From the NCBI GenBank assembly GCA_029309925.1, contig JARKND010000001.1:682001-746000 (forward strand): DNA of 64,000 bases. Reading direction: 5' to 3'. This stretch comes from Fulvivirgaceae bacterium JP3-4. Lineage in GTDB: Bacteria; Bacteroidota; Bacteroidia; Cytophagales; Cyclobacteriaceae. Made by a program: the position numbers and the translations under genes. The stretch's first letter is position 1. Each line of letters opens with the position of its first letter. This document shows, piece by piece, positions 1 to 64,000 of the stretch. The notes under the pieces are model-generated. The model did not search any database. It was not told the DNA's origin and saw only the letters and a program-made list of their open reading frames with translations.

Positions 1-562
1 GAAAATGTGCATATCAGAGAAAGCGTGTAGTCGACACGGTGGCAACCGTTGTAATTGTGCTACCGAGAATCCGTCCCTGCCGGGACTTGCGAAATGTGCG
101 CAAAACGACTGCCGACAAATACCTCCTACAAGGGTTAATTATAAATGCATGCTTTTATCCCGGTAGGGATTAGATACCGGTAGAAAAAAAGAAACCACGC
201 AGTTCGCGCCATATGCGCTTGAAATAAAATGCGATTGCGTTCTGGCCGAAAACGGTGCAAGATCAGATGGTGATGTATTCCGTGCCGCGAAAATGTGCAT
301 ATCAGAGAAAGCGTGTAGTCGACACGGGGCAACCGTTGTAATTGTGCTACCGAGAATTCGTCCCTGCCGCGACTTGCGGATGTGCGCAAAACGAATGCTG
401 GCAATTATCTTTTACAACGAGAGTTGATTATAAGTGCAATGCTTTTATCCCGTTAGGGATTAGATATCGGTAGAAAAAGAGAAACCATGCAATTCGCGCC
501 ATATGCGCTTGGAATAAAATGCGATTACTTTCTGGCGCGAAACCGGTGCACGATCAGATGGC
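1..562. repeat. Two-copy ~288-bp imperfect tandem repeat
   Basis: Bases 1-288 are repeated from 289 to about 562; both copies open with AAAATGTGCATATCAGAG and end near GATCAGATGG. Each copy carries two small inverted repeats. The first is GTCCC-N4-GGGAC (73-86), imperfect in copy 2 at 360-373. The second is ATCCC-N4-GGGAT (157-170 and 447-460). Copy 2 differs from copy 1 by scattered substitutions and short indels, so the duplication is not very recent. Short reading frames inside are not protein-like. The array may continue upstream of the window. Confidence 0.85.
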
Positions 563-1077
563 TTGCGCGACAGTCACAAAAAAATGTTGACGGTGTTTTA
601 GCCTACACGTACACGGCTGCGTGAGTGACAGCAGTGAAAAGCCCGAAGCGCGGTGGCTTTGTGGGCGGGCGGACTTGTAACGGATGGCACGACCCGTGCG
701 CGTGGTCCTTCGCGGTTAATGCACACGCTTGATCTTGTCGGTACGGCTTCGCGCTGAAATGCGGGACAGGCAGGATGACGGCCGCGCGCGGGAAGGGGCA
801 CGCCCAAAAACTGCTGTTGGCTATCAGCATTTCGCTTTAGGCGGTTGCATCGCAGCATCAGCTTGAAGTTGCACAATCGATCGCAATTTAAGTCGCTTGG
901 TGCCAGCAGCCTCCGACTTAAGTCGGAGGTTACTGTGAGACGGGTTTAAGCCCTCGGTGCCTCATAGTGTTTGCCAACTAAACTATTGACAACACTTCCC
1001 AATAGCCAATAGCCAACTGCCAACCGCCTTGCCACCACTATAATGTAAGGTGGCACCGTGCTCCCAATTTAAATGCC
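563..1077. other. Gene-free, GC-rich stretch of unknown origin
   Basis: There is no convincing coding region here. Bases about 640-840 are clearly richer in GC than the flanks, with runs such as GGCCGCGCGCGGGAAGG; the short open frames through them look like shadows. A perfect 20-bp palindrome lies at 910-929. Bases 1000-1033 contain CCAATAGCCAATAGCC words like those in gaps later in the window. The stretch could be the remnant of a mobile or repetitive element, but nothing recognisable (transposase, attC site) is visible. Confidence 0.5.
910..929. repeat. Perfect 20-bp palindrome
   Basis: CCTCCGACTT is followed directly by its exact reverse complement AAGTCGGAGG. A related TTAAGTCG lies just upstream at about 887-894. 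It has no T-run, so it is not a standard terminator. It could be a dispersed palindromic repeat unit. Confidence 0.8.
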
Positions 1078-1085
1078 TACCTTTG
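1078..1085 (+). promoter_or_regulatory. -7 box for the DEAD-box helicase gene
   Basis: TACCTTTG fits the Bacteroidota TAnnTTTG consensus and lies 17 bases before the ATG at 1103. No clear TTG -33 element is seen at the usual distance. Confidence 0.55.
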
Positions 1086-1102
1086 CGGTATAATTACAAT
1101 AC

Positions 1103-2809
1103 ATGCAATCTTTTGAAGCCCTGGGCTTATCCGGGCAAATTGTTGCGGCCATCCGCAAACTGGGTTTTGAACAACCCACACCAGTCCAAAGCAAAGCCAT
1201 CCCTGTTCTCCTTGAAGGCAATCAGGATGTTGTGGCGCTTGCTCAAACCGGCACTGGAAAAACGGCAGCGTTCGGCCTGCCGCTGATCGAACTTATCGAT
1301 GAATCCGACCGCACTACTCAGGCGTTGGTCCTTGCACCGACACGCGAGTTGTGTATGCAGATAACAACTGATTTTGAAAACTTCACGCGTGCTGTGAAGC
1401 CGCTGAACATCGTTCCGGTGTATGGTGGCGCAAGTATCGCAGAACAAATCAGAAGGATCAAGAAAGGCGCGCAGATCATCGTTGCAACGCCAGGGCGACT
1501 AATGGACCTCCTTGAAAGACGGGTCATCAATCTTGAGCGGATAGAGTTCGTTGTTCTTGACGAAGCAGACGAAATGCTCAACATGGGTTTTAAGGACGAT
1601 ATCGATACGATCCTGTCACAGACCTCGGATGAGAAAAACGTCTGGTTGTTTTCAGCAACGATGCCGCGTGAGGTGCGACAGATCGCAAGCACGTACATGA
1701 ATAATCCGATGGAACTCACAGTAGGTGAGAAGAACCAGGGAAATCAGAACATCGAGCATCAGTACATGGTGGTTGATGAGAAGGATCGTTATGCTGCGTT
1801 GAAGCGGATCGTGGATTACAATCTGGATATTTTCGGGGTGATCTTCTGCCGCACGAAAGTTGATACGCAACGCGTAGCCGAACATCTTATGAAAGACGGC
1901 TACAATGCGGATGCCCTGCACGGTGACCTGACGCAGCAACAGCGCGACAAGGTGATGAAAAGCTTTAAATCTAAAGCACTTCAGATCCTGGTAGCCACAG
2001 ACGTTGCAGCACGAGGTATTGACGTGAGTAACATCACGCACGTGATCCACATGAACCTTCCTGACGAAATCGAGTTTTATACGCACCGAAGCGGAAGAAC
2101 GGCACGTGCGGGAAAGACTGGAATTTCAATTGCGATTATCACGCGCAAGGAAGTGTCGAAGATACGACAGATTGAAAAAGTGATTCAGACAAAATTTATC
2201 AAGAAGGAAGTGCCTACGGGTGCTGAAGTCTGCGAGAAGCGTGTCTTGAATATCGTTCACCGCCTGCGTGAAGTTCCGCTGGCCAATCGCGAGATCGATC
2301 ATTTTCTTCCGTCCGTGTATGATGAACTTAAGGATCTGTCGAAAGAAGAGGTCATCAAGCGTTTTACCGCACTCGAGTTTAACCACTTCCTCGACTACTA
2401 TCGCGATGCTCCCGACCTGAACAGAAGTGAAAAATCCGATCGTTCAGATCGCGACCGTGGCGAATCATATCGTGGTGCCGGTGGCGATCGCCTGTTCATC
2501 AACCTTGGTAAGATGGATGGCCTGGATGCCGGTAAGCTTCTCGGCTTGATTTGCGACCGCGCAAAAGTCTCGAGAGAGATCATAGGCCGGATAGACCTGA
2601 AAGGAGCATATTCATTTTTTGAAGTCGAAAAAGATTTCACGAATTCCATCAGGGATGCCATTCATGGCTTTGAGTACAAAGGAAGAATGGTGCGCATCGA
2701 AATTACCAACGAAGGTCAGGGCGATTCAAACCGCGGAGGCGGCAGAGATCGCGGTCGTGGTGATCGCAAGCGAGGCGGAGGTGGATGGGAGAAGAAGAAG
2801 CGGTGGTGA
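1103..2809 (+). CDS. deaD: DEAD-box ATP-dependent RNA helicase (DeaD/CsdA type)
   Basis: This enzyme unwinds RNA duplexes with ATP; family members act in ribosome assembly, RNA decay and cold growth. Of its 568 residues, the N-terminal part has the Q motif (GFEQPTPVQ, 21-29), Walker A AQTGTGKT (47-54), DEAD (153-156) and SAT (184-186). HRSGRTARAG (328-337) closes the second RecA domain. Residues about 471-545 match the DbpA-type RNA-binding fold. The C-terminal tail from about 546 is rich in Gly, Arg and Asp and ends in basic residues, as in RNA chaperone-like helicases. The start at 1103 follows a -7 box by 17 bases. The gene stands alone and faces the LemA-like gene. The family call is certain; DeaD rather than a paralogue is inferred from the DbpA domain and tail. 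Confidence 0.93.
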   Translation: MQSFEALGLSGQIVAAIRKLGFEQPTPVQSKAIPVLLEGNQDVVALAQTGTGKTAAFGLPLIELIDESDRTTQALVLAPTRELCMQITTDFENFTRAVKPLNIVPVYGGASIAEQIRRIKKGAQIIVATPGRLMDLLERRVINLERIEFVVLDEADEMLNMGFKDDIDTILSQTSDEKNVWLFSATMPREVRQIASTYMNNPMELTVGEKNQGNQNIEHQYMVVDEKDRYAALKRIVDYNLDIFGVIFCRTKVDTQRVAEHLMKDGYNADALHGDLTQQQRDKVMKSFKSKALQILVATDVAARGIDVSNITHVIHMNLPDEIEFYTHRSGRTARAGKTGISIAIITRKEVSKIRQIEKVIQTKFIKKEVPTGAEVCEKRVLNIVHRLREVPLANREIDHFLPSVYDELKDLSKEEVIKRFTALEFNHFLDYYRDAPDLNRSEKSDRSDRDRGESYRGAGGDRLFINLGKMDGLDAGKLLGLICDRAKVSREIIGRIDLKGAYSFFEVEKDFTNSIRDAIHGFEYKGRMVRIEITNEGQGDSNRGGGRDRGRGDRKRGGGGWEKKKRW

Positions 2810-2815
2810 GTCTGC

Positions 2816-2905
2816 GAGGTTGCTGGTTGCCAGGGAGCCGGGAGGTTGGACGTCACAGGTTACAAGTTGACAGGCTCCAGTTTGCAGGTCACCAGACAGG
2901 TTAAA
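2816..2905. repeat. Word-repeat gap between convergent genes
   Basis: The gap between the stops of the helicase and LemA-like genes is built of related words (GGTTGCTGGTTGCCAGG, CAGGTTACAAGTTGACAGG). It includes GGGAGCC and a later GGCTCC that can pair. There is no T-run. Its position suggests a transcript-end structure for one or both genes. Confidence 0.5.
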
Positions 2906-2912
2906 ACGGAGA

Positions 2913-3515
2913 CTACTCTTCTGCCACCGTCTGGAACAGCGGTTTTTTTGCAGGGGTGTCTATATCCATCTCGCGCAGCATACGCTGGTTTTTCTCGATA
3001 AACTCGTTGTAATTCGAGGCGATCTCATCGTATTCTGCGCGATAGTTTTCAACGCGTTGCTCTGCGGTGCGAATCGATTCGACAAGCTTTTGCAGCGTAG
3101 TATTGTAAGAGAACTGCGGCTGGGATTCAGCGAGGGCGATCAACTCAGTCACCAGCGAGTTGGAAGCGAAATCATATTCTTCGATGACATGGGCATTTTC
3201 CATTGTCTTCTGCGTGTAACGCGAGTGCGCCAGCTGGTCGAGGCGTTCCTGGAAAGCCTGGAGCTCTTCTTTTTTAGACGGATTTGAAACCGTCAGCTCG
3301 TGCAGCAGATTATGCATTGCCTTGAGCTTCTGGTTGTCATCGTTGATCATCGAATTCCACGTTTCGAGCATGGCATCTTTCAGATCAAGGTAGGTATCTG
3401 TCAGGGAGTCGGCCTTTGTAAAATGGGTTTCATCCGGGCGTTTGTGCTCACTGCACGCCAAAAAAGCGATAGACAGGAAGAAAAATGCAATTCCTGGGTA
3501 AAAACGTCTGGTCAT
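2913..3515 (-). CDS. LemA-like lipoprotein
   Basis: The protein has 200 residues. The N terminus is a lipoprotein signal with lipobox LACS, so Cys21 is probably lipidated. The rest is helical. The segment around 145-180, with paired Glu/Arg residues, ExRVENYRAEYDE and then NYNEFI, resembles the second half of LemA proteins (ARxxYN repeats). Overall length and helix content fit LemA (about 190), but the first half is divergent. The gene stands alone, convergent to deaD. The function of LemA-family proteins is poorly defined. The lipoprotein nature is clear; the family assignment is tentative. Confidence 0.6.
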   Translation of the reverse strand: MTRRFYPGIAFFFLSIAFLACSEHKRPDETHFTKADSLTDTYLDLKDAMLETWNSMINDDNQKLKAMHNLLHELTVSNPSKKEELQAFQERLDQLAHSRYTQKTMENAHVIEEYDFASNSLVTELIALAESQPQFSYNTTLQKLVESIRTAEQRVENYRAEYDEIASNYNEFIEKNQRMLREMDIDTPAKKPLFQTVAEE

Positions 3516-3625
3516 TTCAAGGCTCCTTAACGTGAATTACGGGATTGTTATCAAAATGTTTTGTGGTGCGCCTAATAATCGGGCTTGATGTACCATTTTA
3601 ATCGAAATTTATATAAACGGCTGGT

Positions 3626-4108
3626 TCAAAGCGGCTTAAACTGCTCAAACGCCTCTTTGCAGGTATTGCAGTAATGAATAGATCGGCACAGGGTGGGCCC
3701 GAAAGGATTCTTTAATTCAGTATCCGTACCGTTGCATCGCGGGCAGGGTACGTGTTCTAGAATATCAATGTCGGTGAACAGGTTTTGCGCTGAAGGCGGT
3801 GGAGCAAGGCCGAATGTCTTTAACGCTGCTTTTCCTTTTTCCGAAATGCTGTCTGATGTCCATGGCTTGCGAAACGAAACTTCGATGTCAACTTTAAGTC
3901 CGCGTTTCTCCAGCACTTCAACAATGTCACCCTTCATCATGTCCAAAGCAGGGCAGCCTACAAATGTTGGTGTCATTTCAACAAAAACATTTTTGCCGTT
4001 CAGTTTCACATCTGTGATCACGCCCAGGTCAACAAGCGACAATACTGGAATTTCCGGGTCTTTAACCTCTTCCAGCCACTGGTAAATATCGTTTGTTGTG
4101 ATCTCCAT
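3626..4108 (-). CDS. paaD: Phenylacetyl-CoA epoxidase subunit PaaD
   Basis: PaaD is needed for maturation of the ring 1,2-phenylacetyl-CoA epoxidase, probably through iron-sulfur or iron delivery. Residues about 5-80 form a DUF59/MIP18 domain (DPEIPVLSLVDLGV). The C terminus has a zinc-ribbon-like set of cysteines (C122, C125, C141, C147, C150), typical of PaaD and absent from plain DUF59 proteins. At 160 residues it has the usual length. Its ATG overlaps the stop of the upstream DinB gene by one base (TAATG), so the two are translationally coupled. It is the last gene of the paaB-paaC-dinB-paaD unit. Confidence 0.92.
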   Translation of the reverse strand: MEITTNDIYQWLEEVKDPEIPVLSLVDLGVITDVKLNGKNVFVEMTPTFVGCPALDMMKGDIVEVLEKRGLKVDIEVSFRKPWTSDSISEKGKAALKTFGLAPPPSAQNLFTDIDILEHVPCPRCNGTDTELKNPFGPTLCRSIHYCNTCKEAFEQFKPL

Positions 4109-4578
4109 TACTTATAGATAACATCAAATGATCCGGGAATGATTTGGTTGATGTGATGTTTCATATGTTTATTATAATCTGCCGCCAGCCATTCGATCGT
4201 GCGAAGCTCAACAGCAGTTTTTCCCGTATCGGCCTGCTTCGTGAAATTTTTCGGCTCCATGTTCTTCAACACACTTGCAATGCTTTCGTTTGTGAGCTTC
4301 CACAACCGGATCACATCCGCTTTGCTGCGATTTTGATAGCCATTTGCAGCGACCCAGAAATCCTGATCATAGGTAATCTTTGGTGGCGCTGATTCATACT
4401 GCGCGACAATAAATCTTCTGAGGTTGTTTTGCGCTGAATCGATCAGATGTCCCAACACCTCCTTTTTGCTCCACTTTGCCGGGTTTGGCTTTGCAGAAAA
4501 TTCTTCCTCTGAGAATGCATCGAATTTTTTCGAGTACTCAGCGAGGATGGCGAGAAGCTCAGTGATGGTTGGGTTCAT
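4108..4578 (-). CDS. DinB-family four-helix protein
   Basis: The protein has 156 residues, all helical. It carries the DinB/DUF664 layout, with WSKKEVLGHLIDSAQNN near residues 35-51 and a late HMKHHINQI segment (about 137-145). The histidines at H45, H137, H140 and H141 are of the type that binds a divalent metal in this superfamily. It sits between paaC and paaD, 41 bases after paaC and overlapping paaD, so it is co-transcribed with the epoxidase genes. Its role there is unknown; thiol-dependent transferases and unknown stress proteins share this fold. Confidence 0.8.
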   Translation of the reverse strand: MNPTITELLAILAEYSKKFDAFSEEEFSAKPNPAKWSKKEVLGHLIDSAQNNLRRFIVAQYESAPPKITYDQDFWVAANGYQNRSKADVIRLWKLTNESIASVLKNMEPKNFTKQADTGKTAVELRTIEWLAADYNKHMKHHINQIIPGSFDVIYK

Positions 4579-4619
4579 TGGATTTGGGATTTAATTTCAG
4601 AAGTTGACTAGCTTTCAGA

Positions 4620-5375
4620 TTACCACTCTGCAGTAGGATCGATCTTGAATACTTCACTCATTTCATCGAGCAGAGGCTGAAGATGTTCGCTGTGTTTTCC
4701 AACTCTTCCACCTTCCACAGGGTTCATGCTGCTGGTATCCGGAAGCTGAAGTTTTGTCTGTGCGATGATCTCCTCAACTTTCCTAAGCCATTGTGATTTC
4801 AGAACTTCTTCTCCGGCAAAAATCCCTGACTTGATGATTTCATCTTCATAAGGTGATTTTTCAAAAATTCCCAGCGCGAATGGCAGTGCGTACTCCAGCG
4901 ATTTCTGCAAGCGTTGGATGCTTTCAGGTGTTGCCGATCCTAATTGCTTAACCCACGTGTTTGCGTGGAGGGTATGGTATTTCAGTTCGCCACGAATTTT
5001 TGTTGCCAGTTCAGCCAATGGTTTGAAAGCTGAAGTTGAAAGCATTTCAAAGCGGATGGCAAGCGCGGTGTCATAAAGGAAGTGCCGTATCAGGCTAAAG
5101 TCATATTCACCATTGGGTAATTCCGCAAGAATGCAATTGTGAAACTGATTTGCATTGCGCATGAACGCAACCGTATCAGGATTCTGCTCGCCCAGCGCAT
5201 GGAGAATTTCATACAACGCCTGACTTTGTCCCACCTTGTCCTGCGCCATAGAGGAAAAGGCAATGTCTTCTTCAAGCAGCGGCCCAAAGCCTGTCCATTC
5301 CGAATTGCGGTGACCGAGGATAAGCTGATCATCCGCTACTTTGTATAAAAATTCTTTCAGTGCGAGCTCGTTCAT
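4620..5375 (-). CDS. paaC: Phenylacetyl-CoA epoxidase structural subunit PaaC
   Basis: PaaC is the non-catalytic partner of PaaA in the PaaABCE epoxidase complex, which converts phenylacetyl-CoA to its 1,2-epoxide in aerobic phenylacetate breakdown. At 251 residues it has the normal PaaC length. It shows the ferritin-like helical pattern (LILGHRNSEWTGFGP near 18-32, MAQDKVGQSQALYE near 43-56, RGELKYHTLHANTWV near 128-142). It follows paaB by only 6 bases. The acidic residues that make the di-iron centre in PaaA are partly replaced, as expected for this structural subunit. Confidence 0.93.
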   Translation of the reverse strand: MNELALKEFLYKVADDQLILGHRNSEWTGFGPLLEEDIAFSSMAQDKVGQSQALYEILHALGEQNPDTVAFMRNANQFHNCILAELPNGEYDFSLIRHFLYDTALAIRFEMLSTSAFKPLAELATKIRGELKYHTLHANTWVKQLGSATPESIQRLQKSLEYALPFALGIFEKSPYEDEIIKSGIFAGEEVLKSQWLRKVEEIIAQTKLQLPDTSSMNPVEGGRVGKHSEHLQPLLDEMSEVFKIDPTAEW

Positions 5376-5381
5376 GACATT

Positions 5382-5996
5382 CTATTTAGCGCGTTCTAAA
5401 AATTCTTTCAGTTTGTCGCCTCCCTTGTAGTCGGATGCGTCCCGGAATTTTTTTTCGGGCAATGTTACCCACAGGTCTTTGTCTTCAGGCGATGTAAAGC
5501 GAATATCACTGGTGCGGATTGCCCACACGTTGTAGATCGCTTTATCGCCACGGAGCTGCGCTTTAGCTGCAAGCATCGCTTCCTGCGGTCCAACTGCACT
5601 TACCGTTCCTGCGTGGATGTGTTGTTTGCCCCGCCTGAGGAGGTGATAGATCTCGAAGGTTACCTTTTCACCAGATTGTTGTGGAATTTCCGCAATAAGA
5701 TCGTACGCGTTTGTCGTATTTTCGGTCATTGGAGAAACATACACATTGCGCGTATCAGCAACATACAGCGAAGAACAAACAAAACGCCTCGTGAAGGTCT
5801 CTTTAGCCAGCACGTAAGCCATCTCAATGTTTGGCGCATGAACGGCTCCTTCGTGCTGAAACGGTTTACCTTCTTTAGGTTGAACAAAGACTTCAAAGGT
5901 GCCAAACTGATCAAGCGGTGCTTTGGCAGCCACCTGGCCCGGCACGCCTATTTTAGGCAAGCGGTTTACTCTTGGGTCGAGCGAATTTCCATTCAT
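5382..5996 (-). CDS. paaB: Phenylacetyl-CoA epoxidase subunit PaaB with two PaaB-like domains
   Basis: PaaB bridges subunits of the PaaABCE complex. Classical PaaB has about 95 residues; this one has 204 and appears to contain two PaaB units in a row. Unit 1 begins FGTFEVFVQPKEGKPFQHEG (about 32-51). Unit 2 begins VTFEIYHLLRRGKQHIHAG (about 112-130) and continues to the SPEDKDLW segment typical of PaaB. Both share the FEhaahxhxxGxxxxHxG pattern followed by an Ala-rich helix. The gene starts a unit with paaC, dinB and paaD, and has its own promoter at 6010-6042. I infer an internal duplication; whether it is general in this phylum I cannot tell. Confidence 0.88.
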   Translation of the reverse strand: MNGNSLDPRVNRLPKIGVPGQVAAKAPLDQFGTFEVFVQPKEGKPFQHEGAVHAPNIEMAYVLAKETFTRRFVCSSLYVADTRNVYVSPMTENTTNAYDLIAEIPQQSGEKVTFEIYHLLRRGKQHIHAGTVSAVGPQEAMLAAKAQLRGDKAIYNVWAIRTSDIRFTSPEDKDLWVTLPEKKFRDASDYKGGDKLKEFLERAK

Positions 5997-6009
5997 AACT
6001 TTAGAATCT

Positions 6010-6042
6010 CAAATATACAGTTCGCAACCGATTGAATGCCAA
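6010..6042 (-). promoter_or_regulatory. Promoter of paaBC-dinB-paaD
   Basis: On the minus strand, TTG (6042-6040) is followed after 22 bases by TATATTTG (6017-6010), matching the Bacteroidota -33/-7 pattern. The paaB ATG lies 13 bases further on. So paaBCD need not be read through from paaA. Confidence 0.65.
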
Positions 6043-6112
6043 TAAAAGACAAGATTCTGAAGAATGGGAAACCGCGCAACAGGTTAAAGACATTCGCGGG
6101 ATGCGGAGTTTT

Positions 6113-6120
6113 TAAGTTTG
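6113..6120 (+). promoter_or_regulatory. Possible -7 box for a small ORF
   Basis: TAAGTTTG matches TAnnTTTG and lies 72 bases before the ATG at 6193. No -33 TTG was found. Confidence 0.35.
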
Positions 6121-6192
6121 TGAACAGTGGTGCAAAGGAATTAACACACGACTTTAACCAACGAGTCAGCCAATGTTTAACTTACAAGGGCA

Positions 6193-6432
6193 ATGAAATA
6201 CTTAGATCTGCTTCTGGCACTCGATGTTTTATCGCGGTACTATCCCAGGTACTACAGCCATGAGCTTGTGCAGCTCGCGGAAGATGTTTTTAAATGGCTG
6301 AACAATGAGCTACCGGAAGACAGCAGCAGACTAATCTATCTCAAGAGTTGTTTCAACTCACCCACGGAAGCGGTGAAATTTATCTGGAAGGAAGTGCAGT
6401 TGCTCGCGGGACCGTTTCTGAATTTGAACTGA
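6193..6432 (+). CDS. Small hypothetical protein, opposite strand within the paa region
   Basis: The 79-residue product has a protein-like composition (MKYLDLLLALDVLSRYYPRY, then an acidic helical stretch and a Trp/Lys-rich C terminus). I recognise no family. It lies on the plus strand in the 628-bp gap that separates paaA from paaB, with a possible -7 box upstream. It ends in front of a word-repeat block. Alternatively it is a chance frame. Confidence 0.4.
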   Translation: MKYLDLLLALDVLSRYYPRYYSHELVQLAEDVFKWLNNELPEDSSRLIYLKSCFNSPTEAVKFIWKEVQLLAGPFLNLN

Positions 6433-6465
6433 GGCAGTGCCAAAGGCGTGCAATATTTCAACACG

Positions 6466-6598
6466 TTGCAAGTTACAAGTGTCAGGTTCCGGGCGAGCTG
6501 GTTGCGCAATTTGCGACTTGCTACCTGCAACCTGGAACAATTTCGCAGTTCAGCCAATACTTGCAGCTTGAAGCTTGTAGCTTGAAGCTTGCAGCCAA
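6466..6598. repeat. Word-repeat gap 3' of paaA
   Basis: The gap holds CAAGTTACAAG / GACTTGCTACC words, followed by a run built from AGCTTGAAGCTTG (6560-6596) whose AAGCTT units are self-complementary. It lies between the stop of the small plus-strand ORF and the stop of paaA, a terminator position for both. Confidence 0.6.
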
Positions 6599-6624
6599 AT
6601 TTCGCAGTTGCGTGACTGAGAGCC

Positions 6625-7611
6625 CTACGCCAGTGGCGCCACATACTCCGCCTTCGGTGCCTTCAACGCTTCACGCACCCAGCGCCCGCGTTCTTCAGCG
6701 ATGCGTCTGACTTCGAGACGTTCTTTGTTGCAAGGCCCATCGCCATTAATGACGCGTTTGAATTCTTCCCAGTCGGGTTCGGTGTAATCCCATCTCCCTG
6801 TGTCCGGATTCTTTTTAAGTTTCGGATCAGGGATTGTAAAGCCAAGCTCCCAGATTTTTGGAACATACATGTCGAGGAACTGATTGCGTTGATCATCGTT
6901 GCTCGACATTTTCACTTTCCAGCGCATAAGCACTTCGGTGTGTGTCGAGATTTTATCGGACGGACCGAAGAATTGCATCATCGGGGTCCACCAACGGTTG
7001 ATGGCATCCTGAAACATTTTGCGCTGATGCGCGGTACCAGCGGCAAGGAAGATAACGCAGTGGTGACCGTACTTCAGGTGGAAAGATTCTTCAGCGCAGA
7101 TTCTGTCCAGTGCGCGACAATACGGGCCATAACTTCCTTTCGCGTTGGCGAGCTGATTCACAATAGCACCCGCATCAACCAGCCATGAAATGAAACACGA
7201 GTCGGCCCATGTGAAGGTTGGGTAGTTGAATATGTTCGAATATTTTGATTTGCCGGTGATCAGGTCCTGGATCATTTGCTCGCGGCTTTTGCCAAGCGTT
7301 TCTGCTGCGCTGTACAAAAGCTGAGCATGTCCAACCTCGTCCTGTACTTTCGCCATCAGGGCAAGTTTGCGTTTGAACCCAGGCGCGCGTGTAATCCAGG
7401 TTCCCTCCGGCAGAGCGCCAATGATTTCGCTGTGGCCATGTTGCTCAATCATGCGGATCAGCTGCTTGCGGTAAAGTTGCGGCATCCAGTCAACCGGCTC
7501 TATTTTTTCACCGCGTGCAATTTTCGCTTCAAATTCAGCGAGCTTGACCGGGTCTTCCTGCGCGAGGCTATCGGTTTTTACGCCTTCGAATGTGTTTCCT
7601 CCTCCGTACAT
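6625..7611 (-). CDS. paaA: Phenylacetyl-CoA epoxidase catalytic subunit PaaA
   Basis: PaaA is the di-iron oxygenase subunit that inserts oxygen into the aromatic ring of phenylacetyl-CoA. At 328 residues it has the usual length. The ferritin-like core shows DEVGHAQ (91-97) and EESFH (174-178), which supply Glu and His ligands to the two irons, and a Glu at about 62. Further conserved segments include [22 protein letters not shown] near the N terminus. It is separated from paaB by 628 bp and a plus-strand ORF, so it is probably a separate transcript. The TetR gene upstream points the same way. No paaE reductase is present in the window. Confidence 0.95.
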
Positions 7612-7666
7612 CGTGCTTTATCTAAATCTGTGTCTGTTAATTTTACAACGGATGCTCCTTAAGTCG

Positions 7667-7740
7667 TGGCTGCAAGCTGCACGCTTCACGCTGCAGGCAA
7701 TGGCGCGCAGACATGAAGTTTGACACTTGTAGCTATTGCA
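7667..7740. repeat. Short word-repeat patch upstream of paaA
   Basis: GGCTGCAAGCTGCACGC and CACGCTGCAGGC words lie in the 266-bp gap between tetR and paaA. The pattern is weaker than at other gaps, with no long arms. I saw no clear promoter for paaA here. Confidence 0.35.
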
Positions 7741-7877
7741 GATCCTACAAAGGATGAGCCTGCTACTTTCTCCGCAAGATACCGCAAACGTTTGTTAGAA
7801 AACAGCGTTGTATCAGATTTTGTTCAAACGGACACTTTTTGAAAAACTGAGGAATAGCGTGTAGCGTGTAGGGCTGC

Positions 7878-8468
7878 CTACTTCTTCAACCCATTCACGA
7901 GCATGTCAGCCAGCTGTACGCCAAGCTCTACAGGCTCGATGATTCCGCCAGATGGATCGTACCACATAGGCATCCAGTTGAGTGACGAGAAAAGGGTCAT
8001 TACCGCGAGCTTCTTGTCGATCGTGGATTTAAATTCGCCCGTGCGGACGCCTTCCTCAAGAATCGTTTTGAAGCGATTGATATAGTTTATGCGCAGTAGA
8101 AGGAAATCGCGCAGGTAAGGCTGACTGAGGTGACGGTGCTCATTCATAAACACAGCGGAGGCCGTGAGATCCTTTGCCATCACCTGAATGTGACCGATAA
8201 TTCCCCTGCGAAGTTTTTCGCTCGCGGGAAGTTTTTGTTTCTCTACTTCCTCGAGAGATTTTCTGAATTCTGCCGCCATGTCAAAGCACAAGCTTCTGAG
8301 AATTTCTTCTTTCGATTTGATGTGCGAGTAGAGACTGGCGGCTTCTATGCCGAGCAATTGTGCAAGGTCGCGCATGGAAGCTGCAGCATAGCCCTTGTCC
8401 TTGAACAGCTCTGCGGCCTTCCTGATCACTTGTTCTTTCCTGGATAAATTGGCGATAGCTTCCGTCAT
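7878..8468 (-). CDS. TetR/AcrR-family transcriptional regulator
   Basis: The protein has 196 residues from the ATG at 8468. The N-terminal DNA-binding domain has the typical TetR pattern: KEQVIRKAAELFKDKGYAAASMRDLAQLLGIEAASLYSHIKSKEEIL, residues about 10-56 (given here as a span). The C-terminal ligand domain is helical and ends in a segment common in acyl-CoA or PaaR-type members. A -7 box at 8474-8481 lies directly before this ATG, which argues against a longer form starting at 8486. Its position next to paaA suggests control of phenylacetate genes by phenylacetyl-CoA, as for PaaR regulators; that is inference. Confidence 0.88.
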   Translation of the reverse strand: MTEAIANLSRKEQVIRKAAELFKDKGYAAASMRDLAQLLGIEAASLYSHIKSKEEILRSLCFDMAAEFRKSLEEVEKQKLPASEKLRRGIIGHIQVMAKDLTASAVFMNEHRHLSQPYLRDFLLLRINYINRFKTILEEGVRTGEFKSTIDKKLAVMTLFSSLNWMPMWYDPSGGIIEPVELGVQLADMLVNGLKK

Positions 8469-8473
8469 AATAT

Positions 8474-8481
8474 CAAAAATA
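8474..8481 (-). promoter_or_regulatory. -7 box for tetR
   Basis: On the minus strand this reads TATTTTTG (TAnnTTTG). It ends only 5 bases before the ATG at 8468, so the mRNA would be leaderless or almost so. Confidence 0.45.
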
Positions 8482-8522
8482 TACAAAATAAATCACAACC
8501 CCGAACATCGGAAGCAACTTCG

Positions 8523-8530
8523 TACCTTTG
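8523..8530 (+). promoter_or_regulatory. -7 box for the small membrane protein gene
   Basis: TACCTTTG lies 12 bases before the ATG at 8543. It covers an in-frame TTG at 8528, which argues that the ATG is the true start. Confidence 0.5.
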
Positions 8531-8542
8531 GTTAACGACTCT

Positions 8543-9016
8543 ATGGAATATTTTACCATCGGACAGTACTTCACGAAGCTGAACATTCGTTTGCTGAGCA
8601 TTATTCTGATCCTGATCGTTGCATTCGTTGCAGCGTACTTGCTTAGCGCTGCTGACCCTGAGTCGAAACCATGGCTGACACGCACGCAAGTCGGATGCAT
8701 CATCGCGGCCGACTGGACCATTATGTTCCTTTACTATCTTAAAAAAATTAAATCGATCGCTAAGGATCAAGGGTTGGGTTTAAAACTTACAAAGTTTTTT
8801 TACTTAACAATCGTTCGTTACATCCTGATCGCGTTCGCTTGTGTGTTTCTGCTCTACAGTTTCTTCATCACAAAAGATGACGTGATGACGGCAATCTTTG
8901 TCGCCAATCTCGGCCTGATGGCATTGCTCTGGCCAACGCCTGCCAGGGTATGCCGTGATCTCAGATTAAAAGGTGATGAGTATGAGATGGTGTTTTATAA
9001 GAAGGATCAGCTCTGA
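8543..9016 (+). CDS. Hypothetical small membrane protein
   Basis: The product has 157 residues with about four hydrophobic segments: about 16-36 (LLSIILILIVAFVAAYLL), 49-64, 84-106 (IVRYILIAFACVFLLYSFF) and 113-131. A charged C-terminal tail (RDLRLKGDEYEMVFYKKDQL) follows. I recognise no family. It is divergent from tetR with a promoter in the 74-bp gap between them, so tetR might also control it. The start at 8543 is chosen from the -7 box position. Confidence 0.7.
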   Translation: MEYFTIGQYFTKLNIRLLSIILILIVAFVAAYLLSAADPESKPWLTRTQVGCIIAADWTIMFLYYLKKIKSIAKDQGLGLKLTKFFYLTIVRYILIAFACVFLLYSFFITKDDVMTAIFVANLGLMALLWPTPARVCRDLRLKGDEYEMVFYKKDQL

Positions 9017-9019
9017 AAA

Positions 9020-9240
9020 TGTGTGTTAATGTGCTCAGGTGTTCATGTTGTCTTTGGGACGTGACATGTTCAGGCCTTCCCTCTTTCGGAAGAATTTAGC
9101 CAAGCGCGGTCTGGTCTCGTCACTTGCTTTATGCTGAAAAGAAAGAGGATCTCGCATTTGAGACCCTCCTCATTATTTCTATCCGATAACATTTGCGATC
9201 AGGGAACATGAACACATTAGCACATGACCACCTGAACACA
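9020..9240. repeat. Word-repeat inverted arms between convergent genes
   Basis: The left arm (9020-9070) is built from TGTGTT, AATGTG, CTCAGGTG and TTCATGTT words. The right arm (9203-9240) contains their reverse complements (GAACATGAACACATTAGCAC and CACCTGAACACA). Between them a small stem (AGG-TCTC/GAGA-CCT, about 9146-9167) may act as a terminator. It fills the gap between the stops of the membrane protein gene and the minus-strand barrel gene. Confidence 0.7.
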
Positions 9241-9243
9241 ATT

Positions 9244-10269
9244 CTAAAAGATGACTCCAAAACTAAACGCATTTAACTTCGGTCCTTTTCCTTCTGCGAA
9301 CAGTTCGTTCAGATCGTAGTTGAAGAAGAGGTCGGTGCCGTGGAAGCCAAGTTGAACGCGCGCACCATAGCGAAGGTTGCTAAGGTAAAAGCTGTTGCGT
9401 TGCTTTTCTTTTTCCAGATCGCCATCTTCCTTGTACACGAGCTTCGAACGGCTTGCTACACGATAGCCAACGTACGGACCAAATCCGATGCGGAACGAAC
9501 TACCGTATCCATCCCACACCCTTGGCTTTCTTCCGCGGTCGCCAAAGTCGATTACGGGCACGAAGGAAGCATTGATGTAGGTTGCCGTCAGTTTGCTCTT
9601 GCGGTGGTTGACATCACGGGTATCGGTGATGAACTCAACACCATTGTCTGTGCGCTCGAGCATGGTGTCATCGTTCTGGAATTTGAAGTTATACCAGCTC
9701 AGACCGATGGCCCACTCGAGGAAGAAGTGTCTTGCAACACGGGTACGCTGGGTAGAGGTCGCTGCCAGGTACCATGATCCCCATGGGCGAACGGTGTAGG
9801 TTGTATCCTGAAATTTTCCATTCGACAGGTAATTGTTGGTGCCGAGGTCGAAGTTAAACGATTGCCAAGTTCTTCCGCTTCCGCCCCTGCGTCTTTCAAC
9901 CTTGTGGTTCCACTGTTCATCATTTTCATCTTCTTCTTCGTATGTCTCGTCATTGCGTGTGACATTCCAGTTCTCTTCATCCGGCTTTTGCTTTGCAAGC
10001 GTTTCGGTATCGTGTTCTGCCTCCGGCTCGCTGGTGGCAACAGCAGCGGTGTCTGTGCTTTCAATTTTCGTCAGGATGTCCTGGAACATTTCCTGGAAGT
10101 TATAGTGCCTGAGGATTTCAATATCGCTGCGATCCTGAATGGTGAATATAACCTGGCTGGTTTTACCGAGAGGAACGATTACTGTATCGCGTTTTTCCTG
10201 TCCATTTGCGTATAGCGAGGCCGTGATGGCGAGGGCTACAATCCATATCTTTCGTATCATACATTTCAT
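9244..10269 (-). CDS. Outer-membrane beta-barrel protein of a sigma-factor operon
   Basis: The product has 341 residues with an N-terminal signal peptide (cleavage near ANGQ). A periplasmic acidic linker (about 85-125, rich in Glu and Asp) comes next. A C-terminal part of alternating aromatic/polar strands (FNFDLGTNNYLS, WYLAATSTQRTRVARHFFLEWAIG) ends in phenylalanine, as barrels do (AFSFGVIF). It begins 4 bases after the anti-sigma-like gene, so it is the third gene of that operon and probably its envelope output or sensor. I recognise no specific family beyond PorT-like/outer-membrane barrels. Confidence 0.75.
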   Translation of the reverse strand: MKCMIRKIWIVALAITASLYANGQEKRDTVIVPLGKTSQVIFTIQDRSDIEILRHYNFQEMFQDILTKIESTDTAAVATSEPEAEHDTETLAKQKPDEENWNVTRNDETYEEEDENDEQWNHKVERRRGGSGRTWQSFNFDLGTNNYLSNGKFQDTTYTVRPWGSWYLAATSTQRTRVARHFFLEWAIGLSWYNFKFQNDDTMLERTDNGVEFITDTRDVNHRKSKLTATYINASFVPVIDFGDRGRKPRVWDGYGSSFRIGFGPYVGYRVASRSKLVYKEDGDLEKEKQRNSFYLSNLRYGARVQLGFHGTDLFFNYDLNELFAEGKGPKLNAFSFGVIF

Positions 10270-10273
10270 TTTT

Positions 10274-11017
10274 TCACTTACGTTGTTTGTCTGTTCTAAA
10301 ATTCAGCGCGAGAATTTCATTCTTCTTCTGCCTGAGATCGCCAAACGGATCCTGATTGTATTTCAGGTCGTAAGCTTTGTCAAGCAGCTTCTTCAACGTA
10401 GATGATTTCTTGTCTTCGGAGGTTGCTTCTGCCAATGATTTTTTATCGAGATATTTATTGTTGACTTCGTCAGCTGAGAAAATGATTTTCACTTTTTGTG
10501 TTTCAGCCGAAGCCACTACGGCAGTTTCGGACTGCGCAGGAGAAATGATAGATTCTTCGTTTTGGGATAATTCCTGCTCCACCACATTCATGTTATTTTC
10601 CGCAAGCTGCACTTGTTCCTTCTCAGCGATTGGTGCTTCGATCTTTTCCTGTACACGTTGCTTCTTCGTTGTTCTATTGGAAAGGTTTGTCTGTTTCTTA
10701 GCGATAACATTTTGCGGAACCGGTGTCGACTTCACAATCTGTTCCTCAGTCTTTATCTCTGGCTTAGTGGTCGTTGAGGGCTTCTCTGTTTTTGTTTGAT
10801 CGGCCAGCGGTGTTGATGGCGTGATGATACTGTCGGATGGCCACAACAGGTAGGCCGCCACAGCAAGAAGGAGCAAGCTTGCAGCGATGCGCAGCCACAA
10901 CACCTTATTGTTTTTTTTATCGAGGTTTGCTTCGATACGATTCCACGCGCCAGAAGGAGCAGGAGTCTGGTACGACTGAAGCTTGTCTCTGAAGAGTTTG
11001 TCAGGTTGCTGATTCAT
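10274..11017 (-). CDS. Putative anti-sigma factor (single membrane span)
   Basis: The protein has 247 residues. A short cytoplasmic N terminus (MNQQPDKLFRDKLQSYQTPAPSGAWNRIEANL) resembles the zinc-free anti-sigma domains of Bacteroidota. It is followed by one membrane helix (about 41-60) and a long Thr/Lys/Glu-rich periplasmic part. The gene overlaps the ECF sigma gene by 17 bases. Gene order (sigma, membrane protein, barrel) and topology support an anti-sigma role; sequence alone does not prove it. Confidence 0.65.
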   Translation of the reverse strand: MNQQPDKLFRDKLQSYQTPAPSGAWNRIEANLDKKNNKVLWLRIAASLLLLAVAAYLLWPSDSIITPSTPLADQTKTEKPSTTTKPEIKTEEQIVKSTPVPQNVIAKKQTNLSNRTTKKQRVQEKIEAPIAEKEQVQLAENNMNVVEQELSQNEESIISPAQSETAVVASAETQKVKIIFSADEVNNKYLDKKSLAEATSEDKKSSTLKKLLDKAYDLKYNQDPFGDLRQKKNEILALNFRTDKQRK

Positions 11018-11588
11018 CGTTGCTGATTTTTTGATTGGAGATCCAATCGTTCTCTAATAGTATCTTCTGTAAATATGTTCTCGCCCTGCTGAGTTGTGAC
11101 TTGGAAGTGTTTTCGCTGATACCGAGTTGTTCGGCAATCTCTTTGTGCGAATAGCCATCGATCGCATACATGTTAAACACAAGGCGGTATCCGGGAGGCA
11201 ATTCCTGAATCATTTTCTGCAGGTCTTCTGCTTCGAGATGGTCGCTCAGGCGGTCGTAGTCGGGCTCGCGATCGGCTTGCTCAAGCTCGGTCTCAACATA
11301 CATGACGCGGGCTTTGCGGAGGTGGGTGAGGGCTTCATTTACCACTACTCTTCTGATCCACCCTTCGAAGCTTCCTTCGCCCTTAAATTGTTCAATCCGT
11401 TCAAAGATCTTCGTAAATGCCATGACCAGTACATCCTCTGCTTCCATAGCGTGGCGGACATACCGATAGCATATCGCATACATTTTCGATGCGTAAAGAT
11501 CATACAGTTGCTGCTGCGCGTTCCGATCACGCTTCAGACAACCTTTGACCAGTTCATCTTCCTTGGCCCGGTAAATTTTGAATTCCAT
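11001..11588 (-). CDS. ECF RNA polymerase sigma factor
   Basis: The protein has 195 residues. Region 2 spans about 10-80 (QQQLYDLYASKMYAICYRYV, EAEDVLVMAFTKIFERIEQF). Region 4 spans about 128-180, with helix-turn-helix SHKEIAEQLGISENTSKSQL. There is no extra C-terminal domain. It directs RNA polymerase to a small regulon. It heads a three-gene operon with a promoter at 11663-11695. The overlap with the next gene suggests coupled, balanced synthesis of sigma and its inhibitor. Confidence 0.93.
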   Translation of the reverse strand: MEFKIYRAKEDELVKGCLKRDRNAQQQLYDLYASKMYAICYRYVRHAMEAEDVLVMAFTKIFERIEQFKGEGSFEGWIRRVVVNEALTHLRKARVMYVETELEQADREPDYDRLSDHLEAEDLQKMIQELPPGYRLVFNMYAIDGYSHKEIAEQLGISENTSKSQLSRARTYLQKILLENDWISNQKISNDESAT

Positions 11589-11662
11589 TTAAGGGTTATG
11601 CTATCTAGATGGGGTTTTCACCGTCCAGGTTGCATGGCCCGGTTAATAATCTTAAAACAATG

Positions 11663-11695
11663 CAAATTTAGCTGGATTTTGAGGGAAGCATGCAA
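11663..11695 (-). promoter_or_regulatory. Promoter of the ECF sigma operon
   Basis: On the minus strand, TTG (11695-11693) is followed after 22 bases by TAAATTTG (11670-11663). The leader to the ATG at 11588 is about 70 bases. The boxes fit the housekeeping Bacteroidota promoter. Confidence 0.6.
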
Positions 11696-11740
11696 GAATA
11701 TACCTGCCCGAATGCCAGCTGAGACGCAAAAATAGCGCAT

Positions 11741-11770
11741 AAAAAAGCCTTCCGAACCGGTTCGGAAGGC
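11741..11770 (-). terminator. Strong intrinsic terminator of the padR-pspC operon
   Basis: A perfect palindrome (11747-11770; minus strand GCCTTCCGAACC then GGTTCGGAAGGC) is followed on the minus strand by six T (11746-11741). It lies 140 bases after the PspC stop, and the tiny ORF at 11798-11851 falls before it. Confidence 0.85.
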
Positions 11771-11797
11771 CTGTAAAAGCAACAATCTACCATGTGT

Positions 11798-11851
11798 TTA
11801 CATTATCAATATGATAAAGTAAACAAGCAGGAAAAGCAGCAGAAAAATCAT
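11798..11851 (-). CDS. Possible 17-residue hydrophobic peptide
   Basis: ATG at 11851 opens a frame encoding MIFLLLFLLVYFIILIM and a TAA stop (11800-11798). All residues are hydrophobic, enough for one membrane helix. It lies between the PspC-protein stop and the operon terminator, so it would be on the same transcript. No ribosome-binding site is obvious, though these are often weak in this phylum. It may be a real small membrane peptide or chance. Confidence 0.3.
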   Translation of the reverse strand: MIFLLLFLLVYFIILIM

Positions 11852-11910
11852 GATTTCAGGGTTTTGGTTCGTTTTCGATAGACGCTGGCCAATCTATAAT
11901 GTTACACGGT

Positions 11911-14304
11911 TTAGTCTCTTTTTACCACATTAGGGTTTCCGCGGTAATCCACGTCACTAGCCACACCCTCTTCAATCTCAAGATTGGCCGACACATTGAC
12001 TTTTGCGGAAGAGGCGCCTGAAACTTCAACCATCGCATCCACGGCATCCAGGTTGTAGGCCCGCAGCTTCGATGCAAGTTCGATTCGTGCATTCAGATTG
12101 TTCACATGGCCGGAAAGATCGGCTTCGGATTTACCACTCAGGTAAACGCTCAATTCCTGCATGTCCAATTCGCCACGGATCTTGATTGGTCCGCGGGATT
12201 CGATCTCCATTTCATTCCCATTGAAGTTGTCGAAACGGATATTTCCGAAGCCGGTCGCCTCCAGTTTCTCCAGGCTTGGCATAGTCACGTGTATGCGCAT
12301 TTCTTCGATTCCAAGATCGTTCACTTCCCAGTTTTTCTTGCGACCGATGTATTCGATTACAAGTGCCTTTGATGTCTTATAGATCTTGTATTTTTCTTTC
12401 TCGCGCTCAGGCCCGAACATTTCCACTTTAAAATCATTGCCGTTGATAATCCGCAGGTCGAATTTGCCGGTGATTTCCAGCTCATCGAAGTCTCGCAGAT
12501 CTGCGGTAGTTCCGTCTTCGTCATCGTCCTCCGATTTTTCGCACGTTATACATTCGAGTCCGTTGGCCTCTGTGAACTTCCACGTATGGTTGTCGCGTTG
12601 TGACCAGTCGATATACTGGTTGAGGATTCTTGTCACACCTTCATCCATCGTAAACGGAACATTATACGGAACCATCAAGGTCATGTCGAGCTGCTGTGCA
12701 CGGAAGACTGCATCTGGCTTAAAGCGAAGGTTGCTGTCGAAAGTGAATACAGAATCGCGGAAATCTACATTGTAATCCACCATCCGGGCGTTTTCAATTG
12801 CTTTCGCTCGAGTTGTGCCTTGTGCTCTGAACTCCTGGATCAGCCTGAAGTCGTTTCCATCGTGGGCCTTGAGGTAAAGACGGGTTGCATTGTAGTCATC
12901 CATACCAACCTCGTTGATTTTCAAGACTGCAGTCTTGCCGTTTATCGTGTAAGTATTTTCAACCTTGAATTCACCTTCCTCTTTGAATGAGAACACAATC
13001 TTCGGAATAGAGACCGCGAGTATGATCATGCTCACAAACCAGGTCACGAAAAGAGTCCATCCCGCGGCAGCGCTGAATACAATTCGCTTTGCAATAACCG
13101 ATGCTCCGAGAAGGATCAGGAAGATGCTTGGCACTGCGCTGGCAAGGAATCCCGCAAAGGCCGTCCAGCCTGAAAATGTATTCGTGAGCGTTTGGATTGG
13201 AATACTCGACTCATTGAACTCATTCACCCACGGGAGCGAAAATGTTCCGGCCGTGAATATTCCGAACAGAAAACCCGCGGTAACAACCACTGAAAATAGC
13301 AGACATACACCGATCAGGATGATTACAATACCAAATGCTACGCGAATGATTTCAACAATTGGTACCAGCACGGCACCGATTGCTCGCAAGATCATTCCGA
13401 TCAGTCTGAAAGGGAACAGGAGGATTTTTGTAAGTGTTGATTCCTCTTCAACGACTTTTTCAGTTTGACTTTTTTTTATCGTTGACTCAATGTTGGAAAG
13501 TGTAACAGGCTCCCCCTGCATTTGCACGCGGTCAGTAAGCGTTTTCGCTTCGGGAAGAATCAGCCACAGCACGATATATATGAACAATCCGATTCCACCA
13601 CCGAAGACAAGAAGGATAAAAATGACGCGCACGGCTACAATGTCAACGCCCAGGAATGCAGCTACACCACCAGAGACCCCACCGATGACTTTGCGCTCAG
13701 GATCACGAAACATTTTCTTTCCCGTGTCAGGCTCATCGAGTTCGTAGGAACCTGGCACGGCAATCCACATCACGATATATACGAGCAGTGAAATTCCGTA
13801 GGCGAAGAACATGAGCGCGAAGAGCAGTCTTACCCACAATGGATCGATGTTGAAATAGTTACCGAGGCCAGCGCTGACACCACCAAGGATCTTGCGCTTT
13901 TGATCGCGGTAGAGGCGCTTTGGCGGAACAAACGTGGTGCTTCCGCTTTGCGTGCCCGTGTTCTGTCCACCAGAGGATGTTGAACTTCCAGCGCTAGAAT
14001 TTTCCGGACCTGAAGTCACAGGTTCTGTTTCCTGATCTTCCGCAGCCTTAAAGTCACTGACACTACCCATGGTGGCGATAAGCCCATTCACGTCTTCGAG
14101 GGTGATCACCTGCTTCTCTTCATTCAGACGTGAAAGGAAAATCTCAGCGATACGACTTTCAATGTCTGCGAGAATTTCGCTACTGTCTTCGAATGTTGAA
14201 AAATATTTATTGATGGAATCAAGGTATTTCTTTAGCGTGTCATACCCATCTTCCTCGATGTGAAAGATGATTCCGCTAATATTTATACTGATATTCTTTT
14301 TCAT
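11911..14304 (-). CDS. Large PspC-domain membrane protein with C-terminal DUF2807-like domain
   Basis: The protein has 797 residues. Residues 1-90 form an N-terminal domain common in Bacteroidota PspC proteins (NISGIIFHIEEDGYDTLKKY). A Ser/Gly/Thr linker spans about 95-125. Two PspC domains follow in tandem (about 130-185, RKILGGVSAGLGNYF; about 197-252, RKVIGGVSGGVAAFLG), each with a membrane helix. Several more membrane spans lie at about 290-430. A C-terminal beta-helix-like region with DUF2807 (putative adhesin head GIN) features covers about 610-785 (FDELEITGKFDLRIINGNDF, LEATGFGNIRF). The family is linked to envelope-stress sensing. It is 18 bases downstream of a PadR gene, which probably controls it. 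Confidence 0.88.
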   Translation of the reverse strand: MKKNISINISGIIFHIEEDGYDTLKKYLDSINKYFSTFEDSSEILADIESRIAEIFLSRLNEEKQVITLEDVNGLIATMGSVSDFKAAEDQETEPVTSGPENSSAGSSTSSGGQNTGTQSGSTTFVPPKRLYRDQKRKILGGVSAGLGNYFNIDPLWVRLLFALMFFAYGISLLVYIVMWIAVPGSYELDEPDTGKKMFRDPERKVIGGVSGGVAAFLGVDIVAVRVIFILLVFGGGIGLFIYIVLWLILPEAKTLTDRVQMQGEPVTLSNIESTIKKSQTEKVVEEESTLTKILLFPFRLIGMILRAIGAVLVPIVEIIRVAFGIVIILIGVCLLFSVVVTAGFLFGIFTAGTFSLPWVNEFNESSIPIQTLTNTFSGWTAFAGFLASAVPSIFLILLGASVIAKRIVFSAAAGWTLFVTWFVSMIILAVSIPKIVFSFKEEGEFKVENTYTINGKTAVLKINEVGMDDYNATRLYLKAHDGNDFRLIQEFRAQGTTRAKAIENARMVDYNVDFRDSVFTFDSNLRFKPDAVFRAQQLDMTLMVPYNVPFTMDEGVTRILNQYIDWSQRDNHTWKFTEANGLECITCEKSEDDDEDGTTADLRDFDELEITGKFDLRIINGNDFKVEMFGPEREKEKYKIYKTSKALVIEYIGRKKNWEVNDLGIEEMRIHVTMPSLEKLEATGFGNIRFDNFNGNEMEIESRGPIKIRGELDMQELSVYLSGKSEADLSGHVNNLNARIELASKLRAYNLDAVDAMVEVSGASSAKVNVSANLEIEEGVASDVDYRGNPNVVKRD

Positions 14305-14322
14305 GTGCTTGGTGTCGTGAAA

Positions 14323-14658
14323 TTAAGCGTTTGATTTTGAAGTGATCATTTGAGCGGAATGGACAAGCTCATCCCAGGTTTCGGTAAGCTTTTCAAGAAA
14401 CTTACTTCCCTTATCCGTAAGGGTATAGTACTTTCTGGGTGGCCCTGATTTCGATTCAATCCATTTATATTCCAGGAGTCCGGCATTCTTAAGACGGGTG
14501 AGCAGGGGATAGAGTGTACCTTCTACTACGATCATTTTTGCAGCCGTCAATTCGTCTAACATGTCAGACGCATAAACTTCGCCTCGTGATATAATGTGAA
14601 GGATGCAGTACTCCAAAATACCTTTTCTCATCTGTACTTGCGTGTTTTCAAGGTTCAT
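14323..14658 (-). CDS. PadR-family transcriptional regulator
   Basis: The protein has 111 residues from the ATG at 14658 (MNLENTQVQMRKGILEYCIL). It has the classic PadR winged helix: LEYCILHIISRGEVYASDMLDEL, then VVEGTLYPLLTRLKNAGLLEYKW with the conserved EGTLYPLL motif, and the wing GPPRKYYTLTDKGS. PadR/PspC pairs are very common in Bacteroidota; the regulator probably represses its own operon. AGTACT sites at 14700-14705 and 14717-14722 flank the expected promoter and could be operator halves. An in-frame codon further upstream gives a 120-residue version, which I consider less likely. Confidence 0.9.
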   Translation of the reverse strand: MNLENTQVQMRKGILEYCILHIISRGEVYASDMLDELTAAKMIVVEGTLYPLLTRLKNAGLLEYKWIESKSGPPRKYYTLTDKGSKFLEKLTETWDELVHSAQMITSKSNA

Positions 14659-14781
14659 ACATCCAATTTTCACTATCCCTTGCAAACATTATACAGAAAA
14701 GTACTATGTATCACCAAGTACTGGGGATTGCGGGGTTTCGAACCTTAAAAAGCCGCAATTTACGCTAAAAATACACTTTCT

Positions 14782-15702
14782 TTATTTTTGATGTGCTTGA
14801 AGAAATTCACGGAGCGCCCGCTGCTCTTGTTCATATCTGAACATTTTCACATCTGTCCTGTACATTCTTGAAATCATTTCGAACGTGTCGCGGTCATAGT
14901 AATCCCGGTAATCATATGCCTCAGCACTGGCGTTTAGCACGGGCATTTCCAGGCCGTAAATAGAAAGGAAAGAATTGACTTCGTCAGGCTTTTCAATTTT
15001 CAGCATCACCACGTTCGAATTTCTTTTCCGGTAGTAGTCGATGAAATAATGTTGTGGCTTTACATGCGGATCCTTAAGTAAATCCGGAATACCCTCTACT
15101 CTTTTTACAAAATCACGAAATGATAAGCCGCTGCTCAGGATACCGAAGAGATAATCATCGAAGACATTTTCCCTTGAAGGATTTTCGACATAATCCCGAT
15201 ACACGGAAACGATTCGGGCAAAGGGATTTCGCACAACCGTGAAAAAAATATCATTGTTATCGGAAGCGCTGACTGACCGCCTGATGTTCGCATCAATAAG
15301 AAAATTGATTTCCTTGTTGTCGAGAGGGATGGTGCTCAATCCGGGATAGATAACTTTCAGCACCGCATAACCGAGAGAGGTGCTTCCGGATTTGGCAATT
15401 CGGATATAGGAGACGTTCAGGAAGGGAACATGCAAGTGTCCACCATGGGGTGTCACAGTCTCCTTGGCGAGCGCGGCCTGTGTGATGATGTTTCGCATGT
15501 AGGCATTTTTCATGAACAGCGTTTTTACAGGACTCAACCACCCCATTGGGATCAACGGAGATGTTGGTTCGGGAACAAATGCCTTAAGTGTCTGTAACGT
15601 GTCAGAGCGTTCTTGATTGAAGTCTCTACCCGAATGTTTGAGGCGTCCAAAGCGGACGATCATGTAGAGTAAACTGAAGGGAGATTGGATTGAACTGAGC
15701 AC
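14782..15702 (-). CDS. Sulfotransferase-family protein (Sulfotransfer_2 type)
   Basis: The protein has 306 residues. It carries a P-loop-like 5'-phosphosulfate-binding motif, IAKSGSTSL (102-110; usual form PKTGSTS), and a 3'-phosphate-binding motif, FTVVRNPFARIVSVY (154-168). These are features of carbohydrate sulfotransferases that use PAPS. The substrate cannot be inferred; sulfated exopolysaccharide or lipid are possibilities. There is no signal peptide. It stands alone, divergent from the PorU2-like gene. The canonical Lys of the PAPS loop is present (K104), so it is probably active. Confidence 0.8.
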   Translation of the reverse strand: MLSSIQSPFSLLYMIVRFGRLKHSGRDFNQERSDTLQTLKAFVPEPTSPLIPMGWLSPVKTLFMKNAYMRNIITQAALAKETVTPHGGHLHVPFLNVSYIRIAKSGSTSLGYAVLKVIYPGLSTIPLDNKEINFLIDANIRRSVSASDNNDIFFTVVRNPFARIVSVYRDYVENPSRENVFDDYLFGILSSGLSFRDFVKRVEGIPDLLKDPHVKPQHYFIDYYRKRNSNVVMLKIEKPDEVNSFLSIYGLEMPVLNASAEAYDYRDYYDRDTFEMISRMYRTDVKMFRYEQEQRALREFLQAHQK

Positions 15703-15754
15703 GCGACCTGTCTAGATTTTTATTGCACGCGTGAATTTACTTTATCCCTTTTAT

Positions 15755-15788
15755 TTGTATTAAGCCGAGTACAGCTTTTGTATATTTG
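15755..15788 (+). promoter_or_regulatory. Promoter of the PorU2-like gene
   Basis: TTG (15755-15757), a 23-base spacer and TATATTTG (15781-15788) match the Bacteroidota promoter pattern. The ATG is 32 bases beyond the -7 box. Confidence 0.65.
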
Positions 15789-15819
15789 AAGTCAATATTT
15801 CTGAAGGGTTGGCTGATTC

Positions 15820-18800
15820 ATGAAACGTTTCCTACTCGTTGCGCTTATTTCAGGCCTGTATACTGCCGCTTCAGCCCAGACCGGCTTTGAATGGATAAAC
15901 TTTACTTCCCCGTATTATAAAATATCTGTTGGAAAAGACGCCATTCACAGGCTCACGCGTGCTGATCTTGTTGCTGCCGGTTTGCCTTCGTTTGTTGACC
16001 CACGTACCATCAAGCTTTACCATCGGGGTATCGAGCAGGCGATCTATGTGGAAGGTGAAAACGACAGCCAGCTCAACGCCAGTGACTTCGTGGAGTTTTA
16101 CGGCAGAAAAAATGACGGCACGTTAGATCAGCATTTGTTTACCAGTCCCGCTGCCCAACCCCACAAACTTTATAATCTTTTTTCGGACACAACAGCATAC
16201 TTTTTAACGTATGGCGGTGCTGCAGGCAAGCGCGCCAATACAAACGCTGTGTCAACTTTGAATTCCCCGGAGAGTTTCCATTGGGATGAAAAGCTTGTCG
16301 TATATCATGATCAGTACGCCCCCGGCATTGACTATGGCGACATTCAACTTACCGCCTTTGAAAATGGCGAAGGCTGGACGAGTCCGCAAATACTTCAAAA
16401 TCAAAGCAACGATTTTATAGTAAGCGGAATTACAAACACAGTTCCGACTGCAGGTGTGCCACATCTTGAAGTTGTTTTTACAGGCCGAGGGCCGTCAACT
16501 CATAACATTGAAATTTCCGCTGGTGCGCGATTCATTGCCAGCACAACTGTCAGCGCATTCAATTCAGTGAAGTATGAGACCGACCTCCAGTGGTCAGACA
16601 TTTCTCCCGGGGGGCAATTCACACTTCGCATTCGCGTGCTCGGACTGAATGGATTGCCGGCCAGGGCGAGCGTTGGGTACATCAGGATTGCCTATCCTCA
16701 AACAGTTAACGCCACGACCGCAACTGAAAAATATTTCACATTTGCAGAAAATCCGTCAGGAACCATCGCGGTAGGTATACAGTCACCGCCTGCCGGGGCA
16801 GTAGTGTATGATGTAACCAATCCTGATAATGCAAAGCGGATTCCGTCTTCAAGTTCCGCTTCACTTGATTTTGTCCTTGGTGACGCTGCCGTGAAGCGGA
16901 AGGTCTTTGTTTCAAATACATTTGTCACGCCAAAGATCAGACGTGTCAGCTTCCGGCAGATCAATCCTTCATCGCAGGATTACGTCATAATCACACATTC
17001 TTCGTTGCGAAAACCCGTAGCGGGTTACACGGATCCCGTGAAAGCACTTGGTGAATTCAGAGCGTTACCACAAGGCGGAAGTTTCGACACCTTAATCGTG
17101 AACATAGATCAGCTCTACAATCAGTTCAGTTACGGTGAAACCACACCGCTCGCAATCTTTAATTTTCTGAAGTTCCTGAAGACAGGACAACTGCCGCGGT
17201 TTCTGTTACTGGTTGGCAAGGGTCTTGATGTCAATTATGGCTATCACCGCAATCCTGCTTCATATCCTCAGTTCAAAGACCTCGTTCCCACGGCAGGTTA
17301 TCCGGCTTCTGACATGGCTTTTTCTTCCGGACTTTCAGCCACTGCCGGAATCCCTGCTGTTGCAACGGGACGCCTATCGGCTATGGGTCCTGCAGATGTT
17401 GCTGCATACCTCAATAAGCTGAAGGAATTCGAGGCGCAGCCTTTCGATAACCTTCGCAGAAAAAATCTGCTGCACCTCAGCGGAGGACTCTACAATAATG
17501 AACCCCAGGAGTTTCGTGCCATCCTCGAATCTTTCGGAACAGTCGCAGAATCGTACCGGCTCGGAGGAAATGTGAAGGCTATCGCAAAACAGACAACTGA
17601 TATAGAAGTTATCAATGTTGCAGATGAAGTTAATAAGGGCCTGAATCTCATTACGCTTTTTGGCCATTCATCTCCGTCATCAGGAGACTTCGATATTGGC
17701 CTGGTCACAGATCCCCTCATGGGATATAACAACAAAGGAAAATATCCAGCCCTCTTACTGAATGGATGTCTTGCCGGATCGTATTTTCTTGATGCATCGA
17801 TTTTTGGCGAGAACTGGACCAACGCACCGGATCGTGGAGCGATCGGAATCATTGCCCACAGTTCGTACGGGTTTGCTTCTCATTTGAAAATTTATTCGGA
17901 CTTCTTCTACAAGGTTGCGTTCGGAGATTCAACTTTTATCAACAAAGGAATAGGAGAAGTGCAGCGTGAGATTGCCAGACGTTTTTACGCTACTTATTCA
18001 AATTCACCTGTTTCGCAAAGCCAGGTACAGCAAATGGTACTTCTCGGAGACCCGGCTGTTTCGTTGTTCGCAGCACCAAAACCCGATTATGCCATTGTTC
18101 CGAATTCTGTACAGCTGCAGTCGAATGATGGATCGAGGCTTTCTGCATTCTCCGATTCACTTTCACTTCAGATGATCATCAACAATTATGGACAGGCGAA
18201 AAATAAGGAGATACGTGTGTCAGTGACGCGGACGCTGAATGACAATTCCACAGTAACCTATGATACGCTGATCAATGCCACGCTTTACAGCGATACAATT
18301 TCCGTTCTTCTTCCCGGAAGGATATCGCAGGGGTTTGGCAACAACAATTTCGCTATCAAGGTGGACAGCGATGGACTCATCGATGAGCTGAACGAAACCA
18401 ACAACAGCTACGAAAAGAAATTTTTTATTCCGCTCAGTGGCACAAAAAATCTTTATCCGAACGAATACGCAATAGTCAACACGCATACACCACGCCTTTC
18501 GTTTCAGCACACCAATCAGCTTTCAGGTGAACGCGAATTTCTTCTGCAGATCGATACCAGCAAAACGTTCAACAGCGCTTTCGCAAAAGAGTTCGTGATT
18601 AAAGCAAAGGTGCTGGCATCACAGCAAGTCGCCCTGTCAGCGAAGGATTCGGTGGTGTATTACTGGCGAACGAAGCTCAAAGATCCGCAGGCAAATGAAA
18701 ACAACGACTGGGAGCTCAGTTCTTTTGCCTATATCAATAACGGTCCGGCAGGATGGACGCAGCGAACGTTCGGACAATTTGAGGAGAATCTTACCGAGGG

Positions 18801-20736
18801 CTTGCAGAAGAACTCAGGGTCGCGACAAATTGAATTTGGACAAACCACTACCGATGTGGCTGTCGTTGCGTATGGTCCTTCCGTTAACGAAACCTCAAGT
18901 GTAAAAATCAACAACGCGGAATACAATCTCTTCAATCAGACCGGCAATTTTCAATGCCGCGATAATACGATCAACCTGATCGCTTTCGATAAGACTACCA
19001 CGCAGCCTTATGCCGGTCTTTATTTCACATGGATTGAACTGCGTGACAACTTTGGAAGCGCTGCGCTGCTCTGCGGTCGCGAGCCGTATGTTATCAACAG
19101 TTTCCTGGCGAGTGAAGTCGCCCAGGGGCTCGGTGGCGATCTCATTCAATACATTAATAATATTTCAGCCGGAGATTCTGTCTTGCTGTTCACAATGGGC
19201 GATGCCGGTATTCCATCCTGGCCAGCCGGGGTAAAAGAGAAGATAGGCGAATTAGGCGTCTCTGTAGCACAACTTGATCAGCTTCAGAACGGAGAACCGG
19301 TGGTGATCTTTGCGCGCAAGGGAGCCCCTGCCGGCACAGCACAAATTTATCGGACGGACGATGCATCGCCAGCAGATGGCACACTGTCTGTCAATCGCAC
19401 CGTGACCGGTCGCGAATCGGAAGGACTGATGACCACATCGCTCATCGGTCCTGCGCTGAAGTGGAGTGATTTTCTCGTAAACTATTCCGTTGATCATGTC
19501 AGCGACCAGGTGGATTTTACAATCCACGGTGTTGACCTTACCGGGAAAACAACCCTGCTGGTTGACAATGTAAAGGAGGACATTTCGCTTTCATCGATTG
19601 ATCCCAATCTTTATCCCTTTATCAGGATCAGCTACCTGACCAGAGATGAAACGTTTGTCACTGCCGCGAAGCTTAATCGCTGGATGGTAACGTACGACCC
19701 TGCTGCGGAGGGTTTACTGTTGTTCAACGGTGAGCAGCAACAGCAAGTGGTTTCAGAGGGGCAATCGTGGACAGCCAACTACAGTTTCATCAACATCAGC
19801 GATAAGTCATTCGGAGATTCACTTTCCATAAATTATCACATCATCCGAAGCGGTACTTCATTTGCCACGGAAAATTCACTTAAGGCACGAGCGCCCATGC
19901 CGGGCGATACAACTGACTTCAGCATCGCGTTTCCGACAAGACACCATTCAGGCATCAATGATCTTTTTGTATTTGTAAATCCACGCGTTCAACCGGAAAA
20001 TGACTTCGATAATAATTTTATCACGTTGCCAAAACACCTTAAGGTCTTACCTGATACAATCGCACCGGTTCTTGAAGTGACGTTTGACGGACGTTTTATT
20101 TCACAGCTTGAATTTGTATCGCCACACCCTGACATCACGATAAAGATCATTGACAACAATCCTTTTCTGCTGATCACCGACACGACTAACGTCAAGCTGT
20201 TCCTCCAGGTACCATGTGAAGACCTCAACTGCGTTTTCACTCCGCTTTACTTCTCGAGTTCCGAGCTGACCTGGTCTGCAGAAACCTTTGAGTCGGAATT
20301 TGTTGTCAACTACCGGCCAATGTTGTCAACGGAGGGGATATACACACTTCGCGTGATAGCGAATGACGTGACAGGCAATAAGTCCGGAGTTGAGCCTTAT
20401 GAAATTTCATTCACCGTTGCCCATGAAGATCGTGTCACGCTTTTGCCACCGTATCCAAATCCTTTTGATGATCGGGCGACATTTGTCGTGGAGGTATCGG
20501 GCGAGACATTGCCATCAGAGATTGAAATGACATTATTCAACACCAACGGTTCCGTGGTCCGCCAATTTGCTGCCGAAGATTTTGGGGCAATTCATTTTGG
20601 CAGGAACATGTTCAGCTGGGAAGGGCTTGATGCCCAGGGAAGACCTGTTCCGAACGGCATGTATATCTACCGGCTTCGAATAAAATCGTCTGATCAGGTC
20701 GTGGAGAAAACCGGCAAACTCAGTCTTATCCGGTAA
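15820..20736 (+). CDS. porU2: Giant C25-family sortase-like protein of type IX secretion (PorU2-like)
   Basis: The protein has 1638 residues with a signal peptide (1-19, AASAQ). The N-terminal PorU-like region (FEWINFTSPYYKISVGKDAI) is followed by a gingipain-type C25 protease domain at about 390-740. The likely catalytic pair is H616 in LFGHSS and C650 in LLNGCLAGS. Middle beta domains include CARDB-like stretches (IDELNETNNSYEKKF, about 865-880). The C terminus (about 1540-1638) resembles the type IX sorting domain/FlgD-like fold (YPNPF, then GMYIYRLRI and GKLSLIR). PorU cleaves C-terminal signals of type IX cargo and attaches cargo to the cell surface. Its length far exceeds classical PorU (about 1150) and fits PorU2. 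No other por gene is adjacent. Confidence 0.85.
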   Translation: MKRFLLVALISGLYTAASAQTGFEWINFTSPYYKISVGKDAIHRLTRADLVAAGLPSFVDPRTIKLYHRGIEQAIYVEGENDSQLNASDFVEFYGRKNDGTLDQHLFTSPAAQPHKLYNLFSDTTAYFLTYGGAAGKRANTNAVSTLNSPESFHWDEKLVVYHDQYAPGIDYGDIQLTAFENGEGWTSPQILQNQSNDFIVSGITNTVPTAGVPHLEVVFTGRGPSTHNIEISAGARFIASTTVSAFNSVKYETDLQWSDISPGGQFTLRIRVLGLNGLPARASVGYIRIAYPQTVNATTATEKYFTFAENPSGTIAVGIQSPPAGAVVYDVTNPDNAKRIPSSSSASLDFVLGDAAVKRKVFVSNTFVTPKIRRVSFRQINPSSQDYVIITHSSLRKPVAGYTDPVKALGEFRALPQGGSFDTLIVNIDQLYNQFSYGETTPLAIFNFLKFLKTGQLPRFLLLVGKGLDVNYGYHRNPASYPQFKDLVPTAGYPASDMAFSSGLSATAGIPAVATGRLSAMGPADVAAYLNKLKEFEAQPFDNLRRKNLLHLSGGLYNNEPQEFRAILESFGTVAESYRLGGNVKAIAKQTTDIEVINVADEVNKGLNLITLFGHSSPSSGDFDIGLVTDPLMGYNNKGKYPALLLNGCLAGSYFLDASIFGENWTNAPDRGAIGIIAHSSYGFASHLKIYSDFFYKVAFGDSTFINKGIGEVQREIARRFYATYSNSPVSQSQVQQMVLLGDPAVSLFAAPKPDYAIVPNSVQLQSNDGSRLSAFSDSLSLQMIINNYGQAKNKEIRVSVTRTLNDNSTVTYDTLINATLYSDTISVLLPGRISQGFGNNNFAIKVDSDGLIDELNETNNSYEKKFFIPLSGTKNLYPNEYAIVNTHTPRLSFQHTNQLSGEREFLLQIDTSKTFNSAFAKEFVIKAKVLASQQVALSAKDSVVYYWRTKLKDPQANENNDWELSSFAYINNGPAGWTQRTFGQFEENLTEGLQKNSGSRQIEFGQTTTDVAVVAYGPSVNETSSVKINNAEYNLFNQTGNFQCRDNTINLIAFDKTTTQPYAGLYFTWIELRDNFGSAALLCGREPYVINSFLASEVAQGLGGDLIQYINNISAGDSVLLFTMGDAGIPSWPAGVKEKIGELGVSVAQLDQLQNGEPVVIFARKGAPAGTAQIYRTDDASPADGTLSVNRTVTGRESEGLMTTSLIGPALKWSDFLVNYSVDHVSDQVDFTIHGVDLTGKTTLLVDNVKEDISLSSIDPNLYPFIRISYLTRDETFVTAAKLNRWMVTYDPAAEGLLLFNGEQQQQVVSEGQSWTANYSFINISDKSFGDSLSINYHIIRSGTSFATENSLKARAPMPGDTTDFSIAFPTRHHSGINDLFVFVNPRVQPENDFDNNFITLPKHLKVLPDTIAPVLEVTFDGRFISQLEFVSPHPDITIKIIDNNPFLLITDTTNVKLFLQVPCEDLNCVFTPLYFSSSELTWSAETFESEFVVNYRPMLSTEGIYTLRVIANDVTGNKSGVEPYEISFTVAHEDRVTLLPPYPNPFDDRATFVVEVSGETLPSEIEMTLFNTNGSVVRQFAAEDFGAIHFGRNMFSWEGLDAQGRPVPNGMYIYRLRIKSSDQVVEKTGKLSLIR

Positions 20737-20742
20737 CAAAAA

Positions 20743-20764
20743 AAAGGCAACCGCAGCTGCCTTT
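20743..20764. terminator. Bidirectional terminator between the PorU2-like and slyD genes
   Basis: The stem AAAGGCA (20743-20749)/TGCCTTT (20758-20764) is flanked by an A-run (20738-20745). On the minus strand this gives a stem followed by eight T, a good terminator for slyD. On the plus strand it ends in a shorter T-rich tract for the PorU2-like gene. Confidence 0.7.
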
Positions 20765-20794
20765 GTATTTTCAAAAGAATGTTATTGCGAAAAT

Positions 20795-21265
20795 TTAATG
20801 GTGGTGACCACCCGGTCCGTGCACGTGGCCGTGCGAAATTTCTTCGTTGGACGCATCACGAACGTCCATCACTTCGACTGCGAAATTCAACTCGACACCT
20901 GCGAGCGGATGGTTTGCATCCACAGTTACACCGTCAAGACCAACATCTGTTACGGTGACAACGCCACCCTGGTTGGTTGAGAAGCGCATACCAGGTTTTA
21001 CTTCCTGATCGCCAAACGCAGTGCGTGGCACTTTCTGAACAAGTGATGAATCCTTTTCTCCATAGCCTTTTGCAGGAGAGATCTTCAGATTCAACTTATC
21101 ACCTTTTGATTTGCCTTCCAATCCTTCTTCCATACCGGCAATCAGGTTGCCTGCGCCATGAAGGTAGTGTAGCGGATCGCGGCCTTCACTGGAATCAATG
21201 ATTGTTCCTTCGTTATCGCGTAACGTGTAATGGATTGAGGCCACTTTGTTTTTCGTGATTTGCAT
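20795..21265 (-). CDS. slyD: FKBP-type peptidyl-prolyl isomerase, SlyD-like
   Basis: The protein has 156 residues. It has a split FKBP domain (LHYLHGAGNLIAGMEEGLEG, about 27-46; AVEVMDVRDA near 130) with an inserted chaperone flap of the SlyD type (about 70-118, KVPRTAFGDQEVKPGMRF). The C-terminal tail contains HGHVHGPGGHHH, a likely Ni/Zn-binding tail as in SlyD. It catalyses cis-trans prolyl isomerisation and acts as a chaperone in the cytoplasm (no signal peptide). The gene is monocistronic, with a terminator shared with the convergent PorU2-like gene. Confidence 0.92.
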   Translation of the reverse strand: MQITKNKVASIHYTLRDNEGTIIDSSEGRDPLHYLHGAGNLIAGMEEGLEGKSKGDKLNLKISPAKGYGEKDSSLVQKVPRTAFGDQEVKPGMRFSTNQGGVVTVTDVGLDGVTVDANHPLAGVELNFAVEVMDVRDASNEEISHGHVHGPGGHHH

Positions 21266-21400
21266 AGATAAAAATTTTACGTTGATGAAAACGAAGGCAG
21301 GAATTATGCTGATCTAAGGAGCAGAAAGGCTGTCGTTCGCTTCACAAAATTAACAAAATATGCATACATGCATGGGGGCAGGAAAACTAAAAGCATGCCG

Positions 21401-22729
21401 TCAGGAAGCGGGCATTTTAACCCGGAGCGATGAGCCCTCATCGCTGATAACTTCTACATTTTCATTTTTTTCAATGAACTCACCGCGAGTATAGGCATCG
21501 TATAATTTTCCATCAATCAGAACTTTTCCGCTTGGGCGAAGGACTGTTTGTGCGACTCCGATTCTGCCAATCAGTGCCTGTTGAACGCTGGTCGCTACAT
21601 ATCCCTCGCTTCGGTTTTGTCTGTCCGTTAAAGCGACTTTGCTGTATATCGGTGTCTTGTCGAGATTGGCACCAAGAACAAAAAGCAGAATGCCGCCTCC
21701 GAGCAAACCTCCGACTGCCGCAGCGAGTGCGATCAGAATATCGTTCAGATGCACAAACTCAAAATCGAATGCATCATTGTTGATCATGATCAGAACGAGA
21801 GATCCAATGGTGAGAACAATTCCTGAAACGCCAGCTATCCCAAAACCTGGTATCACAAATATTTCAAAGCCGATGAGCACAATCCCGATAAAAAATGCGA
21901 TGATTTCCCAGTTCTCGGCAAGGCCGTTGAGATAGTAAGGCACAAGGTACAGAATGAGTGCAACGAGTGCAGCAAGTCCCGCAAAGCCCAGCCCGGGTGA
22001 TTGCATTTCAAAATAAATTCCAGCGATGATGATCAGAATAAGTATTCCACTAATGAATGGATTCAGTACCATGCTTATAATTTTTTCAGAAGTGCCCAGC
22101 TCGAATTTTTCGATCGTGGCATCCCCGACATTTGCACGCTTCAGAATTTCTGAAATGGATTCCACTTTCGCTTCACAATATCCGTTCTTCAGTGCCTCTG
22201 ACGTGGAAAAAGTGAGAATCTTTCCAGCTGCCTTCACTCCCGGTATCTCGACATCTTCATCCACCATACCTTCAGCGATTTTTGGATCGCGTTTGTTTTC
22301 TTCTGCCGTAGCCCGCATGATCGACCGCATGTACGACTGATATTTGTCGGGGGCTTTCTGCCCCGCACCATCTACTACCGTTGCCGCTCCGATCGTTGCA
22401 CCAGGCGCCATGTAGATACTGTCGCAGGCGATCGAGATCAACGCACCGGCCGATGCCGCATCGGAGTTGATGTACACAAACACAGGTTTCTCAAAGTGCA
22501 TGATCTTATCGACAATTTCTTTTGCATCGGTCAACACACCACCATAAGTATCCATCTCAATGACCACAAGATCTGCTTTGATGTCTTTCGCTTTCGCGAG
22601 TGCGAGATCCACATACCGCGTCATCCGCGGATCGATTTCGCTTTTGATTTCCATGATCATCACCTTCTTCTGGCCGACAGCGAGTTGTGCGATGCAAGTG
22701 ACAATGAATATTAGGATGTATTTTTTCAT
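21401..22729 (-). CDS. NfeD-family membrane protein with ClpP-like serine protease domain
   Basis: The product has 442 residues from the ATG at 22729, which opens a good signal peptide (MKKYILIFIVTCIAQLAVGQ); a longer version from 22771 lacks one. The N-terminal ClpP/crotonase-fold domain spans about 20-215, with MDTYGGVL and the nucleophile region NSDAASAGALISIACDSIYM. Four to five membrane helices follow (about 235-360). A C-terminal OB-fold NfeD domain (GRIGVAQTVLRPSGKVLIDGK, about 380-440) completes it. The family is linked to stomatin-type membrane quality control. No stomatin gene is adjacent. Confidence 0.88.
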   Translation of the reverse strand: MKKYILIFIVTCIAQLAVGQKKVMIMEIKSEIDPRMTRYVDLALAKAKDIKADLVVIEMDTYGGVLTDAKEIVDKIMHFEKPVFVYINSDAASAGALISIACDSIYMAPGATIGAATVVDGAGQKAPDKYQSYMRSIMRATAEENKRDPKIAEGMVDEDVEIPGVKAAGKILTFSTSEALKNGYCEAKVESISEILKRANVGDATIEKFELGTSEKIISMVLNPFISGILILIIIAGIYFEMQSPGLGFAGLAALVALILYLVPYYLNGLAENWEIIAFFIGIVLIGFEIFVIPGFGIAGVSGIVLTIGSLVLIMINNDAFDFEFVHLNDILIALAAAVGGLLGGGILLFVLGANLDKTPIYSKVALTDRQNRSEGYVATSVQQALIGRIGVAQTVLRPSGKVLIDGKLYDAYTRGEFIEKNENVEVISDEGSSLRVKMPAS

Positions 22730-22856
22730 GTCCTGAAATGTTATCCCAAGTGCCTTTTGTTTCAATTTCATTTATCAGAAGATTTTTATAGGAACATTTC
22801 CTACCTTCCGTACAATTACCTAAAGTTACGGAAAATTCAACCCTTTGTCTACTTGC

Positions 22857-23654
22857 ATGGGTGTGAGCTCGCCTGATGAAAGCCTGATACTTCATGCTTC
22901 AGAAACGTTTGCAGATCCTGTCTGGAAAACGCTCGTTGATGAGCAATCCGGTATTTTGTTTATCGAGTCGCGCAACGTTGAAACACAGACCGTAAATTTT
23001 TCTGCGTGGGATGTACCGAACAAAAGATTTCTTTGGCAGAGTCTTCAATTTGAAGAAAAATGGTGGCTGACGCTGGGTTATGCGGGTGCTGGTATGCTTT
23101 TGTTCACACATTATGCCGACACGAATAACCCCGACAAAAAAAGTGTGATGGCGTATGATGTCGTTCAACAACAGTTGAAGTGGTGGAAGAATAATTTTGT
23201 AGTTGCCAACGTGAATGACAACATTGTAGTAGGTGCCGACACCAAGTTTGGATCTCGGGAGTTGATGGTCGACATCCGAACAGGAGATGAATTGAAAGAA
23301 TCCGTGAATTTCTCGCCATCACAAAATTTTATGGTAATTCGACCGTTACAGTACTTCGAACAGACCGAGCATTTCAACACCGTAAAAGATTTCATTGAAC
23401 GCAAATGCGCCATTTCAGCCACGCAATTGATAGAATATTGCGAACATCGGTCTTTGATCATCATCTCGGCTTTTGCCGAAGAAGGAAATCTGGCTAATTA
23501 TTTGATGGTCTTTAATTCGGAGGGTGATATTGTGCTAAAAGAACAGTTGGGCGAAAATTTAAAAGGAATTGCCTTCGATACTTTTTTCATCCTGACAGGT
23601 TTTCTAATTTTCGTAAAAAACAAGAGGGAGTTGATTAGCTACAGATTCGTATGA
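22857..23654 (+). CDS. DUF4905-like protein
   Basis: The protein has 265 residues with no signal peptide. The sequence reads as repeated short beta strands with Trp-rich turns (NFSAWDVPNKRFLWQSLQFE, EEKWWLTLGYAG, QQQLKWWKNN), suggesting a small beta-propeller-like fold. It matches my memory of DUF4905 proteins of Bacteroidota, whose role is unknown. The gene overlaps the next one by 4 bases (ATGA), so both are co-translated. An in-frame TTG at 22845 is a less likely start. Confidence 0.6.
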   Translation: MGVSSPDESLILHASETFADPVWKTLVDEQSGILFIESRNVETQTVNFSAWDVPNKRFLWQSLQFEEKWWLTLGYAGAGMLLFTHYADTNNPDKKSVMAYDVVQQQLKWWKNNFVVANVNDNIVVGADTKFGSRELMVDIRTGDELKESVNFSPSQNFMVIRPLQYFEQTEHFNTVKDFIERKCAISATQLIEYCEHRSLIIISAFAEEGNLANYLMVFNSEGDIVLKEQLGENLKGIAFDTFFILTGFLIFVKNKRELISYRFV

Positions 23655-24733
23655 TTAGACTGTTGATTTTTTTCAGTTTCTCGGTGGCCCTGGCCAAAGC
23701 CGATGTGCTTACACCTATGGATTCCGTTGGTGTCGAGACTGTCAATGGAAAAATGTTCGTCATCCACAAGGTTGACGAAAAGGAAACGCTCTTCGCCATC
23801 TCGAGGCGATACAAAGTGCCTGTTGATGACATCCTGGAATTTAACAAGGATGCAGACAAAGGTTTGGAAATCGGACAAATCATTAAAGTGCCTTACACAC
23901 CGAAGCCAACGATAAAGAAAGCTGACGGCCTTGTACACACAGTTGAAGCGAAGGAAACGATGTTTTCAATATCACGCAAGTATGGTGTGACTACCGATGA
24001 GATCAAGCAGTGGAACAATCTCACTGACAATACCCTGAGCATCGGTCAAACCCTGGTGATCAAAAAGAAAGCGGGCATGCAACAACCATCAGTCACTCCG
24101 GTTACGAGCAGGAAGGGAGTGCACACGGTAAGTCAACAGGAAACACTTTTTTCTATTGCGCGGCAGTATGGCGTGACGCCACAACAGCTGAAAGACTGGA
24201 ACAATCTAGCTTCAACTGAACTGAAGATTGGGCAAACGTTATTCGTTACCCAGCCAGAGCGCTCTGCAACCGCCCAGCAGACTACGACACCTGCTGAGCA
24301 GCCCGTAGTAAAACAAACACCGCCAGTAGTGGTTCAGAAAGAGCAGGAGCCTGTGAAGAATACCGAAACAACGAGAACTGAGCCTGCAAAAACTGAAACG
24401 CCAAAGCAGCAGACGGAGCAACCCGTTCCAACAATAAAGATTTCTGAATCTGTAAAAAATGGTTCTGAAACTGTTCAGGGAGGATTGGCGGAGCTGATCG
24501 AGGGAACAGAAGGCAATCGGAAATATCTTGCCTTGCATCGCACAGCGCCAATCGGAACCATACTCAAGGTGCGAAATGAAATGAATAACCGCGAGGTCTT
24601 TGTGCGTGTAACCGGTAAGTTGCCTGATACCGCGCTGACAGATAAAGTGATCATTCGCATTTCAAAATCCGCATACGACAGACTAGGAGCGATCGATCAG
24701 CGTTTTAGAGTGGAGGTCACGTACTACAAATAA
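23651..24733 (+). CDS. Secreted LysM protein with C-terminal double-psi barrel-like domain
   Basis: The product has 360 residues with a signal peptide (1-17). Three LysM modules lie at about 37-81, 95-137 and 157-199 (ETLFAISRRYKVPVDDI, ETMFSISRKYGVTTDEI, ETLFSIARQYGVTPQQL) and bind peptidoglycan. A Pro/Thr/Gln/Glu linker follows (about 203-260). The C-terminal domain (about 270-360, HRTAPIGTILKVRNEMNNRE and VIIRISKSAYDRLG) resembles the RlpA-type double-psi beta-barrel. It probably acts in the periplasm in cell-wall binding or remodelling. It is translationally coupled to the DUF4905-like gene. Confidence 0.85.
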   Translation: MIRLLIFFSFSVALAKADVLTPMDSVGVETVNGKMFVIHKVDEKETLFAISRRYKVPVDDILEFNKDADKGLEIGQIIKVPYTPKPTIKKADGLVHTVEAKETMFSISRKYGVTTDEIKQWNNLTDNTLSIGQTLVIKKKAGMQQPSVTPVTSRKGVHTVSQQETLFSIARQYGVTPQQLKDWNNLASTELKIGQTLFVTQPERSATAQQTTTPAEQPVVKQTPPVVVQKEQEPVKNTETTRTEPAKTETPKQQTEQPVPTIKISESVKNGSETVQGGLAELIEGTEGNRKYLALHRTAPIGTILKVRNEMNNREVFVRVTGKLPDTALTDKVIIRISKSAYDRLGAIDQRFRVEVTYYK

Positions 24734-24750
24734 TCCGTGGCCTCGTCTGA

Positions 24751-25860
24751 ATGAGGCTCTCTTTCTTAATTTTTCTTCTTCCGATCTCCATTGCTGGGGC
24801 GCAGAACCTTGTCCCTAACGGTGGATTTGAGACCTATCGTGCGTGTCCCGGAGATTACAGCCAGGACCCAGCTGAATTCTATCCGACATCTTGGAGTTCT
24901 GCGAGCGCGGGCACACCGGATTACTTCAATGCCTGCAGCAACGGTGAGGCTGACGTTCCGCACAACTGGGCCGGAGCCACCGATCCATATGAAGGCGCTG
25001 GTTATGCAGGAATCTACATGTGGATGGCCAACGGGCAAAACTACCGGGAGTACCTGCATGTTCAGCTTACAGACTCGCTGAGAAAAGACTCATTGTATCA
25101 TGTTGAATTTTTTTACAAGCTTTCATCCTATTCGAAATACGCGATCGACCGCATCGGGCTGTTGCTGACGGATTCTGTGTTCCGTTCTAAACACGACCGC
25201 GTCCTCAAAGTCAGGCCAACGCTTTCGATTGTGAAAGATTCCGCGCTGACACCAGAAACAGGCTTGTGGGAAGAGGCGCAAATTCTCTACAAAGCAAAAG
25301 GCGGAGAGAAATTTTTGCTCATCGGAAATTTTTATGATGATCAGTCTACAAGGCGCTATAAAATTCAGTTTCGTCCGACACCTCAGCCAATGCTGACGCA
25401 AAGTTCCTACTATTACATCGATGACGTCCGTGTTGTCCCTAAATACATCCGCGATCAGCAGCGGCTTGCGCAGATCGTCCCGCAGTTTGAAGTGGAAGAG
25501 ATCAAGACAAACACGAATTACGTGCTGAACAACATCAACTTCCAGTTTAACAGTTATCGATTGATTCCGCCTTCATTTACTGAACTCGACAAAGTGGCGG
25601 ATTACCTGCTCCGCCATCCGGAGTTGCAGGTGCAACTGTTTGGTCATACGGATGATCAGGGAACCCAGGCTTATAACCTTAAACTTTCGCAGGCACGCGC
25701 GAAAAATGTGGCAGAATATCTGACAACCGTTGGCATTCCACGTGAACGCGTTGATTACTTCGGCTTCGGCAAGTCAATACCGTTGAAGGAAGGTACATCA
25801 GAAGAAGCCCGCGCAGTCAACAGGCGCGTTGAGATCCGGTTCGTCAGCCGCGACCGTTAA
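24751..25860 (+). CDS. OmpA-family outer-membrane/peptidoglycan-linking protein
   Basis: The protein has 369 residues. The signal peptide (1-17) is followed by LVPNGGFETYRACPGDYSQ, an N-terminal carbohydrate-binding-like jelly-roll domain (about 18-225) seen in many Bacteroidota OmpA proteins. The C-terminal OmpA domain (about 255-369) has the peptidoglycan-binding pattern LFGHTDDQGTQAYNLKLSQAR. It probably anchors the outer membrane to the wall. The gene lies 17 bases after the LysM gene, in the same direction, so the three genes from 22857 may form one envelope operon. Confidence 0.9.
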   Translation: MRLSFLIFLLPISIAGAQNLVPNGGFETYRACPGDYSQDPAEFYPTSWSSASAGTPDYFNACSNGEADVPHNWAGATDPYEGAGYAGIYMWMANGQNYREYLHVQLTDSLRKDSLYHVEFFYKLSSYSKYAIDRIGLLLTDSVFRSKHDRVLKVRPTLSIVKDSALTPETGLWEEAQILYKAKGGEKFLLIGNFYDDQSTRRYKIQFRPTPQPMLTQSSYYYIDDVRVVPKYIRDQQRLAQIVPQFEVEEIKTNTNYVLNNINFQFNSYRLIPPSFTELDKVADYLLRHPELQVQLFGHTDDQGTQAYNLKLSQARAKNVAEYLTTVGIPRERVDYFGFGKSIPLKEGTSEEARAVNRRVEIRFVSRDR

Positions 25861-25915
25861 CAATTATTTATCACGCCACATTCACAAACTTTCTTATTTT
25901 GCTGAACTTTTGTCA

Positions 25916-26545
25916 ATGATGATTCAGGTTCAGCAGGTTGCATACTCATATGAAACAGGGAAGACGATTTCCTTTCCGGATTTTGCCGTTACCGGAAGTG
26001 AACCTTGTTTGCTGCTCGGTGAGTCTGGGAGTGGCAAGACAACGCTTTTGCACCTGATCGGTGGGCTGCTGAAAAATCAGCAGGGAAAAATCGTAATACA
26101 CGACACGAATATCTCTCAGCTCTCTGAAACTGAACTTGACAAATTCAGAGGCAAGCACATCGGATTTATTTTCCAGAAGAATCACCTGATCTCAGCCCTT
26201 TCTGTGAAGAACAATCTGTTAATGGCTCCTTATCTGAGTGGCCTGCCCCAGCAGGAGTCGCGTGTGCGCGAGGTGCTTGAAGGAGTTTCGCTGCAGGAAA
26301 AAGAAAATGCAAATGTAAACGCTTTGAGTCACGGCCAGGCGCAGCGCGTTGCCATCGCCCGTGCTGTGCTGAACAAGCCAGATGTGATTCTCGCAGATGA
26401 GCCCACATCAGCGCTCGATGATAAGAATTGTATGCGTGTGATCGACATGCTGCTGGCCGTAGCGAAGCAAAACAATTCTGCGCTTCTTATCGCAACACAT
26501 GATCAGCGTCTAAAATCTAAGATCTCCCGTCAAATAATACTCTGA
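25916..26545 (+). CDS. ABC transporter ATP-binding protein (LolD/MacB type)
   Basis: The protein has 209-210 residues, starting at one of two adjacent ATGs (25916 or 25919). Walker A is GESGSGKT, the signature is LSHGQAQRV, Walker B is VILADEPTSALD, and the switch His is in ATHDQR. This group powers FtsX-like permeases that act on lipoproteins or periplasmic substrates rather than moving small molecules across. The permease gene starts one base after its stop. Together with the small secreted protein at 27809 it forms a three-gene unit. Confidence 0.9.
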   Translation: MMIQVQQVAYSYETGKTISFPDFAVTGSEPCLLLGESGSGKTTLLHLIGGLLKNQQGKIVIHDTNISQLSETELDKFRGKHIGFIFQKNHLISALSVKNNLLMAPYLSGLPQQESRVREVLEGVSLQEKENANVNALSHGQAQRVAIARAVLNKPDVILADEPTSALDDKNCMRVIDMLLAVAKQNNSALLIATHDQRLKSKISRQIIL

Positions 26546-26546
26546 T

Positions 26547-27803
26547 ATGAATTTGCCTTTGCTTGTTTGGAGTTATTTGAAATCCCGGCCGCTCAACACA
26601 GCGTTGAACATCGTGCTGCTTTCCCTCGGCATTGCGGTGATCACCATACTCTTACTTTTTAATAATCAGCTTCAGCGGAAAATCACCGACAACGCTAAAG
26701 GCATTGATCTGGTGGTGGGGGCAAAGGGCAGTCCGCTGCAGCTCATCCTTTGCAATATCTTTCACATTGACTTTCCCACCGGAAATATTAATCTGAAGGA
26801 GGCGGAAAAAATTTCAAAAAACCGTCTCGTAAAAAAAGCAATCCCGCTTGCATTGGGCGACAGCTATAATGGTTATCGCATCATCGGGACGAATCAGTTG
26901 TATGCTGAGCAGTACAATGCGCAACTTTCATCAGGCGCATGGTTTCAGAAAGAGATGGAGGTGACGATCGGTTCAAATGTTGCGAACGCATTGAAGCTTA
27001 AGACCGGAGACAAGTTTGAAAGCAATCACGGCCTCACTTCAGACGGGCACGCCCACGATGAACAGAAATTTTCAGTCGCGGGCATCATGTCTCACACGAA
27101 TTCCGTCCTCGACAACCTCATCCTCACGCAGGTCGAAAGTGTGTGGAAGGTTCACGAGGCGCATGGCGAGGGTGAAAAAACGCATGACGATCACGACCAC
27201 GATTCTATTGCCAATCCTTCACCGCTGATACCCTCAGTGGAAGCTGGAGATTCCACAAAGGAGATCACATCGATGTTGATTCAGTATCGGTCTCCGATGG
27301 GAGCTATCCAGATGCCGCGTTGGGTTAATGGTCAGAGCAGCCTGCAGGCGGCATCACCCGCTTTTGAAACTGCGCGGCTCTTTTCAATCCTCGGTGTCGG
27401 TGTCGACATCCTGAAAGCTTTCGCCTATGTGCTGATCTTCATCTCTGCTCTGAGCATTTTTATTGCATTGTATAATTCATTGAAAGAGCGCAGGTATGAC
27501 CTTGCGATCATGCGCTCAATGGGAGCAAGCCGGGCCAGGCTGGTGACTGCCATTCTGATGGAAGGAGGCGTACTGACGCTGATGGGCTGCGTAATCGGGC
27601 TTTTGATGGGCCACGGTGCACTCATTGTGATGGGCAATCTTGTGGAAGAAACTCAAAAAGCTGGGATAAGCGGTCTTGTTTTCTATGAGGAAGAATGGAT
27701 AATTTTGGTCGGAAGTTTGTTATTAGGAACGTTGTGTGCGATTATTCCCGCCATTCAGGCTTATCGCACCGATATCTCGAAGGTTTTGGCGGGTAATGAA
27801 TAA
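26547..27803 (+). CDS. FtsX-like ABC permease with histidine-rich periplasmic loop
   Basis: The protein has 418 residues: an N-terminal membrane helix (about 20-38), a large periplasmic domain, then three C-terminal helices (about 283-310, 330-360 and 380-402), the MacB/LolC layout. Unusually, the periplasmic domain holds many histidines: H161, H168 and H170, then H203, H206, H213, H216 and H218 in an Asp/His-rich stretch. This suggests binding of zinc or another metal. The gene neighbours (LolD-type ATPase, DUF3299-like protein) recall zinc-associated Zrg-type operons of proteobacteria. That assignment is inference. Confidence 0.82.
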   Translation: MNLPLLVWSYLKSRPLNTALNIVLLSLGIAVITILLLFNNQLQRKITDNAKGIDLVVGAKGSPLQLILCNIFHIDFPTGNINLKEAEKISKNRLVKKAIPLALGDSYNGYRIIGTNQLYAEQYNAQLSSGAWFQKEMEVTIGSNVANALKLKTGDKFESNHGLTSDGHAHDEQKFSVAGIMSHTNSVLDNLILTQVESVWKVHEAHGEGEKTHDDHDHDSIANPSPLIPSVEAGDSTKEITSMLIQYRSPMGAIQMPRWVNGQSSLQAASPAFETARLFSILGVGVDILKAFAYVLIFISALSIFIALYNSLKERRYDLAIMRSMGASRARLVTAILMEGGVLTLMGCVIGLLMGHGALIVMGNLVEETQKAGISGLVFYEEEWIILVGSLLLGTLCAIIPAIQAYRTDISKVLAGNE

Positions 27804-27808
27804 TACTT

Positions 27809-28252
27809 ATGAAAAAATTACAAGTTCTTGCAGTCGCTTTGTTGATCTCAAATTTTGTTTTCGCGCAGGGTAAAACAGATACCTGGAATGAGTTCGCGAA
27901 AACTAAGTTCGAATCGAAATATTATGAGAAGCTCGGTGAATACCTGTTCTATCCGAATTTCCCGGCTGAACTCAAAGCGATGGAGGGAAAGGAAATTACC
28001 GTGCAGGGATATTACGTTCCCTTTGCTCCGGAAGACGGTGACTACATTATCATTTCAAAATATCCCATGAGCCAGTGCTTCTTCTGCGGAGGCGGAGGCC
28101 CGGAGTCGATTGCTGAAGTAAACTTCGGGAAAGATCCCGGAAAATTTCAGGTTGACGATCTCATCACCGTTAAAGGCAAGCTTAAGCTTAATGCGGAAGA
28201 TCTCGATCATGTCAACTTCATCCTGACAGACGCGGTACTTGTGGCAAAGTAA
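27809..28252 (+). CDS. Small secreted DUF3299-like protein
   Basis: The protein has 147 residues with a signal peptide (1-19, NFVFAQ). The segment EGKEITVQGYYVPFAPEDGDYIIISKYP (about 59-86) has the GkeVxixGyhvP pattern of DUF3299/OB-like proteins. It is followed by CFFCGGGGPES with a CxxC pair (C90, C93) that could bind metal. It is 5 bases after the permease, and a terminator follows at 28282. I infer a periplasmic metal-related partner of the ABC pair; no enzymatic role can be stated. Confidence 0.6.
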   Translation: MKKLQVLAVALLISNFVFAQGKTDTWNEFAKTKFESKYYEKLGEYLFYPNFPAELKAMEGKEITVQGYYVPFAPEDGDYIIISKYPMSQCFFCGGGGPESIAEVNFGKDPGKFQVDDLITVKGKLKLNAEDLDHVNFILTDAVLVAK

Positions 28253-28281
28253 AAATTATCACTAGTTACTATTCAATTGGC

Positions 28282-28301
28282 GGAACAACGGTTCCTTTTT
28301 T
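28282..28301 (+). terminator. Intrinsic terminator of the ABC operon
   Basis: GGAAC (28282-28286), loop AACG, GTTCC (28291-28295) and six T form a short but regular terminator 30 bases after the DUF3299-like stop. Confidence 0.7.
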
Positions 28302-28396
28302 CTTATTTCTCTTTCGGTTTCCTCCCAATGTCTGGTGACAAGTGACTCATCCCTCACGTTTTTTGCTAACTTGACTTGGAACTTTGAAGTCAAACT

Positions 28397-30316
28397 TTGG
28401 AAACACCCATAAATGTCCTCACTAAATACTGGAAGCACAGCCAGTTCAGACCGCTCCAGGAGGATATCGTGAATGCTGTTCTCGCGGGAAAAGATACTCT
28501 CGCATTACTTCCCACAGGAGGGGGAAAATCGGTTTGTTTCCAGGTGCCCGGTATTATCCGCGAAGGAATTTGCATCGTCATCTCACCACTGATCGCGCTG
28601 ATGAAAGATCAGGTTGAACAATTGCGTCAGCGCGATATTCTCGCAGTCGCAATCCATTCGGGGATGTCGCGTCATGAAATCGATGTGATGCTGAATAATT
28701 CAATGACAGGCGTGGTGAAATTCTTGTATGTCTCACCTGAACGGCTGCAGACTGAAATTTTCATTGAACGCTTTAAGCAGATGAAAGTGGGTTTGATTGC
28801 TGTTGATGAAGCACACTGCATTTCGCAATGGGGTTATGACTTCAGGCCTCCTTACCTTCAGATTGCTTCACTCCGCGATTTACAACCGGATGTGCCGGTC
28901 ATCGCCCTAACGGCCACGGCTACACGCGAAGTGCAGGATGACATCGTAGCAAAGCTGAGATTTCATCCGGAAGCTGCGGTGTTTAAAAAATCATTTGCGA
29001 GGGATAACCTTTCCTTTGTTGTCCGACATACGGAAAACAAAGAGAAGAAACTTCTGGAAATTCTTCAGAAGGTGAAAGGTACGGCTATCATTTACGTCCG
29101 ATCACGCAAGGCAACGCAGGATGTTGCCGGATTTCTGAACAGGAAAAATATTCGTGCATCGTTTTATCATGCCGGCCTCACGTTCGAAGAGCGCACTGCT
29201 CGCCAGGACGAGTGGATAAAAAATCACACACGCGTCATGGTGGCGACAAACGCATTCGGTATGGGGATTGACAAACCGGATGTACGTATTGTGATTCACC
29301 TCGATCTTCCCGATACGCTTGAAGCTTACTACCAGGAGGCAGGAAGGGCCGGACGTGACGGGCTGCGTTCATTTGCAGCATTGCTGTATCAGCCTGCCGA
29401 TGGAAAAAATCTGCTTACGAAGACAGAGCAGTCTCAGCCATCTGTCGAATTTCTTTCAACGGTATACCAGGCGTTATGCAATTACTACCAGCTCGCGATG
29501 GGCAGTGCAGCAGGTGAAAGTTTTGACTTCGATGCCATCTCTTTTGCCGAGCGATTCCGATTTAACGCCATCGAACTGTACAATGCGCTTAAGAAACTGG
29601 AAGAGGAGGGACTCATTCAGTTCAATGAGAGCTTTTACAGTCCTTCACGCCTGCACTTTGAACTTGACCACCAGAAGTTGTATGAGTTCCAGGTAGCCAG
29701 CGCACAGTTTGATCCGCTCATCAAGATGCTGCTCAGGTTATACGGAGGAGAGATGTTTTCAAACTACATGAAGATATCAGAGCCGTATATCGCAAAAGCA
29801 TTAAAAATGAATACACATGAGGTGGTGGCGATGTTACGTCACCTTGACGAACTGAAGGCAGTAAGTTACATGCCGGTGAAGGACAAGCCTCAGATCACAT
29901 TCATTATTCCGCGGCAGGATGCCGCAAAGTTACCTGTGAACCGGGAGCGAATTGAAGCGAGAAAGAAACTGATCATAGGCAAAGCGCAGGCTGTCGTGAG
30001 TTTCGTGGAGAATACATTTCGCTGTCGCATGCAGTTTGTTCAGGAGTATTTCAACGAACAGACCGATACAGAGTGCGGCATTTGCGACATTTGTATTGAA
30101 AAAAGAAAAAAGAGTAACCTGAAAGATTACGATACACTGGTGTCAGAAGTATTGAATGTACTCACCCTGAAGCAGTATTCCGTTGAGGAACTGGAACAGC
30201 ATATTGCCCCTAAAGACAAGGAGTTGTTCGTAGATGTGGTGCGCGACCTCGTGGATGAAGGCACACTTGTTTACGATTCTGTGTGGAAGCTTAAGGTCTC
30301 AAAGGCACAGAAATAA
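28397..30316 (+). CDS. recQ: ATP-dependent DNA helicase RecQ (TTG start)
   Basis: RecQ is a 3'-5' DNA helicase of recombination repair. At 639 residues, motif 0 (HSQFRPLQEDIV), Walker A (LPTGGGKS), DEAH (VDEAHC) and the QEAGRAGRDG motif VI are present. The zinc-binding region includes a Cys cluster (CGICDIC near 567-573), followed by a winged helix. No HRDC domain is obvious. No ATG exists between the in-frame stop at 28385 and the conserved FRPLQ motif, so TTG at 28397 is the only sensible start. The gene stands alone after the ABC terminator. Confidence 0.93.
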   Translation: METPINVLTKYWKHSQFRPLQEDIVNAVLAGKDTLALLPTGGGKSVCFQVPGIIREGICIVISPLIALMKDQVEQLRQRDILAVAIHSGMSRHEIDVMLNNSMTGVVKFLYVSPERLQTEIFIERFKQMKVGLIAVDEAHCISQWGYDFRPPYLQIASLRDLQPDVPVIALTATATREVQDDIVAKLRFHPEAAVFKKSFARDNLSFVVRHTENKEKKLLEILQKVKGTAIIYVRSRKATQDVAGFLNRKNIRASFYHAGLTFEERTARQDEWIKNHTRVMVATNAFGMGIDKPDVRIVIHLDLPDTLEAYYQEAGRAGRDGLRSFAALLYQPADGKNLLTKTEQSQPSVEFLSTVYQALCNYYQLAMGSAAGESFDFDAISFAERFRFNAIELYNALKKLEEEGLIQFNESFYSPSRLHFELDHQKLYEFQVASAQFDPLIKMLLRLYGGEMFSNYMKISEPYIAKALKMNTHEVVAMLRHLDELKAVSYMPVKDKPQITFIIPRQDAAKLPVNRERIEARKKLIIGKAQAVVSFVENTFRCRMQFVQEYFNEQTDTECGICDICIEKRKKSNLKDYDTLVSEVLNVLTLKQYSVEELEQHIAPKDKELFVDVVRDLVDEGTLVYDSVWKLKVSKAQK

Positions 30317-30374
30317 GAATTTCTGCGTTCGCGTTAAACAAAAGGCCAGGCCCGGGGTTTTTCTAAAAATTGAT

Positions 30375-31106
30375 ATGATGTCTAAGAAAGCCATAAGGAG
30401 GATAGTTAAGATCTTTTTATACAGCCATTTATTCCTGCTGGCTGGTTTCCTGTGTACACACTGCACTTACAGTCATTATGCCAAGAAATCGTACGCCCAG
30501 GCAAAAAAGGAAAAGCCCTATGACGTTGTAATTGTTCCGGGTGTTCCCTACGAGGGCACTGAAACCACAGGAGTGATGAAGATGCGTCTGTACTGGGCAA
30601 AGCATCTCTATGACAGCGGCTACACCAAGAACATTATTTTTTCAGGCTCGTCTGTTTACTCACCTTATGTGGAAGGAATTGTGATGAAAGTCATGGCGGA
30701 TTCGCTGGGAATTCCATCTCAAAACACGTTCTCGGAAACGAAAGCGGAGCACAGTACCGAAAATGCATATTATGGCTATCGCATGGCGCGCGAACTCGGT
30801 TTTACAAAAATAGCGCTGGCAACAGATCCGTTCCAGGCGGGAATGCTTCGTTCGTTTATTCGCAAATTTTGTCCGGGCATGAAATCCGTTCCCATCGTGT
30901 TCGACAGCATGAGCATGGATGATAAACAACTTCCGGTAGTGGATACTTCCTCCGCTTATGTTCCATCATTTGTGTCGATTAAAGATCGCGAATCATTTTG
31001 GGAGCGCATGCGCGGCACGCTTGGCAAGAAGGTAAAAGAGGAAGCCAAGGCTGACATGAAACGGGAAGTAGAGGTGAAGAAAGGACAGAATGCCGGAGCA
31101 GACTAG
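30375..31106 (+). CDS. SanA/YdcF-like DUF218 protein
   Basis: The product has 243 residues from an ATG-ATG pair at 30375. The N-terminal hydrophobic segment (about 10-30, IFLYSHLFLLAGFLCTHC) is an anchor or lipoprotein-like signal. The DUF218 fold follows, with YDVVIVPGVPYEG (about 50-62), IIFSGSSVYSPYVEG (about 88-102) and TKAEHSTENAYYGYRMARE (about 119-137), the conserved Glu/Asn region. The family is tied to envelope barrier function. The C terminus is unusually charged (KKVKEEAKADMKREVEVKKG). The gene ends in front of a GC-rich hairpin shared with recN. Confidence 0.82.
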   Translation: MMSKKAIRRIVKIFLYSHLFLLAGFLCTHCTYSHYAKKSYAQAKKEKPYDVVIVPGVPYEGTETTGVMKMRLYWAKHLYDSGYTKNIIFSGSSVYSPYVEGIVMKVMADSLGIPSQNTFSETKAEHSTENAYYGYRMARELGFTKIALATDPFQAGMLRSFIRKFCPGMKSVPIVFDSMSMDDKQLPVVDTSSAYVPSFVSIKDRESFWERMRGTLGKKVKEEAKADMKREVEVKKGQNAGAD

Positions 31107-31108
31107 GC

Positions 31109-31251
31109 GGGAAGCCGGGTACCGGGACCCCCGGGCGGCCGGCCCCGACTTAAATAAATTTTCGGACTGAACGTGATCGCTTTTCGAGAGCGTTTGCGGT
31201 CGACCGGCCTCTTGGCTTCGCGGCACCCGGCTCCCCGGCACCTGGCTTCCC
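31109..31251. repeat. GC-rich long inverted repeat between convergent genes
   Basis: Bases 31109-31126 (GGGAAGCCGGGTACCGGG) and 31234-31251 are reverse complements at 16 of 18 positions. More CCGG- and GGCTCC-type words lie around both arms, up to about 31275. The element fills the gap between the DUF218 gene and recN. Neither arm is followed by a T-run. Confidence 0.8.
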
Positions 31252-31269
31252 TGCCTCCTGGCTCCCCGG

Positions 31270-32922
31270 TCAGCCGGCTAACAACTCCTGAGCATTTTCC
31301 AGCGCAACCTTTGATGGCTTCGAGCCTCCGATCATCTTGGCAATTTCCTCCACACGTTCGTCATCGGTGAGAAGTTTAATATTGCTCACTGTCTTTTTTG
31401 AAGTATTATCCTTGTAGACAAAATAGTGCGCGTTGCCTTTCGCGGCAATCTGCGGAAGATGACTGATCGTGATGAGCTGATGATCTTTCGACATCGCCTT
31501 CATCATCACCCCAAGTTTTATCGCAATTTCCCCGGAAATTCCATTATCGATTTCGTCAAGTACGAGCGTTGGCATGGCCGTCCGTTCTGCCATGACATAC
31601 TTGATGCAAAACATCACGCGGGAGAACTCGCCACCCGATGCCACTTGGGCAAGAGCCCGTGGTGCGATGCCTTTGTTCGCACTGAAAAGAATTTCAATTC
31701 TATCAGCACCACTTGAAGCTGGGTCGGTCTGTTGCCACTCAATGGCCAGCGTTGCATCCGGGATCCCGAGTTCCTTCAATAGTTTTGTGATCTGCTTTCT
31801 TAGAGGTTCGAACGCTTTCTTCCGTGTTTCGGAAAGTTGCGCTGAAAGTTTCTTCACTTCCTTTTCAGCATCCGCAAATTTTGCTTTGGCCGTTGCGAGC
31901 GCCTCATCCAGGTTTGACGTGAGATCTGATTTCTTTTGCAGTTCTTCCTGAATATGGAGCAACTCTTTTACGGTGGTGACGCGATGTTTTTTCAACAACC
32001 GATAGATTGTGCTGAGCCGCTCCTTCAGGAATTCAGATCGTTCCGGATCGAATTCAATGTTCGATTCTTCTTTTTCAATCTCGTCACCGATGTCTTCCAG
32101 TTCTATGCGAACACTTTCCAGGCGCTGGAAAAGTCCATTGTATGCGGAAGAGTATCCAGCGATCGCCTGCAGCTGGTTCCGGATTTCACCGAGTGAATTG
32201 CGGACTGCGTATTCGGAATTATTCAGAAGTTCCACGATGCCGTTGAACCGATTCTTAATTTCTTCTGCGTGTTCCATGATCTTTAATTCAGATTCATGGT
32301 TCTCCTGTTCGTTTTCTTCGAGCGATGCTTTACTGATCTCTTCGAGCTGAAACCTGGTGTAATCGGATTCCTGTCGCAGTGTTTCCGCCTGGTCGCGTAA
32401 TGATTCGAATTCCTTTTTTGCATTTTGGAAAGTATGCCATGCGCCCGCGTACTTTTCGCGCAGCTCATCGTTTTCCGCGTATGCGTCAATCAGCTGGAGT
32501 TGGAAGAATTGATTGCCAAGCTGCAGCGTTTCATGTTGTGAGTGGATGTCCATCAGCATCGCACCAAGCTTGCGCATCACTTCCAGTGTAACCGGAGTAT
32601 CGTTGATAAAGGCGCGCGATTTTCCTCCGGAGCTGATCTCCCTTCTGATAACCGTCTGATCATCATAGTCGAGATCTTCGTTTTTGAAAAAGGATTTAAG
32701 CTTGTAGTTCTTGATGTAAAACACACCCTCAACAATACATTTCTCTTCTTCATCCCATAGCACTTTCGTGTCGGCACGGTTTCCCATCAGCATGCCGATC
32801 GCGCCAAGCATGATTGATTTTCCTGCACCGGTTTCACCGGTGATCACATTCAGATGTGCAGATGGATCCATCTCCAGATGCTTGATGAGCGCGTAGTTTT
32901 TTATCGTGAGGTGCTTCAGCAT
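31270..32922 (-). CDS. recN: DNA repair protein RecN
   Basis: RecN is an SMC-like ATPase that acts early at double-strand breaks. At 550 residues it shows Walker A GETGAGKS near residue 30, long coiled-coil arms (about 150-380, many Glu/Lys heptads), the ABC signature QVASGGEFSRVM (about 426-437) and Walker B TLVLDEIDNGISG (about 455-467). It starts directly after the stop of the Sm-like gene, so it is co-transcribed with it and with the upstream coaBC cluster. Confidence 0.96.
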   Translation of the reverse strand: MLKHLTIKNYALIKHLEMDPSAHLNVITGETGAGKSIMLGAIGMLMGNRADTKVLWDEEEKCIVEGVFYIKNYKLKSFFKNEDLDYDDQTVIRREISSGGKSRAFINDTPVTLEVMRKLGAMLMDIHSQHETLQLGNQFFQLQLIDAYAENDELREKYAGAWHTFQNAKKEFESLRDQAETLRQESDYTRFQLEEISKASLEENEQENHESELKIMEHAEEIKNRFNGIVELLNNSEYAVRNSLGEIRNQLQAIAGYSSAYNGLFQRLESVRIELEDIGDEIEKEESNIEFDPERSEFLKERLSTIYRLLKKHRVTTVKELLHIQEELQKKSDLTSNLDEALATAKAKFADAEKEVKKLSAQLSETRKKAFEPLRKQITKLLKELGIPDATLAIEWQQTDPASSGADRIEILFSANKGIAPRALAQVASGGEFSRVMFCIKYVMAERTAMPTLVLDEIDNGISGEIAIKLGVMMKAMSKDHQLITISHLPQIAAKGNAHYFVYKDNTSKKTVSNIKLLTDDERVEEIAKMIGGSKPSKVALENAQELLAG

Positions 32923-33150
32923 TTAGTCAAGGGTGTCAAAATATAGCTCGGCTACCTCGTTAAAGCGGAACTTCATCTCTTTCCTTCGCAGGTTCACGAG
33001 TGTCAGTTCTTCATTGCGAACAGCATCGAGCTTCCCCGTTGATGTACGGCCATCGTGCAAAACTACGGTAATCGATTTACCCGCAAATTCAGTTATTCTT
33101 TCCCGAATTTTGGAAATATCATTGATCCGCAGCTGACGTGAATGCGCCAT
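32923..33150 (-). CDS. Small Sm-like/Hfq-like fold protein preceding recN
   Basis: The protein has 75 residues. After an N-terminal helix, the sequence EFAGKSITVVLHDGRTSTGKLDAVRNEELTLVNL (about 21-54) has the Sm1 pattern: GKxVxVxLxDGxxxxGxL and a later NxxxLxLxN-like strand. It ends with an acidic strand FNEVAELYFDTLD like Sm2. It abuts recN and sits 50 bases after the DUF4835 gene. It could be an LSm-type RNA-binding ring protein or simply a small beta-barrel. The fold is inferred from the sequence pattern only. Confidence 0.55.
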   Translation of the reverse strand: MAHSRQLRINDISKIRERITEFAGKSITVVLHDGRTSTGKLDAVRNEELTLVNLRRKEMKFRFNEVAELYFDTLD

Positions 33151-33199
33151 ACAATTTGTGGGATGAAATCAAAAATCTGAAAATCCCGGCCAAAAAGAA

Positions 33200-34111
33200 T
33201 CAGTTCTGAATAATTTTTTCGTAGGTCGAGCGATTTGACGGGTCGATGGTCGTGATGATGTCATAGGCTTCACGTCTGAGCTGAATATTGCCATCCGAAA
33301 AAATGTTGGCAAGCTCTTTTCCTTTTGCATCGAAAAAGCTGATAATCAGGATAGCATTGGGGTTGATATCGCGCAGTTTTTTGATGTCCCTCAATCCTTT
33401 AAGGATGACAGTACGGCTCTTGTTCGGATCCTTGTCGAACGTATCAAGTCCGAGCCGGTGGTAAGAATAGATTGCCTTTCGCAGATCAGTCAGCTGTGGG
33501 TTGTTCAGGTTTTCCACAAGCCAGTAGCGGCTACGGTTGCTGCCCAGAGATTGCCATCCGGGTCTGCCGGCCTGCTGTGCATTCTGCACCACATTCAATG
33601 CACGTTGAAAGTAGGGCGTACCGCCAAGTTCTGAAAAGGAATCATAATCAAGACCCAAAATAACATAGGCATACAACGCCAGCATTGACGTCAGGTTGCT
33701 CATATACGTGTTGTCGTTGTATTCGAGCTGCATCGACTCGATGTATTCAAATTCCCAGTCACGGTCAGCGAAGTTGAAGAGGAGACTCGGATAATTTGTG
33801 TTGAAAACCGGCCGCGCTGACTGCACCTGAACCGAGGCTTCGAAGCTGCCGATAGAAGGCATTTTCGTGATGGTGATCAGGAAATTGCAGTTGATCTTCT
33901 CGTGTGTCTTGAAAACATCGTTGGTCCATTTCCGCGTGTTGATGAACTGTTCGATCGAAGTTTTCATCTCTTTGAAGATGCTCTGATCCGAAGTCTGAAC
34001 CTGGCTGGCGTTAATGGTGACGGTGCACTTCAGTTCCTGTGCGGAAACACAAGCAACGGAGAGCAACATCACGGCAAATGTGAACAAAAGCCTAGACATG
34101 GATTTTTTCAA
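33200..34111 (-). CDS. DUF4835/PorD-like secreted protein
   Basis: The protein has 303 residues with a signal peptide (about 1-24, CVSAQ). It matches the DUF4835 family of Bacteroidota (ELKCTVTINASQVQTSD, NTRKWTNDVF, LLFNFADRDWEFEY, YDSFSELGGTPYFQRALN), which I recall being named PorD, a type IX secretion-associated protein. The gene overlaps the end of coaBC by up to 20 bases; the alternative start at 34099 still overlaps. The cluster with coaBC and recN is a conserved Bacteroidota arrangement. Its exact role is not visible in the sequence. Confidence 0.78.
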   Translation of the reverse strand: MKKSMSRLLFTFAVMLLSVACVSAQELKCTVTINASQVQTSDQSIFKEMKTSIEQFINTRKWTNDVFKTHEKINCNFLITITKMPSIGSFEASVQVQSARPVFNTNYPSLLFNFADRDWEFEYIESMQLEYNDNTYMSNLTSMLALYAYVILGLDYDSFSELGGTPYFQRALNVVQNAQQAGRPGWQSLGSNRSRYWLVENLNNPQLTDLRKAIYSYHRLGLDTFDKDPNKSRTVILKGLRDIKKLRDINPNAILIISFFDAKGKELANIFSDGNIQLRREAYDIITTIDPSNRSTYEKIIQN

Positions 34112-35294
34112 TGATTGCGTTCACAATGTCGGAAGCTACTTCCTTTTTACTTTTCAGCTCGAAGGATTTTGAGCGTTGCTGGCGATCGATCAGCGTGATC
34201 TTGTTGGTATCATGCCCGAAGCCTGCACCTTTGTCGTTCAACGAATTCAAAACGATCAGATCAAAATTTTTGGATTCCAGTTTCTTCAGTGCGTTGGTGT
34301 GTTCCTGGTCGGTTTCCAGCGCGAAGCCGACAATGATCTGACCATTGTGCTTGAGTTTGCCAAGTGATGCAGCGATGTCGTGTGTTTTCGTCAGGGTTAG
34401 CGTCAACTCCTCGTCTTTCTTTTTGATCTTCTGTGGCGCAACCACAGCAGGCCTATAATCGGCTACGGCCGCGGAAAGCACGGTGATATCAGATGAGGGA
34501 AAAAGCGAGGTGCAGAGCGTGTACATTTCTTCGGCAGACGTTACACGATTAACGCTGATGCGAGGATGTTTGGTATGTTGCTGTGTTGGTCCGGTAACGA
34601 GATTCACGGTGGCGCCTTTGTCAGCGAGTGCCTCAGCGATAGCGAAGCCCATTTTCCCACTCGAGTGATTTCCAATAAATCTAACCGGATCTATTGCTTC
34701 GTGGGTTGGCCCTGCTGTGACGAGCACCGTTTTGCCCTTGAGAACCTGGGCTGCAGTGAAGTGTTTTTCCAGGGCAGCAATGATTTCCTCCGGTTCAGCC
34801 ATTCTTCCCGTTCCGGTGAGTCCGCTGGCGAGCTCACCATAGCCTGGTTCGATCAAGTGATTCCCGAAGCTTTGAAGCTTGCTAATGTTGTCTTGCGTTG
34901 ACGGATGCTGCAACATATCAAGGTCCATTGCCGGAGCAAAGAAAACATCGCACCGAGCGGAGAGATAGACAGCTGAAAGGAGATTGTCACAAAGGCCATT
35001 GGCGAATTTGGCGATCGTGTTCGCGCTGGCCGGGGCGATGACCATGCAGTCAGCCCACAATCCAAGCTGTACGTGATTGTTCCATTGACCAGACTCGTCT
35101 TTCACGAAGTCTGTCAGTACGGGATTCTTTGAAAGGGTGGATAATGTGAGGGCAGTAATAAAGTCGTGAGCGGATTTAGTCATGACGACTTTCACCTCGG
35201 CCCCGGCTTTCACAAGCAATCTGACCAGCACCGCAGATTTGTATGCTGCGATACTGCCGCTTACTCCCAAAAGTATTTTCTTTCCCGTAAGCAT
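34092..35294 (-). CDS. coaBC: Bifunctional phosphopantothenoylcysteine decarboxylase/phosphopantothenate-cysteine ligase
   Basis: CoaBC makes 4'-phosphopantetheine for coenzyme A in two steps. At 400 residues, the N-terminal flavin-dependent CoaC domain spans about 1-180 (KKILLGVSGSIAAYKS; APAMDLDML; the conserved ASANTIAKFANGLCDNLL). The C-terminal CoaB domain spans about 187-400 (KTVLVTAGPTHEAIDPVRFIGN is its hallmark, given as a span near 188-209). It lies between rpoZ and the DUF4835 gene. A hairpin at 35309-35353 separates it from rpoZ. Confidence 0.95.
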   Translation of the reverse strand: MLTGKKILLGVSGSIAAYKSAVLVRLLVKAGAEVKVVMTKSAHDFITALTLSTLSKNPVLTDFVKDESGQWNNHVQLGLWADCMVIAPASANTIAKFANGLCDNLLSAVYLSARCDVFFAPAMDLDMLQHPSTQDNISKLQSFGNHLIEPGYGELASGLTGTGRMAEPEEIIAALEKHFTAAQVLKGKTVLVTAGPTHEAIDPVRFIGNHSSGKMGFAIAEALADKGATVNLVTGPTQQHTKHPRISVNRVTSAEEMYTLCTSLFPSSDITVLSAAVADYRPAVVAPQKIKKKDEELTLTLTKTHDIAASLGKLKHNGQIIVGFALETDQEHTNALKKLESKNFDLIVLNSLNDKGAGFGHDTNKITLIDRQQRSKSFELKSKKEVASDIVNAIIEKIHV

Positions 35295-35308
35295 TTACGT
35301 TTAATGTT

Positions 35309-35353
35309 AATTTCCGCCTTCCTGAGAATTCTCTTCGCGGGAAGGCAGAAATT
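35309..35353 (-). promoter_or_regulatory. Intercistronic hairpin between rpoZ and coaBC
   Basis: Bases 35309-35322 (AATTTCCGCCTTCC) pair with 35340-35353 at 13 of 14 positions, around a 17-base loop. It has no T-run, so it is more likely an RNA-processing or stability element than a terminator. It could lower coaBC expression relative to rpoZ. Confidence 0.7.
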
Positions 35354-35358
35354 GCACG

Positions 35359-35676
35359 TTAGTCAAGCTTTGGCTCTTCGTCTCTCATACGGTGGTTGAG
35401 TTTTCCTTCGAGAAACTCTTCCGTAGCGGTAGTCGTTGGCTTTGGCAAGCGCTCATAGAACTTTGAGATCTCGATCTGCTCGCGGTTTTCAAACACTTCT
35501 TCGAGGTTGTCAACCGTTGTAGCAAACTCGGCAAGCTTGTTATTCAATTCTTCCTTGATGTTAACGGCAATCTGTCTTGCGCGTTTTGAGATAACAACAA
35601 CGGATTGATAAACATTGCCAGTCTGGGCTGCGATCTTGTCAAGGTCGCGGGTGACAACTGAGGATTGTACTGCCAT
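35359..35676 (-). CDS. rpoZ: RNA polymerase omega subunit (Bacteroidota type)
   Basis: The protein has 105 residues. The N-terminal part resembles omega (LDKIAAQTGNVYQSVVVISKRARQIA, about 12-37, with the RARQI motif). The rest is a phylum-specific acidic extension. Omega helps assemble the beta-prime subunit. The genomic position between bamD and coaBC is typical for Bacteroidota and supports the call. It starts 5 bases after bamD. Confidence 0.88.
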   Translation of the reverse strand: MAVQSSVVTRDLDKIAAQTGNVYQSVVVISKRARQIAVNIKEELNNKLAEFATTVDNLEEVFENREQIEISKFYERLPKPTTTATEEFLEGKLNHRMRDEEPKLD

Positions 35677-35681
35677 AAATT

Positions 35682-36494
35682 TTAAACTTTAAGATTCTTT
35701 AACTCATTTAATTTCTCCAGACTTTCTGCATATTCTTTTTCAGCGTCCTTCAAAAATTTACTTTCCGGGTATTTCTCCAGGAATTCTTTATAGTTCTCAA
35801 CAACGGAACGATAGCGTTCAGCCTGTTTCGTAATAATGCTCCTTTGCGCCAGCCTGAATTCTGAATCGATCACCAGGTAATAGGCTTCCTCGATGTATTT
35901 TGAATCGGGGTAGTCGAGCTTGAAATTGTTCAGCGCAATTACCGCAGCCTTATATTGCCTCATGCGGTAGTATTGATAGGCATTTTCAAAACCTTTTTTC
36001 TCCAACTTTCCCTGCGTCGTATTGATCACATCAATAGCCTGGTCGCGGAATTTGCTGTTCGGGTACTGGTTCAGATAGGCCTGCATCGCTGCCATGGCAT
36101 CCACGCTGCTGGATTGATCCAGATTTTCAGACGGTGACGATGCGTAGAGCGAGTAAGCATACATATACCTTGCCTCTTCAGCCAGCGTACTCCTTCCATA
36201 AGTCTCGTAAAACGTTCGGAATTGCTCCGATGCCAGCAAATACAGTTTATCGTGATATTGACAGTAAGCGAGATAAAATTGGACTTTTTCGCCTTCCGGT
36301 AATCCGCGAACGATCGGAAGAATCTGTTCAAATAATACCGAAGCCCGATAATAGTCTTTCTTCGCATAATAATTGAGCCCGGCCTCATATTTTACCCGCC
36401 AATCCTGGCTGCGTTCATATTTCCTGAATTTGCCACAGGAGACAAAAAGAATAAGAAGACAAAGGAAGCCGATAAACGCTGTTAGTTTCCGCAT
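35682..36494 (-). CDS. bamD: Outer-membrane assembly factor BamD
   Basis: BamD is the lipoprotein partner of BamA in folding outer-membrane proteins. It has 270 residues with lipobox FVSC (Cys20). TPR-like helical repeats follow (YEAGLNYYAKKDYYRASVLF, YLAYCQYHDKLYLLASEQF, YRMRQYKAAVIALNNFKLDYPDSKY). The C-terminal YKEFLEKYPESKFLKDAEK fits the family. It heads the bamD-rpoZ-coaBC-DUF4835-Sm-like-recN run. A -7 box lies 8 bases before the ATG. Confidence 0.92.
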   Translation of the reverse strand: MRKLTAFIGFLCLLILFVSCGKFRKYERSQDWRVKYEAGLNYYAKKDYYRASVLFEQILPIVRGLPEGEKVQFYLAYCQYHDKLYLLASEQFRTFYETYGRSTLAEEARYMYAYSLYASSPSENLDQSSSVDAMAAMQAYLNQYPNSKFRDQAIDVINTTQGKLEKKGFENAYQYYRMRQYKAAVIALNNFKLDYPDSKYIEEAYYLVIDSEFRLAQRSIITKQAERYRSVVENYKEFLEKYPESKFLKDAEKEYAESLEKLNELKNLKV

Positions 36495-36501
36495 AAGCCC
36501 G

Positions 36502-36509
36502 CAAATATA
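36502..36509 (-). promoter_or_regulatory. -7 box for bamD
   Basis: On the minus strand this reads TATATTTG. The ATG at 36494 is only 8 bases downstream, so the leader would be nearly absent. No -33 TTG was found at the right spacing. Confidence 0.5.
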
Positions 36510-36779
36510 CTATAACGATTTTGAACTGTAAAACGTGGTTTACAGGCCGTTTTGCATATGCTGACGTCAATTTGAAGATTAACGGGCTGCCGCAGTCTCA
36601 AAAATTTTGACACTGATTTTAGGGACCGCTAGGTAAGATTTACCACTCGTTTTCTACAGTATCGCAGCACTTTTGCCCGTTTTTGCCCGGAAAAGCGAAT
36701 CCTTCCCCAAAAAAATGAAGGATTTTCCGTTGGGTAAGTTTAGAAATGATATAGCTCAGTGCGCCCGTTCGTCAGCTGG
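36510..36779. other. Divergent intergenic region, no gene
   Basis: This is the gap between bamD and the first barrel gene. It holds a direct repeat of TTTTGCCCG (36671-36689) and a short hairpin (AATCCTTC 36698-36705 / GAAGGATT 36717-36724). A CTGACGTCAA segment lies near 36561-36571. No coding frame or RNA gene was recognised. A string resembling a tRNA D-arm (TAGCTCAGT, 36752-36760) has no matching partner arms. Confidence 0.5.
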
Positions 36780-36787
36780 TACTTTTG
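36780..36787 (+). promoter_or_regulatory. -7 box for the first barrel gene
   Basis: TACTTTTG lies 19 bases before the ATG at 36807. This supports that start over a longer in-frame extension from 36759. Confidence 0.55.
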
Positions 36788-36806
36788 CAAAAATAAATCT
36801 CACTCT

Positions 36807-37367
36807 ATGAAAAACATTTTTCTCTTACTCACCTTCCTTGCTGTTTGCACTTTCTCGTCCACAGCACAGGACTTCAAGAAATTTTCAGTTGGCCTTGGTC
36901 TTGGCTATGCAAAGCCAGGCGGAGAAGGTGCAGGTGGCGGCATCCTTGTGGCATTGGAGCCAGGATATCGGATAAATGATGCAATTCAATTAGGGTTGCG
37001 GCTGGAAACAGCAATCGTTGCAAGGGGCTTGTCGGAAAGTGCGTCTGATTTTGACGCATCGGCAGCCGGCATTAATTCCTATACATTGAACGGCAAGTAC
37101 TACCTGAGCAATAATGCGTTCAGGCCTTTCGTGGGCGCAGGGTTTGGTCTGTTTAGTCTCGCTGCGATATCCTTCGGCACCGCTGAGGCAAAATCGGAAA
37201 GCAAGATCGGATTCTATCCACGCCTAGGTTTTGACTTGGGACATTTCAATGTTACTCTCGATTACAATATTGTGAGTCCTAGCAAATTTGAAGGGTCAAA
37301 CGTTGAAACGAAGAATAGCTATTTCGGTATCCGTATTGGCGGGTTCTTCGGAGGCGGTAAAAAGTAA
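36807..37367 (+). CDS. Outer-membrane beta-barrel protein, copy 1
   Basis: The product has 186 residues with a signal peptide (MKNIFLLLTFLAVCTFSSTAQ). The mature part is a small eight-strand type barrel (FKKFSVGLGLGYAKPGGEG, LRLETAIVARGL, FRPFVGAGFGLFSLAA, FGIRIGGFFGGGKK). It is about half identical to copy 2 at 37736, sharing EPGYR, SYTLNGxYYxxNNxFRPFVGxGFG and the glycine-rich end. The role is unknown. It ends at its own terminator, so the copies are separate units. Confidence 0.85.
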   Translation: MKNIFLLLTFLAVCTFSSTAQDFKKFSVGLGLGYAKPGGEGAGGGILVALEPGYRINDAIQLGLRLETAIVARGLSESASDFDASAAGINSYTLNGKYYLSNNAFRPFVGAGFGLFSLAAISFGTAEAKSESKIGFYPRLGFDLGHFNVTLDYNIVSPSKFEGSNVETKNSYFGIRIGGFFGGGKK

Positions 37368-37393
37368 ATCTTTCCTCTAAAAAGGAGTCTTGC

Positions 37394-37425
37394 AAAGGTT
37401 GCTCTCGTTGACGGCAACCTTTTTT
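37394..37425 (+). terminator. Terminator of barrel copy 1
   Basis: AAAGGTTGC (37394-37402), an 11-base loop, GCAACCTTT (37414-37422) and more T form a textbook intrinsic terminator 27 bases after the stop. Confidence 0.88.
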
Positions 37426-37705
37426 ATTTGTAAAGCGATGATGGACTCACTCGAGGAATCAACCAGTAGTGCCATAATTAATTTGAATAGTATAGCCCTC
37501 GAAAGAACGTGTCAAACGCGCATTCCGACCGAACAACTGTTATGGTCAGCAATGCCCGAAGTAAGTTTTAAAGACGTTATCCAACCAATATTTGACGTTT
37601 TATCTGCAAAAAATGGGGTAAAAACGCTATTTAAGCCCTTTGTAGTAGTTGTTTGGGAAGTATGATTACCAATAAAATAGGGTAGTTTAAGTGGAAAAGG
37701 CCGCT
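37426..37705. other. Intergenic region, no gene recognised
   Basis: This is the gap between the two barrel genes. A plus-strand open frame through it begins inside the terminator, lacks a promoter or family and has no good composition, so I do not call it. Nothing else is seen apart from AT-rich sequence leading to the promoter of copy 2. Confidence 0.5.
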
Positions 37706-37713
37706 TACCTTTA
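37706..37713 (+). promoter_or_regulatory. Near-consensus -7 box for barrel copy 2
   Basis: TACCTTTA differs from TAnnTTTG in the last base. It lies 23 bases before the ATG. Confidence 0.4.
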
Positions 37714-37735
37714 CAAAAAAACTAACTAATCGACT

Positions 37736-38332
37736 ATGAAAAAAATTACGACTGTTCTCTCTCTTATCCTGTTTGTTGCCGTTGCAGCAAATGCTCAGGA
37801 GTTTAAGAAATTCCGCGTAGGAATCGGAGCAGGTTATGCAATGCCAAGTGGTGAAGGTTCGGGTGGTGGTGTCATGTGGGCTCTCGAGCCTGGATACCGT
37901 GTTACTGACCAGATCCTTGCTAACTTGAGAATTGAAGGTGCTGCAATTATCAGAGGTACTGCTGATGCTACATCAGCGTCTTTCGATGTTGCGGGTGTGC
38001 GTTCTTACACGTTGAATGGTCAGTACTTCTTCAACAACAACAACTTCCGTCCTTTCGTGGGCGTTGGTTTTGGTATCTTCTCTCTTGCTGCTGCAAAGAT
38101 TGAAGCTACCTCAGGTGGTTCTACAGGAAGCGCTGCTTCTGCTGAGAGCAAGTTCGGTTTCTACCCACGTATCGGTTTCGATGCAAAACACTTCACTGTA
38201 AACATCGACTACAACTTCATTCCTAACACTGAAGCAGTTGTTGCTACTGGTACGGGAACTGTGAACACTGAGTTCAAAAACAGCTACATCGGAATCCGCC
38301 TTGGTGGTTATTTCGGTGGTGGAAGAAAGTAA
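37736..38332 (+). CDS. Outer-membrane beta-barrel protein, copy 2, probably highly expressed
   Basis: The product has 198 residues with a signal peptide (about 1-20, VAANAQ) and a barrel like copy 1. It differs by an inserted Ser/Gly/Ala loop (about 123-136) and a second loop near 165-177. Codon use differs from copy 1 and neighbours: mostly GGT, GCT, CGT, TTC, AAC and TAC, as in highly expressed genes. A strong bidirectional terminator follows. I infer an abundant surface porin-like or structural protein; no ligand can be named. Confidence 0.85.
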   Translation: MKKITTVLSLILFVAVAANAQEFKKFRVGIGAGYAMPSGEGSGGGVMWALEPGYRVTDQILANLRIEGAAIIRGTADATSASFDVAGVRSYTLNGQYFFNNNNFRPFVGVGFGIFSLAAAKIEATSGGSTGSAASAESKFGFYPRIGFDAKHFTVNIDYNFIPNTEAVVATGTGTVNTEFKNSYIGIRLGGYFGGGRK

Positions 38333-38352
38333 TCCCGCTTAAAAGCATTAAC

Positions 38353-38383
38353 AAAAAGGCTGTTCATTGAACAGCCTTTTTTA
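38353..38383. terminator. Bidirectional terminator overlapping the 3' end of the LptA-like gene
   Basis: AAAAAGGCTGTTC (38353-38365), loop ATT, then GAACAGCCTTTTT (38369-38381) and extra T. On the minus strand the same DNA encodes the last residues (KKAVQ) and stop of the LptA-like gene, so the stop codon lies inside the stem. Confidence 0.88.
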
Positions 38384-39935
38384 TTTGTTGCCCCTGTGTG
38401 CCAGGAACCTGTGGCTTCACTACGTCTTCACGTTTCGGTTTCTCCTTCGCTTTCCAGTTAAAGCCCTTCAGCGTCCTGTCTTCCGGTTTTAGCTCGTGTG
38501 GTGGAATGAATCGGGCATCGGGTTTCACATAGGACGTGAGGTTATTGACCTTCCCATCACGGAAGCGAATCGTGATATTGCTGCAGATCATGTAGTTGAG
38601 GCCTGTCAGCGTCATTAGCTTCTCATCGATAAGGTAATAGATGCTCTCTCCATTTCCTGTAACAATCATGCGATTAAGTTTTCCGTTTGCCAATTCGGCT
38701 GTCATGCGCCTGCCCTTGATCTGGTTATAATTCCGCAGCGTGTCTTCTGCTATGACGAACGCATTTGATACAAGAAACACTTTGTCAAGCGTATTATTCT
38801 TGACGAGCATGCGAATAGAATCAGCACTCATCTGGTTTCCTTCTGACCAAAGCACAGGTTGTCTGTAAAAGAAAAGTGTGCTGTCAGCCAGACGGTATTC
38901 CAGCGAGTCTGCCTTTCCCTGCATGTCTTTCTTAAAGATGCGGACGTTCTTATACGCGAGCAGCCGGTCTTTTGTGGGATCTTCCGAATCAATTGACACC
39001 AGCGTGTCTGCGGACATGTATAGGGTATCATTGTCTTCCGTCACTTTCGCGATGTACGCCTTGTTATAAACCTTCGTAAGCCCTTTGAGTTTATAATAGT
39101 CCGATGCCTGCCCATAGATAATGAGGTTTTCCTTTTTAGAAGTCATTACCACATTGCCCCGGACTTTTCCTATTTCTCGCACACCATCATAAGCATAATT
39201 CAATCCCGAGATCGTATAATCTTCAGACTCGCCCGTACCTGTGCTTACATCGGATTTTTTGGTCGCTGTGTTGTACACACCGTCCTGGTAGACAAAGGTG
39301 CTGCTATCTTTGTTGACCACTGTTGTTTCCGTGACGAAGTAGATCACCTTTGTGCGTGAATTATACTGCAGACTGTCAGCGGTCATGGTATAATCCGGAT
39401 TTTTTACATGGACGTTTCGCTTGAATGAAGCCATGTTGTTGTTAAGATTATAATATCCCTTGGTACTCGTAAGCGTGTTGGTGCTGTCAACAAGCTTTCC
39501 TCCATTGTAATAATAGGCGAGGTTTCGTGGCCGTGAAAAATCCAGATTGTCTGTGTATAGCGTGGCCGTTGCTTTTTTTCTGAACACGACATTGCGCTTC
39601 AGTTTTGCGAGCTTTGTGTTACCATCATACTGCAGCAGAGATCCGGTGATATCGACAGAATCACCTTCTGTAATATGCACGCGGCCATACGCCTCCATCT
39701 GATTTTGCTTCTTGAAGATCAGTGCAGAGTCGCAATAGATGGTGGTTTCGTTCTGGGTGACCACCACATTTCCGATCAGGCGTTCATAGCGCTCACCATT
39801 TCTTCTTCCGCTCTTAAGATTGTCGGCACGTTCAATTTTTACGCGTTTTTGCGCCTCGGCCCCTGTGCCGGCCAGCATCATCATTAACAGGAATATGATC
39901 GACCAGAAAGATTTAGAATGGAGTAAAAAACGCAT
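38364..39935 (-). CDS. LptA/OstA-like lipopolysaccharide transport protein
   Basis: The product has 523 residues. After a signal peptide or anchor (about 10-28), it consists of repeated OstA-type beta strands (VVVTQNETTIYCDSALIFKK, VDITGSLLQYDGNTKLAKL, VHVKNPDYTMTADSLQYNS). These form the jelly-roll that carries LPS across the periplasm in LptA/LptD. Bacteroidota encode long OstA-like proteins of this size. The C-terminal about 40 residues are basic and Pro-rich. It is divergent from tilS with only a 23-base gap. Confidence 0.85.
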   Translation of the reverse strand: MRFLLHSKSFWSIIFLLMMMLAGTGAEAQKRVKIERADNLKSGRRNGERYERLIGNVVVTQNETTIYCDSALIFKKQNQMEAYGRVHITEGDSVDITGSLLQYDGNTKLAKLKRNVVFRKKATATLYTDNLDFSRPRNLAYYYNGGKLVDSTNTLTSTKGYYNLNNNMASFKRNVHVKNPDYTMTADSLQYNSRTKVIYFVTETTVVNKDSSTFVYQDGVYNTATKKSDVSTGTGESEDYTISGLNYAYDGVREIGKVRGNVVMTSKKENLIIYGQASDYYKLKGLTKVYNKAYIAKVTEDNDTLYMSADTLVSIDSEDPTKDRLLAYKNVRIFKKDMQGKADSLEYRLADSTLFFYRQPVLWSEGNQMSADSIRMLVKNNTLDKVFLVSNAFVIAEDTLRNYNQIKGRRMTAELANGKLNRMIVTGNGESIYYLIDEKLMTLTGLNYMICSNITIRFRDGKVNNLTSYVKPDARFIPPHELKPEDRTLKGFNWKAKEKPKREDVVKPQVPGTQGQQIKKAVQ

Positions 39936-39953
39936 AGATCCGACCTAAGTATT

Positions 39954-39961
39954 TAAATTTG
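39954..39961 (+). promoter_or_regulatory. -7 box at the start of tilS
   Basis: TAAATTTG matches the consensus but overlaps the TTG that would open the longest tilS frame (39959). Either tilS starts later (GTG 39965) on a leaderless mRNA, or it is transcribed from elsewhere. Confidence 0.4.
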
Positions 39962-41302
39962 GGCGTGTTAGAGCAATTATTACTCCATATTGAGCGCCAT
40001 CAGCTGTGCAAAACTACTGATAAAATCCTATTGGCTGTGAGTGGTGGAGTTGACTCAATGGTCATGCTCGACCTTTTTGTCAAAGCGGGCTTTCCGGTTG
40101 GCGTTGTACACTGCAATTTCCAGCTGCGCGGCAGCGATTCACTGGAAGACGAGGAATTTGTGAGGCAGCGTTGCAAAAAGACAAATATTCCCTTTTTTAC
40201 TGAACGGTTTGACACCGTTGAATCTGCCGGCCACTACGGACTTTCCATCCAGTTGGCTGCCCGAAAACTGCGATATGATTTTTTTGAAACCATCCGCGCG
40301 CGATACGCATATGACTGTATCGCCACGGCACACAATCTGAATGATTCACTCGAAACGGTGTTGTTAAATTTAAGCAAGGGAACAGGACTGAAAGGTCTTG
40401 CGGGCATCCCGGGCAAAAATGGATTCGTGATTCGCCCGTTACAATTTGCTTCACGCGATGAAATTGTTCGTTACGCGCAGGAGCAAGGCATCGGATGGCG
40501 TGAAGACGCAAGCAACGCTCAAGATGACTATCAGCGCAACTTCCTGAGGCATCATGTGATTCCTCGTCTGAAAGAACTCAACCCGAATTTAGAACAAACA
40601 TTTGAAAAAACGCGCGAGCGAATCTCCGGAGCAGTGGACATGACAATGGCGTTTCTTCAAAACTTCCGCAACTCGTCAGTCTCTCAGCGTGGGGATGCGC
40701 TTTACATTAATATCAACGATCTTCACCAGCATTCGTCTCCACAGGTTATCCTTTGGGAACTGATTAAGGAATTCGGTTTCAACTACGATCAGTGCCGCGA
40801 TGTGATCGGCACCACACACAGCGGGAAACGGTTTTACTCCTCAACACATAGCCTGATCGTTGACCGGGAGGCTTTGATCATTTCTCCCGTGAAAGATTCA
40901 GCGCTGCCTGAAATCCTGATCGAAGCCGGGCAGCTTCTTGCCACCAACGGAGATGTGTCACTTTCAATCGAAATAAAATCAAATATAATTTCCATTGATA
41001 AGCTTCCCACGGTCGCGCAGGTTGATGCATCATTGGTTTCATTTCCGTTGCGCTGGAGAAAATGGAAAGCCGGTGATATTTTCCGACCGCTTGGAATGAA
41101 CAACCATAAAAAGATCAGTGACTTGCTGATCGACCTGAAAGTTCCGGCTCCCGAAAAGGAGAAAGTTACAGTGATAGAGTCGGCAGGAAAGATCGTGTGG
41201 GTGGTGGGCCACCGCGTCAGCGATGAGTTTAAAATTACCACCTCCACCACTGCATCCCTGCGTCTTAAGGTCCAAAAACTTGACCCTGAAAAAATTTCAT
41301 AA
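39959..41302 (+). CDS. tilS: tRNA(Ile)-lysidine synthase (non-ATG start)
   Basis: TilS converts C34 of the CAU anticodon of tRNA-Ile to lysidine. At 447 residues the N-terminal PP-loop reads ILLAVSGGVDSMVML (about 23-37), followed by HCNFQLRGSDSLEDEEFV and ATAHNLNDSLETVLLNLSKG. The C-terminal TilS domain has FRPLGMNNHKKISDLLID (about 377-394). No ATG lies near the N terminus: TTG 39959 and GTG 39965 are the options, and family alignments would fit either. It is divergent from the LptA-like gene. Confidence 0.94.
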   Translation: MGVLEQLLLHIERHQLCKTTDKILLAVSGGVDSMVMLDLFVKAGFPVGVVHCNFQLRGSDSLEDEEFVRQRCKKTNIPFFTERFDTVESAGHYGLSIQLAARKLRYDFFETIRARYAYDCIATAHNLNDSLETVLLNLSKGTGLKGLAGIPGKNGFVIRPLQFASRDEIVRYAQEQGIGWREDASNAQDDYQRNFLRHHVIPRLKELNPNLEQTFEKTRERISGAVDMTMAFLQNFRNSSVSQRGDALYININDLHQHSSPQVILWELIKEFGFNYDQCRDVIGTTHSGKRFYSSTHSLIVDREALIISPVKDSALPEILIEAGQLLATNGDVSLSIEIKSNIISIDKLPTVAQVDASLVSFPLRWRKWKAGDIFRPLGMNNHKKISDLLIDLKVPAPEKEKVTVIESAGKIVWVVGHRVSDEFKITTSTTASLRLKVQKLDPEKIS

Positions 41303-41467
41303 AGTGGGTTGTTATTCGCTAACTTGGCGCCCGGTTTTAAAGGATCAGCGCTCACATCCGCTAGCTAAGTCATTGATCGATAATAATTTACATACGACAT
41401 TTCTCAGCAACAGCATCGTTAATTCAAGGCTGTTCCAAACTATCTATAACCCTAAATCTCTATTCTT

Positions 41468-42397
41468 ATGAAAGTAACTGTAGTTGGTGCCGGTAATGTT
41501 GGTGCCACATGTGCCGATGTGCTTGCTTACCGCGAGGTGGCAAACGAAATCGTGCTCATCGACATCAAGGAAGGATTGGCCGAAGGAAAATCGCTGGACA
41601 TCTGGCAGAAGGCGCCCATCGATCTGTACGACAGCCGCACTGTTGGTTCTACTAACGATTACAAAAAGACAGCAGGCTCAGATGTTGTCGTGATCACTTC
41701 GGGTCTTCCGAGAAAGCCGGGAATGAGCCGCGATGATTTGATTACAACCAACGCAGGCATTGTAAAATCAGTAACTGAAAATATTGTTGCGCACTCTCCG
41801 AATGCTATCATCATTGTAGTATCGAACCCGTTGGATGTGATGACCTACCAGGCACACATCACATCGAAGTTCCCGAGAACACGCATCATGGGTATGGCCG
41901 GAATTCTTGATACGGCACGTTACCGCGCATTCCTCGCTGAAGCATTGAACATCTCTCCTAAAGACATCCAGGCAATGCTGCTTGGCGGTCATGGCGATAC
42001 GATGGTTCCGCTTCCAAGATATACAACGGTGTCAGGCATTCCGGTGACTGAACTTATCGATAAGGACAAGCTCACCGCAATCCTTGAAAGAACAAAAGTT
42101 GGCGGTGGCGAACTCGTGAAACTGATGGGAACTTCAGCGTGGTATGCTCCGGGATCGGCTGCAGCCCAAATGGTTGAGTCTATCGTGAAGAATCAGCGCA
42201 GGGTATTCCCGGTTTGCGTGAAGCTTGAAGGTGAGTACGGCATCAAGGACTGCTACCTCGGTGTTCCGGTAATCCTCGGAAAGAATGGTATCGAGAGAAT
42301 CATCGAGCTTGACCTGAACAACGATGAGAAGGCACTCCTCGAAGCGAGCCGCAAGGCGGTACGGGAAGTGATGGATGTGCTGGACAAGTTGAAGTGA
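41468..42397 (+). CDS. mdh: Malate dehydrogenase (LDH-like type)
   Basis: This NAD-dependent enzyme oxidises malate to oxaloacetate in the TCA cycle. At 309 residues it has the Rossmann motif VVGAGNVGATCA (5-16), DIKEG (about 32-36) as NAD selector, SGLPRKPGMSRDDL (about 78-91) with substrate-binding arginines, SNPLDVMTY (about 118-126) and the catalytic His in GGHGDTMVPL (about 173-182). Length and motifs fit the LDH-like MDH of Bacteroidota. The gene has a 165-bp leader region and its own terminator. Confidence 0.97.
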   Translation: MKVTVVGAGNVGATCADVLAYREVANEIVLIDIKEGLAEGKSLDIWQKAPIDLYDSRTVGSTNDYKKTAGSDVVVITSGLPRKPGMSRDDLITTNAGIVKSVTENIVAHSPNAIIIVVSNPLDVMTYQAHITSKFPRTRIMGMAGILDTARYRAFLAEALNISPKDIQAMLLGGHGDTMVPLPRYTTVSGIPVTELIDKDKLTAILERTKVGGGELVKLMGTSAWYAPGSAAAQMVESIVKNQRRVFPVCVKLEGEYGIKDCYLGVPVILGKNGIERIIELDLNNDEKALLEASRKAVREVMDVLDKLK

Positions 42398-42420
42398 TCT
42401 ATTGAACTGGATAAGTGGAA

Positions 42421-42447
42421 AAGGCTGGAGAGATCCAGCCTTTTTTT
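42421..42447 (+). terminator. Terminator of mdh
   Basis: AAGGCTGGA (42421-42429), loop GAGA, TCCAGCCTT and a run of seven T (42441-42447). It is an ideal intrinsic terminator 24 bases after the mdh stop. Confidence 0.92.
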
Positions 42448-42566
42448 GGCTACAAGCTGCAAGCCACAAGTCCTGCGAGTGTGTGTGGAAAGCGTTGTTA
42501 TGGAGCAACGGTAGAAAGCTGTGAGCGCACCATCGGGCTTGCAGCTTGCGGCCTGAAGCTTGCAGC
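42448..42566. repeat. Word-repeat inverted arms after mdh
   Basis: The left arm (42448-42470, GGCTACAAGCTGCAAGCC) and right arm (42537-42566, GGCTTGCAGCTTGCGGCC and GAAGCTTGCAGC) are near reverse complements. They start directly at the T-run of the mdh terminator. The rest of this 317-bp gap up to 42715 is AT-rich leader of the symporter gene. Confidence 0.75.
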
Positions 42567-42714
42567 ACATCCGGGCGAGATACACTCCTCCCATCCCGCT
42601 GCAATCGATAGAAAATTTTGCATCTGTCAGAAAAACAGTGCATTTTTATTCGTTGATGACTCCATAAAAACCCAATCATCACGTTTTCTACCTTACTAAA
42701 ACCTTACTAAACCT

Positions 42715-44388
42715 ATGCAAAAGTTAGGGACACAAGACTACATTGTCTTTCTGATTTACTTCGTGATCGTGGCCGCGTATGGCTATTGGGTTTATCACAA
42801 AAAGAAAAAAGCTCAGCTTGATTCAAAGGACTTCTTTCTCGCAGAAGGAGCACTCACGTGGTGGGCGATCGGTGCATCGTTGATTGCATCCAACATTTCA
42901 GCAGAACAATTCATCGGGATGTCAGGCTCGGGATTCAAAATGGGTCTCGCGATTGCAACCTATGAGTGGATGGCCGCTGCAACACTCCTCGTGGTTGCCA
43001 TTTTCTTCATGCCAATCTATCTCAAGAATAAGATCTTCACGATGCCTCAGTTCCTGCGGCAGCGTTATAACGAAACAGTGAGTACGATCATGGCGGTGTT
43101 CTGGCTATTGCTCTACGTTGTCGTTAACCTTACATCAATCCTCTTCCTTGGAGCGCTTGCAGTGTCAACCATTTCCGGTATCGACTTCTGGGTGTGTATG
43201 AGCGGACTTGCCATTTTTGCAATCGTGATCACACTCGGTGGTATGAAGGTGATCGGATATACCGATGTGATCCAGGTGTTCTTCCTGATCCTCGGTGGTC
43301 TTGCCACTACGTATCTCGCACTGAATCTTGTTTCCGAACACTATAATACTACAGGTGTGTTTAACGGCATGTCGCTGATGTTCGAGCATGCAGACGATCA
43401 CTTCCACATGGTATTTGATCAGAGCAACCTGAATTACCTCGATTTGCCGGGTCTTTCCATCCTGATTGGAGGTATGTGGATTGTTAACCTGAACTACTGG
43501 GGATGCAACCAGTACATCACGCAGCGCGCGCTCGGAGCAGACCTTCCGACCGCACGGAATGGTATTCTCTTCGCAGCCTTTCTGAAACTAATAATGCCGA
43601 TCATCGTGGTAATCCCGGGTATCGCAGCTTATGTACTTCATCAGGAAGGAATGTTCCAGTCCGAGATGATGATGGGAAGCGAGATCAACCCTGACCGCGC
43701 TTATCCGGTTTTATTAAACTTGCTTCCTGTCGGATTGAAGGGACTTGCCTTTGCCGCACTCACCGCTGCGATCGTTGCTTCGCTTGCCGGTAAAGCAAAC
43801 AGTATCTCAACAATCTTCACGCTCGATCTGTACAAGAAATACTTTAACCCCGCGGCTACTGAAAAGCAGTTGGTCTATGTTGGTCGTGTAGCAATTTTTG
43901 TTTCGATGGTGCTCGCCATGGTGATTGCTCCGTTCATGGGTATCGATAAAAAAGGTGGATTCCAGTATATCCAGGAATACACTGGCTTTGTGTCTCCCGG
44001 TATCTTCGCGATCTTCATCCTTGGATTTTTCTGGAAGCGCACCACGGCAACTGCCGCGCTGGTTGGTGCCATCATCACGTTCCCGCTTTCACTGTTGTTG
44101 AAATTCCTTCCACGCTGGGCGGACCTTTCATGGCTCAGCGATTTCGGTTTCTCTGTGAGAAATCCTGAGTCAGCAATTTTCGAAATACCTTTTATTGACC
44201 GGATGGGTCTCGTATTCGTATTCGTTGTAGCGGTGATGGTGATCATCACGCTTGCCGATAAGAACAGTAAAAACAATCCGAAAGGACTTGAGATTGATGC
44301 AGCGATGTTCAAACCTAAGGGTGCATTTGCGATCGGTGCAGCCCTTGTAGTCGGCATTTTAGCTGCGCTTTACATCGTTTTCTGGTAA
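42715..44388 (+). CDS. Sodium/solute symporter (SSS family, SGLT-like)
   Basis: The protein has 557 residues with about 14 membrane helices. The SSS family features are present: FFLAEGALTWWAIGASLIASNISAEQFIGMSGSGF, at about 41-75 and given here as a span, matches the SGLT sodium-binding core. GLKGLAFAALTAAIVASLAGKANS (about 340-363) contains the second sodium-site segment. NYWGCNQYITQRALGA (about 260-275) is typical of sugar members. It probably imports a sugar or sugar-like solute with sodium; the substrate cannot be read. It is followed by a terminator. Confidence 0.9.
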   Translation: MQKLGTQDYIVFLIYFVIVAAYGYWVYHKKKKAQLDSKDFFLAEGALTWWAIGASLIASNISAEQFIGMSGSGFKMGLAIATYEWMAAATLLVVAIFFMPIYLKNKIFTMPQFLRQRYNETVSTIMAVFWLLLYVVVNLTSILFLGALAVSTISGIDFWVCMSGLAIFAIVITLGGMKVIGYTDVIQVFFLILGGLATTYLALNLVSEHYNTTGVFNGMSLMFEHADDHFHMVFDQSNLNYLDLPGLSILIGGMWIVNLNYWGCNQYITQRALGADLPTARNGILFAAFLKLIMPIIVVIPGIAAYVLHQEGMFQSEMMMGSEINPDRAYPVLLNLLPVGLKGLAFAALTAAIVASLAGKANSISTIFTLDLYKKYFNPAATEKQLVYVGRVAIFVSMVLAMVIAPFMGIDKKGGFQYIQEYTGFVSPGIFAIFILGFFWKRTTATAALVGAIITFPLSLLLKFLPRWADLSWLSDFGFSVRNPESAIFEIPFIDRMGLVFVFVVAVMVIITLADKNSKNNPKGLEIDAAMFKPKGAFAIGAALVVGILAALYIVFW

Positions 44389-44406
44389 ACTTTCGCAGAA
44401 TTATAG

Positions 44407-44439
44407 AAAGCCACGGTACATCCTATCGTGGCTTTTTTT
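44407..44439 (+). terminator. Terminator of the symporter gene
   Basis: AAAGCCACG (44407-44415), an 11-base loop, CGTGGCTTT (44427-44435) and T-run to 44439. The next gene begins only 12 bases later. Confidence 0.88.
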
Positions 44440-44450
44440 ATTTTTAATGT

Positions 44451-45416
44451 ATGAACAGGATAGACCGTCTCACTGCCATCCTTATCCACCTTCAGACAAA
44501 ACGAGTTGTCAAGGCTGAAGAGATCTCTGATCGTTTTGAAATAAGTCTTCGCACGGTCTATCGCGATGTTCGCGCTTTGATGGAAGCTGGTGTTCCTATC
44601 GGCTCTGAAGCAGGGAAAGGCTATTTCATTGTTGACGGTTATCATTTGCCACCGGTCATGCTTACGCAGGAGGAGGCCAGTGCGATGCTCACTGCCGGAA
44701 AGCTCGTGGAAAAGATGACGGACGACTCGATACGGAAAGCATATGAGTCTGCGCTGATCAAGATCAAATCCGTGCTCAACGATTCTGAAAAAGATCACCT
44801 GGAAAACCTTCAGTCATCGATCCAGGTATTTCGCTATCCCGATCAGGCAAGTGAATATCCGAATCAATATATGTCGGAGGTGACGAAGGCGATATCGCAC
44901 AAGAACGTACTCGCGATGGAGTACGAGTCAACAAAGACGCAGGAGCAGACGACACGTGAAGTTGAACCTATCGGCATCGTACACTACAGCGGCAAGTGGC
45001 ATATGATTGCGTGGTGCAGGCTGAGAAATGGCTATCGCGATTTTCGTTTGGATTGTATCAAAACCCTGACAGACACAGGAAAGAATTTTGATGCGCGCAA
45101 TTTGTTTTCATTGCAGGAGTACTTCCAAAGCCTGATGCAGGCTCACAACGATATGGAAAAAGTTGTGGTGTCCTTCGATCATTCAGTATCAAAGTATCTC
45201 AAAAATGTCAAGTACTACTATGGGTTTGTATCTGAAGAGGAATTGCCCGACCGCGTGCGCATGACGTTCCTCATCGGTAATTATAAATCGTTTTGTCGCT
45301 GGCTTGTGATGTATGGCAGCGCAGTTGAATTGGAGGCACCGGAAAAGTTGCGTGTAACTATGGAGGAGTTGGTGGATGAGCTGAGCGCCCATTACAAATC
45401 AACAGTCCTTCAGTAG
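44451..45416 (+). CDS. WYL-domain transcriptional regulator
   Basis: The protein has 321 residues. The N-terminal winged helix (HTH_11, about 1-55) reads RIDRLTAILIHLQTKR and EEISDRFEISLRTVYRDVRAL. The WYL domain (about 140-215) includes HYSGKWHMIAWCRLRNGYRDFRLD, and a C-terminal WCX-like extension follows. Such regulators sense ligands through the WYL domain, often nucleic acids or nucleotides. The stop is directly followed by the ATG of a DinB gene, so the two are coupled. The start lies just after the symporter terminator, leaving no room for a normal promoter and leader. Confidence 0.9.
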   Translation: MNRIDRLTAILIHLQTKRVVKAEEISDRFEISLRTVYRDVRALMEAGVPIGSEAGKGYFIVDGYHLPPVMLTQEEASAMLTAGKLVEKMTDDSIRKAYESALIKIKSVLNDSEKDHLENLQSSIQVFRYPDQASEYPNQYMSEVTKAISHKNVLAMEYESTKTQEQTTREVEPIGIVHYSGKWHMIAWCRLRNGYRDFRLDCIKTLTDTGKNFDARNLFSLQEYFQSLMQAHNDMEKVVVSFDHSVSKYLKNVKYYYGFVSEEELPDRVRMTFLIGNYKSFCRWLVMYGSAVELEAPEKLRVTMEELVDELSAHYKSTVLQ

Positions 45417-45896
45417 ATGCATATACTCTTCCACCAATATGACCTGATCAGGCAGCGCAGAGAAACCCTGCTGGGATATTGCGACTCTTTGTCCAACGGA
45501 CATTTTAATGAAGACCTTGAATCATTCGGGGGCAGAAGTATTTCGTACCTGCTCGTGCATATTGCAAACACGTACAATTTCTGGATCGGAGATTTTCCCA
45601 ACATTGATAAAAAACCCGTTGCAAAGGCAGGAGAATTCACGTCTGTGAAATCAATGCGTTCGCTGTTCGGTGAGGTTGACAAAACTGCGCAAAAGTTTTT
45701 GGACGCCTACAATCCTTCACCGGAACAACCGATCACGAATAAAATACCCAACCGTAATATTGAGATTACAATCACACCGCTTCAGTTGTTCACCCATGTG
45801 ATCACGCACGAATATCACCACAAGGGTCAAATCCTATCAATGAGCCGGCAGTTGGGCTACACACCAATCGACACGGATGTGATTCGGTTTGATTAA
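45417..45896 (+). CDS. DinB-family protein
   Basis: The protein has 159 residues of the four-helix DinB fold. It includes HILFHQYDLIRQRRETLL at the N terminus, GGRSISYLLVHIANTYNFWIGD (about 39-60) and HVITHEYHHKGQILSMSRQLG (about 122-142). The histidines H49, H126, H129 and H130 are the probable metal ligands. It starts immediately after the WYL regulator stop (TAG-ATG). The role is unknown; related proteins are damage-inducible or thiol-transferases. Confidence 0.88.
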   Translation: MHILFHQYDLIRQRRETLLGYCDSLSNGHFNEDLESFGGRSISYLLVHIANTYNFWIGDFPNIDKKPVAKAGEFTSVKSMRSLFGEVDKTAQKFLDAYNPSPEQPITNKIPNRNIEITITPLQLFTHVITHEYHHKGQILSMSRQLGYTPIDTDVIRFD

Positions 45897-45982
45897 GATT
45901 TTTTGAAATCGTCCACTTTTGTTTTTTCTGCTGACATAAGGCTGTCAGGGCGGGGTTGTTTTTTAGCATAAAAATCACCGTT

Positions 45983-46435
45983 ATGGACGTGAAATCAATT
46001 CATCCCATCAATTTCCTGTATTTCCGCGTTGAGACGAGGGTATCAGAGTTGTCCAGGTTCCTGCCCGTTGCGCAGGACTTATTCCGTGAGGCCGCGCAGC
46101 AAAACATTCCAGTAACCGGACCGGTGCATTGGCATTACTACGGATTTACGGGCGATGTCAACAAGCCATTTCAGCTCGAAGTGGCCATCCCGGTAGGAGA
46201 GATCCCTGATGAATACGATGGCAGGTTCCATTTCAAACGAACTGAGTCATTCAAATGTGTGATCGTGCGCCATGAAGGGAACTGGCTCGACCTACCGGCC
46301 ACCTATGATAAGGCAATGGAATTTATGAAACAAAACAAGCTGACACCATCGGCAGTCAACCGCGAAGTCTATATCAATGCAGACTTTAGATATCCGGAAA
46401 GCAACATTACGGAAGTTCAGATCGGCATAAACTAG
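45983..46435 (+). CDS. GyrI-like/effector-binding domain protein
   Basis: The protein has 150 residues from the ATG at 45983 (MDVKSIHPINFLYFRVETRV). The sequence has the two-fold repeated SHS2-like pattern of GyrI/AraC effector-binding domains: VSELSRFLPVAQDLFREAAQQN, GPVHWHYYGF, FQLEVAIPVGE and FKCVIVRHEGNWLDLPATYDKAMEFM. Such domains bind small hydrophobic or cationic molecules. It has no DNA-binding part. An upstream in-frame codon gives a longer, less likely form. It probably forms a unit with the WYL and DinB genes. Confidence 0.75.
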   Translation: MDVKSIHPINFLYFRVETRVSELSRFLPVAQDLFREAAQQNIPVTGPVHWHYYGFTGDVNKPFQLEVAIPVGEIPDEYDGRFHFKRTESFKCVIVRHEGNWLDLPATYDKAMEFMKQNKLTPSAVNREVYINADFRYPESNITEVQIGIN

Positions 46436-46441
46436 AAAGTT

Positions 46442-46635
46442 ATGAAACGGACTTTGATGATTGTCGTAGGAATAATTGTTGGCCTGGTGGTGATGTTCTT
46501 TTTTGCCAACGCAAACACGGGGATAATGACGAATTTGGAGTGACGAATGAAGCTGGGTCGCTCAAATTCAATGATGGTGTTAATAATTTGGCAAAGTTTG
46601 CGTTCGGAGAACTTGCTCATAATAGTAACCACTGA
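46442..46635 (+). pseudogene. Frameshifted small membrane-anchored protein gene
   Basis: ATG 46442 opens MKRTLMIVVGIIVGLVVMFF, a membrane anchor, and this frame stops at 46543. A different frame, from about 46522 to the stop at 46635, reads GDNDEFGVTNEAGSLKFNDG followed by VNNLAKFAFGELAHNSNH, which looks like genuine protein. The two would join into one product of about 65 residues with a one-base change in the ACACGGGG region (46517-46522). It is either a sequencing error, a recent mutation or programmed shifting. The gene is 6 bases after the GyrI-like gene. Confidence 0.6.
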
Positions 46636-46694
46636 CTTGAGCCTTGTGGTTAAGATGTATTTTCGAAGTGGGAATCACTTAAGCTCACATTCAT
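46636..46694. other. Start of a 328-bp gene-free gap
   Basis: The gap 46636-46963 has no gene. After this short stretch without features it contains the long inverted repeat 46695-46864 and the AAATCTAAAATC tract 46918-46959. Confidence 0.5.
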
Positions 46695-46864
46695 CGCGGA
46701 ACATGGCGTCCATAGCGCCACCGCGGTGAAAAGAGTTATGTGTCAGGAAAAACATACTACGAGGTTTTTCAAGACAGCTGGTAAACGTTTATCGCCAGAT
46801 CTTAGTGTTTTGTGTAAATCTAATTGCGTTTACCGCGATGGCGCGGTGAACGCCATGTTTCGCG
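46695..46864. repeat. Long inverted repeat (36-bp arms, 30 of 36 matching)
   Basis: The left arm is 46695-46730 and the right arm is 46829-46864. Aligning the left arm with the reverse complement of the right gives 30 identities. Both arms contain ACATGGCGT, GCGCCA and CGCGGT words. The 98-base loop is AT-rich and codes for nothing recognised. Confidence 0.88.
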
Positions 46865-46917
46865 GTGAGCGCATCAGAACTTCAGCGTATGTTGGATAGT
46901 CTTCGATGTGCAAATGC

Positions 46918-46959
46918 ATAAATCTAAAATTTCAAATCTAAAATCTAAAATCTAAAATC
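46918..46959. repeat. Direct word repeat upstream of the DHFR-like gene
   Basis: The tract consists of about five copies of AAATCTAAAAT-type words ending just before the ATG at 46964. It lies where the promoter or leader should be. Confidence 0.75.
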
Positions 46960-46963
46960 GCTT

Positions 46964-47491
46964 ATGCGTAAACTCATTGTAGGTCTTGCCATCACCCTTG
47001 ACGGATTTATTGAAGGTCCGAACGGTGAATACGACTGGTGCTTCACCGACCAGGATTATGGAATGACGGAATTCCTGAAAGGCATCGATGCTATTTTTTA
47101 TGGAAGAAAATCATGGGAGATGATGAAAACATATTCTCCGCCTGAAGGCACGGAAAATCCCTGGAAGCACATTAAGAATTACGTGTTTTCTAATACTTAT
47201 AAAAAGGGCGGAGAAGATTTTGAACTCGTGACTGGCGATGTAGCTGAGGAGGTCAAAAAACTTAAATCGCAGCCGGGGAAAAATATCTGGATGTTTGGCG
47301 GAGCTTCACTGAATGATAGCCTGATGAAAGCGGGACTGATTGATGAAATTGGACTTGCAGTGCATCCGATCCTTCTGGGCAGAGGGAAGCCCTTCTTCTC
47401 TGACTATGGTCAGCGCATCAAACTGAGTCTGTCGGATTGTAAAACATATCCGAGCGGACTTGTTTACCTGACGTATCAGGTTCAACACTAA
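46964..47491 (+). CDS. Dihydrofolate reductase-fold (RibD C-terminal-like) protein
   Basis: The protein has 175 residues. KLIVGLAITLDGFIEGPNGEYDW (about 3-25), FYGRKSWEMMKTY (about 46-58) and IWMFGGASLNDSLMKAGLIDEIGLAVHPILLGRGKPFF (about 107-144, as a span) fit the YyaP/YwjB-like RibD C-terminal group with its NADPH-binding GG motif. The substrate is unknown; these are generally not true folate reductases. It is followed after 9 bases by the alkyltransferase-like gene. Confidence 0.88.
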   Translation: MRKLIVGLAITLDGFIEGPNGEYDWCFTDQDYGMTEFLKGIDAIFYGRKSWEMMKTYSPPEGTENPWKHIKNYVFSNTYKKGGEDFELVTGDVAEEVKKLKSQPGKNIWMFGGASLNDSLMKAGLIDEIGLAVHPILLGRGKPFFSDYGQRIKLSLSDCKTYPSGLVYLTYQVQH

Positions 47492-47500
47492 GATTTCTTT

Positions 47501-47962
47501 ATGTCAAAAAAGATAGCAGCGAAAAAAAGCACGTTCAGTCCGGGCAAGGGCAAAACGTGGAGTGAAAAAATCAACAGCGACAAGCCTCACGAGGTAAAGA
47601 AGAACGAAAAAGGATTTGCAGACATCACGGCAGGTAGTACGATGCTAATCGCCACACCCAAAATCGTGGACGATTATGTAAGACAAATTCCGAAGGGCAA
47701 GGAAGTGACGCTTCAAACGATGCGGAAAGATCTCGCAACTAAATACAATGCCGATTACACTTGTCCTGTCACGGCAGGAATTTTCGTTCGCATAGTTGCA
47801 GAAGCAGCGCACGAGCAATACTCAAAAGGAAAGCCACTATCGAAGATCACACCTTTCTGGCGCGTAATAGATGAGAAATCCACCATTGGTAAAAAAGTCT
47901 CCTTCGGTTCGGACTTTATTAAACAGCAACGTGTCAAAGAAGGCTTGACTAAACCGAAGTAA
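47501..47962 (+). CDS. MGMT/alkyltransferase-like protein lacking the acceptor cysteine
   Basis: The protein has 153 residues. The N terminus is basic (KKIAAKKSTFSPGKGKTW). The segment IPKGKEVTLQTMRKDLATKYN (about 63-83) matches the helix-turn-helix entry of MGMT DNA-binding domains. GKPLSKITPFWRVIDEKSTIGKK (about 110-132) aligns with the PCHRV active-site region, with PFWRVI (118-123) in place of PCHRVI. So it cannot transfer alkyl groups by the usual Cys. Alkyltransferase-like proteins with such replacements flag DNA lesions for repair; that function is inferred. Confidence 0.65.
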   Translation: MSKKIAAKKSTFSPGKGKTWSEKINSDKPHEVKKNEKGFADITAGSTMLIATPKIVDDYVRQIPKGKEVTLQTMRKDLATKYNADYTCPVTAGIFVRIVAEAAHEQYSKGKPLSKITPFWRVIDEKSTIGKKVSFGSDFIKQQRVKEGLTKPK

Positions 47963-48004
47963 CTGTCGGTGCTCTAAACCACCACTGCGCATGTTGTCGA
48001 TCCG

Positions 48005-48035
48005 TTAAGTCCTCTTTAGGGGATTTAGGGGTTGA
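48005..48035. repeat. Dispersed-type hairpin overlapping a stop codon
   Basis: TAAGTCCTC-TTTA-GGGGATTTA (48005-48026) forms a hairpin and runs on as GGGGTTGAG. Motifs of the form AAGTCCCCTTTAGGGGATTT are, to my knowledge, frequent between genes in Bacteroidota. Here it supplies the last codons and stop (48025-48027) of the minus-strand barrel gene and lies at the convergent end of the alkyltransferase-like gene. Confidence 0.65.
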
Positions 48036-48786
48036 GCTTAAATACCGCACCGAACCTATACTCCATCATGTTGAGCATATTAGTATAAACATAACCCACA
48101 TGATGTGTGTGGATGACCTGTGTTCTTGTGTTGATGAACTTCGCCATAACATCTGAATCCGGAGGCGTTGATTTAGAATCCTGGTGCACATTCATGTATT
48201 GAATACGTCCACCCTGCACCGCATGAACGCTGAGGTCGAAGTAAAAGCGTTTCTCAGTCATGTTCTTGAATATCGTGGAGAAGTCAATTCTCGCCCCTGC
48301 ACCTGCGCTGACGGAATATGTGTTGTCACGCTGCAGTACATCGTTTACGAGTGGTGTACATCCATCGACATCTTCCGGATCTTCGATGGTAAGTCGTGTT
48401 GTAAACCACGCCCATCCTGCTTTGCCGCTGATGTACGGGTTGAACTTCTTGTCTTTGCGCAGAAAGTACTTTCCGGTAAGCCGAAGGTTGGTGATGTTGT
48501 TTGAGACTTTAACATTTGTTTCTGTGGTAGTGCCGTCATCAAATGTGTATTCCTGCCATGAGTTCTGCGTGCCGTACGACCCGAATGTCAACTCAGTGCC
48601 TAGTGTAAACGGAACGTTTTTGAGTTGCCTTGCGACATCCATCGTCATTCCGAAGGCGTTGTCCATATCGCGTTTCATTCCGGAAACAGGCTGCGAGAAA
48701 ATAAAGGATGATCCCATCTCCCAGGATTGTGCGGACGCGCTGGTCGCTGCAACAAGCAAAACGGTGACGATTTTAATGATTTTCAT
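48025..48786 (-). CDS. Outer-membrane beta-barrel protein
   Basis: The product has 253 residues with a signal peptide (1-19, ATSASAQS). The mature part alternates polar/aromatic strands (FIFSQPVSGMKRDM, LGTELTFGSYGTQNSW, NITNLRLTGKYFLRKDKKFNPYIS as a span near 90-113, AGAGARIDFSTIF). The last strand, YRFGAVFKLNP, is a typical barrel end. Cys139 is isolated. No family beyond outer-membrane barrel was recognised. It is divergent from the SnoaL-like gene. Confidence 0.75.
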   Translation of the reverse strand: MKIIKIVTVLLVAATSASAQSWEMGSSFIFSQPVSGMKRDMDNAFGMTMDVARQLKNVPFTLGTELTFGSYGTQNSWQEYTFDDGTTTETNVKVSNNITNLRLTGKYFLRKDKKFNPYISGKAGWAWFTTRLTIEDPEDVDGCTPLVNDVLQRDNTYSVSAGAGARIDFSTIFKNMTEKRFYFDLSVHAVQGGRIQYMNVHQDSKSTPPDSDVMAKFINTRTQVIHTHHVGYVYTNMLNMMEYRFGAVFKLNP

Positions 48787-48859
48787 GGTTGGAAGGCTTT
48801 GAACGCTGAATAATGCGGCTCTGGTAGTAAAATTTACGAAGAAAGTTGGTAAAATGTCT

Positions 48860-48958
48860 GTAGTTTATAGTTTTTAGTTTGTGGTTGGTGGCGTCCAAAG
48901 AGTGGCGTGACTGATGAAAAAGCCGGAAACTATAAACTACAAACCACAAACCACAAAC
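48860..48958. repeat. Word-repeat inverted arms between divergent genes
   Basis: The left arm (48860-48891) is made of TAGTTTATAGTTTTTAG and TGTGGTTGGTGG words; the right arm (48926-48958) of AAACTATAAACTAC and AAACCACAAACC. GTAGTTTATAG (48860-48870) is perfectly complementary to 48930-48940. It occupies the promoter region of the SnoaL-like gene. Confidence 0.78.
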
Positions 48959-48962
48959 TTCC

Positions 48963-49430
48963 ATGCATCCAAACGAAGAGGTCATTCACAAGTTTTATAA
49001 GGCTTTTCAGGCAAAGGATTTCAAAACCATGCAAAGTCTGTATCGTGATGATGCCTCGTTCAACGATCCCGTCTTTCAAAACCTTTCGGCACCGGAAGTC
49101 CGTGCGATGTGGGAGATGCTGATCAGCGCTTCCACCGACCTGAAGATCGAATACGGCAGTGTGTCAGCAGATGACCGTGTTGGAAAATGCATGTGGCAGG
49201 CGTGGTATACATTTACAACAACGGGCAGGCGTGTTCACAATGTGATCTATGCGAACTTTGCTTTCCGCGATGGGAAGATTTTAAGTCACATCGATAAGTT
49301 TGATTTCTGGCGCTGGTCCAAGATGGCGCTCGGTACTCCTGGGTTGCTGTTGGGATGGACACCGATCATCAGAAATAAAGTGAGGAACACCGCGAGGAAG
49401 CGTTTACAGAAGTTTATGGGTGCGGAGTAG
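48963..49430 (+). CDS. SnoaL/NTF2-like protein
   Basis: The protein has 155 residues. The N terminus, EEVIHKFYKAFQAKDFKTMQSLYRDDASFNDP (about 5-36, as a span), with later ASTDLKIEYGSVSADD and HVIYANFAFRDGKILSHIDKFDF, fits the cone-shaped NTF2-like fold of SnoaL-type proteins. These include isomerases, dehydratases and limonene-epoxide hydrolases; no specific substrate can be inferred. The C-terminal about 40 residues are basic. It is monocistronic and convergent to the nuo operon. Confidence 0.82.
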   Translation: MHPNEEVIHKFYKAFQAKDFKTMQSLYRDDASFNDPVFQNLSAPEVRAMWEMLISASTDLKIEYGSVSADDRVGKCMWQAWYTFTTTGRRVHNVIYANFAFRDGKILSHIDKFDFWRWSKMALGTPGLLLGWTPIIRNKVRNTARKRLQKFMGAE

Positions 49431-49464
49431 CCACTCCTGCGAAAACGCGGGACCTTCGGAAAGA

Positions 49465-49545
49465 CACGAAGGGCACCAAGTAGCACCAAGAACTTTCTAT
49501 TATTTTCTTAGTGTTCCTTCGTGCCCTTCGAGCCTTAGTGGCTAC
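49465..49545. repeat. Word-repeat inverted arms at the 3' end of the nuo operon
   Basis: CGAAGGGCAC (49467-49476) is a perfect reverse complement of GTGCCCTTCG (49521-49530). Flanking words CACCAAG/CTTAGTG and GAAGGAAC/GTTCCTTC add pairing. It lies between the stops of the SnoaL-like gene and nuoN, a terminator position for both. Confidence 0.78.
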
Positions 49546-49550
49546 TGTAT

Positions 49551-50927
49551 TTAAATCAGTTTGATGATCATATCCGGGAACAGCCCAAGGATGATCGTTG
49601 AAAGGAGGCAGATCACCAACATCACATTATGCATGGTCGTAACGGCCACCGGAGTTGTTGTCTCAGGTGCCTTGAGGTACATCGCAATGATGATTCGGAA
49701 GTAGTAATAAATACCGATCAGTGAAGTCACCACCGCGAGCAACACGATGCCTACATAACCACTTTCAAACGCCACGGTAAAGATGTAATACTTCGCGAAG
49801 AAGCCTGCCAGCGGAGGAATACCCGCAAGTGATAAGAGCGCTACTGTCATGGCGAAAGCGTGGAATGGATTGCGCTTACTCAGACCGTTAAATGATTCTG
49901 CGGAAGCATTTTCATTTTCAAACGCAACGTTGTGCAATACTGCAAAAGCTGCGAGGGATGCTGCGGCATAAGCCAATACGTAATAGAGTATCGCACTAGC
50001 GGAAATTTCATTTAGAGCGACCAGTGTGATCAACAAGTAACCAGCGTGCGCGATACTTGAAAACGCCAGCATTCTTTTCACACTGTTCTGGTAAACTGCA
50101 GTGATGTTGCTTACGACTAACGTCAACACCGCAATCACCTGAACGACATTGACCCATTCACCGGAGACACTTGCAAAGCATGTTGCAAAAAGACGGAAGA
50201 ATCCCGCGAAAGCGGCAATCTTGACGATCGTAGACATGAATGCTGTTACCACGGTTGGAGAACCTTCGTAAACGTCAGGTGCCCAGAAGTGAAAAGGAAC
50301 AGCGGAGATTTTGAATGCAAGTCCCACCATCATCAGCAACACACCCGCGTAGAGCAGCGCGCTGAATTCTGTTGAGCCAGCGGTAATTACCTGGTTGATT
50401 TTTCCAAGATCGAATGACCCTGTTACTCCATAAACTAAGGCAATGCCGAAGAGGAGGAAGCCGGTAGCAAACGAACCCATCAGGAAATACTTGAACGATG
50501 CCTCGTTTGAGAAGAGGTCGGTCATTTTGCTTCCAGCCATGATATAGAGGGAGATCGAAAGAATTTCAATTCCCAGGAAGAGCATGGCGAGGTTGCTATA
50601 CGATACCATGAACACCGCGCCAACCAGCGAGAACAAAACAAGCGCGAAGTGATCGGTTACGTGCGTATTATTTTCAAAATAGTCCCTTGACATCAGGAAC
50701 CACAAAAATGCAATCACAGCAATGCCTGCACTGAACGCAATGGCATAGTTGTCGAAGGTCAGCATGTTGCTGAAGTGGGAGGTACCTGTGTTCCAGTCCA
50801 TCACCAGCAGGCCAGCCGTTGCGAGAAGGCCAAGAAGTACGATCGGAAATAATATTTTCCTGAAGCTAAAGATCTCAGCCAGGAGTGAAAAGATACCAAG
50901 TCCGGAAAGTATGTAGACTGCGTTCAT
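49551..50927 (-). CDS. nuoN: NADH-quinone oxidoreductase subunit N
   Basis: NuoN is one of three antiporter-like proton-pumping subunits in the membrane arm of complex I. At 458 residues with about 14 helices, it has the family core: LFLGIEILSISLYIMAG, YFLMGSFATGFLLFG and FHFWAPDVYEGSPTVVTAFM, where a helix-breaking Pro and charged residues form the proton path. It is the last gene of the operon. It follows nuoM after a 139-bp gap with word repeats, so its expression may differ from the rest. Confidence 0.95.
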   Translation of the reverse strand: MNAVYILSGLGIFSLLAEIFSFRKILFPIVLLGLLATAGLLVMDWNTGTSHFSNMLTFDNYAIAFSAGIAVIAFLWFLMSRDYFENNTHVTDHFALVLFSLVGAVFMVSYSNLAMLFLGIEILSISLYIMAGSKMTDLFSNEASFKYFLMGSFATGFLLFGIALVYGVTGSFDLGKINQVITAGSTEFSALLYAGVLLMMVGLAFKISAVPFHFWAPDVYEGSPTVVTAFMSTIVKIAAFAGFFRLFATCFASVSGEWVNVVQVIAVLTLVVSNITAVYQNSVKRMLAFSSIAHAGYLLITLVALNEISASAILYYVLAYAAASLAAFAVLHNVAFENENASAESFNGLSKRNPFHAFAMTVALLSLAGIPPLAGFFAKYYIFTVAFESGYVGIVLLAVVTSLIGIYYYFRIIIAMYLKAPETTTPVAVTTMHNVMLVICLLSTIILGLFPDMIIKLI

Positions 50928-50941
50928 TTATAGTTAGATCA

Positions 50942-51066
50942 AAATACTAAGTTCCAAAAACCAAATCCCAAATTCCAAAAACCAATTTCAATAGCTATCG
51001 GCACCAAATTCTAACCCTGATGTTCAACACCAAAAGCTAAAGGCCAAAGGCGAAAAGCCAATAGCT
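50942..51066. repeat. Word repeat between nuoM and nuoN
   Basis: The patch is of direct words (TTCCAAAAACCAAATCCCAAATTCC, as a span 50952-50976, then AAAGGCCAAAGGCGAAAAGCC near 51040-51060). GCTAT and AATAGC units can pair weakly. There is no strong hairpin. Confidence 0.65.
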
Positions 51067-52539
51067 TTACTGACTTAAAGCCTGATAGTTTGTGAGGATC
51101 TGATGCAGGTTGTTCACCGCAGCTTCTGAAATTTTCAAAAGCGGTGCGGGGTAAACACCAATCAGGATCACCATTACTACTATCGGATATAAGACTAGTT
51201 TTTCATTTAAGCCAAGGTCAATGAAGTTCTGCGTGCGGACGTTGGCCTCACCAAGCATCGTTTGCTGGAAACTTCTGAGCATGTATACCGCACCAAGGAT
51301 CATCGTAAGACCTGCAACAGCACCAATGATGTTGTTAAACTGGAATACGGAATTGATCAATAGGAATTCACCAACAAACCCACTCGTCAACGGAAGGGCT
51401 ACGCTACCCAGCATGATCACTACGAATACCGTTGTGAATATCGGAGCTGAGTTTCTGATCCCGCCAAGGCTGGCAATTTCCTGTGTCGTTGTTCTGGAGA
51501 AGATGATATCGATGATGTACCAGAGACCTACGACTACGATGCCGTGGCTGATCATCTGGATCATAGCACCCTGCATACCAATCTTGTTGAGCGTAAACAA
51601 TCCCGCAGCAATCAGTCCTACGTGAGCGATAGACGAATATGCGATTAGACGCTTGAGATCTTTCTGAACGATCGCCAGGCACGATGCGTACACAATTCCA
51701 ATTACCGACAAGATGATCGCAGTGCTCGCCCATTCGTTCACACCTTGCGGAACAACGGGAAGCAACCAGCGGATCACTCCGAAGATACCCATCTTCAACA
51801 TGATTCCGGAAAGCAGCATCGTTCCCTGTGTAGGAGAGGTATGGTATGTATCCGGCTGCCACGTGTGGAACGGGAACACTGGCATCTTGATCGCGAAGGC
51901 GAGGAACATCGCCCAGAAGATCAGGCTTTGTGTCGATGCAGGAAGATTCTGACCTGCAGCATACAAAGCTTCAACAGCGAAAGAGTGTTCACCTGGTGTC
52001 TGATAATAGAGGTAGATCAAACCCACAAGCATGACCAAACTACCTGCGAGCGTATAAATGAAGAACTTTAAAGTAACAGCTCCGCGATTTACACCACCCC
52101 AGCGGAGGCAGATGAAGTAAATTGGAATCAGCGCCATCTCCCAGAAGATGTAGAAGAGGAATCCATCGAGCGCTACGAATACGCCAACCAGTGCCATCTC
52201 CATGAAGAGAATGAGACTGTAGAAAGAGATGTGTTTTTCGTAGCTGTTTTTAAATGAGGAGAGGATGATCAGCGGAGTAAGCACGGTAGTCAGAATAACA
52301 AGCAACATACTGATGCCATCGATACCAACATAGAAATTGATGCCGAGCGATGCTACCCACGGATAGTTAACAACGAACTGTGTAGTCGCATCAGGTTGAA
52401 ACTGTGCAACGGTAACAATTGTCAGGACGAGTTCAATCAATGAAACGGTCAATGCCCATGGTTTTGCAAACCTCGCATCGAGTGCGAGTAGTATTGCAGC
52501 GCCAACAAGCGGCCAAAGAATCAATAGTGTTGTTAACAT
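51067..52539 (-). CDS. nuoM: NADH-quinone oxidoreductase subunit M
   Basis: NuoM is the second antiporter-like subunit, with 490 residues and about 14 helices. Diagnostic segments are YVGIDGISMLLVILTTVLTPL near the N terminus, FWEMALIPIYFICLRWGG (about 129-146) with the key Glu, FAIKMPVFPFHTWQPDTYHTSP (about 218-239) with the key Lys, and LKRLIAYSSIAHVGLI (about 297-312). It starts 24 bases after nuoL. Confidence 0.96.
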   Translation of the reverse strand: MLTTLLILWPLVGAAILLALDARFAKPWALTVSLIELVLTIVTVAQFQPDATTQFVVNYPWVASLGINFYVGIDGISMLLVILTTVLTPLIILSSFKNSYEKHISFYSLILFMEMALVGVFVALDGFLFYIFWEMALIPIYFICLRWGGVNRGAVTLKFFIYTLAGSLVMLVGLIYLYYQTPGEHSFAVEALYAAGQNLPASTQSLIFWAMFLAFAIKMPVFPFHTWQPDTYHTSPTQGTMLLSGIMLKMGIFGVIRWLLPVVPQGVNEWASTAIILSVIGIVYASCLAIVQKDLKRLIAYSSIAHVGLIAAGLFTLNKIGMQGAMIQMISHGIVVVGLWYIIDIIFSRTTTQEIASLGGIRNSAPIFTTVFVVIMLGSVALPLTSGFVGEFLLINSVFQFNNIIGAVAGLTMILGAVYMLRSFQQTMLGEANVRTQNFIDLGLNEKLVLYPIVVMVILIGVYPAPLLKISEAAVNNLHQILTNYQALSQ

Positions 52540-52563
52540 CTCTATATTAAATTCGAACTATTC

Positions 52564-54477
52564 TTATAAAAAACTTCTGCTCACGAGCAGCACAATGATG
52601 CTGATCACCATCGCGAGAATGTAAAATCCTGTATTTCCGGTCTGCACGAGGCGAAGCGTCTTGCTTCCCCAGGTGATTGCTTTCCCTGTTCCGTTCACAA
52701 TGTTGTCGATTAATAATTTCTCAACCACTGAATCGAAAACTTTGGAAAGGAAATACAAAGGCTTTACTACAACGGTGTTGTATGCTTCATCCACGTAGTA
52801 CTTGTTGTACACCAGACGATGTGCTGCACCAAGTGATGCTTCATTGGACGTTGGAACGCTTTTCCTTCTCACGTAGATCGAGTACGCGATGAAGATCATC
52901 ACGAGCGTAAGACCAACGATCAGCCCCATCAGGATCAATTCGGTTGAATGATCGAGGTGATGATGCTCACCTGCAATTTGCGCTGATTGGGCGAACACCG
53001 GTGAAAGGAAGTTATTCAATGCATGACTTCCACCAAGCACTTCTGGAACTCCCATAAAACCACCGATCAAGGAAAGAACAGCGAGAACCATCAACGGAAT
53101 AGTCATGCTTTTCGGTGATTCGTGGATATGATGCTTCACTTCCTCCGATGCTCTATTTTCACCTGAGAACGTCAGGAAGAAAAGGCGGAACATGTAGAAG
53201 GATGTTAGCAATGAAGCAATGGCTCCCACGGCATACACTACTTTGCTGTGCGCGAACGCATTTGCAAGGATTTCATCCTTCGAGAAGAAACCAGCGAATG
53301 GAGGAATACCCGCAATGGCCAGGGTTCCGACCAGGAAGGTGATGAACGTGATTGGAAGATATTTCCTCAGGCCGCCCATTTTGCGTATATCCTGTTCGTC
53401 GCTCATGCCGTGGATTACGCTACCAGCACCAAGGAACAACAACGCCTTGAAGAACGCGTGTGTCGCCATATGGAAGATACCTGTTGTAAACGCTCCAAGT
53501 CCGAGTGCAACGAACATCAACCCAAGCTGACTTACGGTCGAGTAGGCAAGTACTTTCTTAATGTCATTTTGTGCTATCGCGATGGTTGCTGCGAACAAGG
53601 CGGTTGCAAGTCCGATTACCGTTACAATTTCAAGTGTGAAAGGAGAGAGCGTGTAAAGTACGTTGTTGCGGGCGATCATGTAAACGCCAGCCGTCACCAT
53701 GGTTGCCGCGTGGATAAGGGCAGACACTGGTGTTGGGCCCGCCATCGCATCAGGAAGCCATGTGTACAATGGAATCTGTGCACTCTTACCAATTGCTCCG
53801 ACAAAAAGAAGGATCGTGATCCAAGTGATAATTTCAGAACCTACCGGGAATTCACCGGCCTTTGAGAATACGTCAGCGTAATTAATGCTGCCGAAAGTAA
53901 CGAAGATCAGAATCACACCAAGGATCAGACCAAGGTCACCGATGCGGTTCATGATGAATGCTTTCTTGGCTGCATCGTTGTAGTCCTGATTCTTGAACCA
54001 GAAACCGATCAGCAGGTAAGAGCAGAGACCAACGCCTTCCCATCCTACGAACATCAGCAGGTAGTTTGAACCCATCACCAACAAGAGCATGAAGAAGATA
54101 AACAAGTTCAGATACATGAAGAATCTTCTGAAACCGTCATCGTGATACATGTAGCCTACCGAGTAGACGTGAATTAAAAATCCAACGCCTGTGATGATCA
54201 TCATCATCGTGGCACTGAGTGGATCAACCAGGAATGAAAACGATACTGAGAAGTTTCCGGTTGTAATCCAGTCGAATGCAGTGTATGTAAATGCAGCCTG
54301 GCCCTCAGGAGCGTTCAATAAATTAAAGAACAGGACGGACGATAAAATGAATGCAACGAATACTGCTCCACACGCAAAAAAAGACACCCAGCCTTTTGTA
54401 AGGCTTTTATTCAGAAATCCGATGAAGAGAAAACCCAGTAGGGGAGCGAGTGGTATAAATCCAATCAAATCACTCAT
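52564..54477 (-). CDS. nuoL: NADH-quinone oxidoreductase subunit L
   Basis: NuoL is the distal antiporter-like subunit, 637 residues with about 16 helices and the long lateral helix at the C terminus. It has GVGLCSYLLIGFWF, AQIPLYTWLPDAMAGPTPVSALIHAATMV (as a span near 240-268) and KVLAYSTVSQLGLMFVALG. The start is taken as the ATG at 54477, which overlaps the nuoK stop by one base (TAATG). Another ATG two codons upstream (54483) is possible. Confidence 0.96.
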   Translation of the reverse strand: MSDLIGFIPLAPLLGFLFIGFLNKSLTKGWVSFFACGAVFVAFILSSVLFFNLLNAPEGQAAFTYTAFDWITTGNFSVSFSFLVDPLSATMMMIITGVGFLIHVYSVGYMYHDDGFRRFFMYLNLFIFFMLLLVMGSNYLLMFVGWEGVGLCSYLLIGFWFKNQDYNDAAKKAFIMNRIGDLGLILGVILIFVTFGSINYADVFSKAGEFPVGSEIITWITILLFVGAIGKSAQIPLYTWLPDAMAGPTPVSALIHAATMVTAGVYMIARNNVLYTLSPFTLEIVTVIGLATALFAATIAIAQNDIKKVLAYSTVSQLGLMFVALGLGAFTTGIFHMATHAFFKALLFLGAGSVIHGMSDEQDIRKMGGLRKYLPITFITFLVGTLAIAGIPPFAGFFSKDEILANAFAHSKVVYAVGAIASLLTSFYMFRLFFLTFSGENRASEEVKHHIHESPKSMTIPLMVLAVLSLIGGFMGVPEVLGGSHALNNFLSPVFAQSAQIAGEHHHLDHSTELILMGLIVGLTLVMIFIAYSIYVRRKSVPTSNEASLGAAHRLVYNKYYVDEAYNTVVVKPLYFLSKVFDSVVEKLLIDNIVNGTGKAITWGSKTLRLVQTGNTGFYILAMVISIIVLLVSRSFL

Positions 54478-54809
54478 TACCATTTCAATTTATTGAGTAC
54501 GTTAATATCCGTTGTTTTCGTGTTGTGATAGATCACAATGAGGATCGCGAGGCCGACTGCAACTTCAGCCGCAGCTACCGCCATAATAAAGAATACGAAA
54601 ACTTGTCCTGCGCCATCACCATGATAAGCAGAGAAAGCTACCAGCAATACGTTCACGGCATTCAGCATAAGCTCAATGCACATGAAGATGATGATTGCAT
54701 TCTTTCGGTACAGCACACCCAGCACACCGATCACAAACAATGCGGTGCTTAACCAGATGTAGTAATTCAGCGGAACACCCTGAATGGCCTGTGTTACGTT
54801 TTCGTTCAT
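54477..54809 (-). CDS. nuoK: NADH-quinone oxidoreductase subunit K
   Basis: NuoK is a small membrane subunit with 110 residues and three helices. It carries the conserved Glu pair in helices 2-3 ([34 protein letters not shown]) needed for proton transfer. It overlaps nuoJ by 4 bases and nuoL by one, so translation is coupled. Confidence 0.96.
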
Positions 54810-55390
54810 TTCGTAAGCTCTTTAATATTTCCGATTCCTCTTGCCGAGGCAACTGATCCTCGTCCGTTCTTCTCATGTGCAATTTCTTTAGCACGTTTCA
54901 TGTGCGTTTTGCCAAGCATCACGGCACCAACCATGGCGGCAAGAAGCAGGATCGAAACGATTTCAAAAGGGAGGAGGAATTCGTTGAACAACAGTCGTCC
55001 GAGATTTTTTACAAGACCGGTGTTGTTGCTTGACGCAAAGGACACGCTTTCAGCTTCAGCACCGCGCAATGCACCCACGAATACTACCAGCAAAAGTCCG
55101 GATGTAATCACTGCGCCAGCTTTCCAGAGATTTGATTTTTGTGATTCGTCATCCTTGTTGAGGTTCAGGAGCATAATCACGTAGAGGAACAACACCATGA
55201 TGGCACCGGCATACACGATCACGTGTACGGCCGCCAGGAACTGTGCATTTAATAATAAGTAATGACAGGCCACGCAGAAGAATGTGATGACAAGGTAAAG
55301 CACGCTGTGGATGGGATTCCGTGAGAATACGACCATCAGTGCGCTAAGCACGGCCAGGAATGAAATAAAATAAAATGCGTATAGAGTCAC
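54806..55390 (-). CDS. nuoJ: NADH-quinone oxidoreductase subunit J
   Basis: NuoJ is a membrane subunit with 194 residues and five helices. [29 protein letters not shown] and [22 protein letters not shown] contain the pi-bulge region typical of NuoJ (given as spans near 5-33 and 56-77). The C-terminal tail is charged. The gene starts 45 bases after nuoI. Confidence 0.95.
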
Positions 55391-55435
55391 GACACTGGTT
55401 ATTTAATCCAGCCGAAGCTGGTATAGGTTTAAGTC

Positions 55436-56005
55436 TTATCGGTTATGAGATAAATTCTTGTGCTTCTTGAATTCAAGAACCGCAGGAGTTTGTCTCTTCG
55501 TTACATCAACACGGTTGTCCACTGGCTCTACCAATTTATCTTTTCCGTAGATGAATTCGCCACGGCCAAACTCCGTTGGCACAAGGCGATCAGTCAGGAA
55601 GATGGCTTCTTTCGGACATGCTTCCTCACACAGCCCGCAGAAAATGCAACGCAACATGTTGATCTCGTAAGTTGTTGCATATTTTTCTTCGCGATACAGA
55701 TTCTCCTCGCCCTTCTTGCGCTCACCTGCCGTCATGGTGATAGCTTCCGCTGGACACGCTACGGCACAAAGTCCGCAGGCGGTACACCGTTCCGCACCTT
55801 TGTCGTCACGCTTGAGCACATGCTGGCCTCTCCACACCGCGCTAAACTCTCTTTTCTTTTCAGGATACTTCACAGTAGCCTTTCTTTTGAAAAGGTGTTT
55901 CAGGGTAATGATCACGCCTCCAAGAATCGCAGGCAGGTACATGCGCTCCGCCAGCGTCATTTCTTTCTTCACAACAACTTTTGATCTTCCAGATAGTGAT
56001 GTCAT
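55436..56005 (-). CDS. nuoI: NADH-quinone oxidoreductase subunit I (two 4Fe-4S clusters)
   Basis: NuoI is the ferredoxin-like subunit that carries clusters N6a and N6b to NuoB. At 189 residues it has two binding motifs, CTACGLCAVACP (about 77-88) and CIFCGLCEEACP (about 120-131). The basic N terminus and the hydrophobic stretch near 27-42 fit membrane-arm docking. It is separated from nuoH by a 190-bp word-hairpin gap. Confidence 0.96.
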   Translation of the reverse strand: MTSLSGRSKVVVKKEMTLAERMYLPAILGGVIITLKHLFKRKATVKYPEKKREFSAVWRGQHVLKRDDKGAERCTACGLCAVACPAEAITMTAGERKKGEENLYREEKYATTYEINMLRCIFCGLCEEACPKEAIFLTDRLVPTEFGRGEFIYGKDKLVEPVDNRVDVTKRQTPAVLEFKKHKNLSHNR

Positions 56006-56050
56006 TTGATATCGTTACTGTTAACTTCTTAGTTCATCTTTCTCTGTTGG

Positions 56051-56189
56051 GGCTGCAAGCTTCAAGCTACAAGCTTCAAGTTGTGCGCAGTCCTCAACGG
56101 TAGTCGCTCTTATCACGACTATTAATTCTTTGATCAATATTTTCGTTTGGTCTACCCGGCTTGCAGCTTGAAGCTTGCAGCTTGTAGCC
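56051..56189. repeat. Word-repeat hairpin between nuoH and nuoI
   Basis: The left arm is 56051-56081 (GGCTGCAAGCTTCAAGCTAC and on) and the right arm 56159-56189 (GCTTGCAGCTTGAAGCTTGC and on). They are near-perfect reverse complements over about 30 bases. A small stem TAGTCG (56101-56106)/CGACTA (56116-56121) lies in the loop. It interrupts the nuo transcript. Confidence 0.85.
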
Positions 56190-56195
56190 CATTCT

Positions 56196-57236
56196 TCAGT
56201 CCATCAGAATCATCACAAGCCCCGTCACAGCCACATTGGCAATCGCTAATGGAATCAAAATCTTCCAACCCAGGTTCATCAGCTGATCATAGCGGAAGCG
56301 CGGGAGTGTCCAGCGGATCCACATGAAGAAGAAGATGAAGAAGCCGATCTTCATGAAGAAGAATACGGTTCCGAGAATGGTGGCGACATTCGGATCGAGT
56401 CCGAGGTCGTTAATAAATGGAATGTTGTATCCGCCAAAGTAAAGCGTAGCCATTACTGCTGACGAAGTGAACATGTTAATGTATTCTGCGAACAGGTAGA
56501 AACCGAGCTTCATACTTGAATACTCCGTGTGGTATCCACCGACAAGTTCGGTTTCCGTTTCCGGCAAATCGAACGGCATACGGTTACATTCCGCGAAAGC
56601 GCAGATGATGAAGATCATGAAGCCTATTGGCTGATACACGATGTTCCACATATTCCAGTCAGAACCTACGCCACCGCCTTGCTGCGCGGCAATTTCCTGC
56701 AGACTGAGTGTTCCAGTGATCATGATCAACGCGATGATGGAAAGTCCCATCGCCAGTTCGTAGCTGATCATTTGTGCTGATGCGCGGATCGCGCCAAGCA
56801 ATGAGAATTTGTTGTTCGATGCCCAGCCACCGATCATGATACCATACACACCGATCGAAACAACTCCGAAGATGTACAGGATACCGATGTTCAAGTCAGC
56901 GATCTGAAGATTGTACTGTGTTCCGTTGATGGTCAGTGTTCCACCCCACGGAATGACAACGCCCGCCATGATCGCAGTAAGCATCGCCACGCAAGGGCCG
57001 ACAATGAAAAGGAATTTGTTCGAGACGTTCGGGATAATTTCTTCCTTCATGAACATCTTCACACCATCAGCCAGTGGTTGAAGAAGCCCAAAGGGACCCG
57101 CACGGTCAGGACCAACGCGATCCTGGATGAACGCAGCAACTTTACGCTCAAGATAAGTTGAGTACATGGCGATCAGCAGGGTGACGCCAAAAATTGAGAA
57201 TACAAGAATCAACTTAAACGTTAGTACTTCGCTCAT
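56196..57236 (-). CDS. nuoH: NADH-quinone oxidoreductase subunit H
   Basis: NuoH forms the quinone-entry chamber of complex I. It has 346 residues and eight or more helices. Conserved loops are YSTYLERKVAAFIQDRVGPDRAGPFGLLQPLADGVKM (about 26-62, as a span), FAECNRMPFDLPETETELVGGYHTEYSSMKL (about 213-243) and WIRWTLPRFRYDQLMNLGWKILIPL. The first loop and the Glu-rich one are quinone-linked. It overlaps the nuoG stop by 4 bases. Confidence 0.97.
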   Translation of the reverse strand: MSEVLTFKLILVFSIFGVTLLIAMYSTYLERKVAAFIQDRVGPDRAGPFGLLQPLADGVKMFMKEEIIPNVSNKFLFIVGPCVAMLTAIMAGVVIPWGGTLTINGTQYNLQIADLNIGILYIFGVVSIGVYGIMIGGWASNNKFSLLGAIRASAQMISYELAMGLSIIALIMITGTLSLQEIAAQQGGGVGSDWNMWNIVYQPIGFMIFIICAFAECNRMPFDLPETETELVGGYHTEYSSMKLGFYLFAEYINMFTSSAVMATLYFGGYNIPFINDLGLDPNVATILGTVFFFMKIGFFIFFFMWIRWTLPRFRYDQLMNLGWKILIPLAIANVAVTGLVMILMD

Positions 57237-58237
57237 TCCGCTGAGTTATTAGTCTGTTCTAATCTTTTTCCTTCCTGGAACTTCAATTGACGCTCAACAT
57301 CTTTCTTCAGTTTCACAAGGTCAACCTTCTCGTAGTGGTTTTGTGAAATCACCGAACCACGGTCAATGTGACGAGGTCCTTCAACCGTCCAGTGTGACAT
57401 GTCTTTATGGTCGTAACGGCATTCGTTACAGATAAACTCTTTCACTTCACCATACTGATCTTTGCGCGCTGTTACGCGCAATACATCATTGCCTTTAGTC
57501 CAGAGCACAACCTTACCGCTACACTTCGGACAATCCCTGTGAGCATCCAACGGTTTCGTGAACCACACGCGTTGCTTGAATCTGAATGTCTTATCAGTTA
57601 GTGCACCGACAGGACAAACATCGATCATGTTTCCGGAGAATTCATTGTCAACTGCTTTCTCAATGTACGTGCTGATCTCTGCGTGGTCCCCACGATTGAT
57701 CACACCGTGCACGCGGTTATCCGTCAGCTGATCGGCAACATACGTGCAGCGATAGCAGAGGATACAACGGTTCATGTGAAGCTTTATCTTATCACCGATG
57801 TCGATCGGGTCGAATGTTCTGCGTTCTTCTTCATAGCGGGTTTTCGCCATGCCGTGCTCGTAGGCGAAGTTCTGAAGATCACACTCACCGGCCTGGTCAC
57901 AGATTGGACAATCCAGCGGGTGATTCAACAACAGAAATTCAACAACACCTTTGCGTGTTTCAAGCACCTGCGGGTTTGTTATGTTCTCAACCACCATACC
58001 ATCTTGTGCCATCGTGATACATGACGGAACAAGTTTCGGCATCGGGCGTGGATCTTTCGCAGAACCTGCCGCCACTCTTACGAGACATGCACGGCACTTA
58101 CCACCGCTATTTTTCAACGTGGAATAGTAACACATCGCAGGAGGAACAATTTCTCCCCCGATTTGACGAGCTGCCTGCAGGATGGTTGTTCCTTCGGGCA
58201 CTTCGGTATTTATTCCGTCTATTGTTACCTTTATCAT
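57233..58237 (-). CDS. nuoG: NADH-quinone oxidoreductase subunit G, short form
   Basis: The product has 334 residues, against about 700-900 in many bacteria. The N-terminal 2Fe-2S domain has CRACLVRV (about 48-55). The Cys/His N5 region (HPLDCPICDQAGECDLQNFAYEHG, about 111-134 as a span) and the CxxCxxC part (CILCYRCT, about 159-166) are present. An extra CPKC/CNEC zinc-like pair (about 237-240 and 270-273) follows. The large molybdopterin-oxidoreductase-like domain is missing, as in several Bacteroidota-type complexes. The clusters needed for electron transfer to NuoI are kept. Confidence 0.93.
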   Translation of the reverse strand: MIKVTIDGINTEVPEGTTILQAARQIGGEIVPPAMCYYSTLKNSGGKCRACLVRVAAGSAKDPRPMPKLVPSCITMAQDGMVVENITNPQVLETRKGVVEFLLLNHPLDCPICDQAGECDLQNFAYEHGMAKTRYEEERRTFDPIDIGDKIKLHMNRCILCYRCTYVADQLTDNRVHGVINRGDHAEISTYIEKAVDNEFSGNMIDVCPVGALTDKTFRFKQRVWFTKPLDAHRDCPKCSGKVVLWTKGNDVLRVTARKDQYGEVKEFICNECRYDHKDMSHWTVEGPRHIDRGSVISQNHYEKVDLVKLKKDVERQLKFQEGKRLEQTNNSAE

Positions 58238-58276
58238 CTTCTGTTATCAGATATCTAAGTTCTTCGTTAAATCACG

Positions 58277-58404
58277 CTATGGCTTTTGGCTATAGCTATG
58301 GCCAGTGTCGCGTTTAATCTACTGGCGTACTTTTTAGGACTAAAATCCAAGCTGTTCGTTTTGAAAGTCCCGATGCATTAGCCATTGCCATAGCCAATAG
58401 CCTT
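58277..58404. repeat. Word-repeat hairpin between nuoF and nuoG
   Basis: The left arm (58277-58304) reads GCTATGGCTTTTGGCTATAG then CTATGGCC. The right arm (58379-58404) reads TAGCCATTGCCATAGCCAAT then AGCCTT. The arms are near reverse complements. The central part resembles that of the element at 60465-60606. Confidence 0.83.
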
Positions 58405-58410
58405 AGCTTC

Positions 58411-59769
58411 CTACGCCATCACCAAGTTCTTCTCAGAGCGAAACGGTTCTATCTCGAAATGCTTCGGATTCATCACCTTCTCCGGATACTTGATGTGGTA
58501 CTCAAACTCTTCCCTGAAGTGACGTATCGCACTGGCTACTGGCCATGCGGCTGCATCACCTAAAGGACAAATTGTGTTTCCTTCTATTTTCTTTGCTACA
58601 TCAACAAGCAGGTCGATGTCATGCATATGTCCGTGACCGTGTTCGATGCGGTGGAGCACTTTTTCCATCCACCCGGTGCCTTCGCGGCAAGGGGAACATT
58701 GTCCGCATGACTCGTGGTGATAGAAACGCGCGAACGTCCACAGGTTGCGAACGATACATGCCGTTTCATCCATGACAATGAAGCCACCGGATCCCAACAT
58801 TGAACCGCTCGCGAAACCTCCATCTGCAAGAGATTCGTAGCTCATTAAACGAGCTTCACCTTTTGCATTCTTGAGAAACAGATCTGCCGGGAGAATTGGC
58901 ACTGATGATCCACCCGGGATAACGGCTTTCAGTTTTCTTCCTTTCCACACGCCACCGCAGTATTCGTCAGAGTTCAGAAATTCTTCTACCGGAAGTCCAA
59001 GTTCGATTTCGTAAACGCCAGGCTTGTTGATGTGACCGGAAGCCGAGATCAACTTTGTACCTGTGCTTTTGCCGATTCCAATCTTTGCATATTCATCGCC
59101 ACCCATGTTGAGGATGTGAGGAACTGCTGCGATGGATTCAACATTGTTTACAACGGTTGGGCAACCGTACAAACCAACGATCGCAGGGAACGGAGGTTTG
59201 TTACGCGGATTACCACGTTTTCCTTCGAGTGATTCGATCTGTGCAGTTTCTTCTCCGCAGATGTAAGCACCTGCACCGGAGTGAACATACAATTCAAGAT
59301 CGTATCCACTTCCTAAAATATTTTTTCCAAGGAAGCCGGCAGCGCGAGCTTCTTCAATTGCTTTTTCAAGAATAGGGAAGATCCAGCGGAACTCACCGCG
59401 CATGTAGATGTAAGAGGTTTTCGCGCCAAGTGCAAAACTTGAAACGATCATACCTTCAATCAACGCATGCGGAATGTATTCCATCAGGAAGCGGTCCTTG
59501 AATGTACCAGGCTCACTTTCGTCTGCATTGCAGATGAGGTAACGAGGCTTCTCTGATTTTTTGTCGATGAAGCTCCATTTCATCCCGGTAGGGAAACCCG
59601 CACCTCCGCGACCGCGAAGACCGGATTTTTTCACTTCTTCGACAACCGCATCGGGAGACATGGTCTTCAGTGCTTTCTCAACCGAAGCATAGCCGCCTTG
59701 CTTGCGATACACTTCGAAAGACTTGATTCCCGGAACGTTAATGTCCTTTAATAATAACTTCCTTCCCAT
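58411..59769 (-). CDS. nuoF: NADH-quinone oxidoreductase subunit F (NADH- and FMN-binding)
   Basis: NuoF takes electrons from NADH through FMN to cluster N3. At 452 residues it has GLRGRGGAGFPTGMKWSF (about 50-67) for FMN/NADH, GAGAYICGEETAQIESLEG (about 166-184) for NADH binding, and the 4Fe-4S ligands in ESCGQCSPCREGTGW (about 353-367) with a later C. It directly follows nuoE (5 bases). The C terminus is slightly extended. Confidence 0.97.
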   Translation of the reverse strand: MGRKLLLKDINVPGIKSFEVYRKQGGYASVEKALKTMSPDAVVEEVKKSGLRGRGGAGFPTGMKWSFIDKKSEKPRYLICNADESEPGTFKDRFLMEYIPHALIEGMIVSSFALGAKTSYIYMRGEFRWIFPILEKAIEEARAAGFLGKNILGSGYDLELYVHSGAGAYICGEETAQIESLEGKRGNPRNKPPFPAIVGLYGCPTVVNNVESIAAVPHILNMGGDEYAKIGIGKSTGTKLISASGHINKPGVYEIELGLPVEEFLNSDEYCGGVWKGRKLKAVIPGGSSVPILPADLFLKNAKGEARLMSYESLADGGFASGSMLGSGGFIVMDETACIVRNLWTFARFYHHESCGQCSPCREGTGWMEKVLHRIEHGHGHMHDIDLLVDVAKKIEGNTICPLGDAAAWPVASAIRHFREEFEYHIKYPEKVMNPKHFEIEPFRSEKNLVMA

Positions 59770-59774
59770 TTGTA

Positions 59775-60326
59775 TTATGCTTTATTCACCGGGTATGGCG
59801 AACCATAATCCGGTGATGGAACATTATGTGTTTCTCTTAATTTCTTCAGAACGTCATCCATCTTTTCTACTGAAAGATTTTCGATGAAGTTATTGCCAAC
59901 CTGCATCATAGGCGCAGATCCACATGACGCGAGACACTCAACAACTTTCAATGTGAACATTCCGTCAGCAGAAGTTTCACCTGGTTGGATTCCAAGTTTG
60001 TTAGAAATGTATTGAATGATATCATCCGACCCTCTCAACCAGCATGGACCCGTCTGACAAACTTCCAATACACATTTTCCAACAGGCTGAAGATTATACA
60101 TCGAGTAGAACGATGCTACTTCATACACTTCAATTGGCTTGATGTTGAGGATCGAAGCAACGTAATCCATCGTCTCCGGACTTAACCATCCGCCAAACTC
60201 AGCCTGCGCCACGTGCAAAATTGGTAGCAATGCAGACTTGTGACGTCCCTCAGGGTAACGTTTGATGATCTTCTGGACTAGAGACATTGCTGCCTCGGAG
60301 AATTGTGGTTTAGTACTTGATGTCAT
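59775..60326 (-). CDS. nuoE: NADH-quinone oxidoreductase subunit E
   Basis: NuoE carries the 2Fe-2S cluster N1a, thought to limit radical formation. At 183 residues the thioredoxin-like fold has four Cys ligands in VCQTGPCW (about 88-95) and VVECLASCGSAPMM (about 128-141). The N-terminal helical part (AMSLVQKIIKRYPEGRHKSA) is typical. It is preceded by the 284-bp word-repeat gap that separates it from nuoD. Confidence 0.96.
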   Translation of the reverse strand: MTSSTKPQFSEAAMSLVQKIIKRYPEGRHKSALLPILHVAQAEFGGWLSPETMDYVASILNIKPIEVYEVASFYSMYNLQPVGKCVLEVCQTGPCWLRGSDDIIQYISNKLGIQPGETSADGMFTLKVVECLASCGSAPMMQVGNNFIENLSVEKMDDVLKKLRETHNVPSPDYGSPYPVNKA

Positions 60327-60344
60327 TCTACTACTAGTTGGTTG

Positions 60345-60606
60345 GGCTATGGCTTTTGGCTATAGCTATGGCCAGTGTTTACTTTATCTATTTGTCAGTT
60401 TAGCTATGGCTATGGCTTTTGGCTATAGCTATGGCTAGTGGTTACTTTATCTATTTGTCAGTTTAGCTATGGCTATGGCCGTTGGCTATAGCTATGGCTA
60501 GTGTTACACTTAATGTTCGGTATCCTTCGTATTCACTAAAATCAAACGCTCCACTTTCGATGGTCCAGATGCACAAGCCATGGCCATAGCCAATAGCCAT
60601 AGCAGC
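60345..60606. repeat. Triplicated word-repeat element between nuoD and nuoE
   Basis: Copies A (60345-60402), B (60403-60465) and C (from 60466) share GGCTATAGCTATGG and, in A and B, ACTTTATCTATTTGTCAGTT. The unit length is 63. The right arm (60575-60606, CAAGCCATGGCCATAGCCAA and on) is complementary to the left words. It fills the whole gap. Confidence 0.88.
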
Positions 60607-60610
60607 TAAC

Positions 60611-61822
60611 CTACGCATCGAGCTCACCTGCGATTACGTTCATACTACTCATCGTCAAAATCGCATCCGAGATATTCGTTCCTTTTATCATTTCGGCATA
60701 CGCCTGATAATAAATGAAACAAGGACGTCTCATGTGCAAGCGGAATGGCGTGCGACCGCCATCGCTGATGAGGTAAAATCCTAGTTCACCATTTCCACCT
60801 TCAACGCAATGATACACTTCACCTTTTGGAACATCGGTTTCACCCATCACGATCTTGAAGTGATAGATGAGCGCTTCCATGTTATTGTATACTTCCTGTT
60901 TCGGAGGAAGATAAAAATCAGGAACATTAGGCGAGTAGTGAGGACCTGAAGGCATCTTTTCGATTGCCTGTTTGATGATGTTCATACTCTCCCACATTTC
61001 TTCCTGGCGAACCATGAAACGATCATAGGTGTCGCCATTGAGGCCTACAGGAATTTTGAAATCGAAATCTTCGTAAGAAGAGTACGGGTTCATCACACGT
61101 ACATCATAGTCAACGCCAGCAGCGCGGAGGTTGGGTCCGGAGAAGCTGTAGTTGAGTGCGCGTTCTGCTGAGATAGGTCCTGCACCAATCGTGCGGTCCA
61201 TGAAAATGCGGTTACGCTTCACGAGGTTTTCAAATTCCTTCAACGCCTCCGGGAATTCCTTGAGGAACTTGTCGATCTTCTTCCAGGCTTTGTCGTTGAA
61301 GTCTCTTTCGAAACCACCAATGCGTCCGATGTTGGTTGTCAGACGAGCGCCACAAATTTCTTCGTAGATCTCGTAGATCAATTCACGGAACTGGAACAGG
61401 TAAACGAATCCCGTAAGGGCACCGGTATCCACACCGATTACCGTGTTACAAATAATATGATCTGAAATTCGTGCAAGCTCCATGATGATGACACGGAGGT
61501 ATTGAACGCGTTTCGGAATTTCTGCCTGAATAAGTTTCTCGACCGTCATGTGCCACCCGATGTTATTGATCGGAGAGGAGCAATAGTTCATGCGGTCAGT
61601 GATCGGAGTGATCTGGTAGAACGGTCTGCGCTCGGCAAGTTTTTCGAATGCGCGGTGAATGTAACCGATAGTCGGCTCCGAGTGAACGATCACTTCGCCA
61701 TCCATCGTCAGCACGTTCTGGAAAATACCGTGTGTTGCCGGGTGAGTAGGACCTAAGTTGAGCGTTGAGTATTGTTTCTGCTCGACTGAAGTATTGGGGT
61801 TTATGATATTTTCGTTTGCCAT
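60611..61822 (-). CDS. nuoD: NADH-quinone oxidoreductase subunit D
   Basis: NuoD is the 49-kDa subunit that forms the quinone site with NuoB and NuoH. It has 403 residues. Features are LGPTHPATHGIFQNVLTMDGE (about 23-43), with the HPATHG motif that binds the quinone head, ERRPFYQITPITDRMNYCSSP and RIGGFERDFND. The C terminus MSSMNVIAGELDA fits. NuoC is separate here (not fused as NuoCD in enterobacteria). It starts 3 bases after nuoC. Confidence 0.97.
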   Translation of the reverse strand: MANENIINPNTSVEQKQYSTLNLGPTHPATHGIFQNVLTMDGEVIVHSEPTIGYIHRAFEKLAERRPFYQITPITDRMNYCSSPINNIGWHMTVEKLIQAEIPKRVQYLRVIIMELARISDHIICNTVIGVDTGALTGFVYLFQFRELIYEIYEEICGARLTTNIGRIGGFERDFNDKAWKKIDKFLKEFPEALKEFENLVKRNRIFMDRTIGAGPISAERALNYSFSGPNLRAAGVDYDVRVMNPYSSYEDFDFKIPVGLNGDTYDRFMVRQEEMWESMNIIKQAIEKMPSGPHYSPNVPDFYLPPKQEVYNNMEALIYHFKIVMGETDVPKGEVYHCVEGGNGELGFYLISDGGRTPFRLHMRRPCFIYYQAYAEMIKGTNISDAILTMSSMNVIAGELDA

Positions 61823-61825
61823 CGT

Positions 61826-62344
61826 CTATCGTCCGAACATGAAATCTTTTTTGTCTTCGCGCGTCTGATCTTCCAGCGGATATTCCTTCCGCAATGGATG
61901 GATGATCATATCTTCAACATTCAAAATTCTTCGCAAGTCAGGGTGCCCGGTGAACTTCACTCCGAAGAAATCGTACGTCTCGCGTTCCATCCAGTTTGCG
62001 GCTGAATAGAGAGTCGTCAACGTAGGGGTTACCGGGTTTTCTTCCGGAAGGTAAATCTTCAAACGAACGCGCCAGTTGTTGGTCAGACTGTGAAGCTGAT
62101 ACATAACAGCGATCTGCTTAACGTCAGGATAATGGATTCCGCACAAGGTAGTCAGGTACTGGAAGCGAGCTTCATTATGATCGTAGAGATACTGAATGAT
62201 CTCAATGATCTTCTCCTTTTTTAAATTGATGGTAAGGAAATTATACGGAGACTCAACTGAGAGTACTTCAGCTTCAAAATTTTCCTTGATGATGTTAACT
62301 ACCTTCTCTTGAACAGTGCTATCCATGGGGTTATTCAATGCCAT
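61826..62344 (-). CDS. nuoC: NADH-quinone oxidoreductase subunit C
   Basis: NuoC is the 30-kDa structural subunit of the peripheral arm. It has 172 residues with a family signature at [30 protein letters not shown] (about 115-144, as a span). It overlaps the nuoB end by up to 14 bases. An internal Met (MDSTVQEK, start 62326) would avoid the overlap, so the true start is uncertain. Confidence 0.95.
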
Positions 62345-62888
62345 ATTTGTTCAGCATCTTTTTGTATTCTTCTGAATCTCTTCTTCTCAGTGATTCATTT
62401 TCAACCAGATGCTGAATTCTCATAATACCATCTATGATTTGCTCAGGACGAGGAGGGCATCCTGGCACATAAACATCAACTGGAATAATTCGGTCGATAC
62501 CCTGAAGCACGCTGTATGTGTCGAAGATACCGCCACTGCATGCACACGCACCGACACTCAATACCCATCTCGGCTCGGCCATCTGCTCGTATACCTGGCG
62601 AAGTACCGGTCCCATCTTTTTCGCGATTGTTCCCATCACCATCAGCAAGTCTGCCTGACGAGGAGAGAAGCTCAAACGCTCAGAGCCGAAACGCGCCAAG
62701 TCATAGTGAGCGCCCATCGTTGCCATGAATTCAATTCCACAACACGATGTAGCGAATGGAAGCGGCCAGATGGAATTTTTGCGCGCCATACCAACGACTT
62801 TATCGAGGCTGGTTGCAAAGAAACCTGCACCTTCAATGCCTTCCGGTTTTTCTACAAGTGTAATTTTATTTTCAGTTGCTGTCTGCAT
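62331..62888 (-). CDS. nuoB: NADH-quinone oxidoreductase subunit B
   Basis: NuoB carries cluster N2, the last electron donor to quinone. At 185 residues the ligands lie in TSCCGIEF (about 47-54), [10 protein letters not shown] (about 112-121) and VPGCPPRPE (about 140-148), the tandem Cys pair being diagnostic. The C-terminal extension is charged. It lies 51 bases after nuoA. Confidence 0.97.
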
Positions 62889-62939
62889 GTTTTTCAGTTT
62901 GAAGTTCCCCCTATAAAACTACAGGAGCTTGCCTTTTGT

Positions 62940-63311
62940 TCAGTCTTCCCACTCCAGCGCTTTTTTCTTTATTATATAGAAGAAGCCGACCAGGAGGAGT
63001 CCAATGAAAACGATCATTTCAATGAAGCCGGGAATTCCGAATTCCTTGAAATTAACCGCCCAGGGATACATGAAAATCACCTCCACGTCAAAGAGAACGA
63101 ACAGGATTGCCACGAGGAAATACTTGATCGGAAATGCCTGACGCGCATTGCCTTTCGACTCGATTCCGCACTCAAAAGATTGCAGTTTTACCTTGGTTTT
63201 ACGCTTCGGTCCCAGCCAGTGCGTAACCACCATCGTAACACCCACAAACCCGGCCGCCAACAGGAACATCAACAATATCGGCAGGTAATCAACCAGTCCA
63301 GTATTCGTCAT
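62940..63311 (-). CDS. nuoA: NADH-quinone oxidoreductase subunit A
   Basis: NuoA is the first gene of the nuo operon: 123 residues from the ATG at 63311, three helices. KLQSFECGIESKGNARQAFPIKYFLVAILFVLFDVEVIFMYPWA (about 39-82, as a span) contains the conserved Glu/Asp of helix 2. A longer form from a TTG at 63335 would overlap the -7 box at 63333-63340, so the ATG is preferred. Confidence 0.95.
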   Translation of the reverse strand: MTNTGLVDYLPILLMFLLAAGFVGVTMVVTHWLGPKRKTKVKLQSFECGIESKGNARQAFPIKYFLVAILFVLFDVEVIFMYPWAVNFKEFGIPGFIEMIVFIGLLLVGFFYIIKKKALEWED

Positions 63312-63332
63312 AATTTTATGCTTAAAGGCCGC

Positions 63333-63340
63333 CAAAATTA
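63333..63340 (-). promoter_or_regulatory. -7 box for the nuo operon
   Basis: On the minus strand this reads TAATTTTG, 21 bases before the nuoA ATG. A TTTTAAA tract sits where a -33 element would be, but no TTG. The upstream neighbour is the word-repeat block at 63391-63508. Confidence 0.55.
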
Positions 63341-63390
63341 AGGCTAATTCTGGTTTTAAAATATTATTTGGCCCATTATTCTCACGTGAA

Positions 63391-63508
63391 AAGGCTATGG
63401 CTATAGCAATTGGCTATGGCTAACTTTATCCATGAGAGTGATTGTGCAGCATAGATGGCGAAATTCTCAGGAGATCCTTGCCATAGCCTTGGCCAACAGC
63501 TATAGCCC
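63391..63508. repeat. Word-repeat hairpin upstream of nuoA
   Basis: The left arm (63391-63423) has AAGGCTATGGCTATAGCAAT and GGCTATGGCTAAC. The right arm (63480-63508) has GCCATAGCCTTGGCCAACAG and CTATAGCCCC. The arms are imperfect reverse complements. GGCTATGGCTAACTTTATC resembles the unit at 60403-60465. Confidence 0.83.
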
Positions 63509-63558
63509 CTCATTCAATCGTTTGAATATATTTTTCACCAAAACCACTTATCTCCTCG

Positions 63559-63566
63559 TAGCTTTG
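63559..63566 (+). promoter_or_regulatory. -7 box for the YkgJ-family gene
   Basis: TAGCTTTG lies 8 bases before the ATG at 63574, leaving almost no leader. No -33 TTG at the expected spacing. Confidence 0.45.
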
Positions 63567-63573
63567 CCCCTTC

Positions 63574-64000
63574 ATGGAATTAATTGACAAAGTAAGGGCA
63601 GTGGAAGGTGTGTTCCGGGATTTGGATGCCGCAATAAATACGTTCCAGACGGCTACAACCTTACATTGCAAATTCGGTTGTGGCAAATGTTGCTTCAAAC
63701 CCGACATCGAAGCCACACCGGTCGAATTTTTGCCGTTCGCTCATTACTTATATGAGAACAATCTCGCGGATGCCTGGTATGAGAAGTTGCGCGTCAGTGA
63801 CGATGAACTCTGCCTTATTTTGAATCCAACGCAGGCCGGAGCAGGCTTGTGCTCCGAATATGTTCACCGCGGATTGATTTGCCGATTGTTTGGATACTCC
63901 GCCCGTGTTAATAAATACGGTGCGAAAGAACTGGTGACTTGTCAGATTATCAAAACAGAACAAAAGGATGCGTATGAGTCCGCGGAAAAATCAATTTCCG
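63574..64000 (+). CDS. YkgJ-family cysteine-cluster protein, 5' part only
   Basis: The frame from ATG 63574 is open to the window end (142 codons). The N-terminal about 30 residues are helical. HCKFGCGKCCFKPDIEATPVEFLPFAHYL (about 31-59, as a span) has the CxxCC-type cluster of YkgJ/Fe-S or zinc-binding proteins. A later Cys (LCSEYVHRGLICRLFG, about 91-106) completes the pattern. The family binds a metal cluster and has no settled role. The stop lies outside the window, so the C terminus cannot be described. Confidence 0.82.
   Translation, partial: MELIDKVRAVEGVFRDLDAAINTFQTATTLHCKFGCGKCCFKPDIEATPVEFLPFAHYLYENNLADAWYEKLRVSDDELCLILNPTQAGAGLCSEYVHRGLICRLFGYSARVNKYGAKELVTCQIIKTEQKDAYESAEKSIS

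Follow-up and report, generated by a model that had tools for sequence, protein, structure and literature searches.

STRR are heptamer repeats of cyanobacteria. The closest published systems to the intergenic hairpins described here are the inverted GGGAATC heptamer pairs of Xanthomonas (PMC4692102) and the REPINs (PMC3116915). As described by Rehm et al. 2015, the GGGAATC repeats are degenerate heptamer arrays, mostly intergenic, that lie closer to their 5' neighbour gene (mean 28 nt versus 160 nt), with 16% of them lying between convergent genes, 7 to 8% between divergent ones, and with 70 and 75 cases of two nearby convergent sites (PMC4692102). The same report presents them as a single G-rich family and G-quadruplex former whose sequence and length vary between two close species, with gene context kept at 83% of sites between two species and the single or paired state usually kept (PMC4692102). 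Arrays of the heptamer TAACTGA, reported from Beggiatoaceae, cyanobacteria and some Bacteroidetes, resemble ours as tandem, mostly intergenic heptamers of patchy phylogenetic spread, but are described as direct arrays lying mostly just upstream of starts in a Beggiatoaceae genome, with one inverted case (PMC4679880). The BrickBuilt MITE of Porphyromonas gingivalis, also from the Bacteroidota, is likewise intergenic with tandem repeats within an inverted-repeat element, but it is reported as a single family whose repeat unit is 23 nt long and which has leader and tail subunits (PMC4596501).

A sequence-only reading of the window, the whole 64-kb stretch analysed, had cited ten gaps as holding repeated words on one side and their reverse complements on the other. 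All ten have inverted arms: of 2000 dinucleotide shuffles of each entire gap, no more than 12 match the observed score. The same words do occur in both arms of a gap. We denote a word array W and its reverse complement w; 5' arms are given on the + strand and 3' arms on the - strand. None of 2000 shuffles reached the score in gaps 46695-46864 (CGCGGTGAA words, 46691..46730 + and 46829..46868 -, with two extra A/T-rich word sites, both in w orientation, at 46911..46959 -), 48860-48958 (GTAGTTTATAG words, 48856..48873 + and 48927..48944 -), 49465-49545 (CACGAAG words, 49461..49492 + and 49505..49536 -, RNA fold z -6.9), 56051-56189 (AAGCTTC words, 56050..56080 +, RNA fold z -6.5, and 56160..56190 -, 5 nt from the called end of the gene at 56196) and 58277-58404 (GCTATGG words, 58276..58302 + and 58381..58407 -; genome G002 has other words in the orthologous gap). 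The same holds for gap 60345-60606, where three tandem 63-nt copies (60346..60503 +), the later two matching the first at 97% and 67% identity, each contain a 5' arm (60346-60377, 60409-60440 and 60472-60503) facing a 3' arm of GCTATGG words at 60572..60603 -. One shuffle reached the score in gap 9020-9240 (TGTGTTCA-type words at 9023..9049 +, their reverse complement at 9205..9231 -) and three in gap 63391-63508 (GCTATGG words, 63399..63422 + and 63484..63507 -). The weakest of the cited gaps were 31109-31251 (CCGGG words, 31109..31126 + and 31234..31251 -), reached by 9 of 2000 shuffles, and 42448-42566 (AAGCTTC words, 42448..42470 + and 42542..42566 -), reached by 12; in the survey described below neither scored above all but one of 200 shuffles. 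The reading had let its range begin at 2816, where the arms of gap 2810-2912 proved not significant (its score was matched by 65 of 100 shuffles). Of the 38 gaps in the window, 10 scored above every one of 200 shuffles, namely eight of those cited and two stems with a loop of 5, at 35295-35358 and 44389-44450. Arrays also occur alone: AAGCTTC words at 6567..6596 -, in a gap without a partner array, and at 7668..7695 +, AGTCACTAGTC words at 28298..28347 - and CAGGTTGCAAG words at 50951..50985 +.

A wider gap search, which the reading had proposed as a check, bore the pattern out. The survey covered 1.66 of the 5.8 Mb of the genome, with genes called by a codon-score script rather than a standard caller and gaps of at least 40 nt tested (4 of 825, longer than 1200 nt, were left out); 132 of 821 gaps beat all 200 shuffles, with about 4 expected. 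In a control with arms reversed but not complemented, 22 of 821 gaps scored above all 100 shuffles, with about 8 expected. The arms have a 7-nt period (lag-7 identity 0.562 versus 0.288 in shuffles), the best lag among 144 arms of at least 20 nt being 7 in 84, 8 in 30 and 6 in 17, so that they are tandem arrays of a degenerate 7-nt unit of the Xanthomonas type. Intergenic DNA makes up 10% of the 1.66 Mb and holds 337 of the 353 word sites. As in Xanthomonas, convergent gaps are favoured over divergent ones: a word site is present in 54 of 119 convergent, 87 of 519 tandem and 12 of 187 divergent gaps, and long elements in 27 of 118, 37 of 516 and 6 of 187, respectively. Sites at most 10 nt from a stop codon number 52 of 101, versus 37.5 expected from random placement in the gap, and this modest closeness may reflect tolerance only.

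Families recur from gap to gap, contrary to the suggestion that each gap has its own vocabulary. Single-linkage grouping of 78 elements gave 31 word clusters, 17 of them with at least 5 sites in the 1.66 Mb, although small clusters are uncertain because of that grouping. The AAGCTTC family, common to gaps 42448 and 56051, has 44 sites in the 1.66 Mb, the TGTGTTCA-type family 23 and the GCTATGG family, common to gaps 58277, 60345 and 63391, 19, while the rare words CGCGGTGAA and GTAGTTTATAG have three and two sites. The reading had also excluded simple spreading of one element; it was right that there is no single element, but several families have spread, each with its own words. A single spreading MITE was rejected, since the loops are unrelated and the interior is not conserved: loop likeness has a mean z of 0.08 over 83 same-family pairs, and of 0.06 over 150 different-family pairs. 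The one exception is the pair of elements at 58276 and 60472, which align over their full length.

The order of arrays is strongly polar. Among 142 same-family neighbours within a gap, 90 were ordered W-w, 29 W-W, 20 w-w and only 3 w-W. Polarity was scored on elements first picked by their inverted arms, and as a guard we counted 59 pairs, not all independent, with one or two genes between them; here the orders were 16 W-w, 16 W-W, 15 w-w and 12 w-W. Convergent inverted pairs thus prevail within gaps (90 versus 3; control 16 versus 12), as in the Xanthomonas-type arrays. Polarity also agrees between elements, in 132 cases versus 14 at a score of 14, 231 versus 83 at 10 and 66 versus 1 at 18; 13 of the 14 opposite cases at score 14 fall in the largest cluster, where A/T-rich and AAAGC words occur together. 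Against elements of other genomes 32 cases agree and 2 oppose, 28 of the 32 being GATTTTAG hairpins from two orthologous Flavobacterium-group gaps; for G002 the counts are 9 versus 1. Lone arrays, present in 41 of 153 gaps, are oriented 20 versus 20, with one in a divergent gap. Base composition was rejected as the rule behind the polarity (16 clusters have G>C and 11 C>G; 19 of 29 are purine-rich).

Comparison with relatives revealed elements that are present or absent at individual gaps, as well as single sites with different families or nested hairpins. One word family is matched 94 times in this genome (a count over both strands that includes the query itself) and not at all in two congeners, whose orthologous gaps hold different words or none recognisable. 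Gap 56006-56195 is 190 nt long here and 20 and 22 nt in the two congeners; measured between aligned gene ends, it is 223 nt here versus 49 to 104 nt in L029-L034. In a further survey of loci, 1 of 80 (<6 kb) and 4 of 952 gaps were dropped. In the ten closest Flavobacterium-group pairs, which overlap so that some gaps are counted repeatedly, 12 of the 14 listed length differences of at least 25 nt involve word arrays. One Flavobacterium-group gap (C) is filled in five species, of which L050, L071 and L072 each have a close relative in which the site is empty, a scattered occupancy that points to insertion but is also compatible with several losses or gene exchange. In another (gap D) the hairpins differ by species and, by our reading, are nested in L059, L068 and L075. 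By eye, no target-site duplication was visible at Flavobacterium-group gaps C and E.

We interpret the word hairpins, with about even confidence, as non-autonomous, fixed-polarity paired-heptamer insertions at the 3' ends of genes. Each element would pair two short arrays whose degenerate word is mostly 7 nt long, in the order W, loop, reverse complement of W, often placed a few bases past a stop codon. Each species would host many families at once, and one family could reach dozens of gaps and possibly none in congeners; newcomers would replace others at the same gene end or enter another element's loop. Elements may arrive as a unit, moved by machinery that would recognise W on a single strand in the manner of REPINs, and the loop would change after arrival; only the word arrays would be recognisable, because the loops are rewritten or unrelated. 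Unrelated loops within a family are, however, unlike the plain copying of a unit. On our analysis the hairpins may be read as a many-family counterpart of the known paired-heptamer kind. Like the GGGAATC repeats as reported, they are degenerate, mostly intergenic heptamer arrays with close convergent pairs and more convergent than divergent gaps; unlike them, they comprise many families per genome, many not G-rich, with a vocabulary that differs in congeners, unrelated loops and nesting.

If the insertion reading is true, much intergenic DNA of some Bacteroidota consists of insertions that annotation ignores. These would be gained and lost from one species to the next within a genus, and their transcripts would form strong hairpins downstream of genes. 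The reading also joins the scattered reports of heptamer repeats from Xanthomonas, cyanobacteria and Beggiatoaceae. More tentatively, and with chances that we would place well short of even, the elements may represent a widespread but unnamed class of mobile DNA in bacteria, with heptamer arrays paired at fixed polarity around a hypervariable interior. An enzyme with a fast-changing sequence preference would write or move them, and each species would thereby have its own word set. A template-driven heptamer writer, such as a reverse transcriptase, is a candidate mover, and the polarity rule together with the turnover of vocabulary makes the question of writer or mover testable in close strains. 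A carrier gene framed by the words was rejected: the words are randomly ordered around genes, no autonomous partner was found, and six inspected proteins from such frames look like ordinary cell proteins.

The sequence-only reading had favoured local copying of one arm from the other, in which an array would arise or arrive, fold-back at a fork or template switching would write its reverse complement one loop away, and ectopic pairing would spread the words. Unique loops and the existence of lone arrays are consistent with this. Arms of one gap are also slightly closer to each other than to the same family's other gaps (score 19.2 versus 17.7; 36 of 48, p 0.0007), part of which excess may stem from choosing elements by that score, and their longest exact matches are longer (12.2 nt within versus 10.7 nt across gaps, p 0.005). 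However, when four arm pairings are allowed, other elements beat the partner arm (self above the median in 13 of 48), and the fixed polarity of 90 versus 3 is not predicted, because either nascent strand could presumably fold back. Gap 56006-56195 lacks both arms and loop in the congeners; unless the two congeners both lost it, the loop is therefore unlikely to be ancestral DNA of the gap. The reading had proposed to see whether orthologous arms co-vary; in one gap compared across 19 Flavobacterium-group orthologues, picked for significant arms, 0 of 16 predicted stem pairs had a two-sided change; 9 were invariant, which makes this a small test, and the remaining 7 gave 3 one-sided changes and 11 broken cells. 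This result points, on that small test, to arms drifting apart. Local copying is thus weakly placed and, with some within-gap kinship left to account for, at most a minor factor; as the main explanation we consider it unlikely.

That these are REPIN-like elements mobilised by the cell's own Y1 (RAYT) transposase seems to us quite unlikely, even though the architecture is shared: in each, a spacer of lower conservation separates two inverted polar words, and the elements are intergenic and form species-specific populations (PMC3116915, PMC3733652). The genome has five Y1_Tnp matches, and in G001, where none of 105 gaps contains a long element, the Y1 matches are all weak (2.7e-8 at best). REPINs and REPs as described differ in being palindromes tied to RAYT genes, with set-length spacers and common compensatory changes (PMC3116915, PMC3733652). 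By eye, the five Y1 loci here sit among other palindromic repeats, one of them having a word array, of TGTG type, on one side; W contains no palindrome of the REP kind, and the arms, tandem heptamers without a common tag, lack a GTAG or CGTC tag or palindromic word. Among 42 Flavobacterium-group genomes, at least 4 GATTT arrays were present in the locus in 16 of the 30 with a strong Y1 match (E <1e-15, our cut) and in 3 of the 12 without, the latter rejecting a strict requirement for the transposase, while 5 of the 30 had no GATTT array.

Selected RNA hairpins at 3' ends, serving as terminators or 3'-end protectors and born from slippage-prone heptamers, would account for the 3' bias, the positions close to stops and the predicted folding (z from -5.7 to -6.9 in the four window elements folded), and the strong predicted stem may matter to the 3' end. 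We nevertheless regard selection of this kind as quite improbable, as compensatory change was zero in the single gap tested, elements are missing at the same gene ends of close relatives and the shared polarity of unrelated words is left unexplained. Terminator-like matches in 46400-63600 numbered 16 versus 15.3 in shuffles, in a scan of loops of up to 8 that long loops lie beyond. Neutral slippage at heptamer microsatellites, which would leave inverted pairs as a by-product, fits the 7-nt period and the bacterial heptamer over-representation for which polymerase slippage has been proposed (PMC4692102), but is very improbable, since slippage yields direct arrays and the 90-versus-3 order and across-gene control demand more.

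The reading could name no described element class, and in Rfam 15 no word hairpin was matched: nothing reached the gathering threshold, and at E 0.5 the sole match was Flavo-1 at 596-698, which is not a word hairpin. Literature searches with the DNA words themselves returned unrelated titles only. Over 60 genomes, strict IUPAC patterns of one family, run in the two orders, gave nothing in one search and a single element, from the present genome, in the other. Searches of plasmids with three words gave 2 records, 23 (10 from Salmonella, best E 6e-4) and 4, respectively. In a Pseudomonas plasmid record, the stretch 31748-32127 contains, by eye, AAGC-type heptamers in both orientations, and is annotated in part as a hypothetical protein.

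The genome holding the window is 5.8 Mb in size, and a 1.66 Mb region of it was surveyed (C1:482001-2146000; the window is C1:682001-746000). In each gap of 40 to 1200 nt between called genes, the highest-scoring pair of non-overlapping inverted arms was compared with dinucleotide shuffles, and 132 of 821 gaps exceeded all 200 shuffles; when sequences were reversed without complementing as a control, 22 of 821 exceeded 100 shuffles. Long elements, defined as arms of at least 16 nt with a loop of at least 30 nt among the gaps beating all shuffles, were found in 70 of the 132 (median loop 80 nt, median arm 29 nt). The inverted arms stood against shuffles in all ten gaps cited in the sequence-only reading, two barely, and word hairpins, in which two short arrays of degenerate words lie inverted around an intergenic loop, are real and recurrent. 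The 70 long elements were distributed over 27 of 118 convergent, 37 of 516 tandem and 6 of 187 divergent gaps. The median distance of outer arms was 10 nt to stops and 72 nt to starts, and 52 of 101 stop-side arms ended within 10 nt of the stop, compared with 37.5 expected at random. RNA folding of four elements gave z values of -5.7 to -6.9; a terminator scan, which is blind to long loops, gave counts at chance level.

The arms consist of a degenerate unit repeated in tandem, with a lag-7 identity of 0.562 versus 0.288 in shuffles, and the preferred lag among 144 arms was 7 in 84, 8 in 30 and 6 in 17. Scanning the 1.66 Mb with the arms of 78 elements yielded 353 word sites (337 intergenic), and 153 of 825 gaps contained at least one. 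The earlier proposal that each gap has its own vocabulary was not borne out: words recur between gaps, and 17 of 31 word clusters have at least five sites, with counts of 54, 47, 44, 44, 23 and 19 falling to 1. Within the window, the word-array scan placed AAGCTTC words at 6567, 7668, 42448 and 56050 and GCTATGG words at 58276, 60346 and 63399. Similar words were seen by eye in another phylum, in Pseudomonas aeruginosa pZM21 (L202:31748-32127), where a long CTTCAAG array lies beside a GAAGCTG-type array in opposite orientation.

Under the polarity rule an array W is followed by the loop and then by w, its reverse complement. When arms of different elements were matched at score 14, the 5' arm carried the same strand in 132 cases and the other strand in 14 (score 10 gave 231 to 83, score 18 gave 66 to 1), and 13 of the 14 opposite cases belonged to the largest cluster, a mix of A/T-rich and AAAGC words. 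Same-family neighbours inside one gap (n = 142) were W-w in 90 cases, W-W in 29, w-w in 20 and w-W in 3. With one or two genes between them (n = 59, some arrays counted repeatedly) the same orders occurred 16, 16, 15 and 12 times, and this near-even order indicates that polarity is a property of the pair inside a gap. Polarity agreed with that seen here in 9 to 1 cluster-like elements of the congener G002 and in 32 to 2 of other Bacteroidota (79 of 80 named loci surveyed); since 28 of those 32 are GATTTTAG hairpins from two orthologous Flavobacterium-group gaps, they supply few independent cases.

Loops of the same family are unrelated, with a mean similarity z of 0.08 within families (83 pairs) versus 0.06 across them (150 pairs), and 16 of 70 had some match elsewhere in the 1.66 Mb. 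When window 56000-56200, which carries AAGCTTC words, was used to query the whole genome, the matches sat on the arms and extended at most about 20 nt into the loop. One pair of elements, at 58276 and 60472, aligned over full length, and 60346-60503 is a tandem triplication.

The same query gave 94 own-genome matches, both strands and self included, and none in the congeners G001 or G002 at E 0.001. Long elements were found in 0 of 105 gaps in 180 kb of G001 and in 21 of 123 gaps in 204 kb of G002, the latter with words of its own. Fifteen orthologous gaps were listed opposite long elements (seven in G001, eight in G002), and three of the eight in G002 (opposite -12082, 48787 and 58238, as matched by us) held significant hairpins of other words. 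Two orthologous Flavobacterium-group gaps, including the counterpart of window gap 60288-60610, reach lengths of up to 263 nt, with the flanking genes overlapping at the other extreme. In the ten most similar pairs of this group (90.6 to 94.6% identity, with species shared between pairs), 14 length differences of at least 25 nt were listed, 12 involving word arrays and two the insertion of a Flavo-1 RNA. In gap C five species (L043, L050, L056, L071 and L072) carry an insert with the stop codon on one side and a conserved TATTTTAAAT on the other, while L063, L069, L070 and L076 are among the carriers of the empty form. The contents of gap D, judged by eye, differ by species: CGCAAAG hairpins, GCAGATT hairpins, one hairpin inside the other (L059, L068 and L075) or none (L051, L060 and L064). 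In gap E the arms are kept and the loop differs (L072, L076 and L070). A CCCGATAGCTATCGGG-type palindrome or variant lies within word arrays or loops of gaps A, B or E in L059, L060, L061, L064, L070, L072 and L076, one repeat nested in another. A Flavo-1 RNA occupies L076:13645-13726 (63.7 bits) and the corresponding gap in L072 and L073 lacks it, and therefore this "RNA" also acts like an insertion; the window has a weak Flavo-1 (RF01705) match at 596-698 on the plus strand (32.6 bits, against a gathering score of 42).

The arms had also been proposed to be copied locally from each other. With one pairing per side and the threshold applied equally, arms scored 19.2 within a gap versus 17.7 across same-family gaps, and the self-match was preferred in 36 of 48 elements (p 0.0007). 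An earlier comparison that allowed four pairings to other elements favoured the others, with self above the median in 13 of 48; together these results indicate some kinship within a gap, but a small one. Co-variation between arms was looked for in gap A: among the 19 of 39 listed orthologues with significant arms, none of 16 predicted stem pairs had a two-sided change, nine were invariant, and the remaining seven contained three one-sided and 11 broken cells.

The word hairpins are most plausibly interpreted as insertions of paired heptamers that have a fixed polarity and fall into many families, a variant of a known heptamer-pair design. Rehm et al. (PMC4692102) describe the same design in Xanthomonas, where a single heptamer family forms inverted convergent pairs (70 and 75) close to the upstream gene, though 83% of the sites in that case retain their gene context between two species. 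A paired, polar architecture is likewise common to word hairpins and REPINs (PMC3116915). In the open-licence literature we found no report of many-family inverted heptamer pairs in Bacteroidota and, judged from search listings, none of the tested words printed as repeats.

Six of the proteins encoded by genes framed by same-family words appear, on reading their sequences, to be NuoF-, NuoE-, thioredoxin-, sigma-factor- and PaaA-like and, in one case, unassigned. A conserved 452-aa window protein, whose best matches came from Chryseolinea and other Cytophagales (Bacteroidota), is putatively NuoF-like. Of 42 Flavobacterium-group genomes, 30 have a strong Y1 match (E below 1e-15, our cut); at least four GATTT arrays were present in the locus of 16 of these and of 3 of the 12 others, counts compatible both with a link to Y1 and with none. 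The surveyed organism's own genome has five Y1_Tnp matches, by eye amid other palindromic repeats, and a TGTG array adjoins one of these loci. Its Y1 transposase genes in L189, L191, L192 and L193 sit among palindromic repeats of their own, such as CCCCCGGCTTAAGCCGGGGG in L191 and AACCTTATTACC in L192 (by eye).
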